Source: Rossellomorea marisflavi (GTDB taxonomy: Bacteria; Bacillota; Bacilli; Bacillales; Bacillaceae_B). From it: a stretch of 64,000 nt of DNA. The notes beneath the pieces are model-generated. The model had not been told where the DNA came from. It did not search any database and saw only the letters and a program-made list of their open reading frames with translations. Made by a program: the position numbers and the translations under genes. Shown here in pieces: positions 1 to 64,000 of the stretch (the stretch's first letter is position 1; the number at the start of each line of letters is the position of its first letter). The stretch is taken from positions 422,001 through 486,000 of the forward strand of contig NZ_CP081870.1 in NCBI RefSeq assembly GCF_022170785.1, given 5' to 3'.

Positions 1-228
1 AGGACGCTTTTCCCCATCCTTCACCCGTACCCATCCATTGCCGGACGTGATCATAAGCACTTGGTCGCACATGGCCGGATGCATTCCGAGGACGCTCTTT
101 GCCTCAAGATAAAAATAGCCGATCTGGAATGGTGAATCAGGCTTCAAAAGGGGATGGATCGTCACCCCGCTGCTGTTGAACCGGGTTATGGTTTTACCGG
201 ATTCTTTAGTGAACTCATATATTTTCAT
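1..228 (-). CDS. Cupin-domain protein (3' part outside window)
   Basis: The reading frame runs leftward from an ATG at 228 and is open to the window edge (76 codons seen). A good site, GGAGGAGGTG, lies just upstream and fixes the start. The visible protein begins MKIYEFTKESG and contains a cupin-like beta stretch with conserved His, Gly and Pro residues (LGMHPAMCDQV and ITSGNGWVRVKDGE). That pattern suggests a small beta-barrel metal- or ligand-binding protein. No enzymatic role can be assigned from the fragment. It is divergent from gatCAB. Confidence 0.6.
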   Translation of the reverse strand, partial: MKIYEFTKESGKTITRFNSSGVTIHPLLKPDSPFQIGYFYLEAKSVLGMHPAMCDQVLMITSGNGWVRVKDGEKRP

Positions 229-371
229 AGCATACACCTCCTCCACTATTTCGTCCAATCGCCGAGTGAATCCTCTTTTATTCGACAGGATGGAATCGTT
301 GAGGTTTTTTTGTAACCGAGGAAATGCTTGGGGAAACAGCTGTCTAAGCGTTATCAAACCTAGACTTGTAG

Positions 372-401
372 TTGCTTTCACAAAGTGAACTTTGGTATTA
401 T
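372..401 (+). promoter_or_regulatory. Predicted sigma-A promoter of gatCAB
   Basis: TTGCTT (372-377), an 18-bp spacer, then TATTAT (396-401), about 45 bp upstream of the gatC start codon. Seen by motif only. Confidence 0.5.
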
Positions 402-444
402 CAATAGTATTGCAAGTGTTCGAAATTACCCGGAGGTGAACAGA

Positions 445-735
445 ATGTCCAGAATTTCCGAAGAGCAGGTGAAGCACGTTGCCCACCTGGCACGACTGGC
501 CATCACAGAAGATGAAGTAAAACGATTCACAGGTCAACTTGACGCCATCATCGGCTTCGCTGAACAGTTGAACGAGCTGGATACATCCAGTGTCGACGCG
601 ACAAGCCATGTACTGGATATGAAGAATGTCATGCGCGAGGACAAGCCGGGCACCGGTCTGCCACGCGAAGACGTATTGAAGAATGCACCGGATCACAAAG
701 ACGGACAGGTACGCGTACCATCGATCTTGGATTAA
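445..735 (+). CDS. gatC: Asp/Glu-tRNA amidotransferase subunit C
   Basis: GatC is the small subunit of the GatCAB amidotransferase, which converts misacylated Glu-tRNA(Gln) and Asp-tRNA(Asn) to the correct amidated forms in the cytoplasm. It belts subunits A and B together. The protein is 96 residues, a usual length for the family, and starts [18 protein letters not shown]. The frame is open further upstream, but the ATG at 445 follows CGGAGGTG at a normal distance and is the better start. It heads a tight gatC-gatA-gatB operon, with 12 bp to gatA. Confidence 0.96.
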
Positions 736-747
736 GGAGGGATACAC

Positions 748-2208
748 ATGTCATTATTCGACCATAAATTATCAGAACTGCACGAACTTCTTCATAAGAA
801 GGAAGTTTCGGTAACGGATCTCGTAAGCGAATCCTACAAGCGTATCGGCGATGTAGAAGATAAAGTGAAGGCATTCCTCACATTGGATGAAGAGAATGCC
901 CGGAATAAAGCAAAAGCCCTGGATGAAAAACTCGGCACAGATGAAAGCAAAGGCCTTCTATTCGGTATGCCGATCGGGATCAAGGATAATATCGTCACGA
1001 AAGGCCTTCGTACGACATCGGGAAGTAAGATCCTTGAGAACTTCGATCCAATCTATGATGCAACGGTCATGAATAAATTACATACAGCCGAAACCATCAC
1101 GATCGGGAAACTGAATATGGATGAGTTCGCCATGGGTTCTTCCACTGAAAACTCCGGCTACCAGAAGACAAGCAACCCTTGGAATCTTGACACGGTACCC
1201 GGTGGTTCTTCAGGTGGATCCGCTGCGTCTGTTGCTGCAGGCGAAGTGCCATTCTCCCTTGGTTCCGACACAGGTGGATCGATCCGCCAGCCGGCAGCTT
1301 TCACAGGTACAGTCGGGTTGAAACCTACTTATGGCCGCGTGTCGCGTTTCGGACTGATCGCGTTTGCTTCATCCCTTGACCAGATCGGACCGATCACAAG
1401 GAACGTAGAAGACAATGCGTATCTCCTTCAGGCGATTGCAGGCGTGGATGCCAATGACTCAACCTCTGCAAACGTGGAAGTACCGAACTATGCTGCTGCC
1501 CTTACAGGAGATGTGAAAGGCCTTAAGATCGCCGTTCCGAAAGAATACCTCGGAGAAGGCGTTGGGGAAGAAGCGCGTCAGGCTGTCCTTGCTTCCTTGA
1601 AGGTCCTAGAAGGACTTGGTGCCACGTGGGAAGAAGTATCCCTTCCACATTCAAAATACGGTGTGGCAACCTACTATCTCCTTGCATCATCTGAAGCATC
1701 TGCTAACCTTGCCCGCTTCGACGGCGTGCGCTATGGCTACCGCTCACCGAATGCAGAGAATCTCATAGACCTTTACAAGAAAACCCGTGCTGAAGGTTTC
1801 GGGGACGAAGTGAAGAGAAGGATCATGCTCGGAACATTCGCCCTCAGCTCCGGTTACTATGATGCGTATTACAAAAAAGCACAGCAGGCGCGTACGTTGA
1901 TCAAGAAGGATTTCGAAGATGTATTCGAGAAATTCGACGTCATCCTCGGGCCAACGACACCGACACCTGCATTCAAAATCGGTGAAAAGATCGACGATCC
2001 ACTCACCATGTATGCCAACGATATCCTGACGATTCCGGTAAACCTTGCAGGAGTGCCAGGGATTTCAGTTCCATGCGGCTTCTCTTCAACAGGTCTTCCG
2101 CTCGGTCTTCAGATCATCGGAAAGCATTTCGACGAAAGCACTATTTATCGCGTTGCCCATGCATTCGAACAGGCAACGGACTTCCATAAAAAAAGACCAC
2201 AACTGTAA
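748..2208 (+). CDS. gatA: Asp/Glu-tRNA amidotransferase subunit A
   Basis: GatA is the amidase subunit that releases ammonia from glutamine for transfer to the misacylated tRNA. It has 486 residues, normal for the family. The amidase-signature Ser-cisSer-Lys triad is visible: Lys79 in GIKDN, Ser154 in PGGSSGGS and Ser178 in DTGGSIR. A ribosome site AAGGAGGG precedes the ATG. It lies between gatC and gatB with short gaps (12 and 14 bp), so the three are almost certainly cotranscribed. Confidence 0.97.
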
Positions 2209-2222
2209 GGGGGGAATAGAAG

Positions 2223-3653
2223 ATGAACTTTGAAACGATAATCGGACTTGAAGTCCACGTAGAATTGAAGACGGACAGTAAAATGTTCTCTCCGGCTCCG
2301 AACCATTTCGGTGCCGATCCGAATACGAATACGAATGTCATCGACCTTGGCTACCCGGGTGTCCTTCCCGTGGTCAACAAGCGCGCGATCGAATTCGGCA
2401 TGAAGGCCGCCATGGCCCTCAACTGTGAAATCGCAACTGATACGAAGTTCGACCGAAAGAACTACTTCTATCCTGATAATCCGAAAGCCTACCAGATCTC
2501 CCAGTTCGACAAGCCGATCGGTGAAAACGGCTGGATCGAAATCGAAGTAAACGGCGAGAAGAAGCGCATCGGTATTACCCGACTTCACCTTGAAGAAGAT
2601 GCCGGTAAACTGACTCACTCAGGAGACGGCTATTCACTCGTCGACTACAACCGTCAGGGTACTCCCCTTATCGAGATCGTATCCGAGCCTGATATCCGTA
2701 CACCGGAAGAGGCCTATGCCTATCTTGAAAAGCTGAAATCCATCATTCAATACACCGGTGTATCCGACTGTAAGATGGAAGAAGGATCCCTCCGCTGCGA
2801 TGCGAACATCTCCCTCCGTCCGATCGGTCAGGAGAAATTCGGTACAAAAGCAGAGCTTAAGAACCTGAACTCATTCAACTTCGTCAAGAAGGGACTTGAG
2901 CATGAGGTTGTTCGCCAGGAGAAAGTTCTTCTTTCAGGCGGCATCATCGAGCAGGAGACGCGCCGATTTGATGAATCGACGGGTAAAACCCTTCTCATGC
3001 GTGTCAAGGAAGGATCAGACGACTATCGTTACTTCCCGGAACCGGATCTATTGAACCTTCATATCGATCAAGAGTGGATGGATCGCATCCGCGCTGAGAT
3101 TCCTGAGCTTCCTGACGCACGTAAAAAGCGCTACGTAGAAGACATGGGACTGCCGGCATACGATGCCATGGTGTTGACGCTCACGAAGGAAATGTCCGAC
3201 TTCTTCGAAGCGACTGTCGCCAAGGGTGCAGACTCGAAGCAGGCGTCCAACTGGCTCATGGGTGAAGTATCGGCTTACTTGAATGCCCAGCAAAAAGAGC
3301 TCAGCGATATCGCTTTGACACCTGAAGGTCTTGCGGGAATGATCAGCTTGATCGAGAAGGGGACAATTTCTTCCAAGATCGCGAAGAAAGTGTTCAAGGA
3401 GCTTGTGGAAAACGGTGGAGATCCAGAAGTGATCGTGAAGGAGAAGGGACTTGTCCAAATTTCGGATGAGGGAGCCCTCCTCAAGATCGTGACGGAAACG
3501 CTGGATGCGAATCCGCAGTCCATCGAAGACTTCAAGAATGGTAAGGATCGTGCGATTGGATTCCTTGTCGGCCAGATTATGAAGGCGACTAAGGGTCAGG
3601 CGAATCCGCCGATGGTCAATAAGCTTCTCTTGCAGGAGATTAAGAAACGCTAA
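2223..3653 (+). CDS. gatB: Asp/Glu-tRNA amidotransferase subunit B
   Basis: GatB binds and phosphorylates the Glu or Asp on the mischarged tRNA and receives ammonia from GatA. It has 476 residues, the usual length. The N-terminal kinase-like domain begins [16 protein letters not shown], a family hallmark, and is followed by [14 protein letters not shown]. The C-terminal tRNA-binding tail (about residues 330-476, YqeY-like) is complete. It is the last gene of the operon and is followed by an intrinsic terminator. Confidence 0.97.
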
Positions 3654-3674
3654 GCGATTCATATGCTAGTAGAT

Positions 3675-3730
3675 AAATCCGAACGACAGGCGATCCTCTT
3701 ATTGGGGATGGTGGTCGTTCGGATTTTTTA
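3675..3730 (+). terminator. Intrinsic terminator of gatCAB
   Basis: Arms AAATCCGAACGAC (3675-3687) and GTCGTTCGGATTT are complementary and are followed by a T run. Confidence 0.85.
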
Positions 3731-3768
3731 TTGTGCTTTTCCTATTCTTAATAAGTAAGTGGTAGAAT

Positions 3769-4580
3769 ATGGACCGTTCCTTTTCGCTGCAGGCGCTTGC
3801 TTTCCACGGGGAGGAAATCGAGCCTCCTCCTATTCCGCTGGAGTCAAGCGCCTTCCGCTTCGATACACTCTTTGGTTCTGATTGTGGGATTGGAGGGGGG
3901 ATTGCATCGGATCTTGCGGGTCTTTTTTGAGGATGGAGCTTCCTTTTCCTATTCCTTATGGGTAAGTGATAGAATATGGACCGTTCCTTTTCGCTGCAGG
4001 CGCTTGCTTTCCGCGGGGAGGAGATCGAGCCTCCTCGTGCCTGCGGGGTCTCGCTTCTCCTCCTATTCCGCTGGAGTCAAGCGCCTTCCGCTTCAATGCA
4101 CTCTTTGGTTTTGAATACGGGGATGGAAGGGGGAGGGATCGCATCGTATCAAGCTAGTCGTATAGAGGAAATGGTGCTTTCTGTTCCTATTCTTTATGAG
4201 GAAGCAGTTGAATGGGGACCGTTCCTTTCCGCTACAGGAGCTTGCTTTCCGCGGGGAGGAGATCGAGCCTCCTCGTGCCTGCGGGGTCTCCCTTCTCCTC
4301 CTATTCCGCTGGAGTCAAGCGCCTTTCGCTTCAATGCACTCTTTGGTTCTGGATATGGGATTGGAAGGGGAGGGATTGCATCATGACATCCTGCTGATCG
4401 TATTGAGGATGGTGCTTTCTGTTCCTATCCGTAGTAAGAAAGCAGTCGGAAGGGGTCCGTTTCTTTTCGCTGCAGGCGCTTGCTTTCCGCGGGGAGGCGT
4501 CGAGCCTCCTCGTGCCTGGGGGGTCTCGCTTCTCCTTCTATTCCGCTGGAGTCGATCGTATTTCAATTCACTCTTTTGGT
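3769..4580 (+). repeat. Hairpin-repeat array A (four units)
   Basis: Four direct copies of a GC-rich element have cores at about 3769-3880, 3976-4113, 4212-4350 and 4452-4580. Each runs from CCGTTCCTTTTCGCTGCAGG to TGCACTCTTTGG, with 90-110 bp of AT-richer linker between copies. Units 1 and 2 have perfect terminal arms, GGCGCTTG and CAAGCGCC (unit 2: 3999-4006 and 4078-4085). Unit 3 has one mismatch, and in unit 4 the right arm has decayed. Unit 1 lacks 26 internal bases between short TCCTC repeats. Several open frames cross this region in both directions, but they only follow the repeat and are not credible genes. Confidence 0.9.
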
Positions 4581-4882
4581 TTTGAATTTGGGAGTGGAAG
4601 GGGAATGGATTTCATCGAGCTGTTTATGTATAGGTGAAGGTGCCGCCTTCTTGGTTTGAATGTTTAGGATGTGGCAAGTTGGAGAGCCCCTGCATGGTGC
4701 GGGGGCTTTTGGGTTGGGTGGATTGTTGTTGCTCCTTGGAAGTTTTCTCAGGGTGTAATGTGAGGGTGGGGGAAGGTGTGGGTTATGAGACGAGTCTGGG
4801 GTGAATAGGATAGTGTAGAGTGCAGGTGACGCATCAAGTTATGGAGCTCCGGGTCAGAGCGCGATAAATTCATGCGTCAGCA
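4581..4882. other. Gene-free interval after repeat array A
   Basis: No credible gene. A short hairpin AGCCCC...GGGGCT followed by TTTT (about 4685-4711) could be a weak rightward terminator. The rest is G-rich on the plus strand with no motif I recognise. Confidence 0.4.
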
Positions 4883-5038
4883 TCACTTGTTGTTTCGTTT
4901 GGCCTTTTCGAGGATCTGCTTGGCGAGACGGTAATACGTATCGGCTTCGATCTTGGATTCTGCCCGCTTTAAGTGCATCATATAGTTTTGGAATCGAAGT
5001 TTGTCGACAGACGAGACTTTCATCACGATTTTCCTCAT
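4883..5038 (-). CDS. Microprotein, paralogue of the one at 5540-5698
   Basis: This 51-residue protein is encoded from an ATG preceded by AAAGGAGC. It begins MRKIVMKVSSVDKL. It is charged, has no membrane segment, and its second half is predicted helical (QNYMMHLKRAES, then TYYRLAKQILEKAK). Thirty residues align without gaps to the microprotein at 5540-5698, with 12 identities including Q-x-Y, LK-x-A, YY and QIL-x-K. The function is unknown to me. It is divergent from the small membrane protein at 5140. Confidence 0.6.
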   Translation of the reverse strand: MRKIVMKVSSVDKLRFQNYMMHLKRAESKIEADTYYRLAKQILEKAKRNNK

Positions 5039-5139
5039 TTTCCTGCTCCTTTGATGGACAAAATTGCGTCCAATTGCTTATTCTGAATTTTCTGTAAATA
5101 AAATATAATAATAGTAAATGATTCCAGAGGGTGGATAGA

Positions 5140-5568
5140 ATGTCCATAATCGAAGTGATTCTGTTACCAATGTTGATGGGTGGTATTGGAGGCTTGGGGC
5201 ATATCCTGGTATTCAAGAATGGCCATTTCACTTTCCCACGGAAATTCATCGATGACCAGGGTGAGAAACACTATGTGTTTGGTTCGGTCAAGGACATCAT
5301 CATCGGGGTATTAGCCGGATTCATATCCGTGCTGCCAGTTGTTGATACAGTCCCGGTCTGGTATATCATCTATATCAGTTTATTATCGGGAATCGGGGGA
5401 AGTTCCGTCATCACGCGAAAAATCGAACAAAATCTTGCAGAGACGAAGGCGTCTTATATTCAAGAGCTATCTCATTATCAGCTCGAACTGACCTCTAAGG
5501 GAGGATCTTCAAATCATAATGAGGTGAAACCTGTTGACGATGTGGAAGAACAAAAGAATCAAGGTTGA
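5140..5568 (+). CDS. Small membrane protein (DUF4257-like, tentative)
   Basis: A 142-residue protein starting MSIIEVILLPMLMGGIGGLGH. The ATG at 5140 is preferred over an in-frame GTG at 5131 because AGAGGGTGG lies five bases before the ATG. Hydrophobic segments at about residues 1-24, 50-70 and 78-95 suggest two or three membrane passes with glycine-rich turns (GGIGGLG and GIGGSS). A charged C-terminal tail of about 45 residues follows. Similarity to the DUF4257 family is from memory and unverified. The 3' end overlaps the next gene by 29 bp. Confidence 0.65.
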   Translation: MSIIEVILLPMLMGGIGGLGHILVFKNGHFTFPRKFIDDQGEKHYVFGSVKDIIIGVLAGFISVLPVVDTVPVWYIIYISLLSGIGGSSVITRKIEQNLAETKASYIQELSHYQLELTSKGGSSNHNEVKPVDDVEEQKNQG

Positions 5569-5698
5569 GCTGCCACCCGAGCAGTATGCCAAAGCCCAGC
5601 AGTATCTAGAACGGCTGAAGGAGGCAGATAACCTGGTCGAGCTGAACTACTACTACAAAAAAGTGGCACAAATATTAGGGAAGTCTCAAAATGTGTGA
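5540..5698 (+). CDS. Microprotein, paralogue of the one at 4883-5038
   Basis: A 52-residue protein beginning MWKNKRIKVELPPEQYAK. It overlaps the end of the membrane-protein gene by 29 bp in another frame, which implies translational coupling. GAGGTG lies 13 bases before the ATG, somewhat far. The C-terminal half (QQYLERLKEAD, then LNYYYKKVAQILGK) matches the divergent microprotein at 4883-5038 without gaps. It has no signal peptide or membrane segment. The function is unknown. Conservation of the pattern in two copies is the main evidence that both are real genes. Confidence 0.6.
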   Translation: MWKNKRIKVELPPEQYAKAQQYLERLKEADNLVELNYYYKKVAQILGKSQNV

Positions 5699-5707
5699 GA
5701 ATCAACC

Positions 5708-5733
5708 ACTGACGATGAGTCAGCTTTTTTTCT
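5708..5733 (+). terminator. Short hairpin with T run
   Basis: Stem CTGAC/GTCAG with loop GATGA, followed by CTTTTTTT. The stem is only five pairs, so termination may be weak. Confidence 0.5.
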
Positions 5734-6116
5734 GTACAGGAAAGATGTATCGGGGATACTTCTCTTCTTGACCCATTCACCCTCTGGAGTACCGAAAATC
5801 GGGGTAGCCACGCGCTATTCTTTTTTTTTCGCCTGGACCGGAATGACAGGTGTCGACAAAAATAAATGTAGTGGATGGACATTGTTATGTCAAGGTGTTT
5901 TTACCGTAATTTGGTATGAAGGGTGGGGAAAAGGGTGAGAATATTTTCCTGGACCCCTAGAAAAATAGAGCAGTACTCGAATACTGTCTACATGTGAACA
6001 AAAGTGAACCGGACAATAATAAATCTACCCTTATCTCGCATTTTCTTATATTATATGCTTATAGGCATAATGAGACAATTTATTTCTCGCTATGCCGGCT
6101 GAAGGAGGAACATGTT
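5734..6116. other. Gene-free interval upstream of thioredoxin-like gene
   Basis: No credible coding frame. A leftward frame of about 107 codons at 5559-5882 has no ribosome site and a low-complexity composition, so I reject it. The interval includes a nine-T tract near 5821. The start codon of the next gene is set by its ribosome site at 6102-6108. Confidence 0.4.
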
Positions 6117-6683
6117 ATGGACTTGATGCAGTGGTATCAAAAGGCGATGTCATCGGACGCCTATTTAGAATATATGAAGGAAAACAAAGAACGGACGGCT
6201 TCGATCCTCGAGAAGTTCTCGATCCCTGAAGAGGACCGGGAGTTGCTGGAGCGGATCGGGGAGCATTCCCTTAAAGTGATCGCCATTACAGAAGATTGGT
6301 GCGGAGATGCCATGGTCAATATTCCGATCCTCCTTAAGCTTGCTGAAGCAGCGAATATCGAGGTGAAGATGATTCTGAGGGATGAAAACCTCGAACTCAT
6401 GGATCAGTACCTAACAAATGGGACGTCACGTTCGATTCCGATTTTCATCTTTATTGATGAAGAAGGAAAGGAACGCATGGTTTGGGGACCGAGGGCTCCT
6501 ATGGTGAAGAAAGTCGTAGATGATGAGAACGCCAAACTGCCTCCAAGAGATCATGAGGACTTCCCATTAAGGAAAAAAGAGATGATTCAACGACTGGGGA
6601 ATCTTTACTCAACAGATAGGACCATCTGGCAGGAAGTTTATGATAGCTTGAAAACAAGCCTCGTCCAGAGCATCCTCATGTAA
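6117..6683 (+). CDS. Thioredoxin-family protein with a single active-site Cys
   Basis: A 188-residue protein. The frame is open further upstream, but AAGGAGG lies eight bases before the ATG at 6117. A thioredoxin-like strand and motif, ITEDWCGDAM, lies at residues 57-66, so the usual CxxC is reduced to Cys62-Gly-Asp-Ala. SIPIFIFID provides the cis-Pro-like segment. The C-terminal part is charged and helical. This fits a thioredoxin-fold subfamily (PF14595-like, from memory) in which dithiol chemistry may be absent. It is monocistronic and cytosolic. Confidence 0.8.
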   Translation: MDLMQWYQKAMSSDAYLEYMKENKERTASILEKFSIPEEDRELLERIGEHSLKVIAITEDWCGDAMVNIPILLKLAEAANIEVKMILRDENLELMDQYLTNGTSRSIPIFIFIDEEGKERMVWGPRAPMVKKVVDDENAKLPPRDHEDFPLRKKEMIQRLGNLYSTDRTIWQEVYDSLKTSLVQSILM

Positions 6684-6696
6684 CAAAAAAGATGAC

Positions 6697-6728
6697 AAAA
6701 GGTATGGGAAAACCGTACCTTTTTGTTT
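6697..6728 (+). terminator. Intrinsic terminator
   Basis: AAAGGTATGG pairs with CCGTACCTTT (one G-T pair), followed by TTTTG. Confidence 0.8.
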
Positions 6729-6843
6729 TGGATGCGAATTCATGGGGTAATGGTAATTAGTACCTCATATATTGGTAGTTTTTGCCGGTTCACGAGCACT
6801 GACATTCACGGTAAGATGTTTATGAATGAGGAGTTGAAGCATT

Positions 6844-7224
6844 GTGATCCACCAGAAGACAAATTCAATCGTGATTGAATCACTGAATAAATTTCCCCAT
6901 AAAATTCACATAAAATTGGGAGACATCCTGAAGGAAAGAGGGTTGACACAGGGAGACCTTCACCGTTTGACGGGGTTGCGCGTGGCAACGATCAATGAAT
7001 TGGTCAACTTTAAGAAAAAGTCCCTCACTGTCGCTCATCTTGTTTCCATCATGATCGCCCTCAGGATCACGGATCTGCGGGATCTCATCGAGATTGAATT
7101 CGATGACGAAGTCAAAGCCTATTTCCAACAAGAGAATCAACGAATGAAGAATGGATTCACCCCCGACTTGAACAAAACCGTTGACCGGAACGTGAAGCAG
7201 ATGTCGGAAGGGACCAGGAATTAA
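6844..7224 (+). CDS. XRE-family helix-turn-helix regulator
   Basis: A 126-residue protein. The start is most likely the GTG at 6844, ten bases after GAGGAG. Residues about 23-75 form a Cro/C1-type HTH: KLGDILKERGLTQGDLHRLTG, then LRVATINELVN, and helices ending in DLRDLIEIE. The C-terminal 45 residues are polar and not recognised. Single gene with its own terminator. The target is unknown, and no obvious palindrome lies directly upstream. Confidence 0.75.
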   Translation: MIHQKTNSIVIESLNKFPHKIHIKLGDILKERGLTQGDLHRLTGLRVATINELVNFKKKSLTVAHLVSIMIALRITDLRDLIEIEFDDEVKAYFQQENQRMKNGFTPDLNKTVDRNVKQMSEGTRN

Positions 7225-7246
7225 GCGGCCGGATGGCCGCTTTTTT
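7225..7246 (+). terminator. Intrinsic terminator
   Basis: GCGGCC, loop GGAT, GGCCGC, then six T. Confidence 0.9.
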
Positions 7247-7362
7247 GCTACCGTGAACCTACTGAAACAATTTCGTAATGGGAATCCAGGGGCAAAATCC
7301 TTTATCATGAAGGGAAGGGGTTACTGCCCTGAAGGAAATGATTATGCAGAAAGAGTGATAGG

Positions 7363-8160
7363 ATGGATGCAGTAGCAAGCTATGTGCAATTTTTACATAT
7401 GAAAATAGAAAAGCCGACGCTCAATTATCTCCAGCGCCTCATCGGCCAGCATCTTCTGAAGATCCCTTATGAGACATTCAGTAAATTTCATTATTTCAAT
7501 TCAGGCGAGACGTACGTACCGTCCCTGGACACCTTTGTGGACAATCTCCATTCAAGGGGATGGGGAGGGACGTGTTTCACCTTGAACATCAACTTTGGCA
7601 GGCTTCTGACGCGTCTCGGGTTTGAATGCCGTTTTGTACGTGTCAATCCCGGCCATCTCGGCCTGATGGTCTCCATCGACGGCAGGAAACTATATGTCGA
7701 TGTGGGGTATGGATCCCCCATCATGAAGCCGATCGAGCTTGAGTCCAGACAAAAGCATATCCTCCATGGATTCGGTGAAGAAATCATCTTCTCGAAGAAG
7801 GATCACGTGGAGTTCGAAATCGACAGGCGCTCCAACGGGAAGACCTTCGTGAAAAAAGTGATCGAATGGGTGCCCCTTGATGAGGAAGAGCTTGTACCGG
7901 ACATTGAAGCTTCCTATGCCGATACGGACGATAATGTCACAATGAGGAGGATCACGGCGGTCCGCTTCCAGGGCAATCAATGCTACTTCCTCAGGAACCG
8001 ATCCTTGAAGGTCATGACCTACCGGAATATCCGCGAATATCAAATGAAGGACTTTGAAAAATGGAAGGAAATCATCCAGGAAGTGTATCAATTCGATTCC
8101 TTGGCGCTCCGTGATTCCATCCGATTCCTGGAAGACAGGAAGATCGATCTTTTTCCGTGA
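7363..8160 (+). CDS. Arylamine N-acetyltransferase family protein
   Basis: A 265-residue NAT-family enzyme that would transfer acetyl from acetyl-CoA to aromatic amines or hydrazines through a Cys-His-Asp triad. The triad is visible: Cys71 in RGWGGTCF, His98 in NPGHLGL and Asp113 in YVDVGYG. The order and spacing fit the family. The ribosome site is weak (AGAGTGATAGG). It stands alone. The natural substrate cannot be told from sequence. Confidence 0.88.
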   Translation: MDAVASYVQFLHMKIEKPTLNYLQRLIGQHLLKIPYETFSKFHYFNSGETYVPSLDTFVDNLHSRGWGGTCFTLNINFGRLLTRLGFECRFVRVNPGHLGLMVSIDGRKLYVDVGYGSPIMKPIELESRQKHILHGFGEEIIFSKKDHVEFEIDRRSNGKTFVKKVIEWVPLDEEELVPDIEASYADTDDNVTMRRITAVRFQGNQCYFLRNRSLKVMTYRNIREYQMKDFEKWKEIIQEVYQFDSLALRDSIRFLEDRKIDLFP

Positions 8161-8327
8161 CAATCCTCCACACATTGACAATTCATTAGATTTTTCTTTT
8201 GAAAAGAGGTATGATATTGTGCGTCGGGTCAGATGCCCAAATGAATATTTCGGACGTATATGTGTATGATGGTACTAGTGGGAACGGACAGACTAATGGA
8301 ATTCAAATAAGATTAGGATGATGATGG

Positions 8328-9242
8328 ATGAAACGAGCAAGAATTATATATAATCCTACTTCCGGGAGGGAGCTTTTCAAGAAGCATCTTGCCGAAGTGC
8401 TGATCAAGCTGGAACAGGCAGGTTATGAAACCTCTGTCCATGCAACGATCTGTGAAGGGGATGCGACCAAGGCCGCCCAGATCGCCGTTGAGCGACGTTA
8501 TGATATCGTGGTGGCAGCAGGCGGGGACGGTACGCTCAATGAAGTCGTGAACGGACTTGCCGAACAGGACTACCGGCCTAAGCTTGGGATCGTCCCTATG
8601 GGAACGACAAATGATTTTGCCAGGGCCCTCCATATCCCGAGGGATATTAGCTCTGCCATCGATATCATCACGAAGGGCGAGTCCATACCGGTCGATATCG
8701 GTCGTATGAATGATCGCTACTTCATTAATATCGCAGGCGGCGGAAGGATCACGGAGCTTACATATGAAGTGCCGAGCAAGCTGAAGACGATGATCGGACA
8801 GCTTGCCTATTACTTGAAAGGCATCGAAATGCTCCCTTCCATCAAGCCGACCGATGTATCGATCGAGTATGACGGGAAGCTATTCGAAGGCGAAGCGATG
8901 CTGTTTTTGATCGGTCTGACGAATTCAGTCGGCGGGTTCGAAAAGCTTGCCCCTGATGCGTCCATCAATGATGGATTATTCTCTTTGTTGATCCTGAAAA
9001 AGACCAATCTGGCAGAATTCATCCGGATTGCTTCCATGGCCCTCCGAGGGGATCATGTCAAGGATCCGCATGTGATTTATACGCAGGCCAATCGTATCAA
9101 GATCAAGGCAAAGGAAAAGGTACAGCTGAACGTAGACGGCGAGCTCGGTGGAGTGCTTCCTGCCGAATTCGAGAATCTTTACCGTCATCTCCAGGTGTTT
9201 GTCCCATTGGATAAGATCCGCCCGGAAGACAAGGCACTGTGA
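8328..9242 (+). CDS. dgkB: Diacylglycerol kinase
   Basis: A 304-residue lipid kinase of the DAGK catalytic family, phosphorylating diacylglycerol released during lipoteichoic acid synthesis back into phosphatidic acid. It shows the N-terminal nucleotide-binding start RARIIYNPTSGR and the GGDGTLNEVVNG motif at about residues 66-77, followed by PMGTTNDFARAL. Length matches Bacillus DgkB (about 303). Several ATGs precede the start, but only the one at 8328 is in frame. It sits close upstream of rlmCD, as in B. subtilis, separated here by three small genes. Confidence 0.94.
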   Translation: MKRARIIYNPTSGRELFKKHLAEVLIKLEQAGYETSVHATICEGDATKAAQIAVERRYDIVVAAGGDGTLNEVVNGLAEQDYRPKLGIVPMGTTNDFARALHIPRDISSAIDIITKGESIPVDIGRMNDRYFINIAGGGRITELTYEVPSKLKTMIGQLAYYLKGIEMLPSIKPTDVSIEYDGKLFEGEAMLFLIGLTNSVGGFEKLAPDASINDGLFSLLILKKTNLAEFIRIASMALRGDHVKDPHVIYTQANRIKIKAKEKVQLNVDGELGGVLPAEFENLYRHLQVFVPLDKIRPEDKAL

Positions 9243-9254
9243 TGAAGAAATAAT

Positions 9255-9308
9255 AAAACCGGATGACCATTGCGATTTCAATTGAAATGCATGGAATCCG
9301 GTTTTTTT
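9255..9308. terminator. Bidirectional terminator
   Basis: AAAACCGGAT and ATCCGGTTTTTTT form the outer stem and serve dgkB. The opposite strand ends in ATCCGGTTTTA and can serve the leftward gene at 9329. Confidence 0.8.
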
Positions 9309-9328
9309 GTTCGCGATCCGCGTTGCTT

Positions 9329-9676
9329 CTACTTGAGGACGGCCAGATAAAAGACGACCGGGAAGCCGATCAGAAAGATCCATCCGATCTGCTGCTTGTG
9401 GCGAAAAGGGACCTTCCGGACGACCCACGAAAGGATGTGGGCGGCCATGACGTAGAAGAAGACCCAAATAAGCTGGCTGACAACGAAAACGAAAAGGAAG
9501 GCGAGTATGGTTTCCGATTTCAATAGGAGTGAAACACCGAATCCGAAGGTCAGGACGAGGAATGTCAGACCTATCAGTATGTATGGGAGCCACCAGCTGC
9601 GGGTCTTCAGGGTGAGGAACACCCCGATCAAAACGTTCATGACCAAAATCATATTCACAAGAAATTCTTCATTCAT
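9329..9676 (-). CDS. Small four-helix membrane protein, unknown function
   Basis: A 115-residue, very hydrophobic protein with about four membrane segments (residues 4-22, 29-51, 56-80, 94-113) and short basic loops (KTRSWW, RKVPFRHKQQ). The ribosome site is weak (GTAGGTAG, eight bases away). I do not recognise a family. It converges on dgkB, and the two share a terminator. The hydrophobic periodicity and positive-inside loops argue that it is real. Confidence 0.55.
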   Translation of the reverse strand: MNEEFLVNMILVMNVLIGVFLTLKTRSWWLPYILIGLTFLVLTFGFGVSLLLKSETILAFLFVFVVSQLIWVFFYVMAAHILSWVVRKVPFRHKQQIGWIFLIGFPVVFYLAVLK

Positions 9677-9924
9677 AGTATCTACCTACTTTGTTCCGGC
9701 ACGATGCTGGTTTCTACCTACCACCTTTCCCCATGATCGACAAAGGTAAACGAGTCAGGAATTGACAGACTTTCCACTGAAAAGCCCGGGGGAAAGGGGG
9801 TTCATCGCCCTCATATTCTCGTAAATCCGGCTTCTGGTCAATAGGAATTGTTTCCTGACTAATACCTCGTGTGGTACAGTGGATGAAACAAGCACGACCT
9901 ATGAGCCATGAAAGGGTGAGGGCC

Positions 9925-10230
9925 ATGTATATCGTTCATTCAACATTCAATGTTCCGCCGGAAAAAGCCGATGAAGTCATCTCCATCTACCAAAAGCGTT
10001 CCGGACTGGTGGATCAGGCGGAAGGATTTCAGCGCTTCCTTCTTTTACAAAATGAGAAGAAGTCTGGGGAAATTACAGTACATATGGAGTGGGATACAAA
10101 GAAACATTTCATGACGTGGGTCCAGGGGGAAGATTTCAAGAGGATCCATGAGTTAGAGAAGAAATATCCGGATCAGGGGCTTGCAGCCATCGTTCCATCC
10201 ATTGATAAATTCAAGGTGGTGGCGTACTGA
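9925..10230 (+). CDS. Antibiotic biosynthesis monooxygenase (ABM) domain protein
   Basis: A 101-residue single-domain protein starting MYIVHSTFNVPPEKADEV. It has a ferredoxin-like ABM fold signature: VHSTF, a helix with ISIYQKRSG, EGFQRFLLLQNE, EITVHMEWDTKKHFMTWVQ and a helix ending in KRIHELEKKYP. The family includes HmoB/IsdG-type haem-degrading enzymes and quinol monooxygenases. The Asn/His that would support haem degradation is not clear. AGGGTGA precedes the ATG at 9925. It overlaps the next gene by one base. Confidence 0.75.
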   Translation: MYIVHSTFNVPPEKADEVISIYQKRSGLVDQAEGFQRFLLLQNEKKSGEITVHMEWDTKKHFMTWVQGEDFKRIHELEKKYPDQGLAAIVPSIDKFKVVAY

Positions 10231-10568
10231 TGGGGGACCAGCTCTTGATAGATACCGTCGTGGAAAAGCTATATAAGCGTTATCCGGACCTACAGGATCG
10301 CTTCGGTGAAGAAGGACGGAGAAAGTGCCGGGAAGACAATGTGCACCATTTCAACTATCTCCAGTCTGCTGCGGATGTGGAAGAAGAGAGAATCTTCGTC
10401 GACTATGCCATTTGGTTGAACAGCGTCCTGGTGAGCAGAGGCATGAAACCAGACCATCTGATCGATAATTTCGTCTGTATCCAGGAAGCGATCGAAGAAG
10501 GGGAGGGCGACAGCCGCTTCCCTTCCTATCTGCAGGCAGCCATCCGGTCCATCCGTCAGGGGGAATAG
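10230..10568 (+). CDS. Small helical protein of unknown function
   Basis: A 112-residue protein, cotranscribed and coupled with the ABM gene (the A of its ATG is the last base of the preceding stop). It is predicted to be all helical. The central part, DNVHHFNYLQSAADV, then VDYAIWLNSVLVSRG and PDHLIDNFVCIQEAI, resembles helical sensor modules found before B12-binding or STAS domains. This is pattern memory only. It has no membrane segment. The only cysteines are Cys33 and Cys83. Confidence 0.6.
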   Translation: MGDQLLIDTVVEKLYKRYPDLQDRFGEEGRRKCREDNVHHFNYLQSAADVEEERIFVDYAIWLNSVLVSRGMKPDHLIDNFVCIQEAIEEGEGDSRFPSYLQAAIRSIRQGE

Positions 10569-10648
10569 GCTGAAACCCCTTCCTGATTTCGTCCCGGGGA
10601 CGTGTTTATGGTACAATCATGGAATGAAATCTGAAAAGGAAGATCGAC

Positions 10649-12046
10649 ATGAAAAGAATAGCACCCATTACTAAAAATGAATATATCGAAGAAGCACATT
10701 TCGAGGATTTGACCCATGACGGCAATGGCGTAACCAAAGTGGAGGGGTTCCCCATTTTCGTTCCGGACGCCCTACCCGGCGAAACCGGTCGTGTCAAGGT
10801 CGTGAAGGTCGGTAAAGGCTTCGGCTTCGGGCGACTGGTTGAGAGACACAGTGACAGTCCCTTCAGGCAGGAGCCCCCGTGTCCGATCTACTCGGAATGT
10901 GGAGGATGTCAAATCCAGAATATGACGTATGAAGGGCAGCTTCAGGCAAAAGAAAAGAACGTCCGCGATGTGCTCGAGAGGATCGGGAAACTCCGTGATC
11001 TCCCTGTCCACCCCGTCCTCGGGATGGAAGAGCCGTGGCGCTACCGGAACAAGGCTCAGGTACCCGTTGGGCTTCAAGACGGCAGACTGGTGGCCGGATT
11101 CTACCAAAAGCGAAGCCATGAAATCATCGATATGGATCACTGTATCATCCAGTACGAGAAGAATGATGAAGTGATCCAGAAGGTGAAGGATCTATGCGCA
11201 GACCTCGGTATCCAGCCTTATAATGAACAGTCTCATAAGGGTGTCCTCCGCCACATCATGACGAGGACGGCATTCACCACGGGTGAAGTCATGGTGGTCA
11301 TTGTCACGCGGACCAAAGCCCTTCCCAATAAAGAGGAGCTGATCAAGGGGCTAACCCAGTCAATCAGCGGCCTGAAGTCCATCGTCCATAATGTGAATGG
11401 CAAAAGGACGAATGTGATCATGGGAGATGATACCCGGGTACTGTGGGGGGAAGAAGTCATTCACGACAGCATCGGGGATGTGAAGTTCGCCATATCGGCA
11501 CGGTCGTTCTATCAGGTGAATCCTGAGCAGACGAAGGTCCTTTACGATCAGGCCTTGGCATATGCCGACCTTCAGGGAGAAGAAACGGTCATTGATGCCT
11601 ACTGCGGAATCGGCACCATTTCACTATTCCTCGCGCAGAAGGCAAAGAAAGTATATGGAGTGGAAATCGTCCCTCAGGCCATCGAGGACGCCCGGAAGAA
11701 TGCGGCGTTGAACGGTATGGACAATGTAGAATTCGAGGCAGGACCCGCCGAAGTCGTCATTCCAGCCTGGTATGAGAAGGGCATCAAAGCCGATGTCCTT
11801 GTCGTGGACCCTCCACGTAAAGGCTGCGATGAAGCACTCTTGAACACCATTCTTTCCATGAAGCCGAAGAAGGTGGTCTACGTGTCCTGCAACCCCGCCA
11901 CCCTGGCAAGGGATCTGAAGATCCTTGAAGCAGGTGGCTACCGGACGAAAGAGGTGCAGCCTGTGGATATGTTCCCGCAAACGATGCACTGCGAAGCCGT
12001 CGCACGTATTGAATGGGAAGGGGACCCCCATGTATCTGACGATTGA
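10649..12046 (+). CDS. rlmCD: 23S rRNA (uracil-5-)-methyltransferase RlmCD
   Basis: A 465-residue SAM-dependent methyltransferase of the RumA/TrmA family, expected to methylate U747 and U1939 (E. coli numbering) of 23S rRNA. It has an N-terminal TRAM domain (residues about 10-65), Fe-S cysteines Cys78, Cys84, Cys87 ([10 protein letters not shown]) and a fourth in DMDHC. The Rossmann core has [12 protein letters not shown] and the catalytic segment is [20 protein letters not shown] lies before the ATG. It overlaps the next small gene by 17 bp. Confidence 0.94.
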
Positions 12047-12260
12047 AGAAACAGCAGAGTATCTTTCCCTCCCAGTCGCCTATATCGAAAGCCTCATCCT
12101 TGAACGGAAGGTACGGGCTGTACATGATGGAGAGCGGTACTTGATCAATAAAGAGCAATTCACCCACCATCTTGAACAGATGGAGAAGATGAAGCGTCAG
12201 CTTGCCGAGTATTGGAATGAGCCGATACCGGAAGACCCTGATGTGAAAGACGAGGACTGA
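12030..12260 (+). CDS. Excisionase-type HTH protein
   Basis: A 76-residue protein with an excisionase/MerR-like winged [18 protein letters not shown], then [22 protein letters not shown]. An acidic tail ends [10 protein letters not shown]. It starts inside the end of rlmCD (17 bp overlap), just after GAAGGGGAC, so translation is probably coupled. There is no integrase or recombinase nearby, so despite the family name it is unlikely to be a phage excisionase. A housekeeping DNA-binding role is more plausible. Confidence 0.75.
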
Positions 12261-12286
12261 CAGGTCCTAAGATAGGAGCAGTGAAC

Positions 12287-12484
12287 ATGAACGGACAACA
12301 GCGTGTGAATATCAAACCGGGTATCGAAGTGGATATCGTCTTGAAGAAAGATCAGCGCTCCGGTGCGTTGACCAGGGGGATCGTCAAAGATATCTTGACC
12401 AACTCGCCTCAGCATCCGCACGGCATCAAGGTCCGCCTGCAAGACGGACAAGTGGGCCGCGTGAAACAGATCATAACGGAATAA
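12287..12484 (+). CDS. ywbE: YwbE family protein
   Basis: A 65-residue protein with the near-invariant YwbE sequence: NIKPGIEVDIVLKKDQRSG, GIVKDILTNS and HGIKVRLQDGQVGRVK. A small beta-rich fold (DUF2196) with unknown function, possibly nucleic-acid binding from its SH3/KOW-like look. The ATG at 12287 sits eight bases after AGGAG, better than the in-frame GTG at 12281. Last gene of the rlmCD transcription unit. Confidence 0.88.
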   Translation: MNGQQRVNIKPGIEVDIVLKKDQRSGALTRGIVKDILTNSPQHPHGIKVRLQDGQVGRVKQIITE

Positions 12485-12485
12485 A

Positions 12486-12520
12486 CAAAAGCGTCCTTCG
12501 TTTTGAAGGGCGCTTTTGCT
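12486..12520. terminator. Bidirectional terminator between ywbE and pxpC
   Basis: CAAAAGCG, CCTTC, loop GTTTT, GAAGG, CGCTTTTG. A/T tracts on both sides suit both convergent units. Confidence 0.85.
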
Positions 12521-12524
12521 GTCT

Positions 12525-13505
12525 TCACACGTATTTCAGGGAAATTCCCTGTCTGAGTTCTCTTAGCTGCCTTTCACGCTGGAGATACAGCCTCTGGGCT
12601 TCCTCGTGGGTGATGGGGGCAAATCTTAATTCATCGCCGGGCTTCGCCTGGGCGACCCGCGGCAAATCGATGGAAGCGACCTCGGCGATCCTTGGGTATC
12701 CCCCCGTGGTCTGCCGATCGGCAAGGAGGACGATCGGCTGGCCGTCAGGAGGTACTTGGATGGTCCCGGTTGTGACGGCTTCAGAAATCATATCCCGGTG
12801 AGTTTCGGTCTGAATGGCGGGTCCCGATAAGCGGCAGCCCATCCGGTCCGACCGGGGAGACACTGTGTAGGATTGATTGAAAAGTGCCTCCCGGCTTTCC
12901 TCTTGGAATTGGCCATGTTCATTTCCCGGCATGATGCGGATCGTCCGCGAACGAGAGTGGTCGATGAGCTGATGGGGGATAGACCAATCCGTCGTTGGGT
13001 TCCTGGTGAGCGCGTTCCCCATTTTTATGGAAAGACTTGATGGAGTCCCGACGGTCAGTCTGTCCCCTTTCTGCAAGGCCCTGCCCCTATAGCCCCCGAT
13101 CCCTGCCCGTAGGTAGGTACTCTTGCTGCCCATCACCTCGGGTACTTCAATCCCTCCTGCAACGGCCAGATAGGCACGGCAGCCTTCTTTCAGGATGCCG
13201 AACCCTAGGATGTCTCCCTCCTCTATTTTAAGCGGCTTCCAGAGCGGCTGTTGGACCCCGTTGATGGTCGGGGAGAGATCGGCACCGCAAATGGAGAGGA
13301 GGGTCTGCCCGTGGAAACGCAGGTGAGGTCCTGTAAGGGTGATTTCGATCAACGCTGAATCGATGTCGTTACCCGCCAATAAATTTGCCACTTTATGGGC
13401 CAAGGGATCAATGCTGCCGCTTACTGAAACGCCAAATTGCTGAAACCCTTCTCTCCCTATATCCTGTATGGTCGTCAGTAATCCGGGTTTTAAGACTTCA
13501 ATCAT
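12525..13505 (-). CDS. pxpC: 5-oxoprolinase subunit C (KipA/PxpC)
   Basis: A 326-residue biotin-dependent-carboxyltransferase-like protein (AHS2 domain), part of the ATP-dependent 5-oxoprolinase PxpABC that opens pyroglutamate to glutamate. Family features: IEVLKPGLLTTIQDIGR at the start, QQFGVSVSGSIDPLA and VPPDGQPIVLLADRQTTGGYP. The frame is open 29 codons further upstream, but the ATG at 13505 overlaps the pxpB stop as ATGA and follows GGAGG. B. subtilis KipA is the orthologue. Confidence 0.9.
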   Translation of the reverse strand: MIEVLKPGLLTTIQDIGREGFQQFGVSVSGSIDPLAHKVANLLAGNDIDSALIEITLTGPHLRFHGQTLLSICGADLSPTINGVQQPLWKPLKIEEGDILGFGILKEGCRAYLAVAGGIEVPEVMGSKSTYLRAGIGGYRGRALQKGDRLTVGTPSSLSIKMGNALTRNPTTDWSIPHQLIDHSRSRTIRIMPGNEHGQFQEESREALFNQSYTVSPRSDRMGCRLSGPAIQTETHRDMISEAVTTGTIQVPPDGQPIVLLADRQTTGGYPRIAEVASIDLPRVAQAKPGDELRFAPITHEEAQRLYLQRERQLRELRQGISLKYV

Positions 13506-14203
13506 CGGTTGGCCTCCATTTCTTTGTATTCTGCAGCGGTTATGGGTTTGAATCGAAGGCGGTCGCCTGCCTGTAACAAGCCGGGCGGACAAGCCTCAGT
13601 GTCGAACAGAGCGACGGGCGTCCGCCCGATCAGCTGCCAGCCGCCGGGGCTTTCCAGGGGATAGATGCCTGTCTGGCTTCCGGCGATGCCGACGGAGCCA
13701 CGCGGAACCTTGAGGCGCGGTTCCTTTCTTCGCGGAGTCGCGATTTCTTCAGGCATGCCGCCGAGATATGGAAACCCGGGGGAAAAACCAATCATATGAA
13801 TCAGGTAAGGAGAGGCGGAGTGCAACTCTATCACCTTTTCGGGAGTCAGGGCATTCCACTCTGCCACAGACTCCAAATCAGGCCCGAAGTCGCCCCCATA
13901 GCATACCGGTATCTCGATTGTCCTCGGCTCCTTATCGGTTTCAAGAGGTGTGGAAGAAAGGATCATATGTATTCTATTCATTGCTGTTTCGTAAGGGAGC
14001 CGGCCCGGATCGTCCAGATTCGTAGGGTCGTAGTGGAGTGTGACCGTGGTGAAGGCGGGTACGATATCAGTAATCCAGGAGAGATCTGCCCGTTCGATAG
14101 CAGAGCAGATGCTCCTGACCTTCACATGGGTAGCGTGATCGATTGAGGGACCGGCCTCGATGACGAGGGCATGATCTCCCAAGGGACGTAAGGAATAATC
14201 CAC
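13502..14203 (-). CDS. pxpB: 5-oxoprolinase subunit B (KipI/PxpB)
   Basis: A 233-residue AHS1-domain protein. Together with PxpC it forms part of 5-oxoprolinase. In B. subtilis the orthologue KipI also inhibits the sporulation kinase KinA. Hallmarks: LRPLGDHALVIEAG, SPYLIHMIGFSPGFPYLGG and VPRGSVGIAGSQTGIYP. The start is a GTG seven bases after AGGAGG; an ATG two bases upstream is out of frame. The lactam-hydrolase partner PxpA is not adjacent and is not in this window. Confidence 0.9.
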   Translation of the reverse strand: MDYSLRPLGDHALVIEAGPSIDHATHVKVRSICSAIERADLSWITDIVPAFTTVTLHYDPTNLDDPGRLPYETAMNRIHMILSSTPLETDKEPRTIEIPVCYGGDFGPDLESVAEWNALTPEKVIELHSASPYLIHMIGFSPGFPYLGGMPEEIATPRRKEPRLKVPRGSVGIAGSQTGIYPLESPGGWQLIGRTPVALFDTEACPPGLLQAGDRLRFKPITAAEYKEMEANR

Positions 14204-14513
14204 ATGTCATCCTCCTTTCTGTTTGAAAGTTTAAACTTATCTGACTCTCATTATAGTAGATTGGCCATTCATTTCAACGAAGAACGCCCGCGGGTTCCTT
14301 AGAAATGTGAATAATCCGAACTTTCCTTATAAAAGCGCCATCTTCATGCGACTTTGTGTTATTATTTAGTAATTCGAAATACTCGTATCGCAAGGGACGG
14401 CAATCTTTACCTATTTGGGTAAGGGGATATGCAGTAGTTTCTTTTACGGCAAAGGCCAGCCGCCCGGCGTAACGAAATCAGAATCAAGGTTGTTAGAAGA
14501 GAGGAGGGTTTCT
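14204..14513 (+). other. Divergent intergenic region with a possibly structured leader
   Basis: This lies between pxpB (leftward) and the MFS gene (rightward). The right half can form TTACC/GGTAA (about 14408-14422) and TTACG/CGTAA (14444-14448 with 14468-14472). I compared it by eye with the riboswitch classes I remember and it matches none convincingly. It may simply be untranslated leader. Confidence 0.35.
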
Positions 14514-15704
14514 ATGATCACTGCGAAAGATCCCCTATGGACACGATCTTTTGTGATGCTGATGGTAGGGAACCTGTTTGTATTCATGTCATTCCAGATG
14601 CTCATCCCGACGCTTCCGCCCTATATCAAATCAATCGGGGCCTCGGGTTTTGAAATCGGACTGGTCACAACATTATTTTCCCTAGGTGCGGTTCTCAGCC
14701 GGCCGTTCATCGGTTTCATGCTTGAGTATAAAGAAAGGAAGCCCCTTGTCTTGGGGGGAGCGGCCATGCTCCTTGCCATCACAATCATCTATCCCCTGTC
14801 GAGTGTCGTCCTGATCTTCCTGTTGTTCAGGTTCGTTCACGGTCTGGTGTGGGGATGGTCGACGACGGTCAACGGCACGGCGGCCGTGGATGTGGTCCCG
14901 AAATCAAGGCTTGGTGAGGGGATGGGCTATTACGGACTGTCGATCACGATAGGCATGATCATCGCCCCGAGTCTTGGAATCTATCTTTACCAGGTTACGA
15001 CCTTCACGAATCTGATCATCACCTCCGGCATACTGGGGCTCATTGCGGTTCTCCTGCTTGCGATTGTGCGCTATCAGACCCCGAAGGTCGTCAAGGAGAC
15101 GAAAAAAGAGAACTTGACCTTTTCATACCGGGATTCCCTTATTGAGAAGTCGAGCTGGTTCCCGGCCTTCATTACGATTGTCATCACCTTCGGCTACGGC
15201 ACGATCGTAACATTCATCGTGATATTCGGAGACGAACGGGGCATCGATCATATCTTCCTGTTCTACCTCTTCAATGCCATCCTGGCGTCGCTCTCTAGGC
15301 CGATTGCGGGGAAATGGTTTGATCAGAGGGGGCCGAAGGGGCTTGTTCTGTTCTGCATCGCCGTGACGTTCATCGGAATGTGGGTGCTCTCCTATGCCCA
15401 TTCGGATGTCATGATCTCCATTGCAGGCGTTTTATTCGGAATCGGTTTCGGCTCCTTGATTCCGACGCTTCAATCCTGGACCCTTTCGTTGACGCCGGAG
15501 CACAGGCGAGGTGTCGCAAATGGAATGTTCTTCTCATCCATCGATCTTGGAATCGGGCTGAGTGGGCTGGTATTCGGTGTATTGGCACAGTATATCGAGA
15601 TCGGGATCTTGTTCCAGATCTCAAGCATTTTCCTGTTGGCTGCCTTTTTTATCGCGATTTTCCACGGGAGGAAGAAGAAATTGGTGCATCAGGCGGCCTC
15701 GTAG
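14514..15704 (+). CDS. MFS transporter (12 TM type)
   Basis: A 396-residue major facilitator protein with about 12 membrane segments. The cytoplasmic loop 2-3 motif is degenerate (RPFIGFMLEYKERKP). A motif-C-like stretch lies in helix 5 (GMIIAPSLGIYLYQ). The frame is open upstream, but AGAGGAGGG lies shortly before the ATG at 14514. Substrate unknown; a drug or sugar exporter is typical for such single-gene units. No regulator is adjacent. Confidence 0.85.
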   Translation: MITAKDPLWTRSFVMLMVGNLFVFMSFQMLIPTLPPYIKSIGASGFEIGLVTTLFSLGAVLSRPFIGFMLEYKERKPLVLGGAAMLLAITIIYPLSSVVLIFLLFRFVHGLVWGWSTTVNGTAAVDVVPKSRLGEGMGYYGLSITIGMIIAPSLGIYLYQVTTFTNLIITSGILGLIAVLLLAIVRYQTPKVVKETKKENLTFSYRDSLIEKSSWFPAFITIVITFGYGTIVTFIVIFGDERGIDHIFLFYLFNAILASLSRPIAGKWFDQRGPKGLVLFCIAVTFIGMWVLSYAHSDVMISIAGVLFGIGFGSLIPTLQSWTLSLTPEHRRGVANGMFFSSIDLGIGLSGLVFGVLAQYIEIGILFQISSIFLLAAFFIAIFHGRKKKLVHQAAS

Positions 15705-15735
15705 TTTACGGGTAGCGCGACAGTGGTATGATGAT

Positions 15736-15792
15736 AGGACTATCCCTTTTCGATGCGGCGATGCCGCCATTGGAAGTGGATAGTCCTTTGTT
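15736..15792 (+). terminator. Likely terminator after MFS gene
   Basis: AGGACTATCC pairs with GGATAGTCCT, with an inner GCGGC/GCCGC hairpin, then TTGTTCT. The T run is poor. Confidence 0.55.
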
Positions 15793-15941
15793 CTGTAATG
15801 AATGAAGGTCTATGCGACCATGGTACAAAGGACCATTCGCAAAATGAAAAGGAAATGACATTTTATCACGGTGAAATTCTGTTAGAATGATAGAAATAGA
15901 TCAGTCTGCGGATGTTGGTTCCGCATTTAACGGAGGATATT

Positions 15942-18680
15942 ATGACAGAAGAAAAACTGCTAATGGAAAAAACATTCCATGAAACATTCACAGGGGACAT
16001 CGGAAGGAATCTTCATCCCATCGAGGTCCTGGGTGCTGCCTTCGTCGAAGAACAGAAGAATGAGCCTTATGACCTGACCGATATCCGTTTTGCACAAGGG
16101 GAAGTCTACTTCCACTGCAAGGATTATGAAGCGGCCATCTTTAAGTGGGAAAACGTACAGAACGAGCGTGAGCCTTGGGCAAAGAAGAATATTGCCGATG
16201 CTTATTATGAGCTCGGGATGCTTTCTTCCGCCGAAGATGTATATACGGCCATCCAAACCGAAGGAGTCGTACTGACGATGGAGGTATCCCTGCAATTATT
16301 CTCCCTTTATATTGAACGGGAGAAGATTCAGGAAGCATACCGTGTCATCGAGAAGGCACTCGGCATCGATCCGGACTATCCAAATGTCTCCTCGATCGCC
16401 CGTGCATTCTACGAGGGCCAGCAGGATTGGAATAATGCCATCGAGCTTGCAGTGAGGGAAGCGCTCCGCACGAAGGACGGCAAATGGTTTTCCGTTCTAG
16501 AGGAATACGCGGTCAAAGGGTATACCACATCGTTTGCCCCTGCGTACTTCCACGACCTCCTCATCGCTTCCTATGAGAGCGATTCAAGGCAGTTCCGGGG
16601 ACTTGTCGCAGCGTTCTGGAACAGCTACAAGGTGGAACCTGCACTGCATATCGAGTGGATGCAGACGATCAATACCATTTTTGAATACGTGCAGATCGAG
16701 AACCATGAATCGTGGGATGATATCCTTTCCCTTTATAAGGAATCCTTCAACGGCTTCATGGAGAGCGGTCATCTGATCCATGATCTGCAGCCCTTCATGC
16801 CCGGTCTTGTGACAAACTGGCTCAAAGTGAGCCGTGCGGGATCGTCCTTGCTTGCGGCTTCTGCCGTGCTTGCATGGAACGATGTGTTCTCATATTCCCT
16901 TGAGCCTGGGGTTGCGGAAGAAGCCGAGGCGCTGCTCATCGAGTCGGCAGAAGATGCCCGCTTCGAGGATGTCCTCCTCTTCCTTAACCGGATCATGGCT
17001 TGGTCCGAATCGAATCGTGTACCTGTAGGCTATAAGACAAAATGGATCTCCGAGCAGCTGATGGATTATAGCAGGAACCATATCGTCGTCGCAGGAAGTG
17101 TTTCAAGCGGGAAGTCTTCCTTCGTGCAGTCTGTCCTCGGTGAGAGTATCGGGGAATCAGAAGGCTCGACGGTGGTCTACACCTATCATGATCAGCCTGT
17201 CGAAGTAAGTGAAATCCATGGAGAAGGCGTTCGCCGCGTGGAGAGCATCGCTGATTTTGAAGAGGTGATGCACAGGGAAGCGTTTGTTGAGTACAAGATC
17301 CCTTCAGACTTCCTGAAGAAAAACAGTGCCGTCCTTATTGATGTCCAGGCCGGACAAAGGCATCAGGATGATCTTGCTTCGTTCTATCCTGTGGCAGACG
17401 GTCTGCTGTATGTACTGAATGCCGAGGCGCCGTTCAATGCAGAGGATCGTCAAGTGCTGCGCAGGCTGCAGGAAATCGATCAGCCCGTCAAGATCAACTT
17501 CCTGTTGAATAAAATGGATAAGGTGGGAGTACATCCGGATGATGTGATCGAATCCGTGGAACGGAAGGCGAAGGAGTGGTTCCCAGAAGCGGAAGTGCTG
17601 CCGTATTCGTCCCTTGAGGCCGTTTCCATCCAGCGTACAGGTGTAGAAGCATTCATGACCCGCCATTATGATATGAGTCCTGCGTATATCAAAGCAGAGA
17701 GAGGGACGAAGCTCTTCTACCTCGTGCGTAAAACCTTGAAGGATCTGTATTCGATCCGTAAGAATAAAGAAATCGCCTTGAAAGAAAGTATTGCGAAAAA
17801 TGAAGACATCCTGTCACGACTGAGTGGATTCCACAATCATCTCGGTGATATGCAGGGAGAGAAGATCGCCCTGATCAAAGATTCCTTCCACGAGCGCAAA
17901 GAAGCGGTCAAAAAGGAAATCAGGACGGAAATCCCGAATATCCTGCATAAATGCTCCGAGCTGATCAACGAGGAAAGTGACTATAAGAATATCCATACCG
18001 AGCTCAATGAAGCGATGAATACAAGGATACAGGAATATCTCCAGAACGACCTCATGCCGAGATACCTCGATTCCCTTCAGGAATGGCTGGCAGCTTCGAA
18101 GCATGAACTGCAGGAAAGCCAGGAGTATCTCTACGAAATGAGTTCGACCTTCAATGGTCTGTTCGGGGAAGAGCGCGTCGTCCTTCAATGTGATGATCAG
18201 GTGCTCGACGACTGGAGACGGGATGTAAGCCGCATGGGGACGAGGGCACAGATCGATAAGGAGAATATCCTCCTCCGCTTCAAGCCTGCCCAGTTCCTGT
18301 TGAAGAGTGCCGGGAAGCTCTTGGGCGTGCTGCCTCAGAACAAGACGCTGCTATATAATCAGTACAAACGATACCTGGAGAATGAGGACTACGGGGATAT
18401 TACAGAATCCGTAGTGACGAAATTCTTCCTACAGTTCGATCTATTCGAGAAATCGTTGGAACAGGATATCCGCTCCTTCTATGCACAACCTTTCCACCAG
18501 CTCTCTTTGACCATCAAAGGGACAGAAGGGGAAATCATGGAGGACAAGGAACTTCTGAGTGAAATAAAGGCGGATCCCGAAAGATATTTCGACCCGATCA
18601 CATTATTCGAAGTGAAACTTCTGCAATATGAATATATGATGAAGGCAAGCTATCAGCCTTCTCAAAAGTATTCTCGATAA
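15942..18680 (+). CDS. TPR-dynamin-family large GTPase
   Basis: A 912-residue protein. Residues about 30-180 hold TPR-like helical repeats (FHCKDYEAAIFKWENV and ADAYYELGMLSSAEDVYTAI). A middle helical region follows, then a dynamin-type GTPase domain. Its P-loop is GSVSSGKSS at residues 385-393, its G3-like motif DVQAGQ, and its NKMD G4 motif lies near residue 525. The C-terminal 300 residues are charged and helical with coiled-coil character, as in stalks of bacterial dynamins. No transmembrane helix is obvious. CGGAGG precedes the ATG. A membrane-remodelling or stress role is typical of the family but unproven here. Confidence 0.8.
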   Translation: MTEEKLLMEKTFHETFTGDIGRNLHPIEVLGAAFVEEQKNEPYDLTDIRFAQGEVYFHCKDYEAAIFKWENVQNEREPWAKKNIADAYYELGMLSSAEDVYTAIQTEGVVLTMEVSLQLFSLYIEREKIQEAYRVIEKALGIDPDYPNVSSIARAFYEGQQDWNNAIELAVREALRTKDGKWFSVLEEYAVKGYTTSFAPAYFHDLLIASYESDSRQFRGLVAAFWNSYKVEPALHIEWMQTINTIFEYVQIENHESWDDILSLYKESFNGFMESGHLIHDLQPFMPGLVTNWLKVSRAGSSLLAASAVLAWNDVFSYSLEPGVAEEAEALLIESAEDARFEDVLLFLNRIMAWSESNRVPVGYKTKWISEQLMDYSRNHIVVAGSVSSGKSSFVQSVLGESIGESEGSTVVYTYHDQPVEVSEIHGEGVRRVESIADFEEVMHREAFVEYKIPSDFLKKNSAVLIDVQAGQRHQDDLASFYPVADGLLYVLNAEAPFNAEDRQVLRRLQEIDQPVKINFLLNKMDKVGVHPDDVIESVERKAKEWFPEAEVLPYSSLEAVSIQRTGVEAFMTRHYDMSPAYIKAERGTKLFYLVRKTLKDLYSIRKNKEIALKESIAKNEDILSRLSGFHNHLGDMQGEKIALIKDSFHERKEAVKKEIRTEIPNILHKCSELINEESDYKNIHTELNEAMNTRIQEYLQNDLMPRYLDSLQEWLAASKHELQESQEYLYEMSSTFNGLFGEERVVLQCDDQVLDDWRRDVSRMGTRAQIDKENILLRFKPAQFLLKSAGKLLGVLPQNKTLLYNQYKRYLENEDYGDITESVVTKFFLQFDLFEKSLEQDIRSFYAQPFHQLSLTIKGTEGEIMEDKELLSEIKADPERYFDPITLFEVKLLQYEYMMKASYQPSQKYSR

Positions 18681-18711
18681 AAAAGTGTGACGAACGTGTT
18701 TTAGTCATAGT

Positions 18712-18762
18712 AAAACCCGAATTTATTTGCCGGCGATAAGGCAAATGAATTCGGGTTTTTAA
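18712..18762 (+). terminator. Intrinsic terminator of the GTPase gene
   Basis: AAACCCGAATT and AATTCGGGTTTTT enclose an inner TTTGCC/GGCAAA hairpin. Confidence 0.85.
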
Positions 18763-18808
18763 GTTATGTAAGAACATGACATTTCACTGTCTCCAGCGGT
18801 TGATTGGA

Positions 18809-18908
18809 GTGCAAGACGTAGACTCCTGCGGGAAGAGTAGCTGATGTGAGACCCCGCAGGCTTGCCGAGGAGGCTCACGGGCTACCCGCGGAAAGCGAAG
18901 TCTTGCAC
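18809..18908 (-). repeat. Single inverted copy of the hairpin repeat (copy B)
   Basis: Reverse-orientation member of the family seen at 3.8, 42.4 and 57.9 kb. Terminal arms GTGCAAGAC (18809-18817) and GTCTTGCAC (18900-18908) are perfectly complementary and unlike the arms at the other loci. Internal blocks ACTCCTGCGGG, GAGACCCCGCAGG, GAGGAGGCTCACG and CCCGCGGAAAGC match. Confidence 0.88.
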
Positions 18909-18985
18909 GGAAATCATGAGCGGTATTAAAAACCTACACTGCTATTGTTCGTCATTGTATGATCACTTTTGTCCTACCCTCTTTT

Positions 18986-19828
18986 TTATGTGGCAAAGAT
19001 GGACGTCATGATCCGTTTCAGTGAATTCTCCGTGCGCACTTCCGAGAAGTCCAGTCCAAGATGGATCGCTGTCTGGGCCACTTCGGGGCGGATCCCGGTC
19101 ATGATCGATTTCACGCCGAGAAGGTTGAGGGCATCCACCAGATGGAACAGTTGCTGTGCGACCATCGTGTCGATGAGAAGGACACCGGAAAGATCGATGA
19201 TCAGGGTGGAGAGCTGAGATTGTGAGCTCTGCTGAAGCGTTCCTTCCAGTATGCTCCTTGCCCTGGCTGTATCGATATCGCCAATGAGGGGAAGGAGGCC
19301 GATTTCATCTGTCAAGGAGATGACGGGCGAGCTCAATTCATTGATGAGATCAGACTGGGCTTGAAGCCTGTCCATGATATAGGTCAAATAATGGGAAGTG
19401 AAGCGTTCAAGTACGTAGTCTAGTGAGCTGTTCAGTTGTTCTTCCCAATGGAAGACTTCAGCAACACCGATTTCAAGACCGGACTCGTTGACGAATTTTT
19501 TGACGAAGTTCCAATAGACTCTCCTGAAGACGGCTGAATTCCTTACCACTTCATCAAGGGTGGTGGTAGAGCGGCTGCGATCGGCAGCCGTTTTCTTCGT
19601 CCACTCATCAATCGCTTCCTTCATCTCTTCTTCTGGGCGGATCAGGCATTTGGCCAAGAGCCTGGCGTAAGTCGCATTCTGCTCTTTAACCCGCTCCTGT
19701 ACATCCTGGGGTGCCTCGGCGGAATAATGGGAGCCGTACTTCACGCGTTGGCGGGCGGCCCATTCCTCAGTGAAGTGATAGGCATTTTCGTTCAGATACT
19801 CATATAGTGCTAGTGAATGTGTCGTCAT
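18986..19828 (-). CDS. RsbR-type stressosome co-antagonist (STAS domain)
   Basis: A 280-residue protein. The N-terminal half is helical and divergent, as in the non-haem globin sensor domains of RsbR paralogues. The C-terminal STAS domain (about 165-275) has SSPVISLTDEIGLLPLIGD, which carries the first phosphorylatable Thr region, and LIIDLSGVLLIDTMVAQQL with the second. Expected to sit in the stressosome with RsbS/RsbT and tune sigma-B. Length matches RsbRD (YqhA). AAGGAGAG precedes the ATG. RsbS, RsbT and RsbU are not adjacent. Confidence 0.88.
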   Translation of the reverse strand: MTTHSLALYEYLNENAYHFTEEWAARQRVKYGSHYSAEAPQDVQERVKEQNATYARLLAKCLIRPEEEMKEAIDEWTKKTAADRSRSTTTLDEVVRNSAVFRRVYWNFVKKFVNESGLEIGVAEVFHWEEQLNSSLDYVLERFTSHYLTYIMDRLQAQSDLINELSSPVISLTDEIGLLPLIGDIDTARARSILEGTLQQSSQSQLSTLIIDLSGVLLIDTMVAQQLFHLVDALNLLGVKSIMTGIRPEVAQTAIHLGLDFSEVRTENSLKRIMTSIFAT

Positions 19829-19966
19829 AAGGCTCTCCTTCGCAAATCTTCTCTACTCATTGTCTATCGAATGTTAGTCTTTGTCAATGAATGGTGCAGG
19901 AGGAAAAGAAATGGAGATGGATATATGTTACCATTGGAAGATACTGTTTAAGTAAAGGAGTATAGC

Positions 19967-20752
19967 ATGGAAACGAATCAACCAATCCTCTCATTGCATC
20001 AACTGAAGAAAGCCTACAATGGAAAAGAAGTATTAAAAGGTGTAGACCTTGATGTGTTCCCCGGACAGATCATCGGCTACATTGGTCCGAATGGGGCCGG
20101 TAAGAGTACAACAGTTAAAATCATCCTCGGACTTGAAGAATATGATGCCGGCTCAGTGAGGCTGTTCGGAGAAGAAATCACCTCTGCGTCGGTTGAATAC
20201 AAAAAAAGGATAGGGTATGTGCCTGAACTTGCAGACCTGTACGATAATCTCACGGCACAGGAATACTTGACCTTCAGTGGAGAGCTGTATGGGATGGCCC
20301 CGGTCGAAGCGGATGAAAAAGCGGAAAAGCTGATGAGCCTCTTCGGGTTGTCCGAGGTGTATCATTCCAGGATTGCATCCTACTCAAAGGGCATGAAACA
20401 GAAGACCCTCATTATTGCGAGTCTCCTTCATGATCCGGATATCCTGTTCCTGGATGAGCCGATCAATGGTCTCGACGCCAATTCCGTGATGATCTTCAAA
20501 GAACTGCTGGCGCAGCTTGCTGCGGAGGGCAAGACGATTTTTTATTCCTCCCACATCATGGATGTTGTCGAGAAGATCAGCAGTCGCATCATCCTGCTTC
20601 ATCAAGGGACGGTCGCAGCGAATGGAAGTTTTGAAGAGTTGAAGAATCAGAATCTCGAAGGTTCCCTCGAGGAAATATTCAATCAGCTGACTGGCTTCAC
20701 CGAGCATAAGGAAACGGCGTCTGAGATCGTTTCGGTCGTAAGGGGAGTGTAG
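19967..20752 (+). CDS. ABC transporter ATP-binding protein (ABC-2 type)
   Basis: A 261-residue ATPase with Walker A GPNGAGKST near residue 41. The signature is degenerate (SYSKGMKQ), Walker B is ILFLDEPINGLD and the H-loop is SSHIMD. It belongs to the DrrA/CcmA-like group that powers ABC-2 exporters. AAGGAG precedes the ATG. It ends two bases before the start of its membrane partner. Confidence 0.9.
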   Translation: METNQPILSLHQLKKAYNGKEVLKGVDLDVFPGQIIGYIGPNGAGKSTTVKIILGLEEYDAGSVRLFGEEITSASVEYKKRIGYVPELADLYDNLTAQEYLTFSGELYGMAPVEADEKAEKLMSLFGLSEVYHSRIASYSKGMKQKTLIIASLLHDPDILFLDEPINGLDANSVMIFKELLAQLAAEGKTIFYSSHIMDVVEKISSRIILLHQGTVAANGSFEELKNQNLEGSLEEIFNQLTGFTEHKETASEIVSVVRGV

Positions 20753-20754
20753 TG

Positions 20755-22386
20755 ATGAGGACATTTCCGACCCTGAAGGTCCTTGATGCATTCAAGGGTT
20801 TGTTCGCAATATTCGGCTTTGATTATCCTGTCATCCATAAGATCCTCCAGATGAAGTGGACCATGGACGGCAGGAGGGTGCCCACCATCTTCCAGCAGGG
20901 AAAGGTGAAAAATGAAAAGGACGGGAATCGGTTCATCAAATCCCTCTGGGTGTATGCCTTATATGGATTGATCCTGCTTCCGATCCTGTTCTTTGGGGAT
21001 ATGTATCTGTTTCAAATGACGCTGATATTCTCCGTCATCTTCTTCATGACAAGCACATCGATGATCTCTGATTTTTCGGTCGTGATCCTCGATGTGCGCG
21101 ATTCCACGATCCTTTTCACCAAACCGGTCCAGCGGAAGGATATCTCGATGGCGAAGGCTTTACATGTATTCTTTTACCTGTTCTTCCTGACCGGAGCACT
21201 GACGGTCATTCCGCTTGCGGCTTCGTTCTTCTTGAATGGGTTTATCTTTTTCCTTTTGTTCCTGGTTGGTATCGTGCTTCTCGATCTTCTCATCCTGGCC
21301 ATGACGGCTCTGATGTATTATTATGTTCTGAAGTTTTTTGATGGTGAGAAGCTGAAGGATATGATCAATTATGTCCAGATCGGTCTCTCTGTCGGGATTG
21401 CGATAGCCTATCAGCTGGCGGCAAGGGCATTTGATCTCGTGGATGTGAATGTTTCTTTTTCACCGGAGTGGTGGACGGTGCTGATTCCGCCCCTTTGGTT
21501 CGGTGCACCGTTTGAATACGTCCTCAACGGGAATCATTCCGCAGTGGTACTGATCATGACCATTCTCTTCGTGCTGGTTCCCCTGGCCGCACTGGTCATC
21601 TACATCAAGGCACTTCCCCAGTTCGAGCGCAATCTTCATAAGCTCTCGGCCCAAGCTGGAGGAAGGAAGAGGAGGGTGAAAAGTGATCGTTTCCTTAAGT
21701 TGCTTTGCCGGAATCAGGAGGAACGTGCGTTTTACCGATTTGCCCAAAAAATGATGAGGACGGAGAGGGATTTCAAGCTCAAAGTCTATCCTTCATTGGG
21801 CTTCGCCCTGATCCTCCCGTTTCTCTTTATTTTCACAAGGCCAGACCTTTCCATCTCGGATCTTCCTGGAAGTAAATCATATCTGGCTGTCTATGCCAGT
21901 CTCATCGTTGCCCCGTCCGTCGTGATGATGCTGAATTATTCCGGAAGGCATAAAGGGTCCTGGATCTACAGGGTAGCTCCTGTGACACGGGTGGACTCGG
22001 TCTACAGAGGGACATTGAAAGCATTCCTTGTGAAGCTGTTTCTTCCGGTATACATGATTCTGACCCTTGCATGCATCTTCCTCTATGGGCCTGTAATCAT
22101 ACCGGATCTTTTCGTCATCTTCATGGTTGTGTGTATCACGACGGTCCTATGCAGCCTGTGGATGAATCGGGTTCTTCCTTTTTCAGAAAGTTTCGAGGGG
22201 ATGGCCCAGAGCGAAACCCTTAAAATCATCCCCTTCTTCTTCGTGGGGGGAGCACTGGCGGGTCTGCATTACCTGGTACTCAAGATACCTTTTGGGATCT
22301 ATGGGTATGCGGTGATTGTCACTGCGGTCAATCTTGTTTGTTGGAAATGGCTGATCAACGGTCGAAATGAGCCGGAACGTCTTTAG
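20755..22386 (+). CDS. ABC-2 type permease, large membrane subunit
   Basis: A 543-residue protein with about ten or more hydrophobic segments in two blocks (residues about 65-290 and 345-540) separated by a basic cytosolic stretch containing GGRKRRVK. This pattern is typical of large ABC permeases that pair with a single ATPase. The ATG at 20755 is preferred over an overlapping GTG at 20752 because AGGGGAG lies seven bases upstream. Substrate unknown. A terminator stem overlaps its stop codon. Confidence 0.75.
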   Translation: MRTFPTLKVLDAFKGLFAIFGFDYPVIHKILQMKWTMDGRRVPTIFQQGKVKNEKDGNRFIKSLWVYALYGLILLPILFFGDMYLFQMTLIFSVIFFMTSTSMISDFSVVILDVRDSTILFTKPVQRKDISMAKALHVFFYLFFLTGALTVIPLAASFFLNGFIFFLLFLVGIVLLDLLILAMTALMYYYVLKFFDGEKLKDMINYVQIGLSVGIAIAYQLAARAFDLVDVNVSFSPEWWTVLIPPLWFGAPFEYVLNGNHSAVVLIMTILFVLVPLAALVIYIKALPQFERNLHKLSAQAGGRKRRVKSDRFLKLLCRNQEERAFYRFAQKMMRTERDFKLKVYPSLGFALILPFLFIFTRPDLSISDLPGSKSYLAVYASLIVAPSVVMMLNYSGRHKGSWIYRVAPVTRVDSVYRGTLKAFLVKLFLPVYMILTLACIFLYGPVIIPDLFVIFMVVCITTVLCSLWMNRVLPFSESFEGMAQSETLKIIPFFFVGGALAGLHYLVLKIPFGIYGYAVIVTAVNLVCWKWLINGRNEPERL

Positions 22387-22403
22387 GCGTTTCCGGCTTT
22401 TTG
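22371..22403 (+). terminator. Intrinsic terminator overlapping the permease stop
   Basis: GCCGGAA and TTCCGGC arms, then TTTTTG. The 5' arm lies within the last codons of the permease. Confidence 0.75.
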
Positions 22404-22517
22404 CCATGCGCGGAAATTCATTCGTATAACACCATTTGCAGCTATAGGCATATACATAGGGAAGAATGGGTAACGTCGAAAAGGGAATGATGATAGAGGA
22501 CGAAAGGGGAGAGCTTC

Positions 22518-23333
22518 ATGTTCCTTGATTGGTTAGGCGGACTTAATCCTGCTCTACAGGCGCTTTTCGGAGGAACGGTGACTTGGGGACTTACAGCATT
22601 GGGGGCCTCTGCGGTCTTCTTTTTCAGAAAGATTGAGAAACATACATTGAATATGATGCTTGGCTTTGCTGCGGGGGTCATGATTGCAGCGTCCTTCTGG
22701 TCCCTTCTTGCTCCTTCCATCGAGTTCAGCGAGCAGAACGGGCAGATTCCGTGGCTTGCACCGGCAGTCGGTTTCCTTCTTGGAGGACTTTTCATCCGAC
22801 TCCTGGATTTTGTCGTCCCCCATCTGCATCTCGGGAATGCATCGGAAAAGGCGGAGGGACCACCGACGAAGTTCAAGAAATCCACGCTCTTATTCCTTGC
22901 CATCACGCTTCATAATATTCCGGAAGGCCTTGCCATCGGGGTGGCATTCGGGGCTGCGGCACTCGGCCTTGGCGATGCGACCCTGATCGGGGCCATCGGT
23001 CTTGCCATCGGAATCGGGATTCAGAATATGCCGGAAGGGGCAGCATTATCCATTCCTCTCAGAGGAGAAGGGATGTCCCGAAGGCGGGCTTTCAACTACG
23101 GTCAGATGTCTGCCATCGTAGAGCCCATTGCGGCAGTCATCGGAGCGGCAGCCGTGCTGATGATCCAGCCGCTCCTTCCGTATGCCTTGGCATTCGCGGC
23201 AGGGGCCATGATATTCGTCGTTGTCGAGGAGTTGATACCGGAATCCCAATCTTCAGGAAGCACAGATCTCGCCACCCTGGGTCTGATGGCAGGGTTCGTG
23301 GTCATGATGATCCTGGACGTATCATTGGGTTGA
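22518..23333 (+). CDS. ZIP-family metal transporter (GufA type)
   Basis: A 271-residue membrane protein with about eight helices. Metal-binding motifs are intact: HNIPEGLAIG in helix 4, QNMPEGAALS in helix 5 and a later VEELIPE. Such proteins take up zinc and other divalent cations. A weak histidine cluster (PHLHLG) lies in the variable loop after helix 3. GGGGAG precedes the ATG. Single-gene unit with its own terminator. No Zur-like operator was recognised by eye. Confidence 0.9.
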   Translation: MFLDWLGGLNPALQALFGGTVTWGLTALGASAVFFFRKIEKHTLNMMLGFAAGVMIAASFWSLLAPSIEFSEQNGQIPWLAPAVGFLLGGLFIRLLDFVVPHLHLGNASEKAEGPPTKFKKSTLLFLAITLHNIPEGLAIGVAFGAAALGLGDATLIGAIGLAIGIGIQNMPEGAALSIPLRGEGMSRRRAFNYGQMSAIVEPIAAVIGAAAVLMIQPLLPYALAFAAGAMIFVVVEELIPESQSSGSTDLATLGLMAGFVVMMILDVSLG

Positions 23334-23340
23334 GAGAGAG

Positions 23341-23368
23341 TACCCTGAAATTTCAGGGTGCTTTTTAC
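23341..23368 (+). terminator. Intrinsic terminator of ZIP gene
   Basis: ACCCTGAAA/TTTCAGGGT stem followed by GCTTTTTA. Confidence 0.8.
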
Positions 23369-23450
23369 ATGCTTGTCATGGTCGCTTTACCACGAATGGT
23401 GTCGGACTATCTGAAAAAAGAGTCAAAAGACCTATTATCGGTGAATCTTT

Positions 23451-23479
23451 TTGTCATATCATTCAGATTCTTTTATACT
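23451..23479 (+). promoter_or_regulatory. Predicted sigma-A promoter
   Basis: TTGTCA (23451-23456), 17 bp, TATACT (23474-23479). Positioned to transcribe the small secreted or membrane-anchored protein gene at 23531. Confidence 0.6.
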
Positions 23480-23530
23480 ATACTATAAAGGGATTCATTT
23501 AGTATGAAAGAACTGGTTGGAGGGGATGGA

Positions 23531-23833
23531 ATGAAGCTGATCGCCGAGTCGAAGAAGACACTGAGCATTCTTTTGGTTGCAATCCTTTTCGTGACAGCAA
23601 ACCAGATTCCTGGAGTACAGCACGTCACGGCGCGCATCGCGACCAACGTGTATATCAACTTTAAGTATGAGCATTTGAAATTATCCTATGATTCAGTCGA
23701 ATATTCCCCGCAGCTCGGCGACTACTCCGTAGCGTATAAAGACGGGGAGGGGAAGCGGTATGGCTTCATGGTCACTCCGAAAGCCATGCCGATCTTCATC
23801 CGCCATGATCCGTTGGAGCCTGCACCAGAATGA
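23531..23833 (+). CDS. Small membrane-anchored or secreted protein, unknown
   Basis: A 100-residue protein. The in-frame ATG at 23504 is also possible, but GGAGGGG lies six bases before the ATG at 23531. A basic start (MKLIAESKK) and a hydrophobic segment (TLSILLVAILFVTA) form a signal peptide or anchor. No lipobox or clear cleavage site is visible. The exported part has tyrosine-rich strands (YDSVEYSP and DYSVAYKD) and a proline-rich end. It weakly recalls DUF3139 proteins. Not assigned. Confidence 0.6.
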   Translation: MKLIAESKKTLSILLVAILFVTANQIPGVQHVTARIATNVYINFKYEHLKLSYDSVEYSPQLGDYSVAYKDGEGKRYGFMVTPKAMPIFIRHDPLEPAPE

Positions 23834-23889
23834 TTTTGCCCTTTTCCCGCTCTTCCGTTATAATGGACAGGTAATCAATTTCATAAACG

Positions 23890-23983
23890 TAACCACAAGG
23901 GGAGCCTTTTTGCTGAGAGTGAACGGTTGATCCGTTCTGACCCTTTGAACCTGTTAGTTAGCACTAGCGTAGGGATGTGGAAG
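23890..23983 (+). promoter_or_regulatory. TPP riboswitch (THI element)
   Basis: Conserved thi-box segments occur in order: AAGGGGAGCC, GCTGAGAG, GACCCTTTGAACCTG, TTAGTTAG, and GCGTAGGGA followed by GTGG closing P1 with CCAC. It lies about 70 bp upstream of thiT and should repress it when thiamine pyrophosphate is bound. Confidence 0.95.
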
Positions 23984-24053
23984 GTAGTTTTCTGCCTTGT
24001 TGTACATACATTCTCCCTAATGGTTTCGTTCATAGAAAAGGGGGATTTTTTTT

Positions 24054-24647
24054 ATGAAGAATATGAAGCTCATCGTCTTGATCGAAGTGGCGATCATGGC
24101 GGCCCTGGCCGTCGTGGTCGATCTGATTCCATCCATCAAGCTCACACCGTCGATTTCTTTCAATGTGGCCATGGTGCCGATCTTCCTGTTGGCATTCAGA
24201 AGGGGCTTCAAGGCTGCCACCCTGGCCGGGTTCATCTGGGGATTGTTACAGGTCGCCCTCGGGGAAGCCTGGGTCGTTCATCCGGTACAGGTCTTCCTTG
24301 AGTATTTCGTGGCTTTCGCCTTTATCGGTGGGGCTGGACTATTCAGCAGCCGGATCCAGAGCGCTGTGCGCGATGGGAGGAAGAAGGGGCTGCTGAGTTG
24401 GATGCTTCTCGCTATTTTGGTCGGAAGCGTGGCCCGTTATTTCTGGCATTTCATTGCGGGTGTGTTCTTCTTCGGATATTTGGCGCCGGATAACCTGTCG
24501 CCGATTCTGTTTTCATTTGCTGCCAACGGAGCTTCGATGCTCGGTTCGGCGATACTTTGCGCCATTGTTTTATGCGCGCTGGTGGCTACAGCACCCCGAC
24601 TTGTCAAAGTCGAGGATGGACGTTCCGTCAATCGTAAAGCTGCGTGA
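24054..24647 (+). CDS. thiT: Thiamine ECF transporter S component ThiT
   Basis: A 197-residue, six-helix protein that binds thiamine and docks with the shared EcfAA'T energising module. Thiamine-binding residues appear in place: the WVVHPVQVFLEY segment (helix 3-4), YFWHFIAGVFFFG, and AANGAS in helix 6. AAGGGGG precedes the ATG. Controlled by the upstream TPP riboswitch. Single gene followed by a terminator. Confidence 0.95.
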   Translation: MKNMKLIVLIEVAIMAALAVVVDLIPSIKLTPSISFNVAMVPIFLLAFRRGFKAATLAGFIWGLLQVALGEAWVVHPVQVFLEYFVAFAFIGGAGLFSSRIQSAVRDGRKKGLLSWMLLAILVGSVARYFWHFIAGVFFFGYLAPDNLSPILFSFAANGASMLGSAILCAIVLCALVATAPRLVKVEDGRSVNRKAA

Positions 24648-24652
24648 GTGTG

Positions 24653-24678
24653 AAGATCGGCCGAGGCCGGTCTTTTTC
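24653..24678 (+). terminator. Intrinsic terminator of thiT
   Basis: GATCGGCC, GAG, GGCCGGTC, then TTTTTC. Confidence 0.8.
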
Positions 24679-24756
24679 TATTGTGCTGGCGGGGGTTTCG
24701 CTTGGGGAGAGCAGGGGTAAATGAACAGGAATAGGACTATGGAAGGAGGGGTGATC

Positions 24757-25410
24757 ATGACGGAATATATGCTGGAGGCTGCCCAGGATTGGGGGGTGTG
24801 GGGGATTCTCCTCTCCCTCTTCATCGAAGGGAGTGCCTTCCCATTTGTAGGTACGTTATTCATCGTGACCGTCGGGTTCTTGTTGGAACTATCGTGGCTT
24901 GAGCTCTTTTTCGTCTCTTTTGCAGGAAGTGCCCTCTACGTCTTAGGGAGCTATATCCCTTACTTCCTTAGTTATAAGCTCGGTGAAAGGGTGGAGGCAC
25001 GCCTCAGCCCTGAACGCAGGCAAAAGCTTCGGTCTGCACAGGATCAGTTCACGAAGTATGGCATTTGGAGCGTGGCGATCGCGAGTCCTCTGCATCTGGG
25101 GAATGTCGTCCCATTTGTTGCAGGGATGTCCAAGATGGATGTGAAACTCTATTCCTTCCTCACCATGCTAGGGATCACGCCCTCCACCTTCCTCCTTCTC
25201 AGTTTCGGGAAATTTTACGGAGGAGATCCTGAAACCGTCATGCGTACAATCGATCATTATCAAAACCTCGTGGTCGGCGCTATCATCGCTGCCACGGTCG
25301 TATATGTCCTCTATAAATGGAAGTGGAAGCCCCTCAGGAAAAAAAGTTCCGTCACAGACGGCGGACCCTCTTCGATAAAGAACGATGATGAGTCCTCATT
25401 GCGAACATAA
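24757..25410 (+). CDS. DedA-family membrane protein
   Basis: A 217-residue protein of the DedA/VTT (SNARE-associated) family, several members of which act as flippases or transporters for undecaprenyl phosphate or phospholipids. Features: IEGSAFPFVGTLFIV near the N-terminus, an amphipathic segment after GSYIPYFLSYKLGERVE, and ASPLHLGNVVPFVAG. The start at 24757 has AAGGAGGGG. The C-terminal 25 residues are hydrophilic and low complexity. Confidence 0.85.
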   Translation: MTEYMLEAAQDWGVWGILLSLFIEGSAFPFVGTLFIVTVGFLLELSWLELFFVSFAGSALYVLGSYIPYFLSYKLGERVEARLSPERRQKLRSAQDQFTKYGIWSVAIASPLHLGNVVPFVAGMSKMDVKLYSFLTMLGITPSTFLLLSFGKFYGGDPETVMRTIDHYQNLVVGAIIAATVVYVLYKWKWKPLRKKSSVTDGGPSSIKNDDESSLRT

Positions 25411-25463
25411 TTCCTTTCCTTTAAACTAAACCTATTCTTAAATCAATCGTGTGGAGAGATTCT

Positions 25464-26225
25464 ATGGAAGCAAAAATGATGCGAAGATACGATATCATGG
25501 AGGTATGCCTCCTTGCAGGGAAAATCATGCTGCAAAGCGGCGCTGAAACGTACAGGGTGGAAGATACCATGATGCGGATCGCAGCCTCCTACGGGATCAA
25601 GGAATCCCACAGTTATGTGACGCCCACGGGTATCATCTTTTCAATTGAAACAGAAGAACCGACCAAGACGAAATTGATCAGGATCAACGAGCGCTCCACG
25701 GACCTTGAGAAAGTGACGCTCGTCAATAGCCTCTCCAGGCAGATCAGCAAAGGGCATCTGTCTGTGGAAGAGGCCTTTCATGCGCTTGAGAAGCTGGATG
25801 AATCGGATCTTTCCTATCCGTTCAAGCTTCAGCTCCTGGCAGCCACCATTGCGAGCGGCTGTTTCCTGATCATGTTCCTTGGATCCTGGAATGACTTTAT
25901 CCCGGCAGCCATTACGGGCGGTGTCGGTTACATCTGCCTGATCTATTTCCAACGGGTCGTACCGATCAAGTTCTTCTCCGAGTTCTTGGCTAGTCTGATC
26001 ATCGGCATGCTTGCCTTTGGATTCGTCCAGTCAGGTATCGGGCATCAGCTGGATAAAATCGTCATCGGCTCCGTCATGCCCTTGGTACCGGGGCTGTTGA
26101 TCACCAACGCCGTCAGGGATTTGATGGCAGGTCATCTTGTATCCGGCCTGAGCAAAGGGGCAGAAGCGTTTCTGACGGCGTTCGCCATCGGTGGCGGGGT
26201 TGCGGTTGTCTTCACATTGTTGTAA
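25464..26225 (+). CDS. Threonine/serine exporter family, large half (YjjP-like)
   Basis: A 253-residue protein (DUF1212/ThrE N-terminal type). A cytosolic N-terminal domain of about 115 residues has LLAGKIMLQSGAETYRVEDTM. About five membrane segments follow, with the family loop PLVPGLLITNAVRDLMAGH. The ATG at 25464 follows GTGGAGAG. It is paired with the small half at 26246, 20 bp away; the two would together form one ThrE-like exporter. Confidence 0.88.
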   Translation: MEAKMMRRYDIMEVCLLAGKIMLQSGAETYRVEDTMMRIAASYGIKESHSYVTPTGIIFSIETEEPTKTKLIRINERSTDLEKVTLVNSLSRQISKGHLSVEEAFHALEKLDESDLSYPFKLQLLAATIASGCFLIMFLGSWNDFIPAAITGGVGYICLIYFQRVVPIKFFSEFLASLIIGMLAFGFVQSGIGHQLDKIVIGSVMPLVPGLLITNAVRDLMAGHLVSGLSKGAEAFLTAFAIGGGVAVVFTLL

Positions 26226-26245
26226 CGGAAGGGGAATGAAGAGTG

Positions 26246-26701
26246 ATGTTTGTTGTTGAACATATGGTGACGAGCTTCATTTCGGCTGCCGCTTTCGGAA
26301 TCATCTTCAATGCTCCGAAGCAATCGCTGTTCAAATGCGGCATCGTCGGGATGCTCGGATGGATGATCTATATCGTCCTGTTCACCTTTGAAATCGATAC
26401 CGTCATTGCCACGCTTGCGGCTTCGTTCGTCGTGGCGGTGGTATCGCAGATATTTGCCAAGATGTACAAAACCCCGGTGATCATCTTCAGTGTTGCCGGG
26501 ATCATCCCCCTTGTTCCGGGGGGCATCGCTTATGATGCCATGAGGAACTTTGTCCAGAATGATTACAATATGGCCATGAACCTCGCAGCTAAAGCATTCA
26601 TGATCTCAGGGTCGATTGCAATCGGTCTCGTCTTCTCCGAGGTCATCAATCAGGTGATCCGAAACGCAAAGCTCAGTTCCTCTGCGCGCAGGATGAGATG
26701 A
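26246..26701 (+). CDS. Threonine/serine exporter family, small half (YjjB-like)
   Basis: A 151-residue, four- to five-helix protein (DUF3815). It has GIIFNAPKQSLFKCGIVGMLGW and the loop IIPLVPGGIAYDAMRNF, which mirrors the loop in the large half. The ATG at 26246 or the GTG at 26243 could start it; AAGGGG lies 11 bases before the ATG. It ends the two-gene operon and is followed by a terminator. Confidence 0.88.
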   Translation: MFVVEHMVTSFISAAAFGIIFNAPKQSLFKCGIVGMLGWMIYIVLFTFEIDTVIATLAASFVVAVVSQIFAKMYKTPVIIFSVAGIIPLVPGGIAYDAMRNFVQNDYNMAMNLAAKAFMISGSIAIGLVFSEVINQVIRNAKLSSSARRMR

Positions 26702-26716
26702 AACATTATAGAGAAG

Positions 26717-26747
26717 AAGAGGGTGCCGGTCGCGGCACCCTCTTTTC
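26717..26747. terminator. Bidirectional terminator
   Basis: AGAGGGTGCCG, loop GT, CGGCACCCTCTTTT. It also suits the leftward gene at 26752. Confidence 0.8.
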
Positions 26748-26751
26748 CTAC

Positions 26752-27114
26752 TTATTCGCTTTTCCTTTCGAAACCGAGATAGCGAGTGCCCTGGAAGGTA
26801 AGGAGTCCTTCGTCACCTTCTGCAAGCATGCCGTATTCTGGGCCCTTGACGTGCATCTCCATCCGATCGCCGCTTTCCACTTGAAATGTCATGTAATAGC
26901 TGGTGTGTGCCCGCGAATCTCCGCCGCCGCCGTGAACCTCTGTCCGCTTCGACACGACTTCGGCCCTGGATGACAGGCGCGGAGACTGATTGTTCCTACT
27001 CCATTCGCCCACACCTTTGAAAACCTGAATCAAGATAACACCTAATATAACGACGAAACCTATCCCTACTAGGACCGGCACGACGTCGAACATGATATCG
27101 CCTGTCTCGCCCAT
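26752..27114 (-). CDS. DUF2500 family membrane protein
   Basis: A 120-residue protein with one N-terminal membrane helix (about residues 10-32, VVPVLVGIGFVVILGVILI). A soluble beta domain follows with AEVVSKRTEVHG, SYYMTFQVESGDRMEMHV and GDEGLLTFQGTRYLGFER, characteristic of DUF2500. Function unknown. GGGGGAG lies before the ATG. Single leftward gene sharing a terminator with the exporter operon. Confidence 0.82.
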   Translation of the reverse strand: MGETGDIMFDVVPVLVGIGFVVILGVILIQVFKGVGEWSRNNQSPRLSSRAEVVSKRTEVHGGGGDSRAHTSYYMTFQVESGDRMEMHVKGPEYGMLAEGDEGLLTFQGTRYLGFERKSE

Positions 27115-27341
27115 AGCTTCTCCCCCTTATCAGTTGCACGATAAAATAGTATACGAAAACAACGTCAAGAAAGTTTCATTCTGGGTCACTGAGGCATTGG
27201 GGCGCAGGTGGAGAGAAAAAGGACATTGGGCAAATCTTTCGGCTTCCGTACAATCAAAAAACACGCTATGATGAAAGGAACGATATTTCGGTATTGCCGG
27301 CGTTTCCTCCACATCCGGGCGCAGGTATGAAGGGAGTACAT

Positions 27342-29069
27342 ATGAAGGTCATACATTTTCTGAAGCCTTATCGCATGGCCATGGCTGTAGCGTGGCTGTT
27401 CATGCTCACAGAACTCGCTGTGGAGCTTTTCAACCCATTATTCATGGCGAAGATCATTGATGACGGAGTCATGACCGGGGATCTGGATCTCGTGCTGAAA
27501 TGGGGTGCCATCATGGTGGCCATGTCCTTATTCGCATTCCTCTCCGGCATCGCCAATTCTTTTTTCGCAGCCCATACCAGTCAGGGCTTCGGGTATGATT
27601 TGAGAGGGGCCCTTTATGAAAAGGTCCAGTCATTCTCCAAATCGAGCTTTCAACACCTTCCCGCGTCTTCCCTCATCACGAGGATGACCAATGATGTCAG
27701 GCAGATTCAAAATACCATTTTCATGAGTCTCCGGATCATGCTGAGGGCTCCACTCCTGGTCGTGGGGTCCACCATCATGGCCCTCTTGGTGAATGCCAGG
27801 CTCACCTTGATCCTGCTCGTGATCATCCCTGTGCTGTGGCTATTCCTCGTCTGGGTCCTCAAAAAGGGCTGGGGCTTGTTCGGGAAGGTTCAGATCCGTC
27901 TTGACCGGGTGAATGAAGTCATGAAAGAGAACCTCTCAGGCATGAGACTGATCAAGGCATATACTCGGGGGCAATATGAAGAATCCCGTTTTGGTGAAGC
28001 CAATGATTCCCTCAAGGATCGAACGATGACAGCCCTCCGCTTCATGGAAATCATCATGCCTTTACTGATGCTCGTTATGAACATGGCCCTCCTGTATATC
28101 CTTTGGCATGGCAGTGAACGAGTTGCGGCTGGAGGAGTACAAGTAGGGGAAGTGGTTGCCATTGTCACCTATGTAACCCGGATTTCATCGGTGTTCTCCA
28201 TCTTCTCGTTCATCATCACTAGCTTTTCACGTGCGAAGGCATCATCGGGCCGGGTGGGGGAAGTATTGAACACCACTGTCGATATTACGGATCATGAAGG
28301 GGCAGCAGGTCAGGTGGTAAAAGGGGAGGTTGTATTCAAGGATGTTTCCTTCCGGTACCCTGGCACGGATGAATACGCCCTAGAGGATGTTACATTCACC
28401 CTTCAGTCCGGTGAGACGATGGCAGTACTCGGGGCGACTGGTTCCGGTAAGACGTCCATGTTCCAGCTGATCCCGAGGCTGTACGACCCTCAATCCGGTG
28501 AAATTGAAATCGATGGCCAGCCCCTGGGAAGCATCCCTCTGAATACGCTCAGGACTTCAATCGGCTTCGTCCCTCAGGAAGCCGTCTTATTCTCGGGGAC
28601 CATTGCCGAAAATCTTCTCTGGGGAAAAGAAGGCGCATCACAAGAAGAGATGGAACAGGCGGCAAAGGACGCTCAGATCCACGATACCATCAGCCAGCTC
28701 CCGCGGGGATATGAAACGGTTCTCGGCCAAAAAGGTGTGAATCTTTCCGGGGGTCAAAAGCAGCGCCTTTCCATTGCGCGTGCTTTGATCAGAAAGCCGG
28801 CAATCCTCATGCTCGACGACAGTACGAGTGCCTTGGATATGAAAACCGAGGCGAAGCTCATTCATGCGCTAAAAGGGTATGAATGCACAACCATGATCAT
28901 CACCCAAAAGGTAGGGACCGCCATAGGGGCGGATATCATCCTTCTCCTTGAAGACGGAAAGCTGATCGCCCATGGTAATCACCAATCACTTATGACAGAC
29001 TCCCCGTTGTACCGCGAAATTTACCAATCTCAGTTCGGAGAGGAGGGGCAGCATGTCAAGACACGTTAG
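27342..29069 (+). CDS. Heterodimeric ABC exporter, subunit 1 (degenerate ATP site)
   Basis: A 575-residue type-I exporter half: six membrane helices (about 1-310), then an ATPase domain with GATGSGKTS and signature LSGGQKQ. The Walker B end is ILMLDDSTS, so the catalytic Glu is Asp. The H-loop reads ITQKV, so His is Gln. These changes are typical of the inactive-site subunit of asymmetric exporters (YfiB/YheI-like). AAGGGAG fixes the start at 27342. It overlaps subunit 2 by 17 bp. Confidence 0.9.
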   Translation: MKVIHFLKPYRMAMAVAWLFMLTELAVELFNPLFMAKIIDDGVMTGDLDLVLKWGAIMVAMSLFAFLSGIANSFFAAHTSQGFGYDLRGALYEKVQSFSKSSFQHLPASSLITRMTNDVRQIQNTIFMSLRIMLRAPLLVVGSTIMALLVNARLTLILLVIIPVLWLFLVWVLKKGWGLFGKVQIRLDRVNEVMKENLSGMRLIKAYTRGQYEESRFGEANDSLKDRTMTALRFMEIIMPLLMLVMNMALLYILWHGSERVAAGGVQVGEVVAIVTYVTRISSVFSIFSFIITSFSRAKASSGRVGEVLNTTVDITDHEGAAGQVVKGEVVFKDVSFRYPGTDEYALEDVTFTLQSGETMAVLGATGSGKTSMFQLIPRLYDPQSGEIEIDGQPLGSIPLNTLRTSIGFVPQEAVLFSGTIAENLLWGKEGASQEEMEQAAKDAQIHDTISQLPRGYETVLGQKGVNLSGGQKQRLSIARALIRKPAILMLDDSTSALDMKTEAKLIHALKGYECTTMIITQKVGTAIGADIILLLEDGKLIAHGNHQSLMTDSPLYREIYQSQFGEEGQHVKTR

Positions 29070-30828
29070 AAAGAAGCTGGGGAAACATGATAAAGCGAAG
29101 GATATGAAAGGCACCCTGCATAGGATCTGGGATTACCTTTCACGCCAGCGGGTGCTTCTCTATATGGTCATCGTCATGGTGGTCATCAGTTCCGCTGCAT
29201 CGCTCCTCGGTCCGTTCCTTGTAGGGAAGGCCATCGATGACTATGTCGTCACGCGTGAAATTACCGGACTCGGACGTTTGCTCATCGCCCTGATCCTGAT
29301 CTATATTCTTCACTCCATCTCTGTGTGGTTCCAAAACTATTGGATGATCGGGATTGCGCAGGAAACGGTACACCGGATGAGGAAAGATTTGTTCCACCAG
29401 CTGCATCAGCTTTCGATCCCATTCTTCGATAAGAGGAAGCACGGGGAGTTGATGAGTCGTGTGACAAACGATATCGATAACGTAAGTGCCACGCTGAATA
29501 GTTCGTTCATTCAGATCATTTCAAGTTTCCTGACCCTCCTTGGGACCATATCGGTCATGCTATGGTTGAGCCCTCTGTTGACGTTGATCACACTGACGGT
29601 CGTGCCCCTCATGGTATTCGGCATGAAGTGGATCACGAAGAGGACGGGTCCCCTTTTCAAGGAATACCAAGGAAATATCGGTGAACTGAACGGATACATC
29701 GAGGAGACGATTTCCGGTCACAGCATCATCAAAACCTTCTCCCGTGAAGAGACCGCCATACAGGAATTCAAGGAAAAGAACGAAAAGCTGAGGAAGGCCG
29801 GTTTTTGGGCCGACACGTATTCGGGGTTCATCCCGAAGCTCATGAATGTATTGAACAACTTGAGTTTTGCCGTCATTGCCGGGATCGGAGGGCTCTTTGC
29901 CATCAAGGGCTACATCACGATCGGGGTCATTGTCATTTTTGCAGAGTATGCGAGGCAATTCACCAGGCCGCTGAATGAGCTGGCGAATCAGTATAATACG
30001 CTCCTCTCGGCCATTGCCGGTGCCGAAAGGGTTTTCCAGATCATTGATGAGGAACCTGAGGCAGTCGATGAAGCGGACGCGGTGGAACTGTCCGAAGTGA
30101 CTGGTGAAGTGGTCTTTGATCATGTTTCCTTTGGGTATAGCGAAGACGAGATGATCCTCGATGATGTTTCATTTGTAATTTCGCCAGGAGAAACCGTAGC
30201 GCTTGTCGGCCCGACTGGAGCCGGCAAGACGACTATCACGAATCTGATTTCCAGATTCTACGAACGGAATGCAGGTGACATCCTCATAGATGGGGTGGAC
30301 CTGTCTTCGGTTAAGCGGAAGAGCCTCCGCTCGCATATGGGGTTCGTCCTGCAGGACAGCCTCCTGTTCCAAGGCACCATCATGGAGAACATCCGATATG
30401 GACGCCTGGATGCGACAGATGAAGAAGTGGAGGAGGCGGCAAAACTGGCCAATGCTCACTCCTTTATCAGGAAGCTTCCCGGAGGTTATCATACGGTGTT
30501 GAGCGAGGGGAGTATCAGTCAGGGGCAGAAGCAGCTGCTGTCCATTGCGAGGGCAATCCTCTCCGATCCGTCCATCCTTGTTCTGGATGAGGCTACGAGC
30601 AGCATTGATACAATCACGGAAATGAAGATACAAGAAGCGCTGAAACGATTGATGGAAGGACGCACAAGTGTCGTTGTGGCACACCGGTTGAATACGATAC
30701 GGCAGGCAGATCAGATTCTTGTTCTGGACGGTGGGAAAATCATTGAACGCGGTTCACACGATCACCTGATCAAGCTGGATGGATTTTATGCGGGTCTCTA
30801 TCATAGTCAGCTGAAGGAAAGTATATAA
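29053..30828 (+). CDS. Heterodimeric ABC exporter, subunit 2 (canonical ATP site)
   Basis: A 591-residue exporter half with a 35-residue basic N-terminal extension, six membrane helices and an ATPase domain. Walker A is GPTGAGKTT, Walker B ILVLDEATSS with the catalytic Glu, and the H-loop VVAHRL. Its own signature is altered (ISQGQKQ rather than LSGGQ), complementing the defects of subunit 1. Together they should form one catalytic and one degenerate site, as in YfiBC- or BmrCD-like drug exporters. AGGAGGGG precedes the ATG. Confidence 0.9.
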   Translation: MSRHVRKKLGKHDKAKDMKGTLHRIWDYLSRQRVLLYMVIVMVVISSAASLLGPFLVGKAIDDYVVTREITGLGRLLIALILIYILHSISVWFQNYWMIGIAQETVHRMRKDLFHQLHQLSIPFFDKRKHGELMSRVTNDIDNVSATLNSSFIQIISSFLTLLGTISVMLWLSPLLTLITLTVVPLMVFGMKWITKRTGPLFKEYQGNIGELNGYIEETISGHSIIKTFSREETAIQEFKEKNEKLRKAGFWADTYSGFIPKLMNVLNNLSFAVIAGIGGLFAIKGYITIGVIVIFAEYARQFTRPLNELANQYNTLLSAIAGAERVFQIIDEEPEAVDEADAVELSEVTGEVVFDHVSFGYSEDEMILDDVSFVISPGETVALVGPTGAGKTTITNLISRFYERNAGDILIDGVDLSSVKRKSLRSHMGFVLQDSLLFQGTIMENIRYGRLDATDEEVEEAAKLANAHSFIRKLPGGYHTVLSEGSISQGQKQLLSIARAILSDPSILVLDEATSSIDTITEMKIQEALKRLMEGRTSVVVAHRLNTIRQADQILVLDGGKIIERGSHDHLIKLDGFYAGLYHSQLKESI

Positions 30829-30867
30829 AAAAGAACCCGAAGCGGATCCCGCTTCGGGTTCTTTTAC
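30827..30867. terminator. Strong bidirectional terminator
   Basis: AAGAACCCGAAGCG, loop GATC, CGCTTCGGGTTCTTTT on the plus strand. The minus strand has the same stem followed by six T, so it ends both the ABC operon and the predicted RNA at 30828-31168. Confidence 0.93.
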
Positions 30868-31168
30868 ATCGGAGTAGGCGGTCATCCCGACCGGTCTGCT
30901 CCCACGCTCTCTATTATGGAGAAAAGCGTGCATGTAACTTGCAACATCACAAGTGAATATAGTTGATTTCCTATACGTTTAAGATAATTTAAACAGCCGC
31001 GGGCAATTCTTCTTAGTCGCTTGATCTACCTAAACGACGTAAGCCCTACCTCTCTTACATCCTAACGGCTCCGAAGCCGATCCAGTGTGAATAAGTTGTT
31101 TTTGTCAAACAACTGGAGAATTACAGATTATCTTCTCTATCGTTCGAAAGTATGTTACAAGTCTACAA
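30828..31168 (-). ncRNA. Predicted structured non-coding RNA, unassigned
   Basis: A consensus promoter at 31175-31203 points leftward and a strong terminator lies at 30827-30867, defining a transcript of about 340 nt. There is no credible coding frame (one ATG is followed at once by TAA; others are under 25 codons). Predicted hairpins in order include CGGCT/AGCCG, GTAAG/CTTAC, GTCG/CGAC, GTTTAA/TTAAAC, CACGCT/AGCGTG and CGGTC/GACCG inside GGAG/CTCC. The 5' segment CTTGTAACAT can pair with ATGTTGCAAG about 200 nt downstream. It does not look like tmRNA, RNase P, SRP or 6S RNA as I know them. Confidence 0.55.
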
Positions 31169-31174
31169 TCACTA

Positions 31175-31203
31175 ATAATAACATGCACTTCATACTCTGT
31201 CAA
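31175..31203 (-). promoter_or_regulatory. Sigma-A promoter of the predicted RNA
   Basis: Read leftward: TTGACA (31203-31198), 17 bp, TATTAT (31180-31175). No ribosome site or gene follows in the expected window. Confidence 0.75.
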
Positions 31204-31216
31204 TAGCCTCTGCTGT

Positions 31217-31639
31217 TTAAAGATCCAAGGTCTGTGGAGAATCTTCTTCGTTATTCATGAGTCTGACCCCCACGGGTTCGATCTTGAGGACGACTAGATT
31301 TGGATCTTCCGGACCGTCGAACCAATTTTTCATGTGATCATTCCATATTTTCTTCTTGTAAGCCTCAGATTGTTCAACGGAGGCTTTTCCCTCTATCTCC
31401 ACGAATGTATCGCCATATCCTTCGCCGTCGTAGCCGAGTAGGATATGAACATTTGGGTTTTCTTCGATCTCATCGGTCTTTTCGGTCTTCTTACTTGTTG
31501 GTGTGTACAGGACCAGGTCCTCGTGATAATAGGTCATATAGCGGGAATAAGGTTTGTTATCCTTTACAGTCGCAAGTGTTCCCACTTTGCTTTCGTCCAA
31601 CACCTTCAATACTTGCTCTTTCACTTCATTCTGTGACAC
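31217..31639 (-). CDS. ydaG: General stress protein 26 family flavin-binding protein
   Basis: A 140-residue split-barrel protein of the pyridoxamine-phosphate-oxidase-like family, matching the length of B. subtilis YdaG. Typical blocks: VLDESKVGTLATVKDNKPYSRYM, LVLYTPTSKKTEK and NPNVHILLGYDGEG. The frame is open nine codons upstream, but AAAGGAGATG lies five bases before the GTG at 31639, which is the likely start. Probably binds FMN or a related cofactor; the substrate is unknown. A sigma-B-like promoter lies upstream. Confidence 0.85.
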   Translation of the reverse strand: MSQNEVKEQVLKVLDESKVGTLATVKDNKPYSRYMTYYHEDLVLYTPTSKKTEKTDEIEENPNVHILLGYDGEGYGDTFVEIEGKASVEQSEAYKKKIWNDHMKNWFDGPEDPNLVVLKIEPVGVRLMNNEEDSPQTLDL

Positions 31640-31679
31640 GATCCCATCTCCTTTTCGATTCATCATCTTATGTCTTTAC

Positions 31680-31706
31680 TATTCCTTTTTTTAACTAGGA
31701 TTAAAC
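31680..31706 (-). promoter_or_regulatory. Sigma-B-type promoter of ydaG
   Basis: Read leftward: GTTTAA (31706-31701), 15 bp, GGAATA (31685-31680), close to the sigma-B consensus GTTTAA / GGGTAT. ydaG belongs to the sigma-B regulon in B. subtilis. Confidence 0.65.
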
Positions 31707-31764
31707 ATGCGTGATTGGTTGGGGGATAGGGAATAGTGTAAAAAAACATACAGGAGGAATCGCA

Positions 31765-32418
31765 ATGACAGTCGTGCCGGAAGACATTTCAACTATTTGC
31801 AGGAAGAGAATGGAGTCTTTTGACTGTGAAGGATTCGTCAATGGACGGGGACCTCAGGAGCCTATCCTCATGATCGTAGGGGAAGCGCCCGGTGAAACGG
31901 AAATACATAATGGAGTCCCCTTCAGCGGCAGGGCCGGGAAGGTACTGGATGAATTCTTTCGCTACGTGGGAGTGGACAGGAAGGATATTTATTTCACCTC
32001 CACCGTGCGGAGTCGTCCATTCAAGCGCGTGGATAAAGTGAGGAAGGACGGAAGGGTCGAAAGGAAATGGGTTAACCGGGCCCCGAACAGGAAGGAACAG
32101 CTCGCTCATGCGGCAATCCTGGATTATGAAATGGCCCACGTACGGCCAAAGCAGATTGTGACCCTTGGGAATATTGGTCTCCAGAGGCTTGCGGGAAGGG
32201 AATATAGCATCTCGTCCGTTCATGGCACCCCTATCCGGACCAAAGTGAAGTGCCTGAAGGATTATGACCGCAGGGAGTGGGGGGAAACGGAGGAAGAGTA
32301 CTCTCTCTTTCCGACGTTCCATCCCGCCTCGATCTTTTATAATCGTTCCCTGGAAAAAGATATTTACCGGGACCTGGACCAGCTCAGGCAGATCCTCTCG
32401 GATAAAGGGGTCTTTTAG
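31765..32418 (+). CDS. Uracil-DNA glycosylase superfamily protein without Fe-S cysteines
   Basis: A 217-residue protein of the family 4/5-like UDG fold. Motif A is GEAPGETE (39-46) followed by GVPFSGRAGKVLDEF. Motif B is FPTFHPAS near the C-terminus. Family 4 enzymes carry four cysteines for a 4Fe-4S cluster. Here the VKCRP position reads VRSRP, the next Cys position lies in LAHAAILDYE, and the N-terminal pair is Cys12/Cys21 rather than CxxC. So the cluster is probably absent. ACAGGAGG fixes the start at 31765. The stop overlaps that of the convergent SASP gene. Confidence 0.82.
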   Translation: MTVVPEDISTICRKRMESFDCEGFVNGRGPQEPILMIVGEAPGETEIHNGVPFSGRAGKVLDEFFRYVGVDRKDIYFTSTVRSRPFKRVDKVRKDGRVERKWVNRAPNRKEQLAHAAILDYEMAHVRPKQIVTLGNIGLQRLAGREYSISSVHGTPIRTKVKCLKDYDRREWGETEEEYSLFPTFHPASIFYNRSLEKDIYRDLDQLRQILSDKGVF

Positions 32419-32663
32419 CTGTGATCCATCTTTTCCTTGGCCATCTTGATGAGTTCCTGGACCATCCTACCGCCGAGTTGTCCACCGACTTTCCCGTTTT
32501 CAGCAGACGATAGATGCCCATTGTAGCCTTTTTGGAGGGGAACCCCCACTTCCCTTGCTGCTTCAAACTTGGCATCTGACGGATGGTCTGCACCGGAAAT
32601 TCTCGCCTTCATTTCATTGAGGGCGTCCCGGGAACCTGGGACCAAAAGCTTGCGTTTCGACAT
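32415..32663 (-). CDS. Alpha/beta-type small acid-soluble spore protein
   Basis: An 82-residue DNA-binding spore protein that coats and protects spore DNA. It has the GPR protease site region KFEAAREVGVPL and the second conserved block GKVGGQLGGRMVQELIKMAK. The N-terminal part (KRKLLVPGSRDALNEMKA) is longer and more basic than in SspA/B and fits the minor alpha/beta SASPs. GGGGGTG lies before the ATG. Its four last bases overlap the end of the convergent glycosylase gene. Confidence 0.93.
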   Translation of the reverse strand: MSKRKLLVPGSRDALNEMKARISGADHPSDAKFEAAREVGVPLQKGYNGHLSSAENGKVGGQLGGRMVQELIKMAKEKMDHS

Positions 32664-32770
32664 GTTTTCACCCCCTTCATCCTATTTTCCCCAAAAAAAT
32701 TAATGGCATGTGAGGTATTGTTACACAAGGGTTTTCAGCAGTTCGGCCATTAGGTGGAAATAAAAAAAGA

Positions 32771-32800
32771 TTGTCTATATTGTGTCAGATAAAATATAAT
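32771..32800 (+). promoter_or_regulatory. Predicted sigma-A promoter of the AGCS symporter
   Basis: TTGTCT (32771-32776), 18 bp, TATAAT (32795-32800). Confidence 0.6.
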
Positions 32801-32844
32801 TCATAATAGTTAGATAAATCAAAAAGATAACAGGGGGACAAAGA

Positions 32845-34305
32845 ATGACGGAATTTGTAGGAAGCGTTGTCGACGTATTATGGTCACCGGTCATGATTTA
32901 TTTTTGTTTAGGTGTGGGACTATTATTTTCGATCTTAACAAAATTCGTACAGGTCCGATTCTTGAAGGACATGGTCAAGCTGATGTTTGAAGGAGGCAGC
33001 TCCAAGGAAGGGGTATCATCCTTCCAGGCCCTCGCCCTCTCGCTCTCTGGACGTGTAGGTACAGGGAATATTGCCGGAACGGCAACAGCCATCGGATTCG
33101 GTGGTCCGGGTGCCGTATTCTGGATGTGGGCCATCGCCTTCATCGGTTCGGCCAGTGCTTTTATTGAATCCACCCTTGCGCAGATCTATAAAGAAAAGCG
33201 TGATGGTGAATACAGGGGAGGACCAGCTTATTATATCGAGAAGGGAATCGGTTGGAAGTGGTACGCCGTCCTGTTCTCCATCGCCACGCTGATCGCCATG
33301 AGCATCCTGATGCCGGGGATCCAATCCAACTCCATCGCCCTTGGACTTGAGAATGCATTCGGATTGAGTACGACTGTCACGGGTATCGGTCTTATCGTGC
33401 TCCTTGGCGTCATCATTCTCGGAGGGGTGAAAAGGATCGCGGGGGTGGCTTCCTATGTGGTGCCGTTCATGGCCATAGGATATATCCTTCTTTCCCTTGT
33501 GATCGTCGGGGTGAATTTCCAAGCGATACCAGATGTCTTCTCTTTGATCTTCAGCAGTGCCTTCGGTGCGAACTCCATCTTTGGAGGGATCCTGGGTTCA
33601 GCTATTTCATGGGGGGTAAAACGCGGTATCTACTCCAATGAAGCCGGTCAGGGTACTGGACCCCATGCAGCAGCTGCGGCTGAAGTGTCCCACCCTGCCA
33701 AGCAGGGACTCGTGCAAGCGGCATCGGTTTATATCGATACGCTTCTCGTTTGTACAGCGACGGCCTTCATGATCCTGTTCACGGGCTCCTATAATACGGT
33801 TGCGCCTGATGAGTCCACGATCGTCTCCAATCTTGAAGGGGTGGAAGCGGGCCCGGCTTACACTCAAGCGGCCATTGAAACGGTCATTCCTGGATTCGGT
33901 GCCGGATTCGTAGCCGTTGCGTTGTTCTTCTTCGCTTTTACAACAATCATGGCCTATTATTACATGGCTGAGACCAATATCGCCTACTTGATGAAGGGAA
34001 GAAGCGCCAAAGTTGGAATGATGGTCCTCAAAGTCGTCATTCTTGCTGCAACCTTCTATGGAGCCGTAAAAGAAGCAGCCCTTGCGTGGGCGCTGGGTGA
34101 TATCGGACTTGGCATCATGGTCTGGCTCAATCTGATTGCCATTCTGATCCTGGCCAAACCTGCCCTTGCTGCTCTCAAAGATTATGAACAACAGAAGAAG
34201 CAGGGACTTGACCCCGTGTATAATTCCAAGAAAATGGGCGTGAAAAATGCCGAGTTCTGGGAAGGGGACTACAAGTACGATAAGAATAAAGAAAACGCAT
34301 CTTGA
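32845..34305 (+). CDS. Alanine/glycine:cation symporter (AGCS family)
   Basis: A 486-residue sodium-coupled amino acid transporter with about 11 membrane segments. Family signatures: FQALALSLSGRVGTGNIAGTA near residue 60, GPGAVFWMW and GVKRGIYSNEAGQGTGPHAAA near residue 255. Likely carries alanine, glycine or glutamine; the exact substrate is not readable. GGGGGAC precedes the ATG. Single gene with its own promoter and terminator. Confidence 0.93.
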   Translation: MTEFVGSVVDVLWSPVMIYFCLGVGLLFSILTKFVQVRFLKDMVKLMFEGGSSKEGVSSFQALALSLSGRVGTGNIAGTATAIGFGGPGAVFWMWAIAFIGSASAFIESTLAQIYKEKRDGEYRGGPAYYIEKGIGWKWYAVLFSIATLIAMSILMPGIQSNSIALGLENAFGLSTTVTGIGLIVLLGVIILGGVKRIAGVASYVVPFMAIGYILLSLVIVGVNFQAIPDVFSLIFSSAFGANSIFGGILGSAISWGVKRGIYSNEAGQGTGPHAAAAAEVSHPAKQGLVQAASVYIDTLLVCTATAFMILFTGSYNTVAPDESTIVSNLEGVEAGPAYTQAAIETVIPGFGAGFVAVALFFFAFTTIMAYYYMAETNIAYLMKGRSAKVGMMVLKVVILAATFYGAVKEAALAWALGDIGLGIMVWLNLIAILILAKPALAALKDYEQQKKQGLDPVYNSKKMGVKNAEFWEGDYKYDKNKENAS

Positions 34306-34309
34306 TGAA

Positions 34310-34346
34310 AAAGCATAGAACCCGTCACGGGTTCTATGCTTTTTTA
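34310..34346 (+). terminator. Intrinsic terminator of AGCS gene
   Basis: GCATAGAACCCG, TCA, CGGGTTCTATGC, then TTTTTTA. Confidence 0.93.
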
Positions 34347-34451
34347 TAGGAAGTAAAGTATCCTGACTGGAATACTAGGCAATATCTTTTGAGGAAAGAG
34401 CTCTTTTTGATTATGATGAGAAGAGAGTATTTTTTCAGGAGGTGCAGGCAA

Positions 34452-35612
34452 TTGGATTTATATGAATCGTATATTCAGAATGATAGACAAAGAGAACTGC
34501 TTACCCTGGCAGGCGAACTCGCCGATGCGTTCGCGGAGAGGGCAGAAGAATATGATCGAGAAGGGTCCTTTCCATTTGAGAACTTCAACGACTTGAAGAA
34601 GAAAGGCTACGGGAAGCTCACCGTGCCAAAAGAATATGGGGGCGAAGAAATCAGCCTGTATGAGATGGTGATGCTGCAAGAACGCCTGGCGACGGGTGAC
34701 GCTGCCACTGCACTTTCAATCGGATGGCATCTTGGCGGTCTGATGGAGCTGAGCGAGAGCAGATTATGGGATGAAGCACAATTCCAAGCGCTATGCGAAG
34801 CGGTCGTCACAGACCAAGCCCTCGTCAACAGGGCAGCCTCCGAGCCCGCTACAGGCAGTCCTACAAGGGGTGGTCTTCCGGAAACGAAGGCTACCAAAAC
34901 GGATAATGGGTTTGAACTAACAGGCAGGAAAAGCTTCACTTCCATGGCGAAGGTCCTGGATTATTCATTGGTGCTGGCACGGATTGGGGAGACGGAGAAA
35001 AAGGGATTTTTCCTGGTTGATCATAAATTGGATGGTGTGAGCATCGAAGATACATGGGATGTGATTGCCATGAAGGGGACGGGAAGTGAAGACCTGGTTC
35101 TTGATCACGTCAGCTTGCCTTCTTCGGCTATGGTAGAAGGGGATGAAAGGGGTGGAGACCTCCCTAAGGCTTGGCTTCTTCATATTCCTGCCTGTTATCT
35201 CGGTGTGGCGGTGGCAGCCAGGAATTATGCCATTGAGTTCGCAAGTAATTACTCGCCTAACAGCCTGCCGGGGCCGATCAAAGAGGCCCCAGAGGTGCAG
35301 AGGAAAATCGGAGAAATGGAGCTCGAACTGTTCCAGGCCAGGCAGATCCTCTACTCGGTGGCGGATAAATGGGTGAAGGAACCGGATAAACGGAAAGGGA
35401 TGGGTCCGGAGCTTTCGGCGGTCAAACATATCGTCACCAATGGGGCCGCACGCATCGTGGATATTGCCATGAGGATCGTAGGGGCAAGAAGTCTGTACCG
35501 CTCGAACCCGATGCAACGTTATTACCGGGACGTCAGAGCGGGGCTGCATAATCCGCCTATGGATGACATGGTCATTTCGCTGCTGTCAAAGCAGGCTCTC
35601 GGTGGAAAATAG
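34452..35612 (+). CDS. Acyl-CoA dehydrogenase family protein (TTG start)
   Basis: A 386-residue flavoprotein. The open frame reaches 21 codons further up to an ATG, but AGGAGGTG (34437-34444) sits seven bases before a TTG at 34452, giving a protein that starts DLYESYIQ and has the normal family length. Blocks: the N-terminal helical domain, VPKEYGGEEISLYEMVMLQERLA, the FAD region FELTGRKSFTSMAKVLDY, and a C-terminal helical domain with RIVGARSLYRSNPMQRYYRDVRA. The last resembles DszC/HpaH-type dehydrogenase-like monooxygenases, so a desulfurisation or hydroxylation role is also possible. Confidence 0.85.
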   Translation: MDLYESYIQNDRQRELLTLAGELADAFAERAEEYDREGSFPFENFNDLKKKGYGKLTVPKEYGGEEISLYEMVMLQERLATGDAATALSIGWHLGGLMELSESRLWDEAQFQALCEAVVTDQALVNRAASEPATGSPTRGGLPETKATKTDNGFELTGRKSFTSMAKVLDYSLVLARIGETEKKGFFLVDHKLDGVSIEDTWDVIAMKGTGSEDLVLDHVSLPSSAMVEGDERGGDLPKAWLLHIPACYLGVAVAARNYAIEFASNYSPNSLPGPIKEAPEVQRKIGEMELELFQARQILYSVADKWVKEPDKRKGMGPELSAVKHIVTNGAARIVDIAMRIVGARSLYRSNPMQRYYRDVRAGLHNPPMDDMVISLLSKQALGGK

Positions 35613-35614
35613 TA

Positions 35615-35648
35615 AAGAAGCCAAGGATCACGGTCCTTGGCTTCTTTA
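35615..35648. terminator. Bidirectional terminator
   Basis: AAAGAAGCCAAGGA, loop TCACGG, TCCTTGGCTTCTTT. It serves both convergent genes and overlaps the 3' end of ygaE. Confidence 0.88.
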
Positions 35649-36707
35649 CGTCTGTAATTTTTTCTCCAATACGGAGGAATGGTGAATCTCCAGGGTCTGG
35701 ATCCCTTTCAGTTCTTCAAGCAGGTCATGTATGGATAACAATTCGTATAAGAGAACGGATTCGCATGAGAAATGTTTGACCTGTTTTCCTTTAAGGAATT
35801 CATGATCCTCCCAGAACTCTTCTAAAAGATCCTTCATGAGAACGAAGTGCTGTTCTGGAATTTCGAAAGAGGGGTGGTGTAGGATCCCCTTAAGGGACTG
35901 GATTGCCGAAATGATCCGTTCCTTCTCCTCTTGGCTGTACGAATAGCGGTTCATGGGGAGATAGATCAGATTTCCGATATGATAAAGGATCTGTCTCAAC
36001 AGGTTCAGCTTTTTATACTCGTAGTGGAAAAACCGGAGCTCTTTCCTGCTGGAGCGGTGTAGTTTCCACTCTTCCTTTTGATATTTGCAAAGGGTATCCG
36101 TTGCTTCGACTTCCTGGAGGATGTCGGCGAAAATGAGGCGGGTATCCCGGTGAAGGGAATGCTGCTTTAGCAGTTCCGAGCCTCTCCGCTCTAAAAGATT
36201 ACCGGTTTTGAAATATAAATTATGAATGCTCGCCGTGATTTTATCGGAATATTTAGGAGGTAGGACCCAAATGTTGACCACGGTTGAAACGATAAGCCCG
36301 ATCGTCGTGGTTCCGAGCCTGATGAAAAAAGTGGCTACATAATGATCATGGATTGTCGGGATCATGGCGATTCCTGTCAAGGTGGCGACCAGGATTCCGG
36401 GGGCAAGCTTCAGCCTGTGACAGGTGATGATTGTCAGCAGCGCGACGAATGCGTAGGTGATGGGGCGGTCTCCGAAAAAAGAAGACAAGACGACTGCGTA
36501 CAGGGCCCCGATGGCTGATGCCGGAAATCGGATGAACGCCTTTTTGATCGAATTGGTTGCCGTCGGCTCGATGGTGACGATGGCCGTGATGACCGCGAAC
36601 GTCGCTGGCCAGTTGAATAATTCACAAATGAGTGCAGTCAAAAAAACGGCAATGCCTGTCTTTGCAACGCGGCCGCCGACTAATCGAAAATGTTTGGAAA
36701 ATTGCAT
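35646..36707 (-). CDS. ygaE: YgaE family membrane protein (UPF0421, FUSC-like)
   Basis: A 353-residue protein. The N-terminal half has about four to five membrane segments (GRVAKTGIAVFLTALICELF, PATFAVITAIVTIEPT, PASAIGALYAVVLSSFFG) typical of aromatic-acid-exporter-like (ArAE/FUSC) proteins. The C-terminal half is a charged helical cytosolic domain. Function in B. subtilis is unknown; export of aromatic acids is inferred only from the family. AGAGGGTCC lies before the ATG. Monocistronic. Confidence 0.85.
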   Translation of the reverse strand: MQFSKHFRLVGGRVAKTGIAVFLTALICELFNWPATFAVITAIVTIEPTATNSIKKAFIRFPASAIGALYAVVLSSFFGDRPITYAFVALLTIITCHRLKLAPGILVATLTGIAMIPTIHDHYVATFFIRLGTTTIGLIVSTVVNIWVLPPKYSDKITASIHNLYFKTGNLLERRGSELLKQHSLHRDTRLIFADILQEVEATDTLCKYQKEEWKLHRSSRKELRFFHYEYKKLNLLRQILYHIGNLIYLPMNRYSYSQEEKERIISAIQSLKGILHHPSFEIPEQHFVLMKDLLEEFWEDHEFLKGKQVKHFSCESVLLYELLSIHDLLEELKGIQTLEIHHSSVLEKKLQT

Positions 36708-36804
36708 ATAGGACCCTCTTTATAGTGGAAGAATACGTACCTATCATTATAACGCTTTTCGTAGAATCTGTGTTTACTTTGAGTCCCGAAATAAAAAAAT
36801 AGTG

Positions 36805-36834
36805 ATAAAAAGGCCTGTCCACTTTGGACAGGCC
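36805..36834 (-). terminator. Intrinsic terminator of the receiver-like gene
   Basis: Read leftward: GGCCTGTCC, loop AAAGT, GGACAGGCC, then TTTTTA. Confidence 0.85.
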
Positions 36835-36847
36835 GTATATGAGAAAC

Positions 36848-37180
36848 TCATCTGAGAGGCAAAGGCCTTAAAACAATCTTGATCGAATGAGGCATCTGGT
36901 CGTTTTCTTGTGCCGCTTTGAGATAGCGGAACATATTCTTTCCACCTACTGAATTAGCAGAGTGGATCGTGATGCGTTCTGCAAATAGTTGGTGCTCCAC
37001 CATGGCATGAACCAGCATCAGCCCATTTCGGGTCTTGCTCTCGAGGTCATGATCGAGAGAGAGATGACCAATGGAATGATCGTACATAAGCTGCAGGCAC
37101 TCATCGATGTCTTTTGCAAGAATGTAACCTTGGGGACAGTGGCGATAATCGTCGAGAAACACATTTACTGTCATATACAT
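36848..37180 (-). CDS. Cyclic-phosphate-processing receiver (cREC) domain protein
   Basis: A 110-residue stand-alone domain. Conserved blocks: VFLDDYRHCP, HLSLDHDLES, GLMLVHAMVEH and ITIHSANSVGGKNMFRYLKAA. This is the cREC pattern proposed for processing cyclic or linear nucleotide phosphates in RNA-repair or conflict contexts; it is not a phospho-accepting response regulator. The start could be ATG 37180 or ATG 37174, and neither has a strong ribosome site. It is divergent from the histidine kinase gene. Confidence 0.75.
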   Translation of the reverse strand: MYMTVNVFLDDYRHCPQGYILAKDIDECLQLMYDHSIGHLSLDHDLESKTRNGLMLVHAMVEHQLFAERITIHSANSVGGKNMFRYLKAAQENDQMPHSIKIVLRPLPLR

Positions 37181-37199
37181 TCTACTTTCGTCATTTGAC

Positions 37200-37241
37200 T
37201 TAGGTTAAGCCTAACAGACCTATACCTATACTTATATAGGT
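37200..37241. promoter_or_regulatory. Two adjacent palindromes between cREC and kinase genes
   Basis: TTAGG/CCTAA spaced by TTAAG (37200-37214), and ACCTATA/TATAGGT spaced by CTTA (37224-37241). They sit in the 235-bp divergent region and could be operator sites. No regulator is identified. Confidence 0.4.
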
Positions 37242-37415
37242 AATTAGTGGTGTATTACAAATATATTTGTAGTTGGAAAGTCAGTCTTTTTAGCTTCGAA
37301 ACTTAAGATTCTGTCACTTTTACCATAATAGTTTGAAAACTGAAGAATAATAGAAGGAATATTCTCATTTCTTGTCGTATGAAGTAAAGACCATACTGCG
37401 TTGGGAGAGTTTCAG

Positions 37416-38705
37416 GTGATAATTGAAAAATTACTTTTTCACACGTTCATCATTCTTGCTCCGGTGTTAATCCAAACCTCCCTGCTCGAACATCATAAAT
37501 GGAGTAAGTCGCCCATCTTCACAGGGGTGCTAAACGGTTTAGCCACTCTGACATGCCTCGCATTCACATATGAATTCGCCGGTTTATACTGGGACTTCCG
37601 CTATGTCCCCCTCATTATTGCCATGGTCTATGGGGGCAGGAAGGCGGGACTCATCGTCCTTGCTTTCATGCTCATCGGACGGACGATCATGGGTGGTGAT
37701 ATCCTATTCCATGGCCTTGCCAGTGCGGTCATTGCCTCGGTGATCCCTTATTATTTCTCAAAAGGCTTCTGGAAGATGTCGCCCGTCAAACGGGTAGTTG
37801 CGGCCCAGTTCATCGGTTTATGGCCGATTGCTATCATTTTTCTCATGCTCTTTGTCTTTCATCTACCGTCACAATTTTTGAGTGAACTCCATTCCATTAC
37901 ATTCATCCTGCAGTTCGGCCTTGTCCAGGTGCTTGGAATCGGCATCGCCGCCCGCTTGAATGAATGGATGGTCGAGAAGAAGGTGATGAGGGAAGAAATC
38001 ATCAAATCGGAGAAATTGAATACGCTGGGTGAATTGGCTGCCAGCATCGCCCATGAAGTACGAAATCCCCTGACGGTCGTGAAGGGTTTCCTTCAGCTCA
38101 TGAAGCGTCAGTCAAAGGGGGAGGAGGATGAATATCTGGCCATCATCTTAAGTGAGCTTGGTAGGGCTGAAGAAATCATCAATGACTACTTGAATTTTGC
38201 AAAGCCGCAATTCGAGAAGGTGGAGCGGGTTCATATAAAGGAGATTCTATCGGAGGTATCTATCCTGTTGAATGCCTATGCCGTGAAGGAGAATGTTTTT
38301 TTGGAGAGCCACCTGGAGGATGACGGGATCCTCCTCACGGATCGGAATAAAATGAAACAGGCACTCATCAACTTTGTGAAGAATGCGATTGAAGCGACTC
38401 CGCCGAAAGGGTATGTGTCGATCGGTCTACAGGTCTCTGAAGAGAATGCCGTCATTACTGTGAAGGATACAGGAAAAGGAATGTCGAAAGAAGAGATAGC
38501 GAGGATCGGTACGATGTTCTATACCACAAAGAACCAGGGGACAGGACTAGGGACGTCGGTCTCCCTTAAAATCATCGAAACGATCGGCGGCCGTGTAAGG
38601 TATTCGAGTGAGGTGAAGAAAGGGACGACCGTCGAGATCATCCTTCCCCTCCGGAATGAAAAATTGAAAAAGGAACATGTCCTTTCCCGTCACTTAGATG
38701 CTTGA
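37416..38705 (+). CDS. Sporulation-type sensor histidine kinase (KinB-like)
   Basis: A 429-residue kinase, the length of B. subtilis KinB. The N-terminal 190 residues hold about six membrane segments (5TM-LYT-like sensor). The HisKA domain has phospho-acceptor His213 in ASIAHEVRNPLT. The ATPase domain has KNAIEA, DTGKGMS and GTGLGTSVSLKII. The best start is the GTG at 37416, preceded by GGGAGAG, six to seven bases away. Orphan kinase with no cognate regulator beside it, as expected for phosphorelay kinases feeding Spo0F. A KinB assignment over another sporulation kinase is likely but not proven. Confidence 0.82.
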   Translation: MIIEKLLFHTFIILAPVLIQTSLLEHHKWSKSPIFTGVLNGLATLTCLAFTYEFAGLYWDFRYVPLIIAMVYGGRKAGLIVLAFMLIGRTIMGGDILFHGLASAVIASVIPYYFSKGFWKMSPVKRVVAAQFIGLWPIAIIFLMLFVFHLPSQFLSELHSITFILQFGLVQVLGIGIAARLNEWMVEKKVMREEIIKSEKLNTLGELAASIAHEVRNPLTVVKGFLQLMKRQSKGEEDEYLAIILSELGRAEEIINDYLNFAKPQFEKVERVHIKEILSEVSILLNAYAVKENVFLESHLEDDGILLTDRNKMKQALINFVKNAIEATPPKGYVSIGLQVSEENAVITVKDTGKGMSKEEIARIGTMFYTTKNQGTGLGTSVSLKIIETIGGRVRYSSEVKKGTTVEIILPLRNEKLKKEHVLSRHLDA

Positions 38706-38722
38706 AATCTAAGTGTTTTTTC
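38691..38722 (+). terminator. Intrinsic terminator overlapping the kinase stop
   Basis: CACTTAGAT (38691-38699) pairs with ATCTAAGTG (38707-38715), then TTTTTTC. The stop codon lies in the loop. Confidence 0.88.
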
Positions 38723-38731
38723 ATTCCGGTC

Positions 38732-39328
38732 TCACGTTAATTTACCGTACATACGTTCTATGATAGGATAAAAGAAATGAATGACCGACCCTAATGTACA
38801 GGCGACGATGAGGGTGCCGATTCCGATGGAGCCGCCAGCCACGATGGCCAGGGTGATGGCAATGGCTTCGTTCAGGAGACGCGCGTGGTTGAGGTTCAGA
38901 CCGAAACGGTGATGAAGGGCCATCATGAGTGTATCCATCGGACTCGAAGGAAGCCCCGCCTGTAGATAGATGGAAATTCCAAGTCCGATCAGCGTAGTAC
39001 CAATGACGACAAAGAGGATCTGCGACGTCAGATCAGAGGGTACCAAGACGGTCACGGTCACTCTCAGCCAGAAATCAACGAGCTGGCCAATGAGGAAAAT
39101 CGACAGGGCGGCGAGCCATCTTGGTCGCTCTTTCAATAGAAACGCATTGACGCCGATCAGGATGCATCCGTTTAAAAAGATGCATGTCCCGATCGTAAGG
39201 TGGAACAAGCGTGATTCACCAACAGCCAGGGCGTCCCATGGACCCGCTCCCATATTGGCATGGATCACAAATGAAACGCCGAGTGATAAGCATAATAAAC
39301 CGATACTATAAAAAAGGAATCGAATCAT
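38732..39328 (-). CDS. YczE/YitT-type integral membrane protein
   Basis: A 198-residue protein with five membrane segments. Starts MIRFLFYSIGLLCLSLGVSF, followed by NMGAGPWDALAVG and GLPSSPMDTLMMALHHRFGLN, signatures shared by YczE and YyaS proteins. Function unknown; some relatives lie beside antibiotic genes. The frame extends 12 codons upstream, but ACGGAGG precedes the ATG at 39328. It is divergent from the nuclease-helicase gene. Confidence 0.82.
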   Translation of the reverse strand: MIRFLFYSIGLLCLSLGVSFVIHANMGAGPWDALAVGESRLFHLTIGTCIFLNGCILIGVNAFLLKERPRWLAALSIFLIGQLVDFWLRVTVTVLVPSDLTSQILFVVIGTTLIGLGISIYLQAGLPSSPMDTLMMALHHRFGLNLNHARLLNEAIAITLAIVAGGSIGIGTLIVACTLGSVIHFFYPIIERMYGKLT

Positions 39329-39409
39329 GTCTACCTCCGTTAACCGATGCTTGTCTCTATACATATGCCGGCAGTGGACAGAATAGAAGAAGAAAGGGAG
39401 GAGAACGCC

Positions 39410-41660
39410 ATGGATGCCGATATTGCATTATCTGTCAGGGAGCTCGTCGAGTTTGTCCTCAAGGCTGGGGATATCGATTCGCGATTTCAGCCTAGGTCAT
39501 CCATGCTCACTGGAACAAGGCTCCATCAAAAACTCCAGCGACGCTATGAAGAGCCCGATGAAAAAGAGGTTCACCTTAAAGGGAGAAAAGTCGTGGATGG
39601 AATCAGCTATCAGATTGAAGGCAGATGCGATGGGATCATACACCGTGAAGGAAAGATCATGGTGGAAGAAATCAAATCAACGGCCCGGAGCCTTGATGAA
39701 TTGGAGGAAGGGAAGCGGGTCCACTGGGCTCAGGCGGAGTGCTATGCCAGCCTCCTGACGGAAGAGCGGTGCTGGGATGCGATACATGTGAGGCTCACGT
39801 ATATCCACATAGGAACAGAAGAGACGAAATCATTTACCCGCGAGTATGACCGTGAAGAACTTCAGGGAATCATGATCGGTCTATTGCAGCGCTATACGCC
39901 GTTTGCAGAAGTGAGGTTGAGAAACGAGGAGAATCTGGAGGAGAGCCTCACCCGCCTTTCTTTTCCTTTCGAGACGTTCAGAAAGGGTCAACGTCAATTG
40001 GTAGGAGCCGTTTATAAGACCGTCACCGAAGGAAAGACTCTTTTTGCCAATGCCCCCACGGGGACAGGGAAGACGATTTCTACCTTATTTCCTGTCGTAA
40101 AAGAAGGAGGCAGGTGGTTTTACGCCACGGCCAAAACCATCTCGAGGACGGTGGCGGAAGATGCCGTCAAGCTGATGGAAGAAGGGGGCCTCTCCACCAG
40201 GGCATTGACCATCACGGCTAAGGACAAGATTTGCTTTAAAGATCAAACCATCTGCCAGCCCGATCATTGCGAATTTGCCTGTGGCCACTATGATCGCGTG
40301 AACGGGGCCATCCTGGATATCCTTCAGAAAGAGACCCTCATGACCAGACCGGTGATCGAGGAGTACGCAAAAGCACATCGTGTATGTCCGTTTGAATTTT
40401 CCATCGATCTATCGTATCTCGTTGAAGGGGTCATCGGAGATTATAATTATCTATTCGATCCACGAACATCGTTGAAGCGATTCAGTGATTCCTCTAAAAA
40501 GCAGACGACGCTCCTCATCGACGAAGCTCATAATCTCGTTCCGCGTGGGAGGGACATGCACTCTGCTTCCTTGACGTCCACGGTTTTCACAGCATTGGCA
40601 GCAACTGTGAAGGGAGAACTGAGCACGGCGATCCGTTCCCTCACGGAGGCTTTGAAAGGTGTAAGCCCCGGTACATATGAAGAAGTCGATTCAGGTGTCA
40701 CAGATGGGGTAAGGGCATTCGTGGAGGCTGCGGAAAAGGAACTTCCTCACATGGAAGGTGAAAGTCCTCTATTGGAGGCGTATTTTGAATCGACCCAATT
40801 CCTGCGCATCCTGCAGCTCTATTCAAAAGAACACCGGACATTGGTCACGCACGCAGCATGGGGCCGGGATCACCCTCAAGCTCATCTGCCTGGACCCGGC
40901 AGCTTTTTTGCATCAGGTGACGGCAGGGTATAAGGCGGCGGTCTTCTTTTCGGCGACCTTACATCCGTTTTCGTATTACTTCCATCAGCTTGGAGGAGAA
41001 GCGGAGGATTACCGATTTGTCATTCCGACCCCCTTCGATCATAGCCAGTGGCAAGTGGAAATCCAGCCTCTTTCCATACGCTTCAGGGACCGGGATCGCC
41101 ATTTTCCTCATCTGATGGAGTCGATCGTCAATCTCTTTAATCGAGTCGATGGAAATGGCCTCGTATTCTTTCCTTCCTACGCCTTCATGAGAAGAGCTTT
41201 TGATGCATTGGAAGGGTATGATTTATCGGCGAAGCTGATCATGCAGGAGCCGATGATGTCAGAAAAGGAAAGAGAAGAGTTCTTGGCTGAGTTCCAAGCA
41301 GGACGAGAGCAACCTGTATTGGGTCTTGCCGTCTTGGGAGGCATTTTTTCTGAAGGTATCGATTTGAAGGGTGAACGTTTGAAGCAGGTGGTGGTTGTCG
41401 GTGTCGGGCTCCCTCAACCTGATGAAGAACGGGAGCTGATGAAGTCCTATTTTAACTCTCTCGGAGTAAATGGATTTGCCTATGCCTACACCTACCCCGG
41501 ATTGAACAAAGTCTTTCAGTCTGGTGGAAGGCTGATCAGGACTGAAGAAGACCGAGGTGTCCTCAGGCTCATTGATGATCGCTATCTCTCAGGGGAATAT
41601 CAGAAGCTGCTGCTCGAGGAATGGCGACATTTCACTGTGGTGGGAGGTTCATGGACATAA
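39410..41660 (+). pseudogene. Nuclease-helicase of DinG/XPD type, frameshifted
   Basis: Two overlapping open frames together encode one protein of about 750 residues. The first (39410-40933) has a PD-(D/E)XK nuclease-like N-terminus (GRCDGII, then MVEEIKST), Walker A NAPTGTGKT, a Fe-S cysteine set (KICFKDQTICQPDHCEFAC) and the DEAH box LIDEAHNL. The second (in frame from 40758) carries LKLICLDPAAFL, AVFFSATLHP and motif VI QSGGRLIRTEEDRGVL. The +1 shift is near 40845-40875, for example one extra base in ACGCACGCAGC. GGGAGGAG fixes the start at 39410. It could be a genuine mutation or a sequencing error. Confidence 0.85.
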
Positions 41661-41690
41661 AAAAAGACCGCTACGGGAGCGGTCTTTTTG
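41658..41690. terminator. Intrinsic terminator
   Basis: AAAAAGACCGCT, loop ACGGG, AGCGGTCTTTTT. It works in both directions between the helicase and ferritin-like genes. Confidence 0.85.
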
Positions 41691-41700
41691 GACATTTCAA

Positions 41701-42138
41701 TTAGTTGAAAGAAGGGTCCTTAAGAAGACGATCGAATTCTTCCAAGTGGTGCGTTTCGTCGGCAATCATATCATCGAGCTTGATTCCGAGCTCCACAAGA
41801 CCAAGCTCTTCAGCCTGCTCTTTGCGTTTTTTGTAGCGTTCGATCGTGTCAGCTTCTGCTTTGCGTCCTTCAATGAGCATTTCTTTCACGTCATCCGTTT
41901 GTTTCACCTTTGCTGGAGTTGTTGTAGGGCTGCCTCCAAGGGTTTTGATTTTTTCTGCAAGGTATAGAGCATGTCCTTGCTCATCAGGAATCTCTTCTTC
42001 GAAGAAAGGTTTCAATACCTGTCTATATAAGCCGCTTACTACTGCTGCGTAGTTCGTGTAGAGGATAACTGCGGCATATTCATTTGCTAGATCTTCGTTC
42101 AGTCCTTCAATTAGTTCGTCAAGTTTTGCTTGATCCAT
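41701..42138 (-). CDS. Ferritin-like diiron protein
   Basis: A 145-residue four-helix protein. Candidate iron ligands are Glu20 (LANEYAAVILYTNY), Glu53 and His56 (PDEQGHALYLAEKIKTLGG), and Glu/His in the last helix (MIADETHHLEEF), arranged as in bacterioferritin/DPS-like proteins. It likely binds iron or protects against peroxide. AAAGGGTGG precedes the ATG. Single leftward gene whose upstream side borders the second hairpin-repeat array. Confidence 0.85.
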   Translation of the reverse strand: MDQAKLDELIEGLNEDLANEYAAVILYTNYAAVVSGLYRQVLKPFFEEEIPDEQGHALYLAEKIKTLGGSPTTTPAKVKQTDDVKEMLIEGRKAEADTIERYKKRKEQAEELGLVELGIKLDDMIADETHHLEEFDRLLKDPSFN

Positions 42139-42280
42139 TTGTAATTACCACCCTTTGTGTATGTTGTATGGTTATAATGTACCCGTTTCGCATGGAGATA
42201 AACCCCTTTTTTGCTGTGTGGGAGTGGGGGCGGCTTGTCAGAGTTGCTTATCCTTTTCATTTCTTTTGTGGTAAGGTGGC

Positions 42281-43029
42281 GTTTCGTTCCGCTGCACTCT
42301 GTGCGTATGAGTAGGGGTTTGCTGATTTGGAGCGGGGAATTGCCATCCTGTATTTTTATGAGTGTGTGGTGGTTAAGAGACCGTTCCGTTCCGCTACGGC
42401 CTCCCGCTTTCCATGGGCGTGCGGTGAGCCGCTTCGGCGTTGCCTGCAGGGTCTCACCCTGCCCGCTATTCCCATAGGAGTCGGGAGGCCTTCGCTGCAC
42501 TGCACTCTGAGTGGAGGAGAGGGGGTGTGCGGTTTGGAAACATGCTAACACCATCCAATTTTTTGTGAGTATGTAGAGGAGAAGAGCCCGTTCCGTTCCG
42601 CTGCGACCTCCCGCTTTCTATGGGGCGTGCGGTGAGCCGCTTCGGCGTTGCCTGCAGGGTCTCACCCTGCCCGCTATTCCCATAGGAGTCGGGAGGCCTT
42701 CGCTGCACTGCACTCTGAGTGGAGGAGAGGGGGTGTGCGGTTTGGAAACATGCTAACACCATCCAATTTTTTGTGAGTATGTAGAGGAGAAGAGCCCGTT
42801 CCGTTCCGCTGCGACCTCCCGCTTTCCATGGGGCGTGCGATGAGCCGCTTCGGCTGCGCCTGCAGGGTCTCACCTTGCCCGCTATTCCCATAGGAGTCGG
42901 GAGGCCTCCGCTGCACTGCACTTTGTGCGAAGGAGAGGGATGTACTAGTTCTGAATAGGGGATCGGCACCCAGTTTTTCAATGAATGTTTGGTTGGGAAG
43001 AGACCGTTCCGTTTGCTACACTTTGTACT
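42281..43029 (+). repeat. Hairpin-repeat array C
   Basis: Full units have cores at 42379-42510, 42586-42717 and 42795-42925. Units 1 and 2 share a 207-208 bp period with near-identical unit and linker over about 185 bp, a recent tandem duplication. Terminal arms GGCCTCCCG (42398-42406) and CGGGAGGCC (42482-42490) pair perfectly. Two short copies, at 42281-42305 (GTTTCGTTCCGCTGCACTCT) and 43003-43029, keep the outer head and tail but lack the hairpin module. Long leftward open frames through here are repeat artefacts. Confidence 0.9.
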
Positions 43030-43100
43030 CAGGAAGGGGCTCTGATAATTTGAACCCTCCATCCATGCATGGTTTTTCGTTCACCTCACCAAGTCCAACA

Positions 43101-43229
43101 GCACTGAGTGGATTGGAGCGGAAGGGATTTGACTCCTGCGGAAAAGGGGGATGATCGAGACCCCGCAGGCACGAGGAGGCTCGACATGCTCCCCGCGGAA
43201 AGCAAATCCCTGCAGCGCAAAGGAACGGA
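43101..43229 (-). repeat. Single inverted copy of the hairpin repeat (copy E)
   Basis: Reverse-orientation member with arms GGGATTTG (43124-43131) and CAAATCCC (43203-43210), perfectly complementary and different from array C next to it. Internal blocks ACTCCTGCGG, GAGACCCCGCAGG, GAGGAGGCTCGA and CCCCGCGGAAAGC match the family. Confidence 0.88.
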
Positions 43230-43328
43230 CTACCTTTCCACCACAGCCTTCACTAAGAACTATGAGGCCATTAATTCTAATTGCACCTGGGTGATATATT
43301 TCGAAGGCGCGGGCTGACCCGACATATT

Positions 43329-43480
43329 CCCTGCGGAAAGTACCCCTGAAGCGCAAAGGAACGGTCTTGTTTCCAACTTACCCTTCATTTAGGAAGATAT
43401 TGTCTTCAGCTATCATCATAACCATGATGTTTATTATTATTTCACCACAGAAATCAAATCTCTGAAAGCGGAAAGGAACG
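43329..43480 (-). repeat. Decayed hairpin-repeat fragments
   Basis: Two partial reverse copies: CCCTGCGGAAAG followed by GAAGCGCAAAGGAACGG (about 43329-43364), and a shorter remnant with GAAAGCGGAAAGGAACG (about 43456-43472). No gene is visible between 43030 and 43605. Confidence 0.6.
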
Positions 43481-43605
43481 CCTCATTCCTTCTTGAGCAT
43501 TCACAGTTACACTAACAAAGACAAATATAGAAGAACTGGCACCTCCATGAATATCTTTCACCAAGGTTGAAAATCCTAAAGATAAGAAACAGGAGGTGTT
43601 AAGCC

Positions 43606-43851
43606 ATGACAAAACGTGTAGGTGTTGAACAATCCCTTTCAAATGTAGTGCAAGCATTGCGTGAAAAAGGGTATGACGTCGTTGAACTCAAGAACGAACA
43701 AGATGTGAACGGCTGTGATTGCTGTGTCACGACAGGCTTGGATACAAACGTAATGGGAATGCAAAATACAACATTCAAAGGATCTGTCATTGAAGCGGAC
43801 GGTCTGACGGCCGATCAAGTATGTGAACAGGTCGACAGCAGAATGATGTAA
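43606..43851 (+). CDS. ykuS: YkuS family protein (UPF0180)
   Basis: An 81-residue protein with the UPF0180 sequence: RVGVEQSLSNVVQALREKGYDVVEL, then NGCDCCVTTGLDTNVMG. The length is standard. A compact alpha/beta fold; function unknown. CAGGAGGTG lies before the ATG. Monocistronic, with a following terminator. Confidence 0.9.
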   Translation: MTKRVGVEQSLSNVVQALREKGYDVVELKNEQDVNGCDCCVTTGLDTNVMGMQNTTFKGSVIEADGLTADQVCEQVDSRMM

Positions 43852-43852
43852 G

Positions 43853-43881
43853 AGAAGGGAGGCCACAGCCTTCCTTTTTTT
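43853..43881 (+). terminator. Intrinsic terminator of ykuS
   Basis: GAAGG and GGAGGC on the left, GCCTTCC on the right, followed by seven T. Confidence 0.7.
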
Positions 43882-43954
43882 ATTGAATAAAAAATCAGCC
43901 TTCCCCTCTATATGGTAAAATGAATGATATTTCCATATTGAGGGAGGGTTCGGC

Positions 43955-45055
43955 ATGTGGCAAGCTCTATTCATAGATCGTGACGGCACGCTGGGCGGCA
44001 GCAGTGAAATTGAATACCCGGGAGAGTTTGAGATGTTTCCCTGTAGTGTGACCGCCTTAAAGAGGATAAAAGAAACAGGGATCCCCATCCTATCCTTCAC
44101 CAATCAGCCGGGGATCGCTGCAAGGCACGAGCTGAAAGAAGAATTCGAACAGGAGTTGAAAATGTTCGGGTTTGATGGTGTGTATATCTGTCCCCATGAA
44201 GAAAGGGAGCGCTGCGGATGTCGGAAGCCAGAGATCGGCATGCTGAAGGAAGCGGCGGCGGATCGGGGGCTTGATCTCACCAAATGTGCCGTGATCGGAG
44301 ACAGGTGGAAGGATATGCTCGCCGGCAAAAAGGCAGGGTGTACGACGGTGCTTGTCAGGACGGGAGCAGGTGAGAGTGAATGGCAGAAAAACAGAATGAA
44401 CCTTGAAGGCACCGTGGACTACGTGGCTGAAGACCTTCAGGAAGCGACCCGCTGGCTCTTGAATTCCCCTCAACGTGTGCTGGAAGAGATATTGGACGGG
44501 GCAAATACAGAAGCACGTTTCGTCCTCGGGATAGACGGGTTGAGCCGGTCGGGTAAGTCGACCATAGTGTCAGAGATAGAGGAATGGCTGAAGGGTAAGG
44601 GGGTCACTCATCAGATTTTTCATATCGATGACCACATTGTCGAGCGGAAAGCACGGTATGACACCGGTCATGAGGAGTGGTTTGAATATTATAGTCTGCA
44701 GTGGGACCGGAAACGGTTGAGGGAAGAGTTCTTTATGAAACTGAAAGAGGGTTGCGTTGATGTGAGGTTACCTTTTTACGATGGAGAGCTGGATACCGTG
44801 ACGGAAAGGCAGGTGCGGCTTCCGGATAAGGGGCTCATCATTGTAGAGGGGGTATTCCTTCAGCGGGAAGAATGGAGGGAAGCCTTTGATGGGATTCTAT
44901 TCCTTGATTGTCCGAGAGAGCGACGGTTGCTCCGTGAATCGGAGGAGACGCAGCTGAAGCTTGAAAAGTTCAGGAATCGGTATTGGAAGGCAGAAGAGTA
45001 TTACCTCGATACGGTTCGGCCGATAAAACGTGCAGACTGGGTCATCCCTACATAA
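43955..45055 (+). CDS. HAD-IIIA phosphatase / P-loop kinase fusion
   Basis: A 366-residue two-domain protein. Residues 1-170: HAD hydrolase with Asp8 and Asp10 (FIDRDGT), a zinc-type loop Cys79-x-His81 and Cys87-x-Cys89 (ICPHEERERCGCRKP), and acidic GDRWKDM near 116, as in GmhB/HisB-type phosphatases. Residues 185-366: uridine-kinase-like P-loop domain with GIDGLSRSGKST (192-203), HIDDH and a later IIVEGVFLQ. A bifunctional sugar-phosphate or nucleoside enzyme is plausible; the substrate is unknown. The ATG follows GAGGGAGGG. Confidence 0.82.
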   Translation: MWQALFIDRDGTLGGSSEIEYPGEFEMFPCSVTALKRIKETGIPILSFTNQPGIAARHELKEEFEQELKMFGFDGVYICPHEERERCGCRKPEIGMLKEAAADRGLDLTKCAVIGDRWKDMLAGKKAGCTTVLVRTGAGESEWQKNRMNLEGTVDYVAEDLQEATRWLLNSPQRVLEEILDGANTEARFVLGIDGLSRSGKSTIVSEIEEWLKGKGVTHQIFHIDDHIVERKARYDTGHEEWFEYYSLQWDRKRLREEFFMKLKEGCVDVRLPFYDGELDTVTERQVRLPDKGLIIVEGVFLQREEWREAFDGILFLDCPRERRLLRESEETQLKLEKFRNRYWKAEEYYLDTVRPIKRADWVIPT

Positions 45056-45057
45056 TG

Positions 45058-45094
45058 AAAACGGCCGGGAGACTCCCCGGCCGTTTCTTTTTTA
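45058..45094. terminator. Bidirectional terminator
   Basis: AAACGGCCGGG, GAGACTC, CCCGGCCGTTT, then CTTTTTT. It touches the ispA stop codon. Confidence 0.88.
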
Positions 45095-46054
45095 TCCTAT
45101 ATGGGCAAGAGGCTGGGACCGGAGATGTTCCCTTAGTAGATCCGGAGCCGTGAGGTAGAGCAATCCGTTTCCTTCGAGGGATTTCGGGTATCCGAGAGGG
45201 ATGGTCCGTTTCACGAGCTGTGCATAGATTTCCGGTTCGCTCAATTCCCGTTTGAATGCTGCTTCCTCAAACTCTTTGATCAAGGCCAGCGCACCTGCTA
45301 CATGGGGAGCCGACATGGACGTCCCGCTGAGCTTGGCATATTTATCTCCGGGGATCGTCGAGAGGATCTGCTCTCCAGGGGCTACAAGGTCGATTTCATT
45401 ATTGGAATTGGTGAAGTAGGATGATTTCCTTTGGAGATCGATTGCTCCCACGGCGATGACTTCCTTATAGCTTGCCGGGTAGGAAAATTCATCTGTATCG
45501 CTGTTCCCGTCGCCTTCATTACCGGCTGCGGAAACCACCAGGATACCAGCTGCCACAGCTTTTTTGATTGCGTCATGAAGCGGTTTATAATCAGTCGGGC
45601 CGCCAAGGGACATGGAGATGATATCGACTCCCTGCTCCGTTGCGTACTCGATTCCCTTCACAATCCAATCGTATTGTCCTCTCCCGGAACTTCCGGCGAG
45701 TACTTTGATGATCATGAGGTCTGCAAGCGGGGCGACTCCGATCACTCCATCTCCATCTTCATTGGCGGCGATGGTTCCGGAGACATGGGTGCCATGTCCA
45801 CTGTAGTCCGTCACATTATCTTCTGCCCCTGCATCGTCATCGGTAAAGTTCTTGACGCTCTTTACCCGTCCGGCAAGGTCAGGATGATGGATGTCACAGC
45901 CTGTATCGAGTACGGCGATGGTCGTGCCCTTTCCTTTGCATCCTTCTTTCCATAGTATGGGGGACTGAATCATTTCAATGCCTTTCGGAACCTCATTTAC
46001 ATCTCCAATCATTTCGTTCATGAAATACGGAATCAGCTTCATTTCGGTTGCCAT
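45092..46054 (-). CDS. ispA: Intracellular serine protease (subtilisin family)
   Basis: A 320-residue S8 protease without signal peptide, very close to B. subtilis IspA. The N-terminal propeptide LIPY motif is present (KLIPYFMNEMIGDVNEVPKG). Catalytic residues are Asp50 (VLDTGCD), His87 (GHGTH) and Ser246 (GTSMSAPHV), with oxyanion Asn179. It degrades cytosolic protein in late growth and sporulation. The ATG at 46054 is six bases after GGAGGG, better than one two codons upstream. Confidence 0.96.
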   Translation of the reverse strand: MATEMKLIPYFMNEMIGDVNEVPKGIEMIQSPILWKEGCKGKGTTIAVLDTGCDIHHPDLAGRVKSVKNFTDDDAGAEDNVTDYSGHGTHVSGTIAANEDGDGVIGVAPLADLMIIKVLAGSSGRGQYDWIVKGIEYATEQGVDIISMSLGGPTDYKPLHDAIKKAVAAGILVVSAAGNEGDGNSDTDEFSYPASYKEVIAVGAIDLQRKSSYFTNSNNEIDLVAPGEQILSTIPGDKYAKLSGTSMSAPHVAGALALIKEFEEAAFKRELSEPEIYAQLVKRTIPLGYPKSLEGNGLLYLTAPDLLREHLRSQPLAHIG

Positions 46055-46323
46055 GGTCATCCCTCCAAAATATTATTCTCGTGATGTCTATTAGTCTGAA
46101 GTTTCTGAAAATATACCATTTTTTTGGACAATTGTACAGGGTCGATGGTAATAGGTGGAATTTACCTACTTATGATTCAATGGAGAAAGGTCGTTTTTAA
46201 ACAAACGTTTGATCAAGGCGGTTCCTTCCTTGCGCCTCAAGGAATCTACGTTTAAACGATTGTTGGTCATGCAAAAGGACTGGAAGGCATAGATTGATGA
46301 AGATGAGAAGGAGGGGAAAAAAG

Positions 46324-46818
46324 ATGAATGGAAGGGATACGGGGAACATTGCGTACGCAGTAATCAAGGGAGGTCCGCTTGCACCGGATCTCGAAGGGAA
46401 CGTCTTTTTTCACGAAGTGAAGGGAGGAGTGGAAGTAATGGTAGAGGTGAGGGGGCTTCCACCTTATAAAGAAGGGAAGAATGGGGAGAAACCAATCGGT
46501 CCCCATGGTTTCCATCTTCATGAGAAGGGGGTATGCGAAATTGGAGACCCGTCTGACCCTTTTACATCTGCGGGAGGTCATTGGAATCCAGGAGGTCAGC
46601 CTCATGGCAATCACGCAGGAGATTTTCCTGTCCTGTTTTCAAATGGGGGATATGCCCGTATGTCCTTCTTTACCAATAAATTTAGTGTGAAGGATGTGGT
46701 GGGAAAGGGCGTGATTATCCACCAGAGTCCAGATGATTTCCGGTCACAGCCTTCAGGTGATGCGGGGAAACGCTTGGCCTGCGGAGTGATCGTTCCCTAT
46801 ACCAAATCGCAAACATAA
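46324..46818 (+). CDS. Cu/Zn superoxide dismutase family protein, no signal peptide
   Basis: A 164-residue SodC-like protein. Metal ligands appear intact: His64 and His66 (GFHLHEKG), bridging His86 (GGHWNPGG), zinc ligands His94, His97 and Asp100, and copper His133 (IIHQSPDDF). Cys71 and Cys153 can form the usual disulfide, and Arg150 matches the channel Arg. The ATG at 46324 follows GGAGGGG, so the protein starts NGRDTGNIAYAV with no export signal, unlike most SodC and B. subtilis YojM. A 10-codon upstream extension adds only basic residues. Confidence 0.85.
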   Translation: MNGRDTGNIAYAVIKGGPLAPDLEGNVFFHEVKGGVEVMVEVRGLPPYKEGKNGEKPIGPHGFHLHEKGVCEIGDPSDPFTSAGGHWNPGGQPHGNHAGDFPVLFSNGGYARMSFFTNKFSVKDVVGKGVIIHQSPDDFRSQPSGDAGKRLACGVIVPYTKSQT

Positions 46819-46821
46819 TAG

Positions 46822-46860
46822 AAAAAATCGTACAGGGCACGCGCTGTACGATTTTTTTCT
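46822..46860. terminator. Bidirectional terminator
   Basis: AAAATCGTACAG, GGCACGCG, CTGTACGATTTTTTT. Confidence 0.9.
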
Positions 46861-46864
46861 TCTA

Positions 46865-48208
46865 TTAATAAAAGCCGAGCATATTGAGCATGACCACAAT
46901 GATGAAAAGTGGTGCAACGAAGCGGATCAGGAAGAACCAAACTTCGAATATGCCTTTCTTCATGCTGCTTCCGCTTTTCAACTCTTCATAGAGAGCGGTC
47001 TTCTTCATCTTCAGAGGGACAAAGATGGATATCAGCAGGCACCCGAGAGGTAATAATACATTGCTTACGGCGAAATCGGCAAGATCAAAGATGATCTTAT
47101 CAAATAGAGTAATGTCGCTGAGTACCCCATAAGAGAGGGCGGATGGGATCCCGAAAATGAAGATGGCAATCCCGACGATCCATGCCCACTTTGTCCTCTT
47201 TTCCGGATCATTCTTCGCGATGACCGATACGATGATTTCAAGCATGGAGAATGCTGAAGTCAAAGCAGCGAACAGGAAGAGGATCAGGAACGCGATGAAG
47301 AACAGCATTCCGAATGGCAGCTGGTTGAAGATCGTCGGCAGCACGTTGAACAGGAGGACAGGTCCTGCGTTAGGCTCGAGTCCGAATGCGAAGACCGCCG
47401 GGAAGATGGCAAGGCCAGCCAGGAGCACGATGAAGATATTCATGATGACGATGGACACAGCCGAACGCGGCAGGCTCTGGTTTTTCGGAAGATAGGAGCT
47501 ATACGTCAGCATGACCGATACCCCGACGCTCAGAGTGAAGAACGATTGTCCCATGGCCTCCAGGATCGTGCGCGGTGTGACTTTGGAGAAATCCGGAAGA
47601 AGAAGGAATCGGACGCCTTCTCCCGCTCCGTCAAGGGTCACAGCACGAAGGACCAGCACAATGAAAAGGACGAACAGCGCAGGCATCATGATCTTGCTGG
47701 CACGCTCGATTCCCTGCTGAACGCCTTTGGCTACGACGACGATGGTCATCAGGATGAAGATGAGCTGAACGATGACACTCACCCACGGATCAGCAATGGT
47801 GGATCCGAATACCTCACCGTACTGATCCGAGGTCAATCCGTTCAGTTGTCCGGTGATGGCCTTGAACAGATAGATGACGATCCATCCGCCAACGACACTG
47901 TAGAAGGATAGCAGGATGAAGGATGCGACCATCCCGAGGACTCCGATCCAGTGCCACTGGGTTCCCGGGGAGATCTTTTTATACGCATCGATCGCATTGC
48001 TTTGGGCGGTCCTTCCGATGGAGAATTCCGCCAGCAACAGTGGGAGCCCAAGGAATAAAGTGAAAAGGATGAAGATCAGGAAGAATGCGCCGCCTCCGTT
48101 CTGCCCTGCAATATACGGGAATTTCCAAATTGCTCCCAAACCGATGGCCGATCCTGCAGCAGCAAGGATGAAGCCAAGTTTGGATGACCATTGTTCACGT
48201 TGACTCAT
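46865..48208 (-). CDS. Sodium-dependent amino acid transporter (NSS family)
   Basis: A 447-residue LeuT-fold symporter with about 11 membrane segments. Helix 1 carries the sodium/substrate unwound segment [21 protein letters not shown], and helix 6 the [17 protein letters not shown] segment. It is preceded by a T-box leader, so its expression should rise when a specific tRNA is uncharged; an aromatic amino acid substrate (phenylalanine) is inferred from the leader. AAAGGAG precedes the ATG. Confidence 0.93.
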
Positions 48209-48250
48209 GGGTTGATCTCCTTTCTGTTTATGGTTGTCGCCGAAGACAAT

Positions 48251-48505
48251 AAAAAAAATCGCCCCTACATAATTGTAGGGACGATTGGATATCGCGGTAC
48301 CACCCTAGTTATGGGACAAGCCCATCACTCTTCGGAAATAACGGCATACACCGTCTTTTGATCTCGTCAAAAGAAGCTCTGGAATCGAAATTCACTTACC
48401 GCATGTGTACCGATTTGCACCAACCATCGGCTCTCTTTAACAGGGAAGGGTTCGCTACTAGGTTCCTTCAAAGCTTTTCGTTATTTAGGTTATACAATTT
48501 TTATC
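48251..48505 (-). promoter_or_regulatory. T-box leader of the NSS transporter gene
   Basis: Read leftward from about 48505: a stem I with AGTA and AAAGAGAGCC, the distal motif GGTTGGTGCAAA, then a specifier-side strand GTGAATTTCGATTCC. The universal T-box sequence AGGGTGGTACCGCG is at 48306-48293, and a terminator TCGTCCCTACA/TGTAGGGGCGA with eight T lies at 48284-48251. The likely specifier is UUC (Phe), by analogy with GAA-N-codon placement; UUU or AUU are not excluded. TTGACA at 48527-48522 is the probable -35 box. Confidence 0.92.
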
Positions 48506-48622
48506 ATGGATTGACGTACATTGTCAATGTCTTTTCTGGAATTTGCCGTGATGTGCACAGATTGAGTTCAAAGCCAATCTCAAGTAAGATAAGAGAAAAA
48601 CGAATGGAAAGTGTGTTTATAC

Positions 48623-49732
48623 ATGAAATCGACGATCGTCATCGGTGCCGGGATCCTCGGAGCCTCGACTGCTTATCACCTTGCGAGGAAAGGGGCGGAT
48701 GTCCTGGTCGTGGACAGGGGAGATACGGGGCAGGCGACCGCGGCTGCAGCCGGTATCGTTTGTCCCTGGCTGTCTCAGCGCCGTAACAAAATATGGTACA
48801 AGCTTGCTAAAGGAGGAGCGGCCTACTATCCCGAACTCATCGAGATGCTTGAGGAGGATGGCGAGCATGAAACGGGGTATGAAAGGGTAGGTGCTCTCAG
48901 CCTCCATACGGATGAGAAGAAACTGGATGGAATGATGGAGAGGGCTTTGAAAAGGCGGGAGGATGCTCCGGAAATTGGGGAGCTGACGAAATTGTCGTCA
49001 GAAGAAACCCGGGCCCTTTTCCCGTTTCTCTCCGATGAATACAGGGCCGTCCATGTATCAGGGGCGGCCCGGGTGGACGGACGTGCTATCTGCAAAGCAC
49101 TCTTGGCAGCTGCGGAGAAACGCGGTGCGATCCTCAGGCAAGGGAATGCCCGGCTCCTGAAAGAGGGAACGGGGATCATGCTCGATAACGAAAGGGTCGA
49201 AGCCGATCGTGTCATTGTCACGGCCGGCGTGTGGGCGAAGGAATTGTTTGCTCCACTCGGAATCGACGTTGATGTCACATCACAGAAGGCCCAAATCATC
49301 CATCTAAATGAAGCGGATGCCGATACCGATGAGTGGCCTGTCGTCATGCCACCCAATGATCAATACCTGCTTGCTTTCCCGGAAGGAAGGATCGTCGCAG
49401 GGGCCACCCACGAAAATGATCCCGTCAACGGAGGGGTCACAGCGGGAGGAATGCTTGAAATCCTTTCAAAAGCCATAGCCATCGCACCGGGTCTTCATGA
49501 AAGTGAAGTGGTAGAAACCCGGGTCGGCTATCGCCCATTCACCCCGGGTTTTTTGCCGGTATTCGGATACATGCCAAGCGTTGATGGGGTCCTCTTTGCC
49601 AACGGCCTCGGGGCATCGGGTCTAACGGCTGGCCCGTACCTAGGATCTCAGCTCGCGAAGCTGGCACTGGGGGAAGAGACCGATCTGGACCCTGCAGACT
49701 ATGATGTGAACGGAGCTATACGCAACCCGTAA
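48623..49732 (+). CDS. FAD-dependent oxidoreductase (D-amino acid/glycine oxidase type)
   Basis: A 369-residue DAO-family flavoenzyme. The N-terminal dinucleotide fold is VIGAGILGASTAYHLARKGADVLVVDRG, and the C-terminal signature is ETRVGYRPFTPGFLPVFG, then ANGLGASGLTAGPYLG. Substrates in this family are amino acids or N-methyl amino acids. The ribosome site is weak (GGAAAGTG, ten bases from the ATG); a GTG start four codons upstream is possible. It is divergent from the T-box-controlled transporter. Confidence 0.88.
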   Translation: MKSTIVIGAGILGASTAYHLARKGADVLVVDRGDTGQATAAAAGIVCPWLSQRRNKIWYKLAKGGAAYYPELIEMLEEDGEHETGYERVGALSLHTDEKKLDGMMERALKRREDAPEIGELTKLSSEETRALFPFLSDEYRAVHVSGAARVDGRAICKALLAAAEKRGAILRQGNARLLKEGTGIMLDNERVEADRVIVTAGVWAKELFAPLGIDVDVTSQKAQIIHLNEADADTDEWPVVMPPNDQYLLAFPEGRIVAGATHENDPVNGGVTAGGMLEILSKAIAIAPGLHESEVVETRVGYRPFTPGFLPVFGYMPSVDGVLFANGLGASGLTAGPYLGSQLAKLALGEETDLDPADYDVNGAIRNP

Positions 49733-49813
49733 TTCCCACTATTTTTTACAAGTCATCCCCTTTATAATAGAGGGAGTGAACTGAGAATTTATAGAAAAAG
49801 GTGTTAAATCGAT

Positions 49814-51370
49814 ATGAGTCTATTAACAGTCAAAAACCTGACCCACGGCTTCGGTGATCGTGCGATCTTCAATGATGTGTCCTTCCGTCTGTTGAAAGGG
49901 GAACACATCGGCCTGATCGGGGCGAACGGTGAAGGTAAATCGACATTCATGAATATCATCACAGGCAAGCTTGAACCAGACGAAGGCAAGGTGGAATGGG
50001 CGAAAAGGATCCGGATCGGGTACTTGGATCAGCATGCCCAATTGAAGCAGGGGATGACGATCCGCGATGTCTTGAAGACGGCCTTCCAATATCTCTTCGA
50101 TATGGAAACCGAGATGAATGAGCTTTTTGGCAAGATGGGGGAGGCATCCCCTGAAGAGTTGGAGGATCTCCTTGAAGAGACAGGCACCCTGCAAGAAGCG
50201 CTGACCAACAATGATTTTTACGTCATCGATGCCAAGGTGGAAGAAATCGGGCGCGGATTGGGGCTTGATGATATCGGCCTAGATAAAGATGTCCATGACC
50301 TGAGCGGTGGACAGCGTACGAAGGTCCTTCTGGCCAAACTCCTTCTTGAAAAGCCAGATATCCTCCTTCTGGATGAGCCGACCAACTATCTGGATGAGCA
50401 GCACATCGAGTGGCTGAAGCGATATCTTCAAGAGTATGAGAATGCCTTCATCCTGATCTCCCATGATATCCCGTTCCTCAACAGCGTCATCAACCTGATC
50501 TACCATATGGAAAATCAGGAGCTGAACCGCTATGCGGGGGACTATCATGAGTTCAAGAAAGTCCACGAAATGAAGCGGCAGCAGCTAGAGTCTGCCTATA
50601 AGAAACAGCAACAGGAGATCTCGAATCTGAAAGACTTCGTGGCCCGTAATAAGGCGAGGGTTTCGACCCGGAATATGGCCATGTCCCGTCAGAAGAAGCT
50701 CGATAAGATGGAGGTCATCGAGCTTGCATCCGAAAAGCCGAAGCCTGAATTCAACTTCAAGCTTGCGAGGACGGCCGGACGCGTCATCTTTGAAACGAAG
50801 GATCTTGTCATCGGGTATGATGAGCCACTATCAAGACCTCTTAATCTGAAAATGGAACGGGGTCAGAAGATCGCTCTCTCAGGAGCCAACGGAATCGGAA
50901 AAACGACCCTCCTCAGAAGCATCCTGGGTGAGATCAAGCCAATCTCAGGAAGCGTAGAACTTGGTGAATATCTTCATATCGGATACTTCGAGCAGGAGAT
51001 CAAAACCGAAAACCGCAATACCTGCATTGAAGAAGTGTGGAACGAATTTCCTTCCCTCAATCAGGCGGAGGTGCGTGCAGCCCTTGCCAAATGCGGACTT
51101 ACGACGAAGCATATCGAGAGCAAGGTGGAAGTACTGAGCGGTGGGGAAAAAGCAAAGGTGCGTCTGTGCAAACTCATGAACAACGAATCCAATGTTCTTG
51201 TGTTCGATGAACCGACAAACCACTTGGATGTGGAAGCGAAGGAAGAGCTGAAGCGCGCATTGAAGGAATACAAAGGAAGCGTCCTTATTATAAGTCATGA
51301 ACCTGATTTCTATCAGGATGTGGCCACCGAAGTGTGGAACTGTGAATCATGGACAACGAAACTGTTTTAA
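49814..51370 (+). CDS. yfmM: ABC-F ATPase (YfmM-like)
   Basis: A 518-residue soluble protein with two ABC domains and no membrane part. Domain 1: Walker A GANGEGKST, signature LSGGQRTKV, Walker B ILLLDEPTNYLD. A linker with coiled-coil (MKRQQLESAYKKQQQEI) follows. Domain 2: GANGIGKTT, LSGGEKAKV, VLVFDEPTNHLD. ABC-F proteins act on the ribosome, for example resolving stalled translation. Length equals B. subtilis YfmM. Own terminator follows. Confidence 0.9.
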   Translation: MSLLTVKNLTHGFGDRAIFNDVSFRLLKGEHIGLIGANGEGKSTFMNIITGKLEPDEGKVEWAKRIRIGYLDQHAQLKQGMTIRDVLKTAFQYLFDMETEMNELFGKMGEASPEELEDLLEETGTLQEALTNNDFYVIDAKVEEIGRGLGLDDIGLDKDVHDLSGGQRTKVLLAKLLLEKPDILLLDEPTNYLDEQHIEWLKRYLQEYENAFILISHDIPFLNSVINLIYHMENQELNRYAGDYHEFKKVHEMKRQQLESAYKKQQQEISNLKDFVARNKARVSTRNMAMSRQKKLDKMEVIELASEKPKPEFNFKLARTAGRVIFETKDLVIGYDEPLSRPLNLKMERGQKIALSGANGIGKTTLLRSILGEIKPISGSVELGEYLHIGYFEQEIKTENRNTCIEEVWNEFPSLNQAEVRAALAKCGLTTKHIESKVEVLSGGEKAKVRLCKLMNNESNVLVFDEPTNHLDVEAKEELKRALKEYKGSVLIISHEPDFYQDVATEVWNCESWTTKLF

Positions 51371-51385
51371 TATGAACGAGGAGGG

Positions 51386-51412
51386 ACGCGGGCATTATGC
51401 TCGCGTTTTTTT
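51386..51412 (+). terminator. Intrinsic terminator of yfmM
   Basis: CGCG-G-GCAT and ATGC-T-CGCG arms, then seven T. Confidence 0.8.
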
Positions 51413-51452
51413 ATCTGGAAAATGAATTAGGAAATTTATTCTATTGCTTTTC

Positions 51453-51490
51453 TTGAAGCGTCTATGATACCTTATATGTAACCGGTTACA
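51453..51490 (+). promoter_or_regulatory. rbs promoter with overlapping RbsR/CcpA operator
   Basis: Possible -35 TTGAAG (51453-51458), 16 bp, -10 TATGTA (51475-51480). The perfect palindrome TGTAACCGGTTACA (51477-51490) overlaps the -10. It fits the LacI-family operator shape and also the cre consensus TGWAANCGNTNWCA exactly, so RbsR and CcpA may both bind. Confidence 0.7.
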
Positions 51491-51508
51491 TGAAAGAAGT
51501 GAAAGCAC

Positions 51509-52486
51509 ATGGTCACAATCAGAGATGTAGCAAAAAAAGCGGGGGTTTCCGTTGCCACGGTTTCCCGGGTGCTCAATGATAATGGATATGTCGGTGCCGA
51601 TACACGAAAAAAAGTGATGAAGGCCATCGAAGAGTTGAACTACAGTCCGAATGAAGTCGCCCGCTCTTTATATAAACGGGAGTCAAGACTGATTGGTCTG
51701 CTTCTTCCCGATATTACCAATCCGTTCTTCCCACAGCTGGCCCGGGGAGTAGAGGATGAACTGAGTGAATCCGGATTCAGGCTCCTGTTGGGAAACAGTG
51801 ATGAGCATGTGCAAAAAGAAATGGATTACATCCAAACGTTCATCCAGAACAATGTAGTCGGAATCATATCGGCGACCAACCACGTCGATTACCATATATA
51901 CGATGAAGTGAAAGCACCGCTGGTTCTCTTGGATCGCACCACAGACAACCACCCGGCCGTCTATGCAGATGGGCGGGAAGGAGGTAGGCTTGCGGCAAGG
52001 ACACTGATAGAAAAAGGTTCACGCAAGATTACCATCCTGAAAGGTCCGGCCCATATCAAACCGGCGCGTGACCGGTTCCAGGGCGCCATCGAAGAGCTGA
52101 GCCAGGCAGAGGTCGACTTCTCGGTTCTCTCCACCACCTCTTATTCCTTTGAAGAAGCATTGGGGTGGGCAAAGGAACTGTTTGAACAGTTCCCGGATAC
52201 CGACGGAGTGATTGCAAGCAATGATATCGTGGGGATCGCCGCCATCCATGAAGCATTGAAAAGGGGGAAACGCATCCCCGAAGAGGTGCAGATCATCGGG
52301 TATGATGATATCCCCCAAAGCCGGCTGTCCTATCCTACGCTCACGACGATCCGGCAGCCCGCCTATGAAATGGGACGGGAAGCGGCAAGGCTTCTCATCA
52401 CCATGATTCGGAAAGAAACCGTCACTCAATCCACCATCCAGATGCCGGTGGAACTCATAGAAAGAGACACAACTAGAAAGGGATGA
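51509..52486 (+). CDS. rbsR: LacI-family repressor of the ribose operon
   Basis: A 325-residue repressor. N-terminal HTH: TIRDVAKKAGVSVATVSRVLN. A periplasmic-binding-protein-like sensor domain (about 60-325) follows, with ASNDIVGIAAIHEAL and IIGYDDIPQSRLSYPTLTTI. Expected to repress rbs genes until ribose is present. It begins 19 bp after the palindromic operator and is coupled to rbsK (stop TGA overlaps ATGATC). Confidence 0.93.
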   Translation: MVTIRDVAKKAGVSVATVSRVLNDNGYVGADTRKKVMKAIEELNYSPNEVARSLYKRESRLIGLLLPDITNPFFPQLARGVEDELSESGFRLLLGNSDEHVQKEMDYIQTFIQNNVVGIISATNHVDYHIYDEVKAPLVLLDRTTDNHPAVYADGREGGRLAARTLIEKGSRKITILKGPAHIKPARDRFQGAIEELSQAEVDFSVLSTTSYSFEEALGWAKELFEQFPDTDGVIASNDIVGIAAIHEALKRGKRIPEEVQIIGYDDIPQSRLSYPTLTTIRQPAYEMGREAARLLITMIRKETVTQSTIQMPVELIERDTTRKG

Positions 52487-52488
52487 TC

Positions 52489-53382
52489 ATGATGAAACCA
52501 CCAAAAATCGCCGTGATCGGCAGTTCCTCCATGGATCTGGTCGTAACGGCCGACAGACGTCCGGGAGCAGGGGAAACCATCCTCGGAGAAGCATTCAGTA
52601 CCGTACCCGGAGGAAAAGGCGCGAACCAGGCAGTAGCGGCTGCGAGACTCGGGGCCGACGTTCATATGATCGGCAGGGTCGGAGATGACCCATATGGTCA
52701 GGAGATCGTTGCAAACCTGAAAGCAAACGGAGTCATCACTGACTATGTGGAACCGGTTACAGATGCAAGTAGCGGAACGGCTCACATCGTATTGGCAGAA
52801 GGAGATAACAGCATCATCGTCGTCAAAGGAGCCAACGATCATGTAACCCCATCATATGTAGAAAAAGCTCTTTCCCTTTTAAAAGAGTGCGATTTGGTCA
52901 TGATCCAGCAGGAAGTTCCTGAAGAAACCGTGATCGAGACAGCCAGACTGTGCAAGGAGATCGGAGTGCCACTGTTGCTGAATCCGGCTCCGGCAAGGGA
53001 GATCCCCGATACAGTGATAGAACAGGCCGCCTATCTGACACCGAACGAGCATGAAGCGGGACTTTTATTCCCTGGAGTCCCATTATCGGACGTGCTGAGG
53101 AAATATCCGAACAAGCTCTTCATCACAGAAGGCTCTGCCGGTGTACGCTATTATGACGGTGCAGAAGAGAAACTCGTTTCCTCCTTCAAGGTGGAGGCGG
53201 TGGATACAACAGGGGCAGGAGATACATTCAATGCAGCCCTTGGGGTGGGAGTGGCCGAAGGGAAACCCCTTGAGGAGAGCCTTCGTTTTGCCAATCGGGC
53301 TGCATCCATTTCCGTTACAGGCTTCGGTGCCCAAGGCGGAATGCCCACTCGTGAAGAAGTCGAGAGGGGGCTCGCGGAATGA
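52489..53382 (+). CDS. rbsK: Ribokinase
   Basis: A 297-residue PfkB-family kinase converting ribose to ribose-5-phosphate. Motifs: IGSSSMDLVVTADRRPGAGET, VPGGKGANQAVAAARLGA and the catalytic DTTGAGDTFNAA near residue 240. Three in-frame ATGs are possible (52483, 52489, 52492); the one at 52489 lies six bases after AAAGGG. It overlaps rbsD by four bases. Confidence 0.95.
   Translation: MMKPPKIAVIGSSSMDLVVTADRRPGAGETILGEAFSTVPGGKGANQAVAAARLGADVHMIGRVGDDPYGQEIVANLKANGVITDYVEPVTDASSGTAHIVLAEGDNSIIVVKGANDHVTPSYVEKALSLLKECDLVMIQQEVPEETVIETARLCKEIGVPLLLNPAPAREIPDTVIEQAAYLTPNEHEAGLLFPGVPLSDVLRKYPNKLFITEGSAGVRYYDGAEEKLVSSFKVEAVDTTGAGDTFNAALGVGVAEGKPLEESLRFANRAASISVTGFGAQGGMPTREEVERGLAE
52748..52761. 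promoter_or_regulatory. Possible second operator inside rbsK
   Basis: TGGAACCGGTTACA matches the upstream operator at 13 of 14 positions, about 1.27 kb away and within rbsK coding sequence. It may be an auxiliary RbsR or cre site. Confidence 0.4.
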
Positions 53383-53765
53383 AGCGAAACGGAATACTCA
53401 ATAGTGAAATCGCCAAAGTACTGGCCGACCTGGGGCATACCGATACAATCGTCATCGCTGATGCAGGGCTCCCCATTCCCCCTCATGTGAAGAAGATCGA
53501 CCTGGCATTAAAAGGAGGGGTTCCATCCTTCCTTGATGTGGTGGATATTCTCATGGACGAGATGGTGGTGGAGCGACTGACAGCTGCCAGCGAGCTGGAA
53601 CAGAATCCCCAAGTTCATCAGGGACTGCAAAAGCGCTTTGAACAAATCGAATACACGTCTCACGAAGAGTTGAAGCATCAGCTCCAATCGGCAAGGGCCG
53701 TCATACGCACAGGTGAAATCACCCCGTATGCCAACTGCATCCTGCATGCCGGTGTAACGTTCTAA
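53379..53765 (+). CDS. rbsD: D-ribose pyranase
   Basis: A 128-residue enzyme interconverting the beta-pyranose and beta-furanose forms of ribose so that ribokinase can use it. Hallmarks: [28 protein letters not shown] and a C-terminal [17 protein letters not shown]. The ATG overlaps the rbsK stop (ATGA), and the gene sits in standard rbsRKDACB order. Confidence 0.95.
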
Positions 53766-53779
53766 AAGGAGGGAATCAC

Positions 53780-55270
53780 ATGGAAATCCGCATGGATCAT
53801 ATTCATAAAGCCTTCGGTCAAAATAAGGTACTGGAAGGAGTGGACATCCATATCCGTGGTGGGGAAGTCCACGCATTGATGGGGGAGAATGGAGCAGGGA
53901 AGTCCACCCTCATGAACATTTTGACGGGCCTTCATAAGAAAGATCAGGGTACCATCACCATCGACGGGGTGGAAAAGACCTTTGATAATCCAAAACAGGC
54001 AGAAGAGTTCGGCATAGCCTTCATCCACCAAGAATTGAATATCTGGCCTGAGATGACGGTGCTCGACAACCTCTTCATCAATAAAGAACCGATTACGTCA
54101 TTCGGGCTCATTCAAACCCAAAAAATGAAAGCGGTTGCTAAGAAGCAATTCGATCGCCTCGCCATCTCCATCCCTCTTCATAAGGAAGCGGGGAAGTGCT
54201 CGGTGGGTGAGCAGCAGATGATTGAGATCGCCAAGGCACTGATGACCGACGCGAAAGTGATTATCATGGATGAACCGACCGCAGCGCTCACGGATAGGGA
54301 AATCGAGAAGCTCTTCGATGTAATCCGTTCCCTAAAGGAGTCGGGCGTCTCTATCGTATATATTTCTCACCGGATGGAAGAAATCTTCACCATCTGCGAC
54401 ACCATCACCGTCATGCGAGATGGGCGGACGGTAGACACGACCCCGATTCCTGAAACGAACTTCAACGACGTAGTCAGAAAAATGGTCGGCAGGGAATTGA
54501 CCGATCGATTCCCGGAGAGAAACAGTAACCCCGGGGCAACCATCCTGGAAGTCAAAGGGCTGACGCGAAAAGGTGTGTTTGAAAACGTCAGTTTCCAAGT
54601 TAGGGAAGGGGAAATCGTCGGGGTGTCGGGACTGATGGGTGCCGGACGCACAGAAATCATGCGTACCATTTTCGGTCTTGATGGCAAATACGAAGGGGAC
54701 ATCCTGGTGGCTGGTAAAAATGTTACCGTCAAGAACCCGAATCAAGCGGTGGAACTCGGACTTGGCTTCATCACAGAGGATCGGAAAGAAGAGGGTCTCA
54801 TCCTTGATTTCTCCATCAAGGATAACATCGTCCTCCCGAGTCTCTTCAGTTTCACCAAGAACGGGATGATCAAGGACAAACAGGAGGAAGAATTCGTCGA
54901 ACTCCTGATCAAACGTCTGACAATCAAAACAGAATCCGCCATGACCTCCGCGAAGAACCTCTCCGGTGGGAACCAGCAGAAGGTCGTCATCGCCAAGTGG
55001 ATCGGGATCGGTCCGAAAGTTCTCATCCTGGATGAACCGACAAGGGGAGTCGATGTGGGAGCGAAGCGGGAAATCTACCAGCTCATGAATGAACTGACGG
55101 ACCGAGGAGTCGCCATCATCATGGTCTCATCAGAACTTCCTGAAGTACTGGGAATGAGTGATCGGGTGATCGTCATTCACGAGGGCAGGGTGTCAGGTGA
55201 AGTAACAGGTAAAGATGCAACGCAGGAAAAAATTATGACGCTGGCAACAGGAGGTCAGATCAATGAATAA
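53780..55270 (+). CDS. rbsA: Ribose ABC transporter, ATP-binding protein
   Basis: A 496-residue double ATPase. The first domain has [24 protein letters not shown] and [11 protein letters not shown]. The second has a degenerate P-loop ([10 protein letters not shown]), [14 protein letters not shown] and [13 protein letters not shown]. This asymmetry is normal for sugar importers of this class. AAAGGAGGG precedes the ATG. It overlaps rbsC by eight bases. Confidence 0.96.
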
Positions 55271-56219
55271 CACACTCAATCGAACCAATCACGTAGGAAG
55301 CTTCATGCAGAAGCTCGGACCATTCTTGGGACTGCTCGTCCTGATCGTGACCGTTTCCATCATTAATCCTAGTTTCCTTGAACCTTTGAACTTATTGAAT
55401 CTTTTACGTCAAGTGGCGATCAACGCTTTGATTGCATATGGAATGACCTTCGTGATCCTGACAGGAGGAATCGATCTTTCCGTCGGGTCCATACTCGCAC
55501 TCTCAAGCGCACTGATGGCAGGGATGATGGTATCCGGTCTCGATCCGATCCTGGCCGTCCTCATCGGATGTATTCTTGGGGCCATCATGGGAGCAGTCAA
55601 TGGCCTTCTCATCACCAAAGGGAAGATGGCTCCGTTCATCGCTACCCTGGCAACAATGACCATGTTCCGCGGATTGACCCTGGTTTACACAGACGGGAAT
55701 CCGATCACGGGTCTTGGAGACAACTATGCCTTCCAACTGTTCGGAAGAGGCTATTTCCTCGGAATCCCAGTACCGGCCATCACCATGTTGCTGGCATTCG
55801 CCATTCTCTGGGTGATCCTTCACAAGACTCCGTTCGGACGTAAGACATATGCCATCGGAGGCAATGAAAAAGCAGCCCTTATTTCAGGTATCAAAGTATC
55901 AAGAGTGAAAATCATGATCTATTCACTCGCCGGCTTGCTTGCCGCACTGGCAGGGGCCATCCTCACGTCACGGTTGAACTCCGCCCAGCCGACAGCAGGG
56001 ACATCTTATGAGCTTGACGCCATTGCGGCCGTCGTGCTTGGAGGAACATCCCTATCAGGTGGACGCGGGTTGATTGTCGGTACACTGATCGGTGCCCTGA
56101 TCATCGGGACGCTGAATAACGGACTAAACCTACTCGGCGTATCATCCTTCTTCCAAATGGTCGTGAAGGGGATCGTCATCATCATCGCCGTATTAATTGA
56201 TCGAAAGAAAGCAGCATAG
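55263..56219 (+). CDS. rbsC: Ribose ABC transporter, permease
   Basis: A 318-residue permease with about eight to ten membrane segments. It has the family segments [28 protein letters not shown] and [19 protein letters not shown], and the loop [13 protein letters not shown] that contacts RbsA. It starts inside the rbsA end and precedes rbsB by 10 bp. Confidence 0.96.
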
Positions 56220-56229
56220 GAGGTTCCAC

Positions 56230-57153
56230 ATGAAAAAACTGATTGTACTTATGATGAGTATCTCCCTCGTATTCCTGGCAGCATGTTCCCTTCAGCCGCC
56301 TGAATGGGCGAAGCCCAGTGGCAAAAAGGATCCGAAAGATCTGAAGATCGGTCTATCCGTTTCGACCTTGAATAACCCGTTCTTCGTCTCCATCAAAGAA
56401 GGGGTCCAGAAAGAAGCAAAGGCGCAGGGCATGAAAGTCATCGTCGTCGATGCCCAGAACGATGCAGCCAAGCAGATCAATGACGTGGAAGATTTGATTC
56501 AACAAGGCGTCGATCTTCTTCTCATTAACCCGACAGATTCATCGGCCATCTCTACAGCCGTACAGTCTGCCAACAGCATCGGAATTCCAGTCGTCACCCT
56601 TGACCGTTCAGCAGATAAAGGCGACGTGGCGACCCTCGTCAGTTCTGATAATGAAAAGGGCGGGGAAATGGCCGCCGACTATCTAATCAAAGAATTGGGT
56701 GAAGGAACAAAAGTGGCCGAACTCGAAGGGGTACCTGGAGCATCCGCTACCCGTGAACGGGGAGCAGGCTTCCATAACCTTGCTGACGACAAGCTTGACG
56801 TAACCGCGAAGCAGACTGCCAACTTCGACCGGACCCAAGGACTCAATACGATGGAAAACATCCTACAGGGTAATCCGGATATCAAGGCGGTCTTCGCCCA
56901 TAATGATGAAATGGCCCTCGGTGCCCAACAGGCGATCCAGAGCTCAGGAAGGGATGTACTCGTCGTTGGATTCGACGGAAATGAAGATGCCCTGAAGAGC
57001 ATTGAAGAAGGGAACCTGTCAGCTACCGTCGCTCAACAGCCGGAAGAGATCGGCAAGCTCGCCGTGCAGGCAGGAGCCGATGTGTTGAATGGGAAAAAGG
57101 TTGACAAAATGATTCCCGTTCCTTTGAAATTAGTCACAAAAGACAAAGAGTGA
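56230..57153 (+). CDS. rbsB: Ribose-binding lipoprotein
   Basis: A 307-residue substrate-binding protein. A lipoprotein signal peptide has lipobox LAAC with lipid-modified Cys19. The mature domain has KIGLSVSTLNNPFFVSIKEG and VVTLDRSADKGDVATLVSSDN, typical of ribose-binding proteins. The frame is open 11 codons upstream, but AGGAGGTT precedes the ATG at 56230. Last gene of the operon. Confidence 0.96.
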   Translation: MKKLIVLMMSISLVFLAACSLQPPEWAKPSGKKDPKDLKIGLSVSTLNNPFFVSIKEGVQKEAKAQGMKVIVVDAQNDAAKQINDVEDLIQQGVDLLLINPTDSSAISTAVQSANSIGIPVVTLDRSADKGDVATLVSSDNEKGGEMAADYLIKELGEGTKVAELEGVPGASATRERGAGFHNLADDKLDVTAKQTANFDRTQGLNTMENILQGNPDIKAVFAHNDEMALGAQQAIQSSGRDVLVVGFDGNEDALKSIEEGNLSATVAQQPEEIGKLAVQAGADVLNGKKVDKMIPVPLKLVTKDKE

Positions 57154-57159
57154 ATGAAC

Positions 57160-57199
57160 AAAAAATGCCCCGACGGTCATCCCGTCGGGGCATTTTTTT
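57160..57199 (+). terminator. Intrinsic terminator of the rbs operon
   Basis: ATGCCCCGACGG, loop TCAT, CCGTCGGGGCAT, then seven T. The A run on the left also makes it usable by the leftward gene. Confidence 0.93.
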
Positions 57200-57215
57200 G
57201 TCTGATGTGTATACA

Positions 57216-57824
57216 TCAGGCCCTATCATGAAGGTGGATACTATGGCTGGCAAGGAGGCGGTCCCTAAAATCCCTGCTGACGCGTCTTGAGTCATAGGCG
57301 CACACTGAGAGGAGATTCTCTTCTGCGACGATGACATCCGCCTGTTCTTCTGAGTGGAGGAGCTTGCTCACTTCGCTTTCGTCCCTCCATTCGATATGTG
57401 CCCAGGTTCTATAACGCATTTCGGGGTCGAATTCGCCTTTGAACAGGGTGGGAAGAAGATCCGGGATGGAGTTGATCCGAAAGTCTCCGTGTGCATAGTA
57501 GAATTCGTAATTATTGAGAAACCTGACCTGGTCGAGTTCAGGTGCTGTCAGTTTTTGAGCTAACTTAAGAACGATCATAGGAGCCATCCGGTCGCTTTCG
57601 ACGATGATGGTGCATTCGTTTTGACGAAGTCCGGCGATGACATAGTCCACAACGTTGGAAACGTATTGTTCCTGATTGGTGAAGAAGTATGCGACGTGCC
57701 CTTTGGTAAGGCTGCGGAGGTCCGAGACCTCTTGTACTTCGATTTGCTTCAATTTTGCACCCCATTTGGTTTGTGAGACGTATTCCGTCAATGTTGTGGC
57801 GTCCCGTTTAGTTAAGTGTAACAC
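57216..57824 (-). CDS. MEDS-domain protein
   Basis: A 202-residue stand-alone MEDS (DcmR-type sensory) domain: GHVAYFFTNQEQYVSNVVDYVIAGLRQNECTI near residue 42, and a central NNYEFYYAHGDFRI. Such domains are found with two-component or anti-sigma systems and are thought to bind a ligand, but here there is no attached output domain. The start is uncertain: GTG at 57824 has no clear ribosome site, and a downstream TTG is possible. Confidence 0.7.
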   Translation of the reverse strand: MLHLTKRDATTLTEYVSQTKWGAKLKQIEVQEVSDLRSLTKGHVAYFFTNQEQYVSNVVDYVIAGLRQNECTIIVESDRMAPMIVLKLAQKLTAPELDQVRFLNNYEFYYAHGDFRINSIPDLLPTLFKGEFDPEMRYRTWAHIEWRDESEVSKLLHSEEQADVIVAEENLLSVCAYDSRRVSRDFRDRLLASHSIHLHDRA

Positions 57825-57930
57825 AAAATATATTTGGAAAAGTAGGTTTGTGGAAATTATTGAAAATAAGTTTGGTTTATATTAATCCGGTTTACTAGAT
57901 AGTTGGAAAAGGATTGTAGTGAGAGTGGTT

Positions 57931-58545
57931 CGTTCCGTTCCGCTGCGTGTGGCCGCTTTCCACGGGGCTTGCGGTGAGCCTCCTCATTCTTGCGGGGTCT
58001 CACCCTGCGCGCTATTCCCGTAGGAGTCGTCCACCCTCCGCTGCACTGCACTCTGCGGTGAAGAGTGGTGAGGTGAAAACATGATTTGCCTCAGCATAAG
58101 GATGGTGGTGATGGTGACAAATACGTTCCTACTAGGGGGATAGCAGTGGAAGTGGTTCGTTCCGTTCCGCTGCGTGTGGCCGCTTTCCACGGGGCTTGCG
58201 ATGAGCCTCCTCATTTTTGCGGGGTCTCACCCTGCGCGCTATTCCCGTAGGAGTCGTCCACCCTCCGCTGTACTGCACTCTGCGGTGAAGAGGGCGAGGT
58301 AAAAACGTGATCTTACCCAGCATATGGTGGTGATGGTGACAAATCCGATCCTGCTCTTTTATTTGGAGGGGGATAGCGGTGGTAGTGGTTCGTTCCGTTG
58401 CGCTGCACTCTGCGTTGAAGAGTGGTGGGGTGGAAATGTGATCTGCCTCATCAAATAGATGGTGGTGATGGTGCCAAATCGGTTCCTACTCTTTTATTTG
58501 GAGGGGATAGCAGTGGGAGTGGTTCGTCCCGTTTTGCTACACATA
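57931..58545 (+). repeat. Hairpin-repeat array D
   Basis: Two full units start at 57931 and 58158 (period 227 bp). Arms GTGGCCG (57949-57955) and CGTCCAC (58028-58034) pair with one mismatch. Two short copies, at 58391-58417 and 58525-58545, keep the CGTTCCGTT-type head joined to the tail GCTGCACTCTGCG (or a diverged form) and share the linker sequences, but lack about 103 bp of hairpin module. Leftward frames here are repeat artefacts. Nothing else is visible from 57825 to 58657. Confidence 0.9.
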
Positions 58546-58657
58546 CACTTCACTAAGGTAATAGGTGTTTCCTCTATTAATAGATGAAGCCACGTTAAGA
58601 AGAGTTGAGATGAGCCCCCATCGCATTCATCACTCTTCCAAGATTAATTCTCCATAC

Positions 58658-58705
58658 AAAAAAGGCTGATCCACCACTGAAACCAGTGTGAGTCAGCCTT
58701 TTTAA
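58658..58705 (-). terminator. Intrinsic terminator of the YitT gene
   Basis: Read leftward: AAAAAGGCTGA, inner ACACTGG/CCAGTGGT stem, TCAGCCTTTTTT. Confidence 0.85.
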
Positions 58706-58710
58706 ACGCA

Positions 58711-59553
58711 TCATGCAAAGGATCGGAAATTCCGTCCCCAAATTTCATGCATGGAATGGACGGTGATGAATGCTTCTTTATCGGTTGCCTGGATGTAGGT
58801 CTTGAGTTTGGAAAAGTCCTTGCGCTCCAGGATGGTGGTGATGACTTCCTTATCATCTTCCGAAAACCCGCCTCTGGCAGAATGGACAGTGGCCCCTTTA
58901 TGGAGTTCGTGAATGATGAACCCACGGATGTCTTCACTCTTCTCGCTGATGATGACCACTTCTTTCCGCTCATTGAAGAACTGGATGCTTTTATCGACCA
59001 GCAGTCCTTTCAGGATCAATCCGAAGAATGCGTACAACCCGGTCTGCAGTCCGAACAAGAAAGCGGAGGCGAGGACGATGAGTACATCGGACAGAAGGAC
59101 GGCGGTGCCGAGTTCAACATTGATGTACCTGTGAAGTACCTGGGCCAATACCCCTGTTCCTCCGGCAGATGCTTCCTGATAGAAGATCATGGCGACGCCC
59201 ACGGCACCGAGCAAGGTTCCGATCACAACCTGCACAAGGACATCGGGACTGATCGGCTGGTGGACAGGGAAGAATGATTCCATTCCCCAGACAAACCCAT
59301 TAAGGATCAGGGTGGCGATCACGGATCTGATCCCGAATGCAGGACCGATCAAAATCAGGCCGAGGAGGAAGAGAGAGGCATCCAAGGCGAGCATCAAGGC
59401 TCCCACAGGGAGGTTGATGATTTCCGCTAGGACGATCGCCGCTCCGCTCGTGCCTCCAAGGGCAAGGTTATTTGGCGTCAGGAAAAAATGTATATTCAGG
59501 GCCATGAGGAAGGCGCCTATGACGATGATAAGATAGGTTTTAAATAATTTCAT
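58711..59553 (-). CDS. YitT family membrane protein with DUF2179 domain
   Basis: A 280-residue protein. Five to six membrane segments (YLIIVIGAFLMALNIHFFLTP, NLALGGTSGAAIVLA, EASAGGTGVLAQVLHRY) occupy residues 1-200. A cytosolic DUF2179 domain follows (KSEDIRGFIIHELHKGATVHSARGGF). Function unknown. The frame extends to a TTG four codons upstream, but the ATG at 59553 is more likely (AAGGAGC 12 bases away). Confidence 0.88.
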   Translation of the reverse strand: MKLFKTYLIIVIGAFLMALNIHFFLTPNNLALGGTSGAAIVLAEIINLPVGALMLALDASLFLLGLILIGPAFGIRSVIATLILNGFVWGMESFFPVHQPISPDVLVQVVIGTLLGAVGVAMIFYQEASAGGTGVLAQVLHRYINVELGTAVLLSDVLIVLASAFLFGLQTGLYAFFGLILKGLLVDKSIQFFNERKEVVIISEKSEDIRGFIIHELHKGATVHSARGGFSEDDKEVITTILERKDFSKLKTYIQATDKEAFITVHSMHEIWGRNFRSFA

Positions 59554-59703
59554 ATGGTGGAGCAAGCTCCTTTCCTAAAAAGGTTCCATCCCGATTATAA
59601 AGAGCCTGAGGAGTGAAGTAAACGGAGAAAAGCGATGTAAGCATTTACTTATAAAAGTTTATATAGTGAGTTTTTTCAGACTATATTTTCCTTAGGATCT
59701 GTA

Positions 59704-59750
59704 TTGACATTTATTGATCACGACATTAATATTTAAACAGGTTAAATATT
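59704..59750 (+). promoter_or_regulatory. Promoter and palindromic operator of the marR-MFS operon
   Basis: TTGACA (59704-59709), 17 bp, TAATAT (59727-59732). The perfect palindrome AATATTTAA (59728-59736), spacer ACAGG, TTAAATATT (59742-59750) overlaps the -10 box, the expected position for autorepression by the MarR protein. Confidence 0.75.
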
Positions 59751-59776
59751 ATAGTGTATAAGAAAGGGGGCAGGCC

Positions 59777-60265
59777 ATGAAACAGAATGATGTCCCTCCT
59801 GGCTATATTGAAAGGCTTTTTAAAGCATTTTATATAACCAACAGGCAAATACAGCAGGATATGGCACAGTCATTCAAAGAACTTCATCTTACGGGACCGC
59901 AATTCTACATCTTGTATCTCCTCTGCCAAGAAGGTGGTGCGAAACCGACCGAGTTGGCCGATAAGCTTGAGGTGAAACCGAGTGCGATCACGGTGATGGT
60001 CGATCGGCTGATCAAGGGGGGCCTGGTACGGAGGGAGAGGGATGAGGATGATCGCAGGATCGTCAAGTTGGATAGTACGGAGGAAGGAAGGGCAATCTTT
60101 GAGAAAGCGAAGGTTATTCGGAAAGGGATTTTTACCCGGTACTTATCCTATTTGGAAGAAGCGGATATCGAGCAGCTGGTGATGACATATGAAAAGCTCG
60201 CTGCCATTATAGAACATACAAAAGGAGAGAATGAACGTGTCAGAACAACAAACAGGTATCAATAG
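59777..60265 (+). CDS. MarR-family repressor
   Basis: A 162-residue winged-helix regulator. HTH region: LTGPQFYILYLLCQEGGAKPTELADKL, then KPSAITVMVDRLIKGGLVRRERDEDDRR, followed by the wing. It overlaps the MFS gene by 29 bp, so the two are coupled. The nearby perfect palindrome on the -10 box is the likely operator. A ligand is probably a substrate of the pump. Confidence 0.93.
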   Translation: MKQNDVPPGYIERLFKAFYITNRQIQQDMAQSFKELHLTGPQFYILYLLCQEGGAKPTELADKLEVKPSAITVMVDRLIKGGLVRRERDEDDRRIVKLDSTEEGRAIFEKAKVIRKGIFTRYLSYLEEADIEQLVMTYEKLAAIIEHTKGENERVRTTNRYQ

Positions 60266-61835
60266 GCGCCTGGTCTTGACCGGTCTGATCATCGGGATGT
60301 TCTTCAGTGCCCTTGAGCAGACCGTTGTGGGAACGGCGATGCCGACCATCATTGCGGAACTGAATGGATTTTCCATCTTTGCCTGGGTCACGACCGCCTA
60401 CTTGATCACATCCACGGTCGTCACACCCATTGTCGGGAAGCTGTCGGATTTATATGGAAGAAGGCTGCTTTATTTAATTGGTGTCATTATCTTTATTATA
60501 GGATCAGGCTTGTGTGCTACAGCTAGTACTATGGAACAGCTTGTATTTTATCGCGGCCTTCAGGGAATCGGGGGAGGCATGATCATGCCACTATCCCAGA
60601 CGATCATCGGAGATATTTTCTCCGCTGAACAGCGCGCGAAGTGGCAGGGAGTATTCGGTGCGTTATTCGGCCTCAGCTCTGTCATCGGCCCCTTCATTGG
60701 TGGTGTTATCGTTGACAGCATCAGCTGGCACTGGATCTTCCTGATCAATGTACCGTTTGGGTTCCTTTCGGCCATCCTTCTTTATATCGGGCTGAAGAAT
60801 GAAAACCTTGGTCGTAAAATAGAGAAAGTCAGCATTGACTATCTTGGTATCATCACATTGGTGCCGGGACTCGTGATGCTACTGCTTGTCCTGAACTTCG
60901 GCGGTGACAAATTCGCCTGGACGTCCGGAACGAGCATCCTCCTATTCGGTGGAGCCCTTCTTTTCTTAGTCGTATTCGGCTTAGTCGAGAAGAAGGCGAA
61001 GGAGCCGATTTTGGATCTGAGTTTATTCAAGAATCGCGTCTTTGCCACAACGAACGCCCTTGGGTTCCTTCTCGGACTAGGCATGTTCGGAGCCATCATG
61101 TTTGTCCCGATGTTCATGCAGGGGATCTTGGGTGTGACACCTACCCAGGCGGGATCAACCATGACGCCGATGATGATCGCCTTGATCGTCGCAAGCATCA
61201 TCGGGGGCAGGCTACTGTTGAAGCTGAAGTTCCGTACAGTCCTGACGACTGGGATGCTCATCACGGTTCTAGGCTTCCTGCTCATGAGCACGATGGGACC
61301 CGAATCGAAGGAATTCACCGCTTATCTCTATATGGTGGTGATGGGCTTCGGGATGGGGCTTGTGATGCCGACCTTGATGATTGCCATCCAGAATGAATTT
61401 CCAAAGTCCCGTTTGGGGGCTGTTACATCGGCTTCGACTTTCTTCCGTTCGATCGGAGGAACGATCGGTATCACCGTATTGAACGCGGTAATGAATCAAT
61501 CTCTTCAAGGAAATATGAAGGATGTTGCAGCTAGCGAATCAAATACGGCAGTTGCACAAGTCCTCAAGGCATTGAGTGATAAGACAGACAGCTTGTTCGG
61601 AGTCCTTGTGACCCCTGATGTTCTTCAACTGCCTCAAGAAATCGGGAAAGCTGTTATTTCAGCTGTTGAAATGGCATGGTCGGATGCGTTCACGACCGTT
61701 TTCCTGACAGGTTTGATCTTCATCAGTGTCGGCGTATTCGTCGCATTATCAGTAGGTAGTGGCAGGATCAAACGGGACCATGAAATTGAAAATGAGCAAA
61801 AAGAAGCATCGATGGATCCCGCCTATACGGAATAA
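60237..61835 (+). CDS. MFS multidrug efflux protein (14 TM, DHA2 type)
   Basis: A 532-residue exporter with 14 membrane segments. Motifs: LEQTVVGTAMPTIIAELNG in helix 1 (motif D1), GKLSDLYGRRLLY (motif A) and GLSSVIGPFIGGVIVD (motif C, typical of drug antiporters). GTG 60237 lies nine bases after AAGGAG and is preferred over ATG 60231, which is only three bases away. Operon partner of the MarR gene. Confidence 0.9.
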   Translation: MSEQQTGINRRLVLTGLIIGMFFSALEQTVVGTAMPTIIAELNGFSIFAWVTTAYLITSTVVTPIVGKLSDLYGRRLLYLIGVIIFIIGSGLCATASTMEQLVFYRGLQGIGGGMIMPLSQTIIGDIFSAEQRAKWQGVFGALFGLSSVIGPFIGGVIVDSISWHWIFLINVPFGFLSAILLYIGLKNENLGRKIEKVSIDYLGIITLVPGLVMLLLVLNFGGDKFAWTSGTSILLFGGALLFLVVFGLVEKKAKEPILDLSLFKNRVFATTNALGFLLGLGMFGAIMFVPMFMQGILGVTPTQAGSTMTPMMIALIVASIIGGRLLLKLKFRTVLTTGMLITVLGFLLMSTMGPESKEFTAYLYMVVMGFGMGLVMPTLMIAIQNEFPKSRLGAVTSASTFFRSIGGTIGITVLNAVMNQSLQGNMKDVAASESNTAVAQVLKALSDKTDSLFGVLVTPDVLQLPQEIGKAVISAVEMAWSDAFTTVFLTGLIFISVGVFVALSVGSGRIKRDHEIENEQKEASMDPAYTE

Positions 61836-61843
61836 GCCCTTCT

Positions 61844-61878
61844 CACCTGATTCCTTCATGGAGTCAGGTGTTTTTTCC
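61844..61878 (+). terminator. Intrinsic terminator of the MFS operon
   Basis: CACCTGATTCC, loop TTCAT, GGAGTCAGGTG, then six T (one C-A mismatch). Confidence 0.85.
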
Positions 61879-61909
61879 TTTCTATAAGATTTAATTTTCA
61901 GAAAATATA

Positions 61910-61939
61910 TTGACATGGGAGGGGGAAAGGCGGTATGTT
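61910..61939 (+). promoter_or_regulatory. Predicted promoter of the paa operon
   Basis: TTGACA (61910-61915), 18 bp, TATGTT (61934-61939). GTTA/TAAC flanking CATA about 10 bp further on could be part of an operator. Confidence 0.55.
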
Positions 61940-62020
61940 TTGAATAGTTACATATAACATAATTTTGATGAATCGGTATTTTAACGTTATATAAAAAATA
62001 GTGGGAAGGTGGCGGTGCGG

Positions 62021-63349
62021 GTGATCCTGCATGAAGTGGAAACGGTGGACCGTGAAACAATGGAAACCCTGCAGTGGAACAGGCTGAAACAAACGCTTGC
62101 CGCGGTCTATGAACATGTACCCCTTTACCGGAAGAAGTTTGATGAGCATCAGGTCCATCCTGCCGATCTGCATTCTTTGTCAGACATCAAAATGTTACCG
62201 CTTACAAATAAAGCCGACCTCCGCTCTCAGTACCCTTTCGGTATGTTTGCCGTACCGAAGGAGAGCATGGTCAGGATCCATGCTTCGTCTGGAACGAGCG
62301 GGAAACCCACGGTTGTAGGGTATACCAAGCGGGACCTTGAGATGTGGAGCGACATCGTCGCAAGGGCCATCGCGGCAGGCGGCGGGAAACCCGGAAGTAT
62401 CCTTCACAATGCCTACGGGTACGGTTTGTTCACGGGAGGGCTGGGACTTCATTATGGAAGTGAACGTTTGGGGATGACGACGGTCCCTGTTTCCGGTGGC
62501 AACGCAGCAAGACAAATCACCCTTCTGGAGGATTTCCATCCATCCATCATCTGCGGGACGCCTTCCTATATCCTGACCATTGCCGAAACAATGGAGTCTC
62601 AAGGGAAGGATCCGGCAGGACTTTCCTTGGAGTATGGGATATTCGGGGCTGAGCCATGGTCAGAGACGATGCGGATGACGCTTGAGAAGAAGCTCGGGAT
62701 CAAAGCGTGCGATATCTACGGACTGAGCGAGGTCGTCGGACCGGGTGTCGCCATGGAATGCCATGAAGCGCAGGATGGTCTTCATATCGCAGACGATCAT
62801 TTCCTAGTGGAGGTCATTGATTCCGTGACACTCGAGCCGCTTGGTGAAGGAGAATTCGGTGAGCTCGTGTTCACGAGTTTGACGAAGGAAGCATCCCCGA
62901 TCATCCGGTACCGGACCGGTGACATTGCCTCCATTACGAAGGAGCAGTGCCGATGCGGCCGCACGACGACGAGGATGTCAAGGGTGAAGGGGAGGGTGGA
63001 TGACATGATGATCATCCGCGGCGTCAATGTGTTCCCTTCGGAAATTGAGCACTACCATCTGCAGGTCGAGGACCTTTCCCCTCATTATCAGGTGTATGTG
63101 CGAAAGGAAGGAGCCTTGGATGCGGTAGAGCTCAGGGTCGAAATCAGCGATTCATTTTCTGAAGAGATTTCACATGACTTGTCACATGAGAAGGCAGCCC
63201 TGCTTTCCTCCAAAGTTAAGGGGATGATGAAAGAACGCTGCTACGTCTCCATGGACGTCACGCTTGTAGGGAAGAACGGAATCCCGCGCTCTGAAGGGAA
63301 AGCTGTCAGGGTAGTGGATTTGAGGGACGAGGGTTTGATAAGCCACTAA
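62021..63349 (+). CDS. paaK: Phenylacetate-CoA ligase
   Basis: A 442-residue adenylate-forming enzyme that activates phenylacetate to phenylacetyl-CoA with ATP. Motifs: MVRIHASSGTSGKPTVVGYT (P-loop-like), GTPSYILTIAE, YGLSEVVGPGVAMEC and TGDIASI, then the C-terminal GRVDDMMIIRGVNVFPSEIE. Several in-frame GTGs (62009, 62015, 62021) could start it; 62021 lies eight bases after AAGGTGG. First gene of the paa operon. Confidence 0.93.
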   Translation: MILHEVETVDRETMETLQWNRLKQTLAAVYEHVPLYRKKFDEHQVHPADLHSLSDIKMLPLTNKADLRSQYPFGMFAVPKESMVRIHASSGTSGKPTVVGYTKRDLEMWSDIVARAIAAGGGKPGSILHNAYGYGLFTGGLGLHYGSERLGMTTVPVSGGNAARQITLLEDFHPSIICGTPSYILTIAETMESQGKDPAGLSLEYGIFGAEPWSETMRMTLEKKLGIKACDIYGLSEVVGPGVAMECHEAQDGLHIADDHFLVEVIDSVTLEPLGEGEFGELVFTSLTKEASPIIRYRTGDIASITKEQCRCGRTTTRMSRVKGRVDDMMIIRGVNVFPSEIEHYHLQVEDLSPHYQVYVRKEGALDAVELRVEISDSFSEEISHDLSHEKAALLSSKVKGMMKERCYVSMDVTLVGKNGIPRSEGKAVRVVDLRDEGLISH

Positions 63350-63385
63350 AGGAGCAGCAGATGCTGCAAGAAGGAGGCGGAAAAC

Positions 63386-64000
63386 ATGATCAGTCAAGAG
63401 AGGACAGACGGGGAGCTTATGGCAGATTTCATGGCTAAGATTGAATCTGACAGGAAGGTCGAAGCAGATGATTGGATGCCTGATGACTATCGGAACGCAC
63501 TGATCAAGCTGATTTCCATGCACGGGATCAGTGAAATCATGGGGGCCCTGCCGGAAAAGGAGTGGGTCCCGAAAGCACCTACCCTGCGCAGGAAGCTAGG
63601 CATCATGGCGAAGGTACAGGATGAGATGGGACACGGCCAGCTCCTTCTGCGTGTAGCCGAGGACTTGATGAAACCGTACGGGAAAACAAGGGAGGGCATC
63701 ATGCGCGATCTCTTCTCCGGCGACCTGAAATTCCATAATGTCTTTCACATGGAAGCACCGACATGGGGGGATGCTGGGCTGATCGGATGGCTGGTGGACG
63801 GGGCCGCAATCATTACCCAGACCAATATGTTGAATGCCTCCTATGGGCCGTACGCAAGGGCGCTCAAGCGGATTTGTGCAGAGGAAGTTTTCCATGCGCA
63901 GCACGGCGAGGCCATTATCATGGCCCTTGCAGAGGGTACACCGAATCAGCGTGCGATGGTACAGGATGCCGTCGACCGCTGGTGGGATTCACTGCTCATG
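63386..64000 (+). CDS. paaA: Phenylacetyl-CoA epoxidase subunit PaaA (3' end outside window)
   Basis: 205 codons are visible from an ATG preceded by AAGGAGG. PaaA is the catalytic diiron subunit of the multicomponent epoxidase that attacks the ring of phenylacetyl-CoA. Ligand motifs: DEMGHGQLLLRVAED (ExxH) and AEEVFHAQHGE (second ExxH), with WMPDDYRNALIKLISMH upstream. It lies 36 bp after paaK, so it is probably cotranscribed. Other paa genes would follow beyond the edge. Confidence 0.93.
   Translation, partial: MISQERTDGELMADFMAKIESDRKVEADDWMPDDYRNALIKLISMHGISEIMGALPEKEWVPKAPTLRRKLGIMAKVQDEMGHGQLLLRVAEDLMKPYGKTREGIMRDLFSGDLKFHNVFHMEAPTWGDAGLIGWLVDGAAIITQTNMLNASYGPYARALKRICAEEVFHAQHGEAIIMALAEGTPNQRAMVQDAVDRWWDSLLM

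Follow-up and report, generated by a model that had tools for sequence, protein, structure and literature searches.

The repeat bcr1 is an intergenic element of Bacillus with a hairpin and a mobile character. A REP palindrome has a GTAG or CGTC tag at one of its ends. In the REP, BIME and REPIN systems, REP doublets are described as forming hairpins that are mobilised by RAYT transposases of the Y1 (HUH) kind (PMC3116915, PMC2817692), and the size of a REP palindrome is given as 20-40 bp (PMC3733652). Bhal-1 of Bacillus halodurans is listed as a previously undescribed stem-loop family of 74 bp with 36 copies (PMC2267715), and the title of a paper cited in PMC2267715 and PMC3733652 calls bcr1 specific to the Bacillus cereus group.

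We analysed a 64-kb window (the whole stretch of DNA considered here) of the Rossellomorea marisflavi chromosome for a repeat family whose unit is an imperfect DNA hairpin of about 125 nt, the head, followed by a 3' tail of roughly 70-110 nt. More than 150 copies are present on the chromosome, grouped head to tail and tail to tail. The family resembles REP, BIME and REPIN in its high-copy extragenic palindromes, inverted doublets, mosaic arrays and compensatory hairpin changes. However, those palindromes are short compared with the head, and here the opposed partners are of unlike types and stand nearly always tail to tail. Compared by description only, Bhal-1 is likewise a stem-loop repeat of a Bacillaceae genome, and bcr1 is likewise a mobile-type intergenic repeat with a hairpin; bcr1 is group-specific by its title, whereas the present family occurs in 63 of 83 sampled genera.

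The original prediction had placed the element at five sites (A, B, C, E and D), and all five are present in the sequence. The copies of the window are the following, with the match to the model given in bits.

3775..3868, plus strand: array A unit 1, type I, apex deleted (80.4 bits)
3982..4101, plus strand: array A unit 2, type I hairpin, arms GGCGCTTG/CAAGCGCC (137.5 bits)
4220..4339, plus strand: array A unit 3, type I (130 bits)
4458..4576, plus strand: array A unit 4, type I, broken 3' arm (108.1 bits)
18683..18987, minus strand: B-type unit of about 305 bp, outer limits approximate (alignment of copies)
18799..18919, minus strand: core hairpin of copy B, arms GTGCAAGAC/GTCTTGCAC (84 bits)
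42280..42303, plus strand: hairpin-less unit of array C, fused ends, GCTGCACTCTG (junction pattern)
42382..42505, plus strand: array C unit 1, type II, arms GGCCTCCCG/CGGGAGGCC (121.3 bits)
42589..42713, plus strand: array C unit 2, type II (127.1 bits)
42797..42921, plus strand: array C unit 3, type II (131.4 bits)
43005..43026, plus strand: terminal hairpin-less unit of array C (junction pattern)
43108..43227, minus strand: copy E, type I, arms GGGATTTG/CAAATCCC, tail to tail with array C (129.5 bits)
near 43300-43363, minus strand: degenerate extra copy (by eye)
57931..58051, plus strand: array D unit 1, type II, arms GTGGCCG/CGTCCAC with one mismatch (128.9 bits)
58158..58278, plus strand: array D unit 2, type II (128.5 bits)
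58391..58414, plus strand: hairpin-less unit of array D, GCTGCACTCTG junction (junction pattern)

The arms quoted in the prediction were found, with GGCCTCCCG limited in array C to unit C1; in C2 and C3, GACCTCCCG stands against CGGGAGGCC with one mismatch. Array A consists more precisely of four units, the first without an apex and the last with a broken 3' arm, and arrays C and D also contain hairpin-less units (at 42280, 43005 and 58391). Two hairpin models of 121 and 124 positions held 33 and 32 pairs, respectively. Unpaired bases were kept in the CTTTCC / GGAGTC side loop and as a T bulge in GGTCTC, and the feet of the hairpin were informally read in the alignments as CGTTCC or GTTGATT. 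When eight window copies were folded as single-stranded DNA, z ranged from -3.9 (A2) to -0.7 (D1) and lay above -2 in five. Folding energy alone is therefore weaker evidence for the hairpin than covariation.

Copy B has the same hairpin as the other sites, but its setting differs, since it is enclosed in a unit of about 305 bp with its own ends. The first 150 matches of the own genome included 26 such B-type copies. Their terminal inverted repeats, read by eye from the 26-row alignment, are about AAAGAGGYTGGGACAA / TTGTCCCAGCCTCTTT and are degenerate in the window copy. The window unit runs from imperfect ends through the central hairpin to a CCCGAATT..AATTCGGG hairpin and occupies the whole gap between two converging stop codons. 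The preference for gene 3' ends that the prediction had proposed to check held for this type, with a gene 3' end facing the 3' side of the hairpin within 150 nt in 19 of 24 purely B-type loci (by crude gene calls); for the array type, none was seen. Like a MITE, the B-type unit is dispersed and non-coding with imperfect inverted ends and internal hairpins, and the best reading is that it encloses the family hairpin in a MITE-like element, mostly near the 3' end of a converging gene.

With a search model built from ten window copies, 76 stretches of the own genome (4.31 Mb) yielded 163 matches at E <= 0.01. All 150 scored candidates (of 2505 from a first look) matched, with E from 8e-34 to 4e-10, and any overlap of these first 150 copies with a called gene was at most 30 nt (crude gene caller). 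Congeners carried 14 to 112 matches among at most 116 scored candidates each, the 112 being matches of G001 to the family model. A genome of another family, G028, had at least 116, all 116 scored candidates matching. At the level of the order (Bacillales by genome names), 110 of 150 genomes matched and 40 were without a match under strict filters. This supports the prediction, which had named similar repeats in other Bacillaceae. In Rfam (4227 families), no family reached the gathering score on any copy examined, and one search gave matches below that score only. No name for the family was found in the open-licence literature searched by topic (titles, starts of abstracts and cited passages), and a literal search with TTTCCGCGGG returned only papers unrelated by title.

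The helices were proposed to covary between the loci, and several of them do so genome-wide and across genera. In 148 distinct rows, 93.4% of the pair cells were paired, and the covariation score of 0.377 exceeded the shuffled (0.142) and the slid controls (at most 0.094). Descent of subfamilies is better excluded by the genome-wide and cross-genus sets of sequences, the five sites alone being insufficient. Eleven pairs of copies less than 3% apart outside the helices differed in the outer arm by 8 one-sided changes and by no compensated one. With growing distance between copies, the compensated share rose from 0 to 0.38, 0.64, 0.69 and 0.78, while the rate of single changes stayed near 0.1 at all distances. 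The arms evolve faster than the unpaired columns but remain paired. This shows that the arms are free to vary, tend to remain paired and are compensated stepwise. The results support the earlier claim that something, be it selection or a copying mechanism, acts on the folded form. A passive DNA process, in which one arm is rewritten from the other by template switching or gene conversion, could produce covariation without selection for the fold. It would suit a fold that behaves as DNA, the hairpin-linked deletions that were seen, and arrays L094, L095 and L101, in which some units have arms that are mismatched or mixed, as if made by recombination between units. However, the closest copies carry single and not double changes, the conserved mismatches and bulges (CT/T loop, T bulge) have not been erased, and the fast-changing arms are still paired. 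We regard this process as rather unlikely.

Whether DNA or RNA is folded was judged from the varying pairs, counted with four pairs omitted (28-119, 40-97 and 61-79, which are mostly G-T, and the weak 15-137). This count gave 24 G-U and 16 A-C in the own genome and 40 and 37 across genera, against 51 and 8 in 49 control tRNAs; the own-genome count with the four pairs included, 135 G-U and 20 A-C, would favour a sense RNA. The consensus fold as RNA was slightly better for the antisense strand (-40.4 kcal/mol) than for the sense strand (-35.3 kcal/mol), the sense strand being lower in 12 of 42 rows. Because G-U is not preferred over A-C in the varying pairs, unlike in tRNA, the results suggest that the folded DNA itself is maintained and not an RNA made from it, although the four omitted pairs point the opposite way. 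A transcribed RNA as the folded form, which the prediction had allowed for, is not supported, since the G-U preference is missing and the antisense RNA folds slightly better. A structured RNA, be it an sRNA, a 3' UTR stabiliser or an attenuator with the transcript as the selected form, would agree with the covarying helices, the conserved unpaired bases, the three pairs that are mostly G-T on the sense strand and the B-type hairpins near gene 3' ends. We nevertheless consider it unlikely, as the pairing counts and strand energies are joined by the array copies, which lie both ways relative to their flanking genes (8 sense and 11 antisense among 19 one-orientation loci between co-directional genes), and by the lack of an Rfam family at gathering score on a copy.

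The arrangement of the copies followed an almost strict pattern. Opposed neighbours less than 700 bp apart were tail to tail (+-) in 18 cases against 0 (-+) in the own genome and in 20 against 1 in other genera, together 38 against 1. Inverted doublets are thus present, with unlike partners, and many copies are single or in tandem. The identity of opposed neighbours never exceeded 0.74 (18 cases), whereas 41% of 7618 inter-locus pairs lay above this value (p about 1e-4); same-strand neighbouring copies were near-identical. The almost strict tail-to-tail order might also be expected of a chromosomal DNA site that serves the host, for example as a barrier or in nucleoid or replication-related functions, and was multiplied by tandem duplication. 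The 52 array loci lie closer to the origin than uniform (KS p 1.4e-4), a bias that comes from one genome, among the matches listed. Such a site appears quite unlikely given the patchy presence in the order and the varying numbers in congeners; in 18 of 18 congeners, array A was absent beside gatB, with no match within about 1.5 kb of this gene. In the own genome, 7 of 26 B-type copies (p 0.03) and 80 of 124 array-type copies (p 0.002, the copies not being independent) were on the leading strand. A replication-strand bias was rejected as a signal, as the two types go opposite ways and are tied to gene direction. In G155, 16 copies between co-directional genes were antisense and 5 sense (30 loci examined of 68 matches).

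Both G007 and an R. vietnamensis record carry the element at one orthologous site, where G015 has a short-homology scar. An insertion event with target duplication was not seen, the sole candidate gain (L227 versus L226) being imprecise. The own arrays contain five hairpin-less units, whose junction is fixed by the search pattern, and with a looser pattern the sole further matches were the right ends of two complete copies. In REP systems the cognate RAYT gene is flanked by the same repeat, whereas no copy of the family lies beside the own genome's single Y1 transposase gene, which is followed by tandem repeats of other kinds; its 3.3-kb locus contained no element (best model score 5.9 bits). 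Although REP is mobilised by a Y1 transposase, 11 of 20 listed genomes without Y1 carry the element, ten of them with at least 13 scored copies, and five more Y1-less genomes are outside this list. RAYT was therefore rejected as a necessary mover, allowing for a gene that was lost or missed in the assembly. An autonomous element between opposed copies was rejected as well: in six stretches the ORFs were judged by their first residues to be host genes, one stretch being without any ORF of 70 aa, and a seventh locus was listed whole. A GTTGATT..AATCAAC palindrome that received the insertion in its loop was also rejected, with 0 matches at the own loci and 2 poor ones elsewhere.

We give an even chance to the reading that the family consists of REP/BIME-like, non-autonomous DNA repeats that are widespread in the sampled order. 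The unit may spread while it is extruded, or single-stranded and folded, and would be duplicated by a putative enzyme that recognises its conserved unpaired positions, namely the CTTTCC / GGAGTC side loop and the T bulge of GGTCTC. Judging from the arrangement, the tail side of an existing copy would be the only place where a new one lands. Inverted pairs of similar copies would form long palindromes and be purged, which would account for the unlikeness of opposed neighbours. A broader proposal, which we hold as doubtful, is that these repeats form an unnamed class selected for DNA structure, with hypervariable self-complementary arms, a hairpin-guided and tail-directed duplication without a Y1/HUH transposase, and a divergence of opposed partners that averts self-destruction.

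The element is abundant in many genomes of the order and has no Rfam entry. Its copies make up an extensive natural data set, where the constraint seems to act on pairing as DNA and not as RNA. Two sharp, testable patterns, the tail-to-tail rule and the unlikeness of opposed partners, bear on how hairpin repeats are made and purged.

The original prediction held that one element occurs at five sites of the window, listed here.

Copies of the element in the window
3775-4576, plus strand: array A, beside gatB, 4 units
18683-18987, minus strand: B-type unit, 1 unit
42280-43026, plus strand: array C, 3 full and 2 hairpin-less units
43108-43227, minus strand: copy E, opposed to array C
57931-58414, plus strand: array D, 2 full and at least 1 hairpin-less unit

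The hairpin was indeed common to all five sites. The array type and the B type differ and share the core hairpin, so the five sites are one hairpin on two carriers. Rfam matches in the window were BsrC (31025-31110), a TPP riboswitch (23888-23992) and a T-box leader (48274-48480).

A first covariance model was built from ten window copies and run against the own genome (4.31 Mb, two contigs). After a first look that gave 2505 candidates, 150 of 150 scored candidates matched at E <= 4e-10, and 163 matches at E <= 0.01 were found in 76 fetched stretches. None of the first 150 copies overlapped a gene called by our own crude caller by more than 30 nt. Of these 150, 124 belong to the array type, which is single or tandem, has the ends CGTTCCKTTYCGCT...GCAC and leaves gaps of mostly 67-165 bp between same-strand heads. 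The B type (26 of 150) is one unit of about 305 bp with approximate ends AAAGAGGYTGGGACAA/TTGTCCCAGCCTCTTT, where the core hairpin sits centrally and is followed by a CCCGAATT hairpin. The B-type unit of the window occupies the gap between two ORFs that converge and end at 18680 and 18986, and by the same crude gene calls a gene 3' end faces the unit within 150 nt in 19 of the 24 purely B-type loci of the own genome. The main contig presumably opens with a dnaA-like gene; 52 array loci lay closer to the origin than uniformly expected (KS p 1.4e-4), and for the 26 B-type copies this was not seen (p 0.27).

To follow the helices, the best 150 of the 163 own-genome matches were aligned (A3; 148 distinct rows). 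Over 32 pairs, 93.4% of the cells were paired, counts that lean towards structure because A3 was fitted to the model. The predicted covariation was found: both sides had changed in 19 of the 32 pairs, and the score was 0.377 against 0.142 for shuffled and at most 0.094 for slid alignments, the slid control leaving the fitting bias in place. In a subset of 42 rows, all under 88% alike, pair 20-126 was CG in 25, GC in 7, TA in 5, AT in 4 and TT in 1, and an extra outer helix was visible (columns 7-8 with 144-145). With a second model, 147 matches were aligned that came from 98 loci in many genera. Of its rows, 56 were under 80% alike; 1703 cells were counted in these and 1412 were Watson-Crick, and several columns of the outer arm (23-29) were visibly mis-registered.

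The outer arm of 11 copy pairs less than 3% apart outside the helices showed 8 single and no compensated changes. With distance the compensated share climbed (0.38, 0.64, 0.69, 0.78) and single changes stayed at about one tenth; these figures are descriptive, as pairs of copies are not independent. Arm evolution therefore looks like stepwise compensation and not one-event copying. Some copies 3-4% apart outside the helices already differed by compensated changes at three or four arm pairs; the constraint thus lies on pairing, and the sequence of the arms is free.

Whether RNA rather than DNA is the selected folded form bears on how the pairs change, since a selected RNA tolerates G-U far more than A-C. 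When pairs whose commonest state is Watson-Crick were counted, the own-genome copies gave 24 G-U against 16 A-C (p 0.27) and the cross-genus copies 41 against 65 (40 against 37 with two mis-registered columns dropped), unlike 49 tRNAs of the own genome with 51 and 8. Four own-genome pairs, three of them mostly G-T, were excluded; including them would give 135 and 20, which would point to a sense RNA. However, the antisense strand folds better as RNA (consensus -40.4 against -35.3 kcal/mol), the sense strand being lower in 12 of 42 rows. The pair counts and strand folding favour DNA as the folded form, which is support and not proof.

Array copies of the own genome that neighbour each other at under 700 bp were oriented 31 ++, 22 --, 18 +- and 0 -+; in other genera, 4, 5, 20 and 1. 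Same-strand pairs were all within one subtype (A17-T129 or G17-C129), whereas opposed pairs joined the two subtypes in 15 of 18 (chance 0.40, p 3e-4) and were at most 0.74 identical, a value exceeded by 41% of inter-locus pairs (p ~1e-4). Judged by eye, the homology shared by five related type I copies from dispersed places breaks off about 8 nt before CGTTCC and extends some 70-80 nt past the 3' end; thus the unit is head plus tail and opposed units stand tail to tail. New copies would arise solely on the tail side of old ones, a rule that would yield the observed orientations, and long palindromes may be avoided, which would explain why opposed partners differ. Three stretches (L094, L095, L101) held units with left and right arms of different kinds, as from recombination between units.

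Among congeners, copy counts ranged from 14 to 112 (up to 116 scored per genome), and about 1.5 kb around gatB gave no element match in 18 of 18. Four congener stretches (L283, L284, L286, L290) bear another palindrome, approximately GAGGGACGGACCTTGA..TCAAGGTCCGTCCCTC, after the gatB terminator; it is another repeat family. At one orthologous site, the element was present in G007 and an R. vietnamensis record, and in G015 a scar remained, its join lying in a 4-bp CGCT repeat. Five hairpin-less units in the own arrays had the junction GCTNCACTYTG, which the search pattern required; a looser pattern found no other kind there. Site comparisons among relatives yielded no clear insertion with target duplication.

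The wider family that the window copies were expected to find extends beyond the own genome: under strict filters, 110 of the 150 genomes of the order matched, from 63 of the 83 genera. Copy numbers there are floors because at most 23 copies were scored per genome. Among the matches listed by name were Bacillaceae-like genera and a few others, e.g. Planococcus. In G155, from another family, most of 30 copies examined (L340-L369) were single and type I-like with near-identical ends; between co-directional genes, 16 were antisense and 5 sense. No match was found in 50,697 phage records with two queries, and of 72,556 plasmid records one query matched 1 and another 5. Two plasmids of Priestia megaterium (NZ_CP069400 and NZ_CP069405; L400, L401) carry the element where small hypothetical proteins are annotated across it, probably spuriously. 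A 5-kb Brochothrix plasmid (NZ_OR354882, L402) has a 54-base partial element-like stretch at 1223-1276 with a predicted qac gene nearby.

Y1 transposases occurred in 125 of the 150 genomes, and the element was present in 11 of 20 listed genomes lacking them. The only such gene of the own genome is as follows.

G000:C1:3594172-3594726 (L140): Y1 (RAYT-like) transposase gene

We take its neighbours to be flagellar-like and hpf-like genes. About nine tandem GGTGCCAGGYACAAAA repeats follow it, and the element was not found at this locus. The element works in like manner to REP/BIME but departs from them in two defining tests, size and a cognate RAYT, and was therefore classed as a REP/BIME variant. 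Taken together, the element is real, abundant and widespread, and it is structurally constrained, most likely as DNA.
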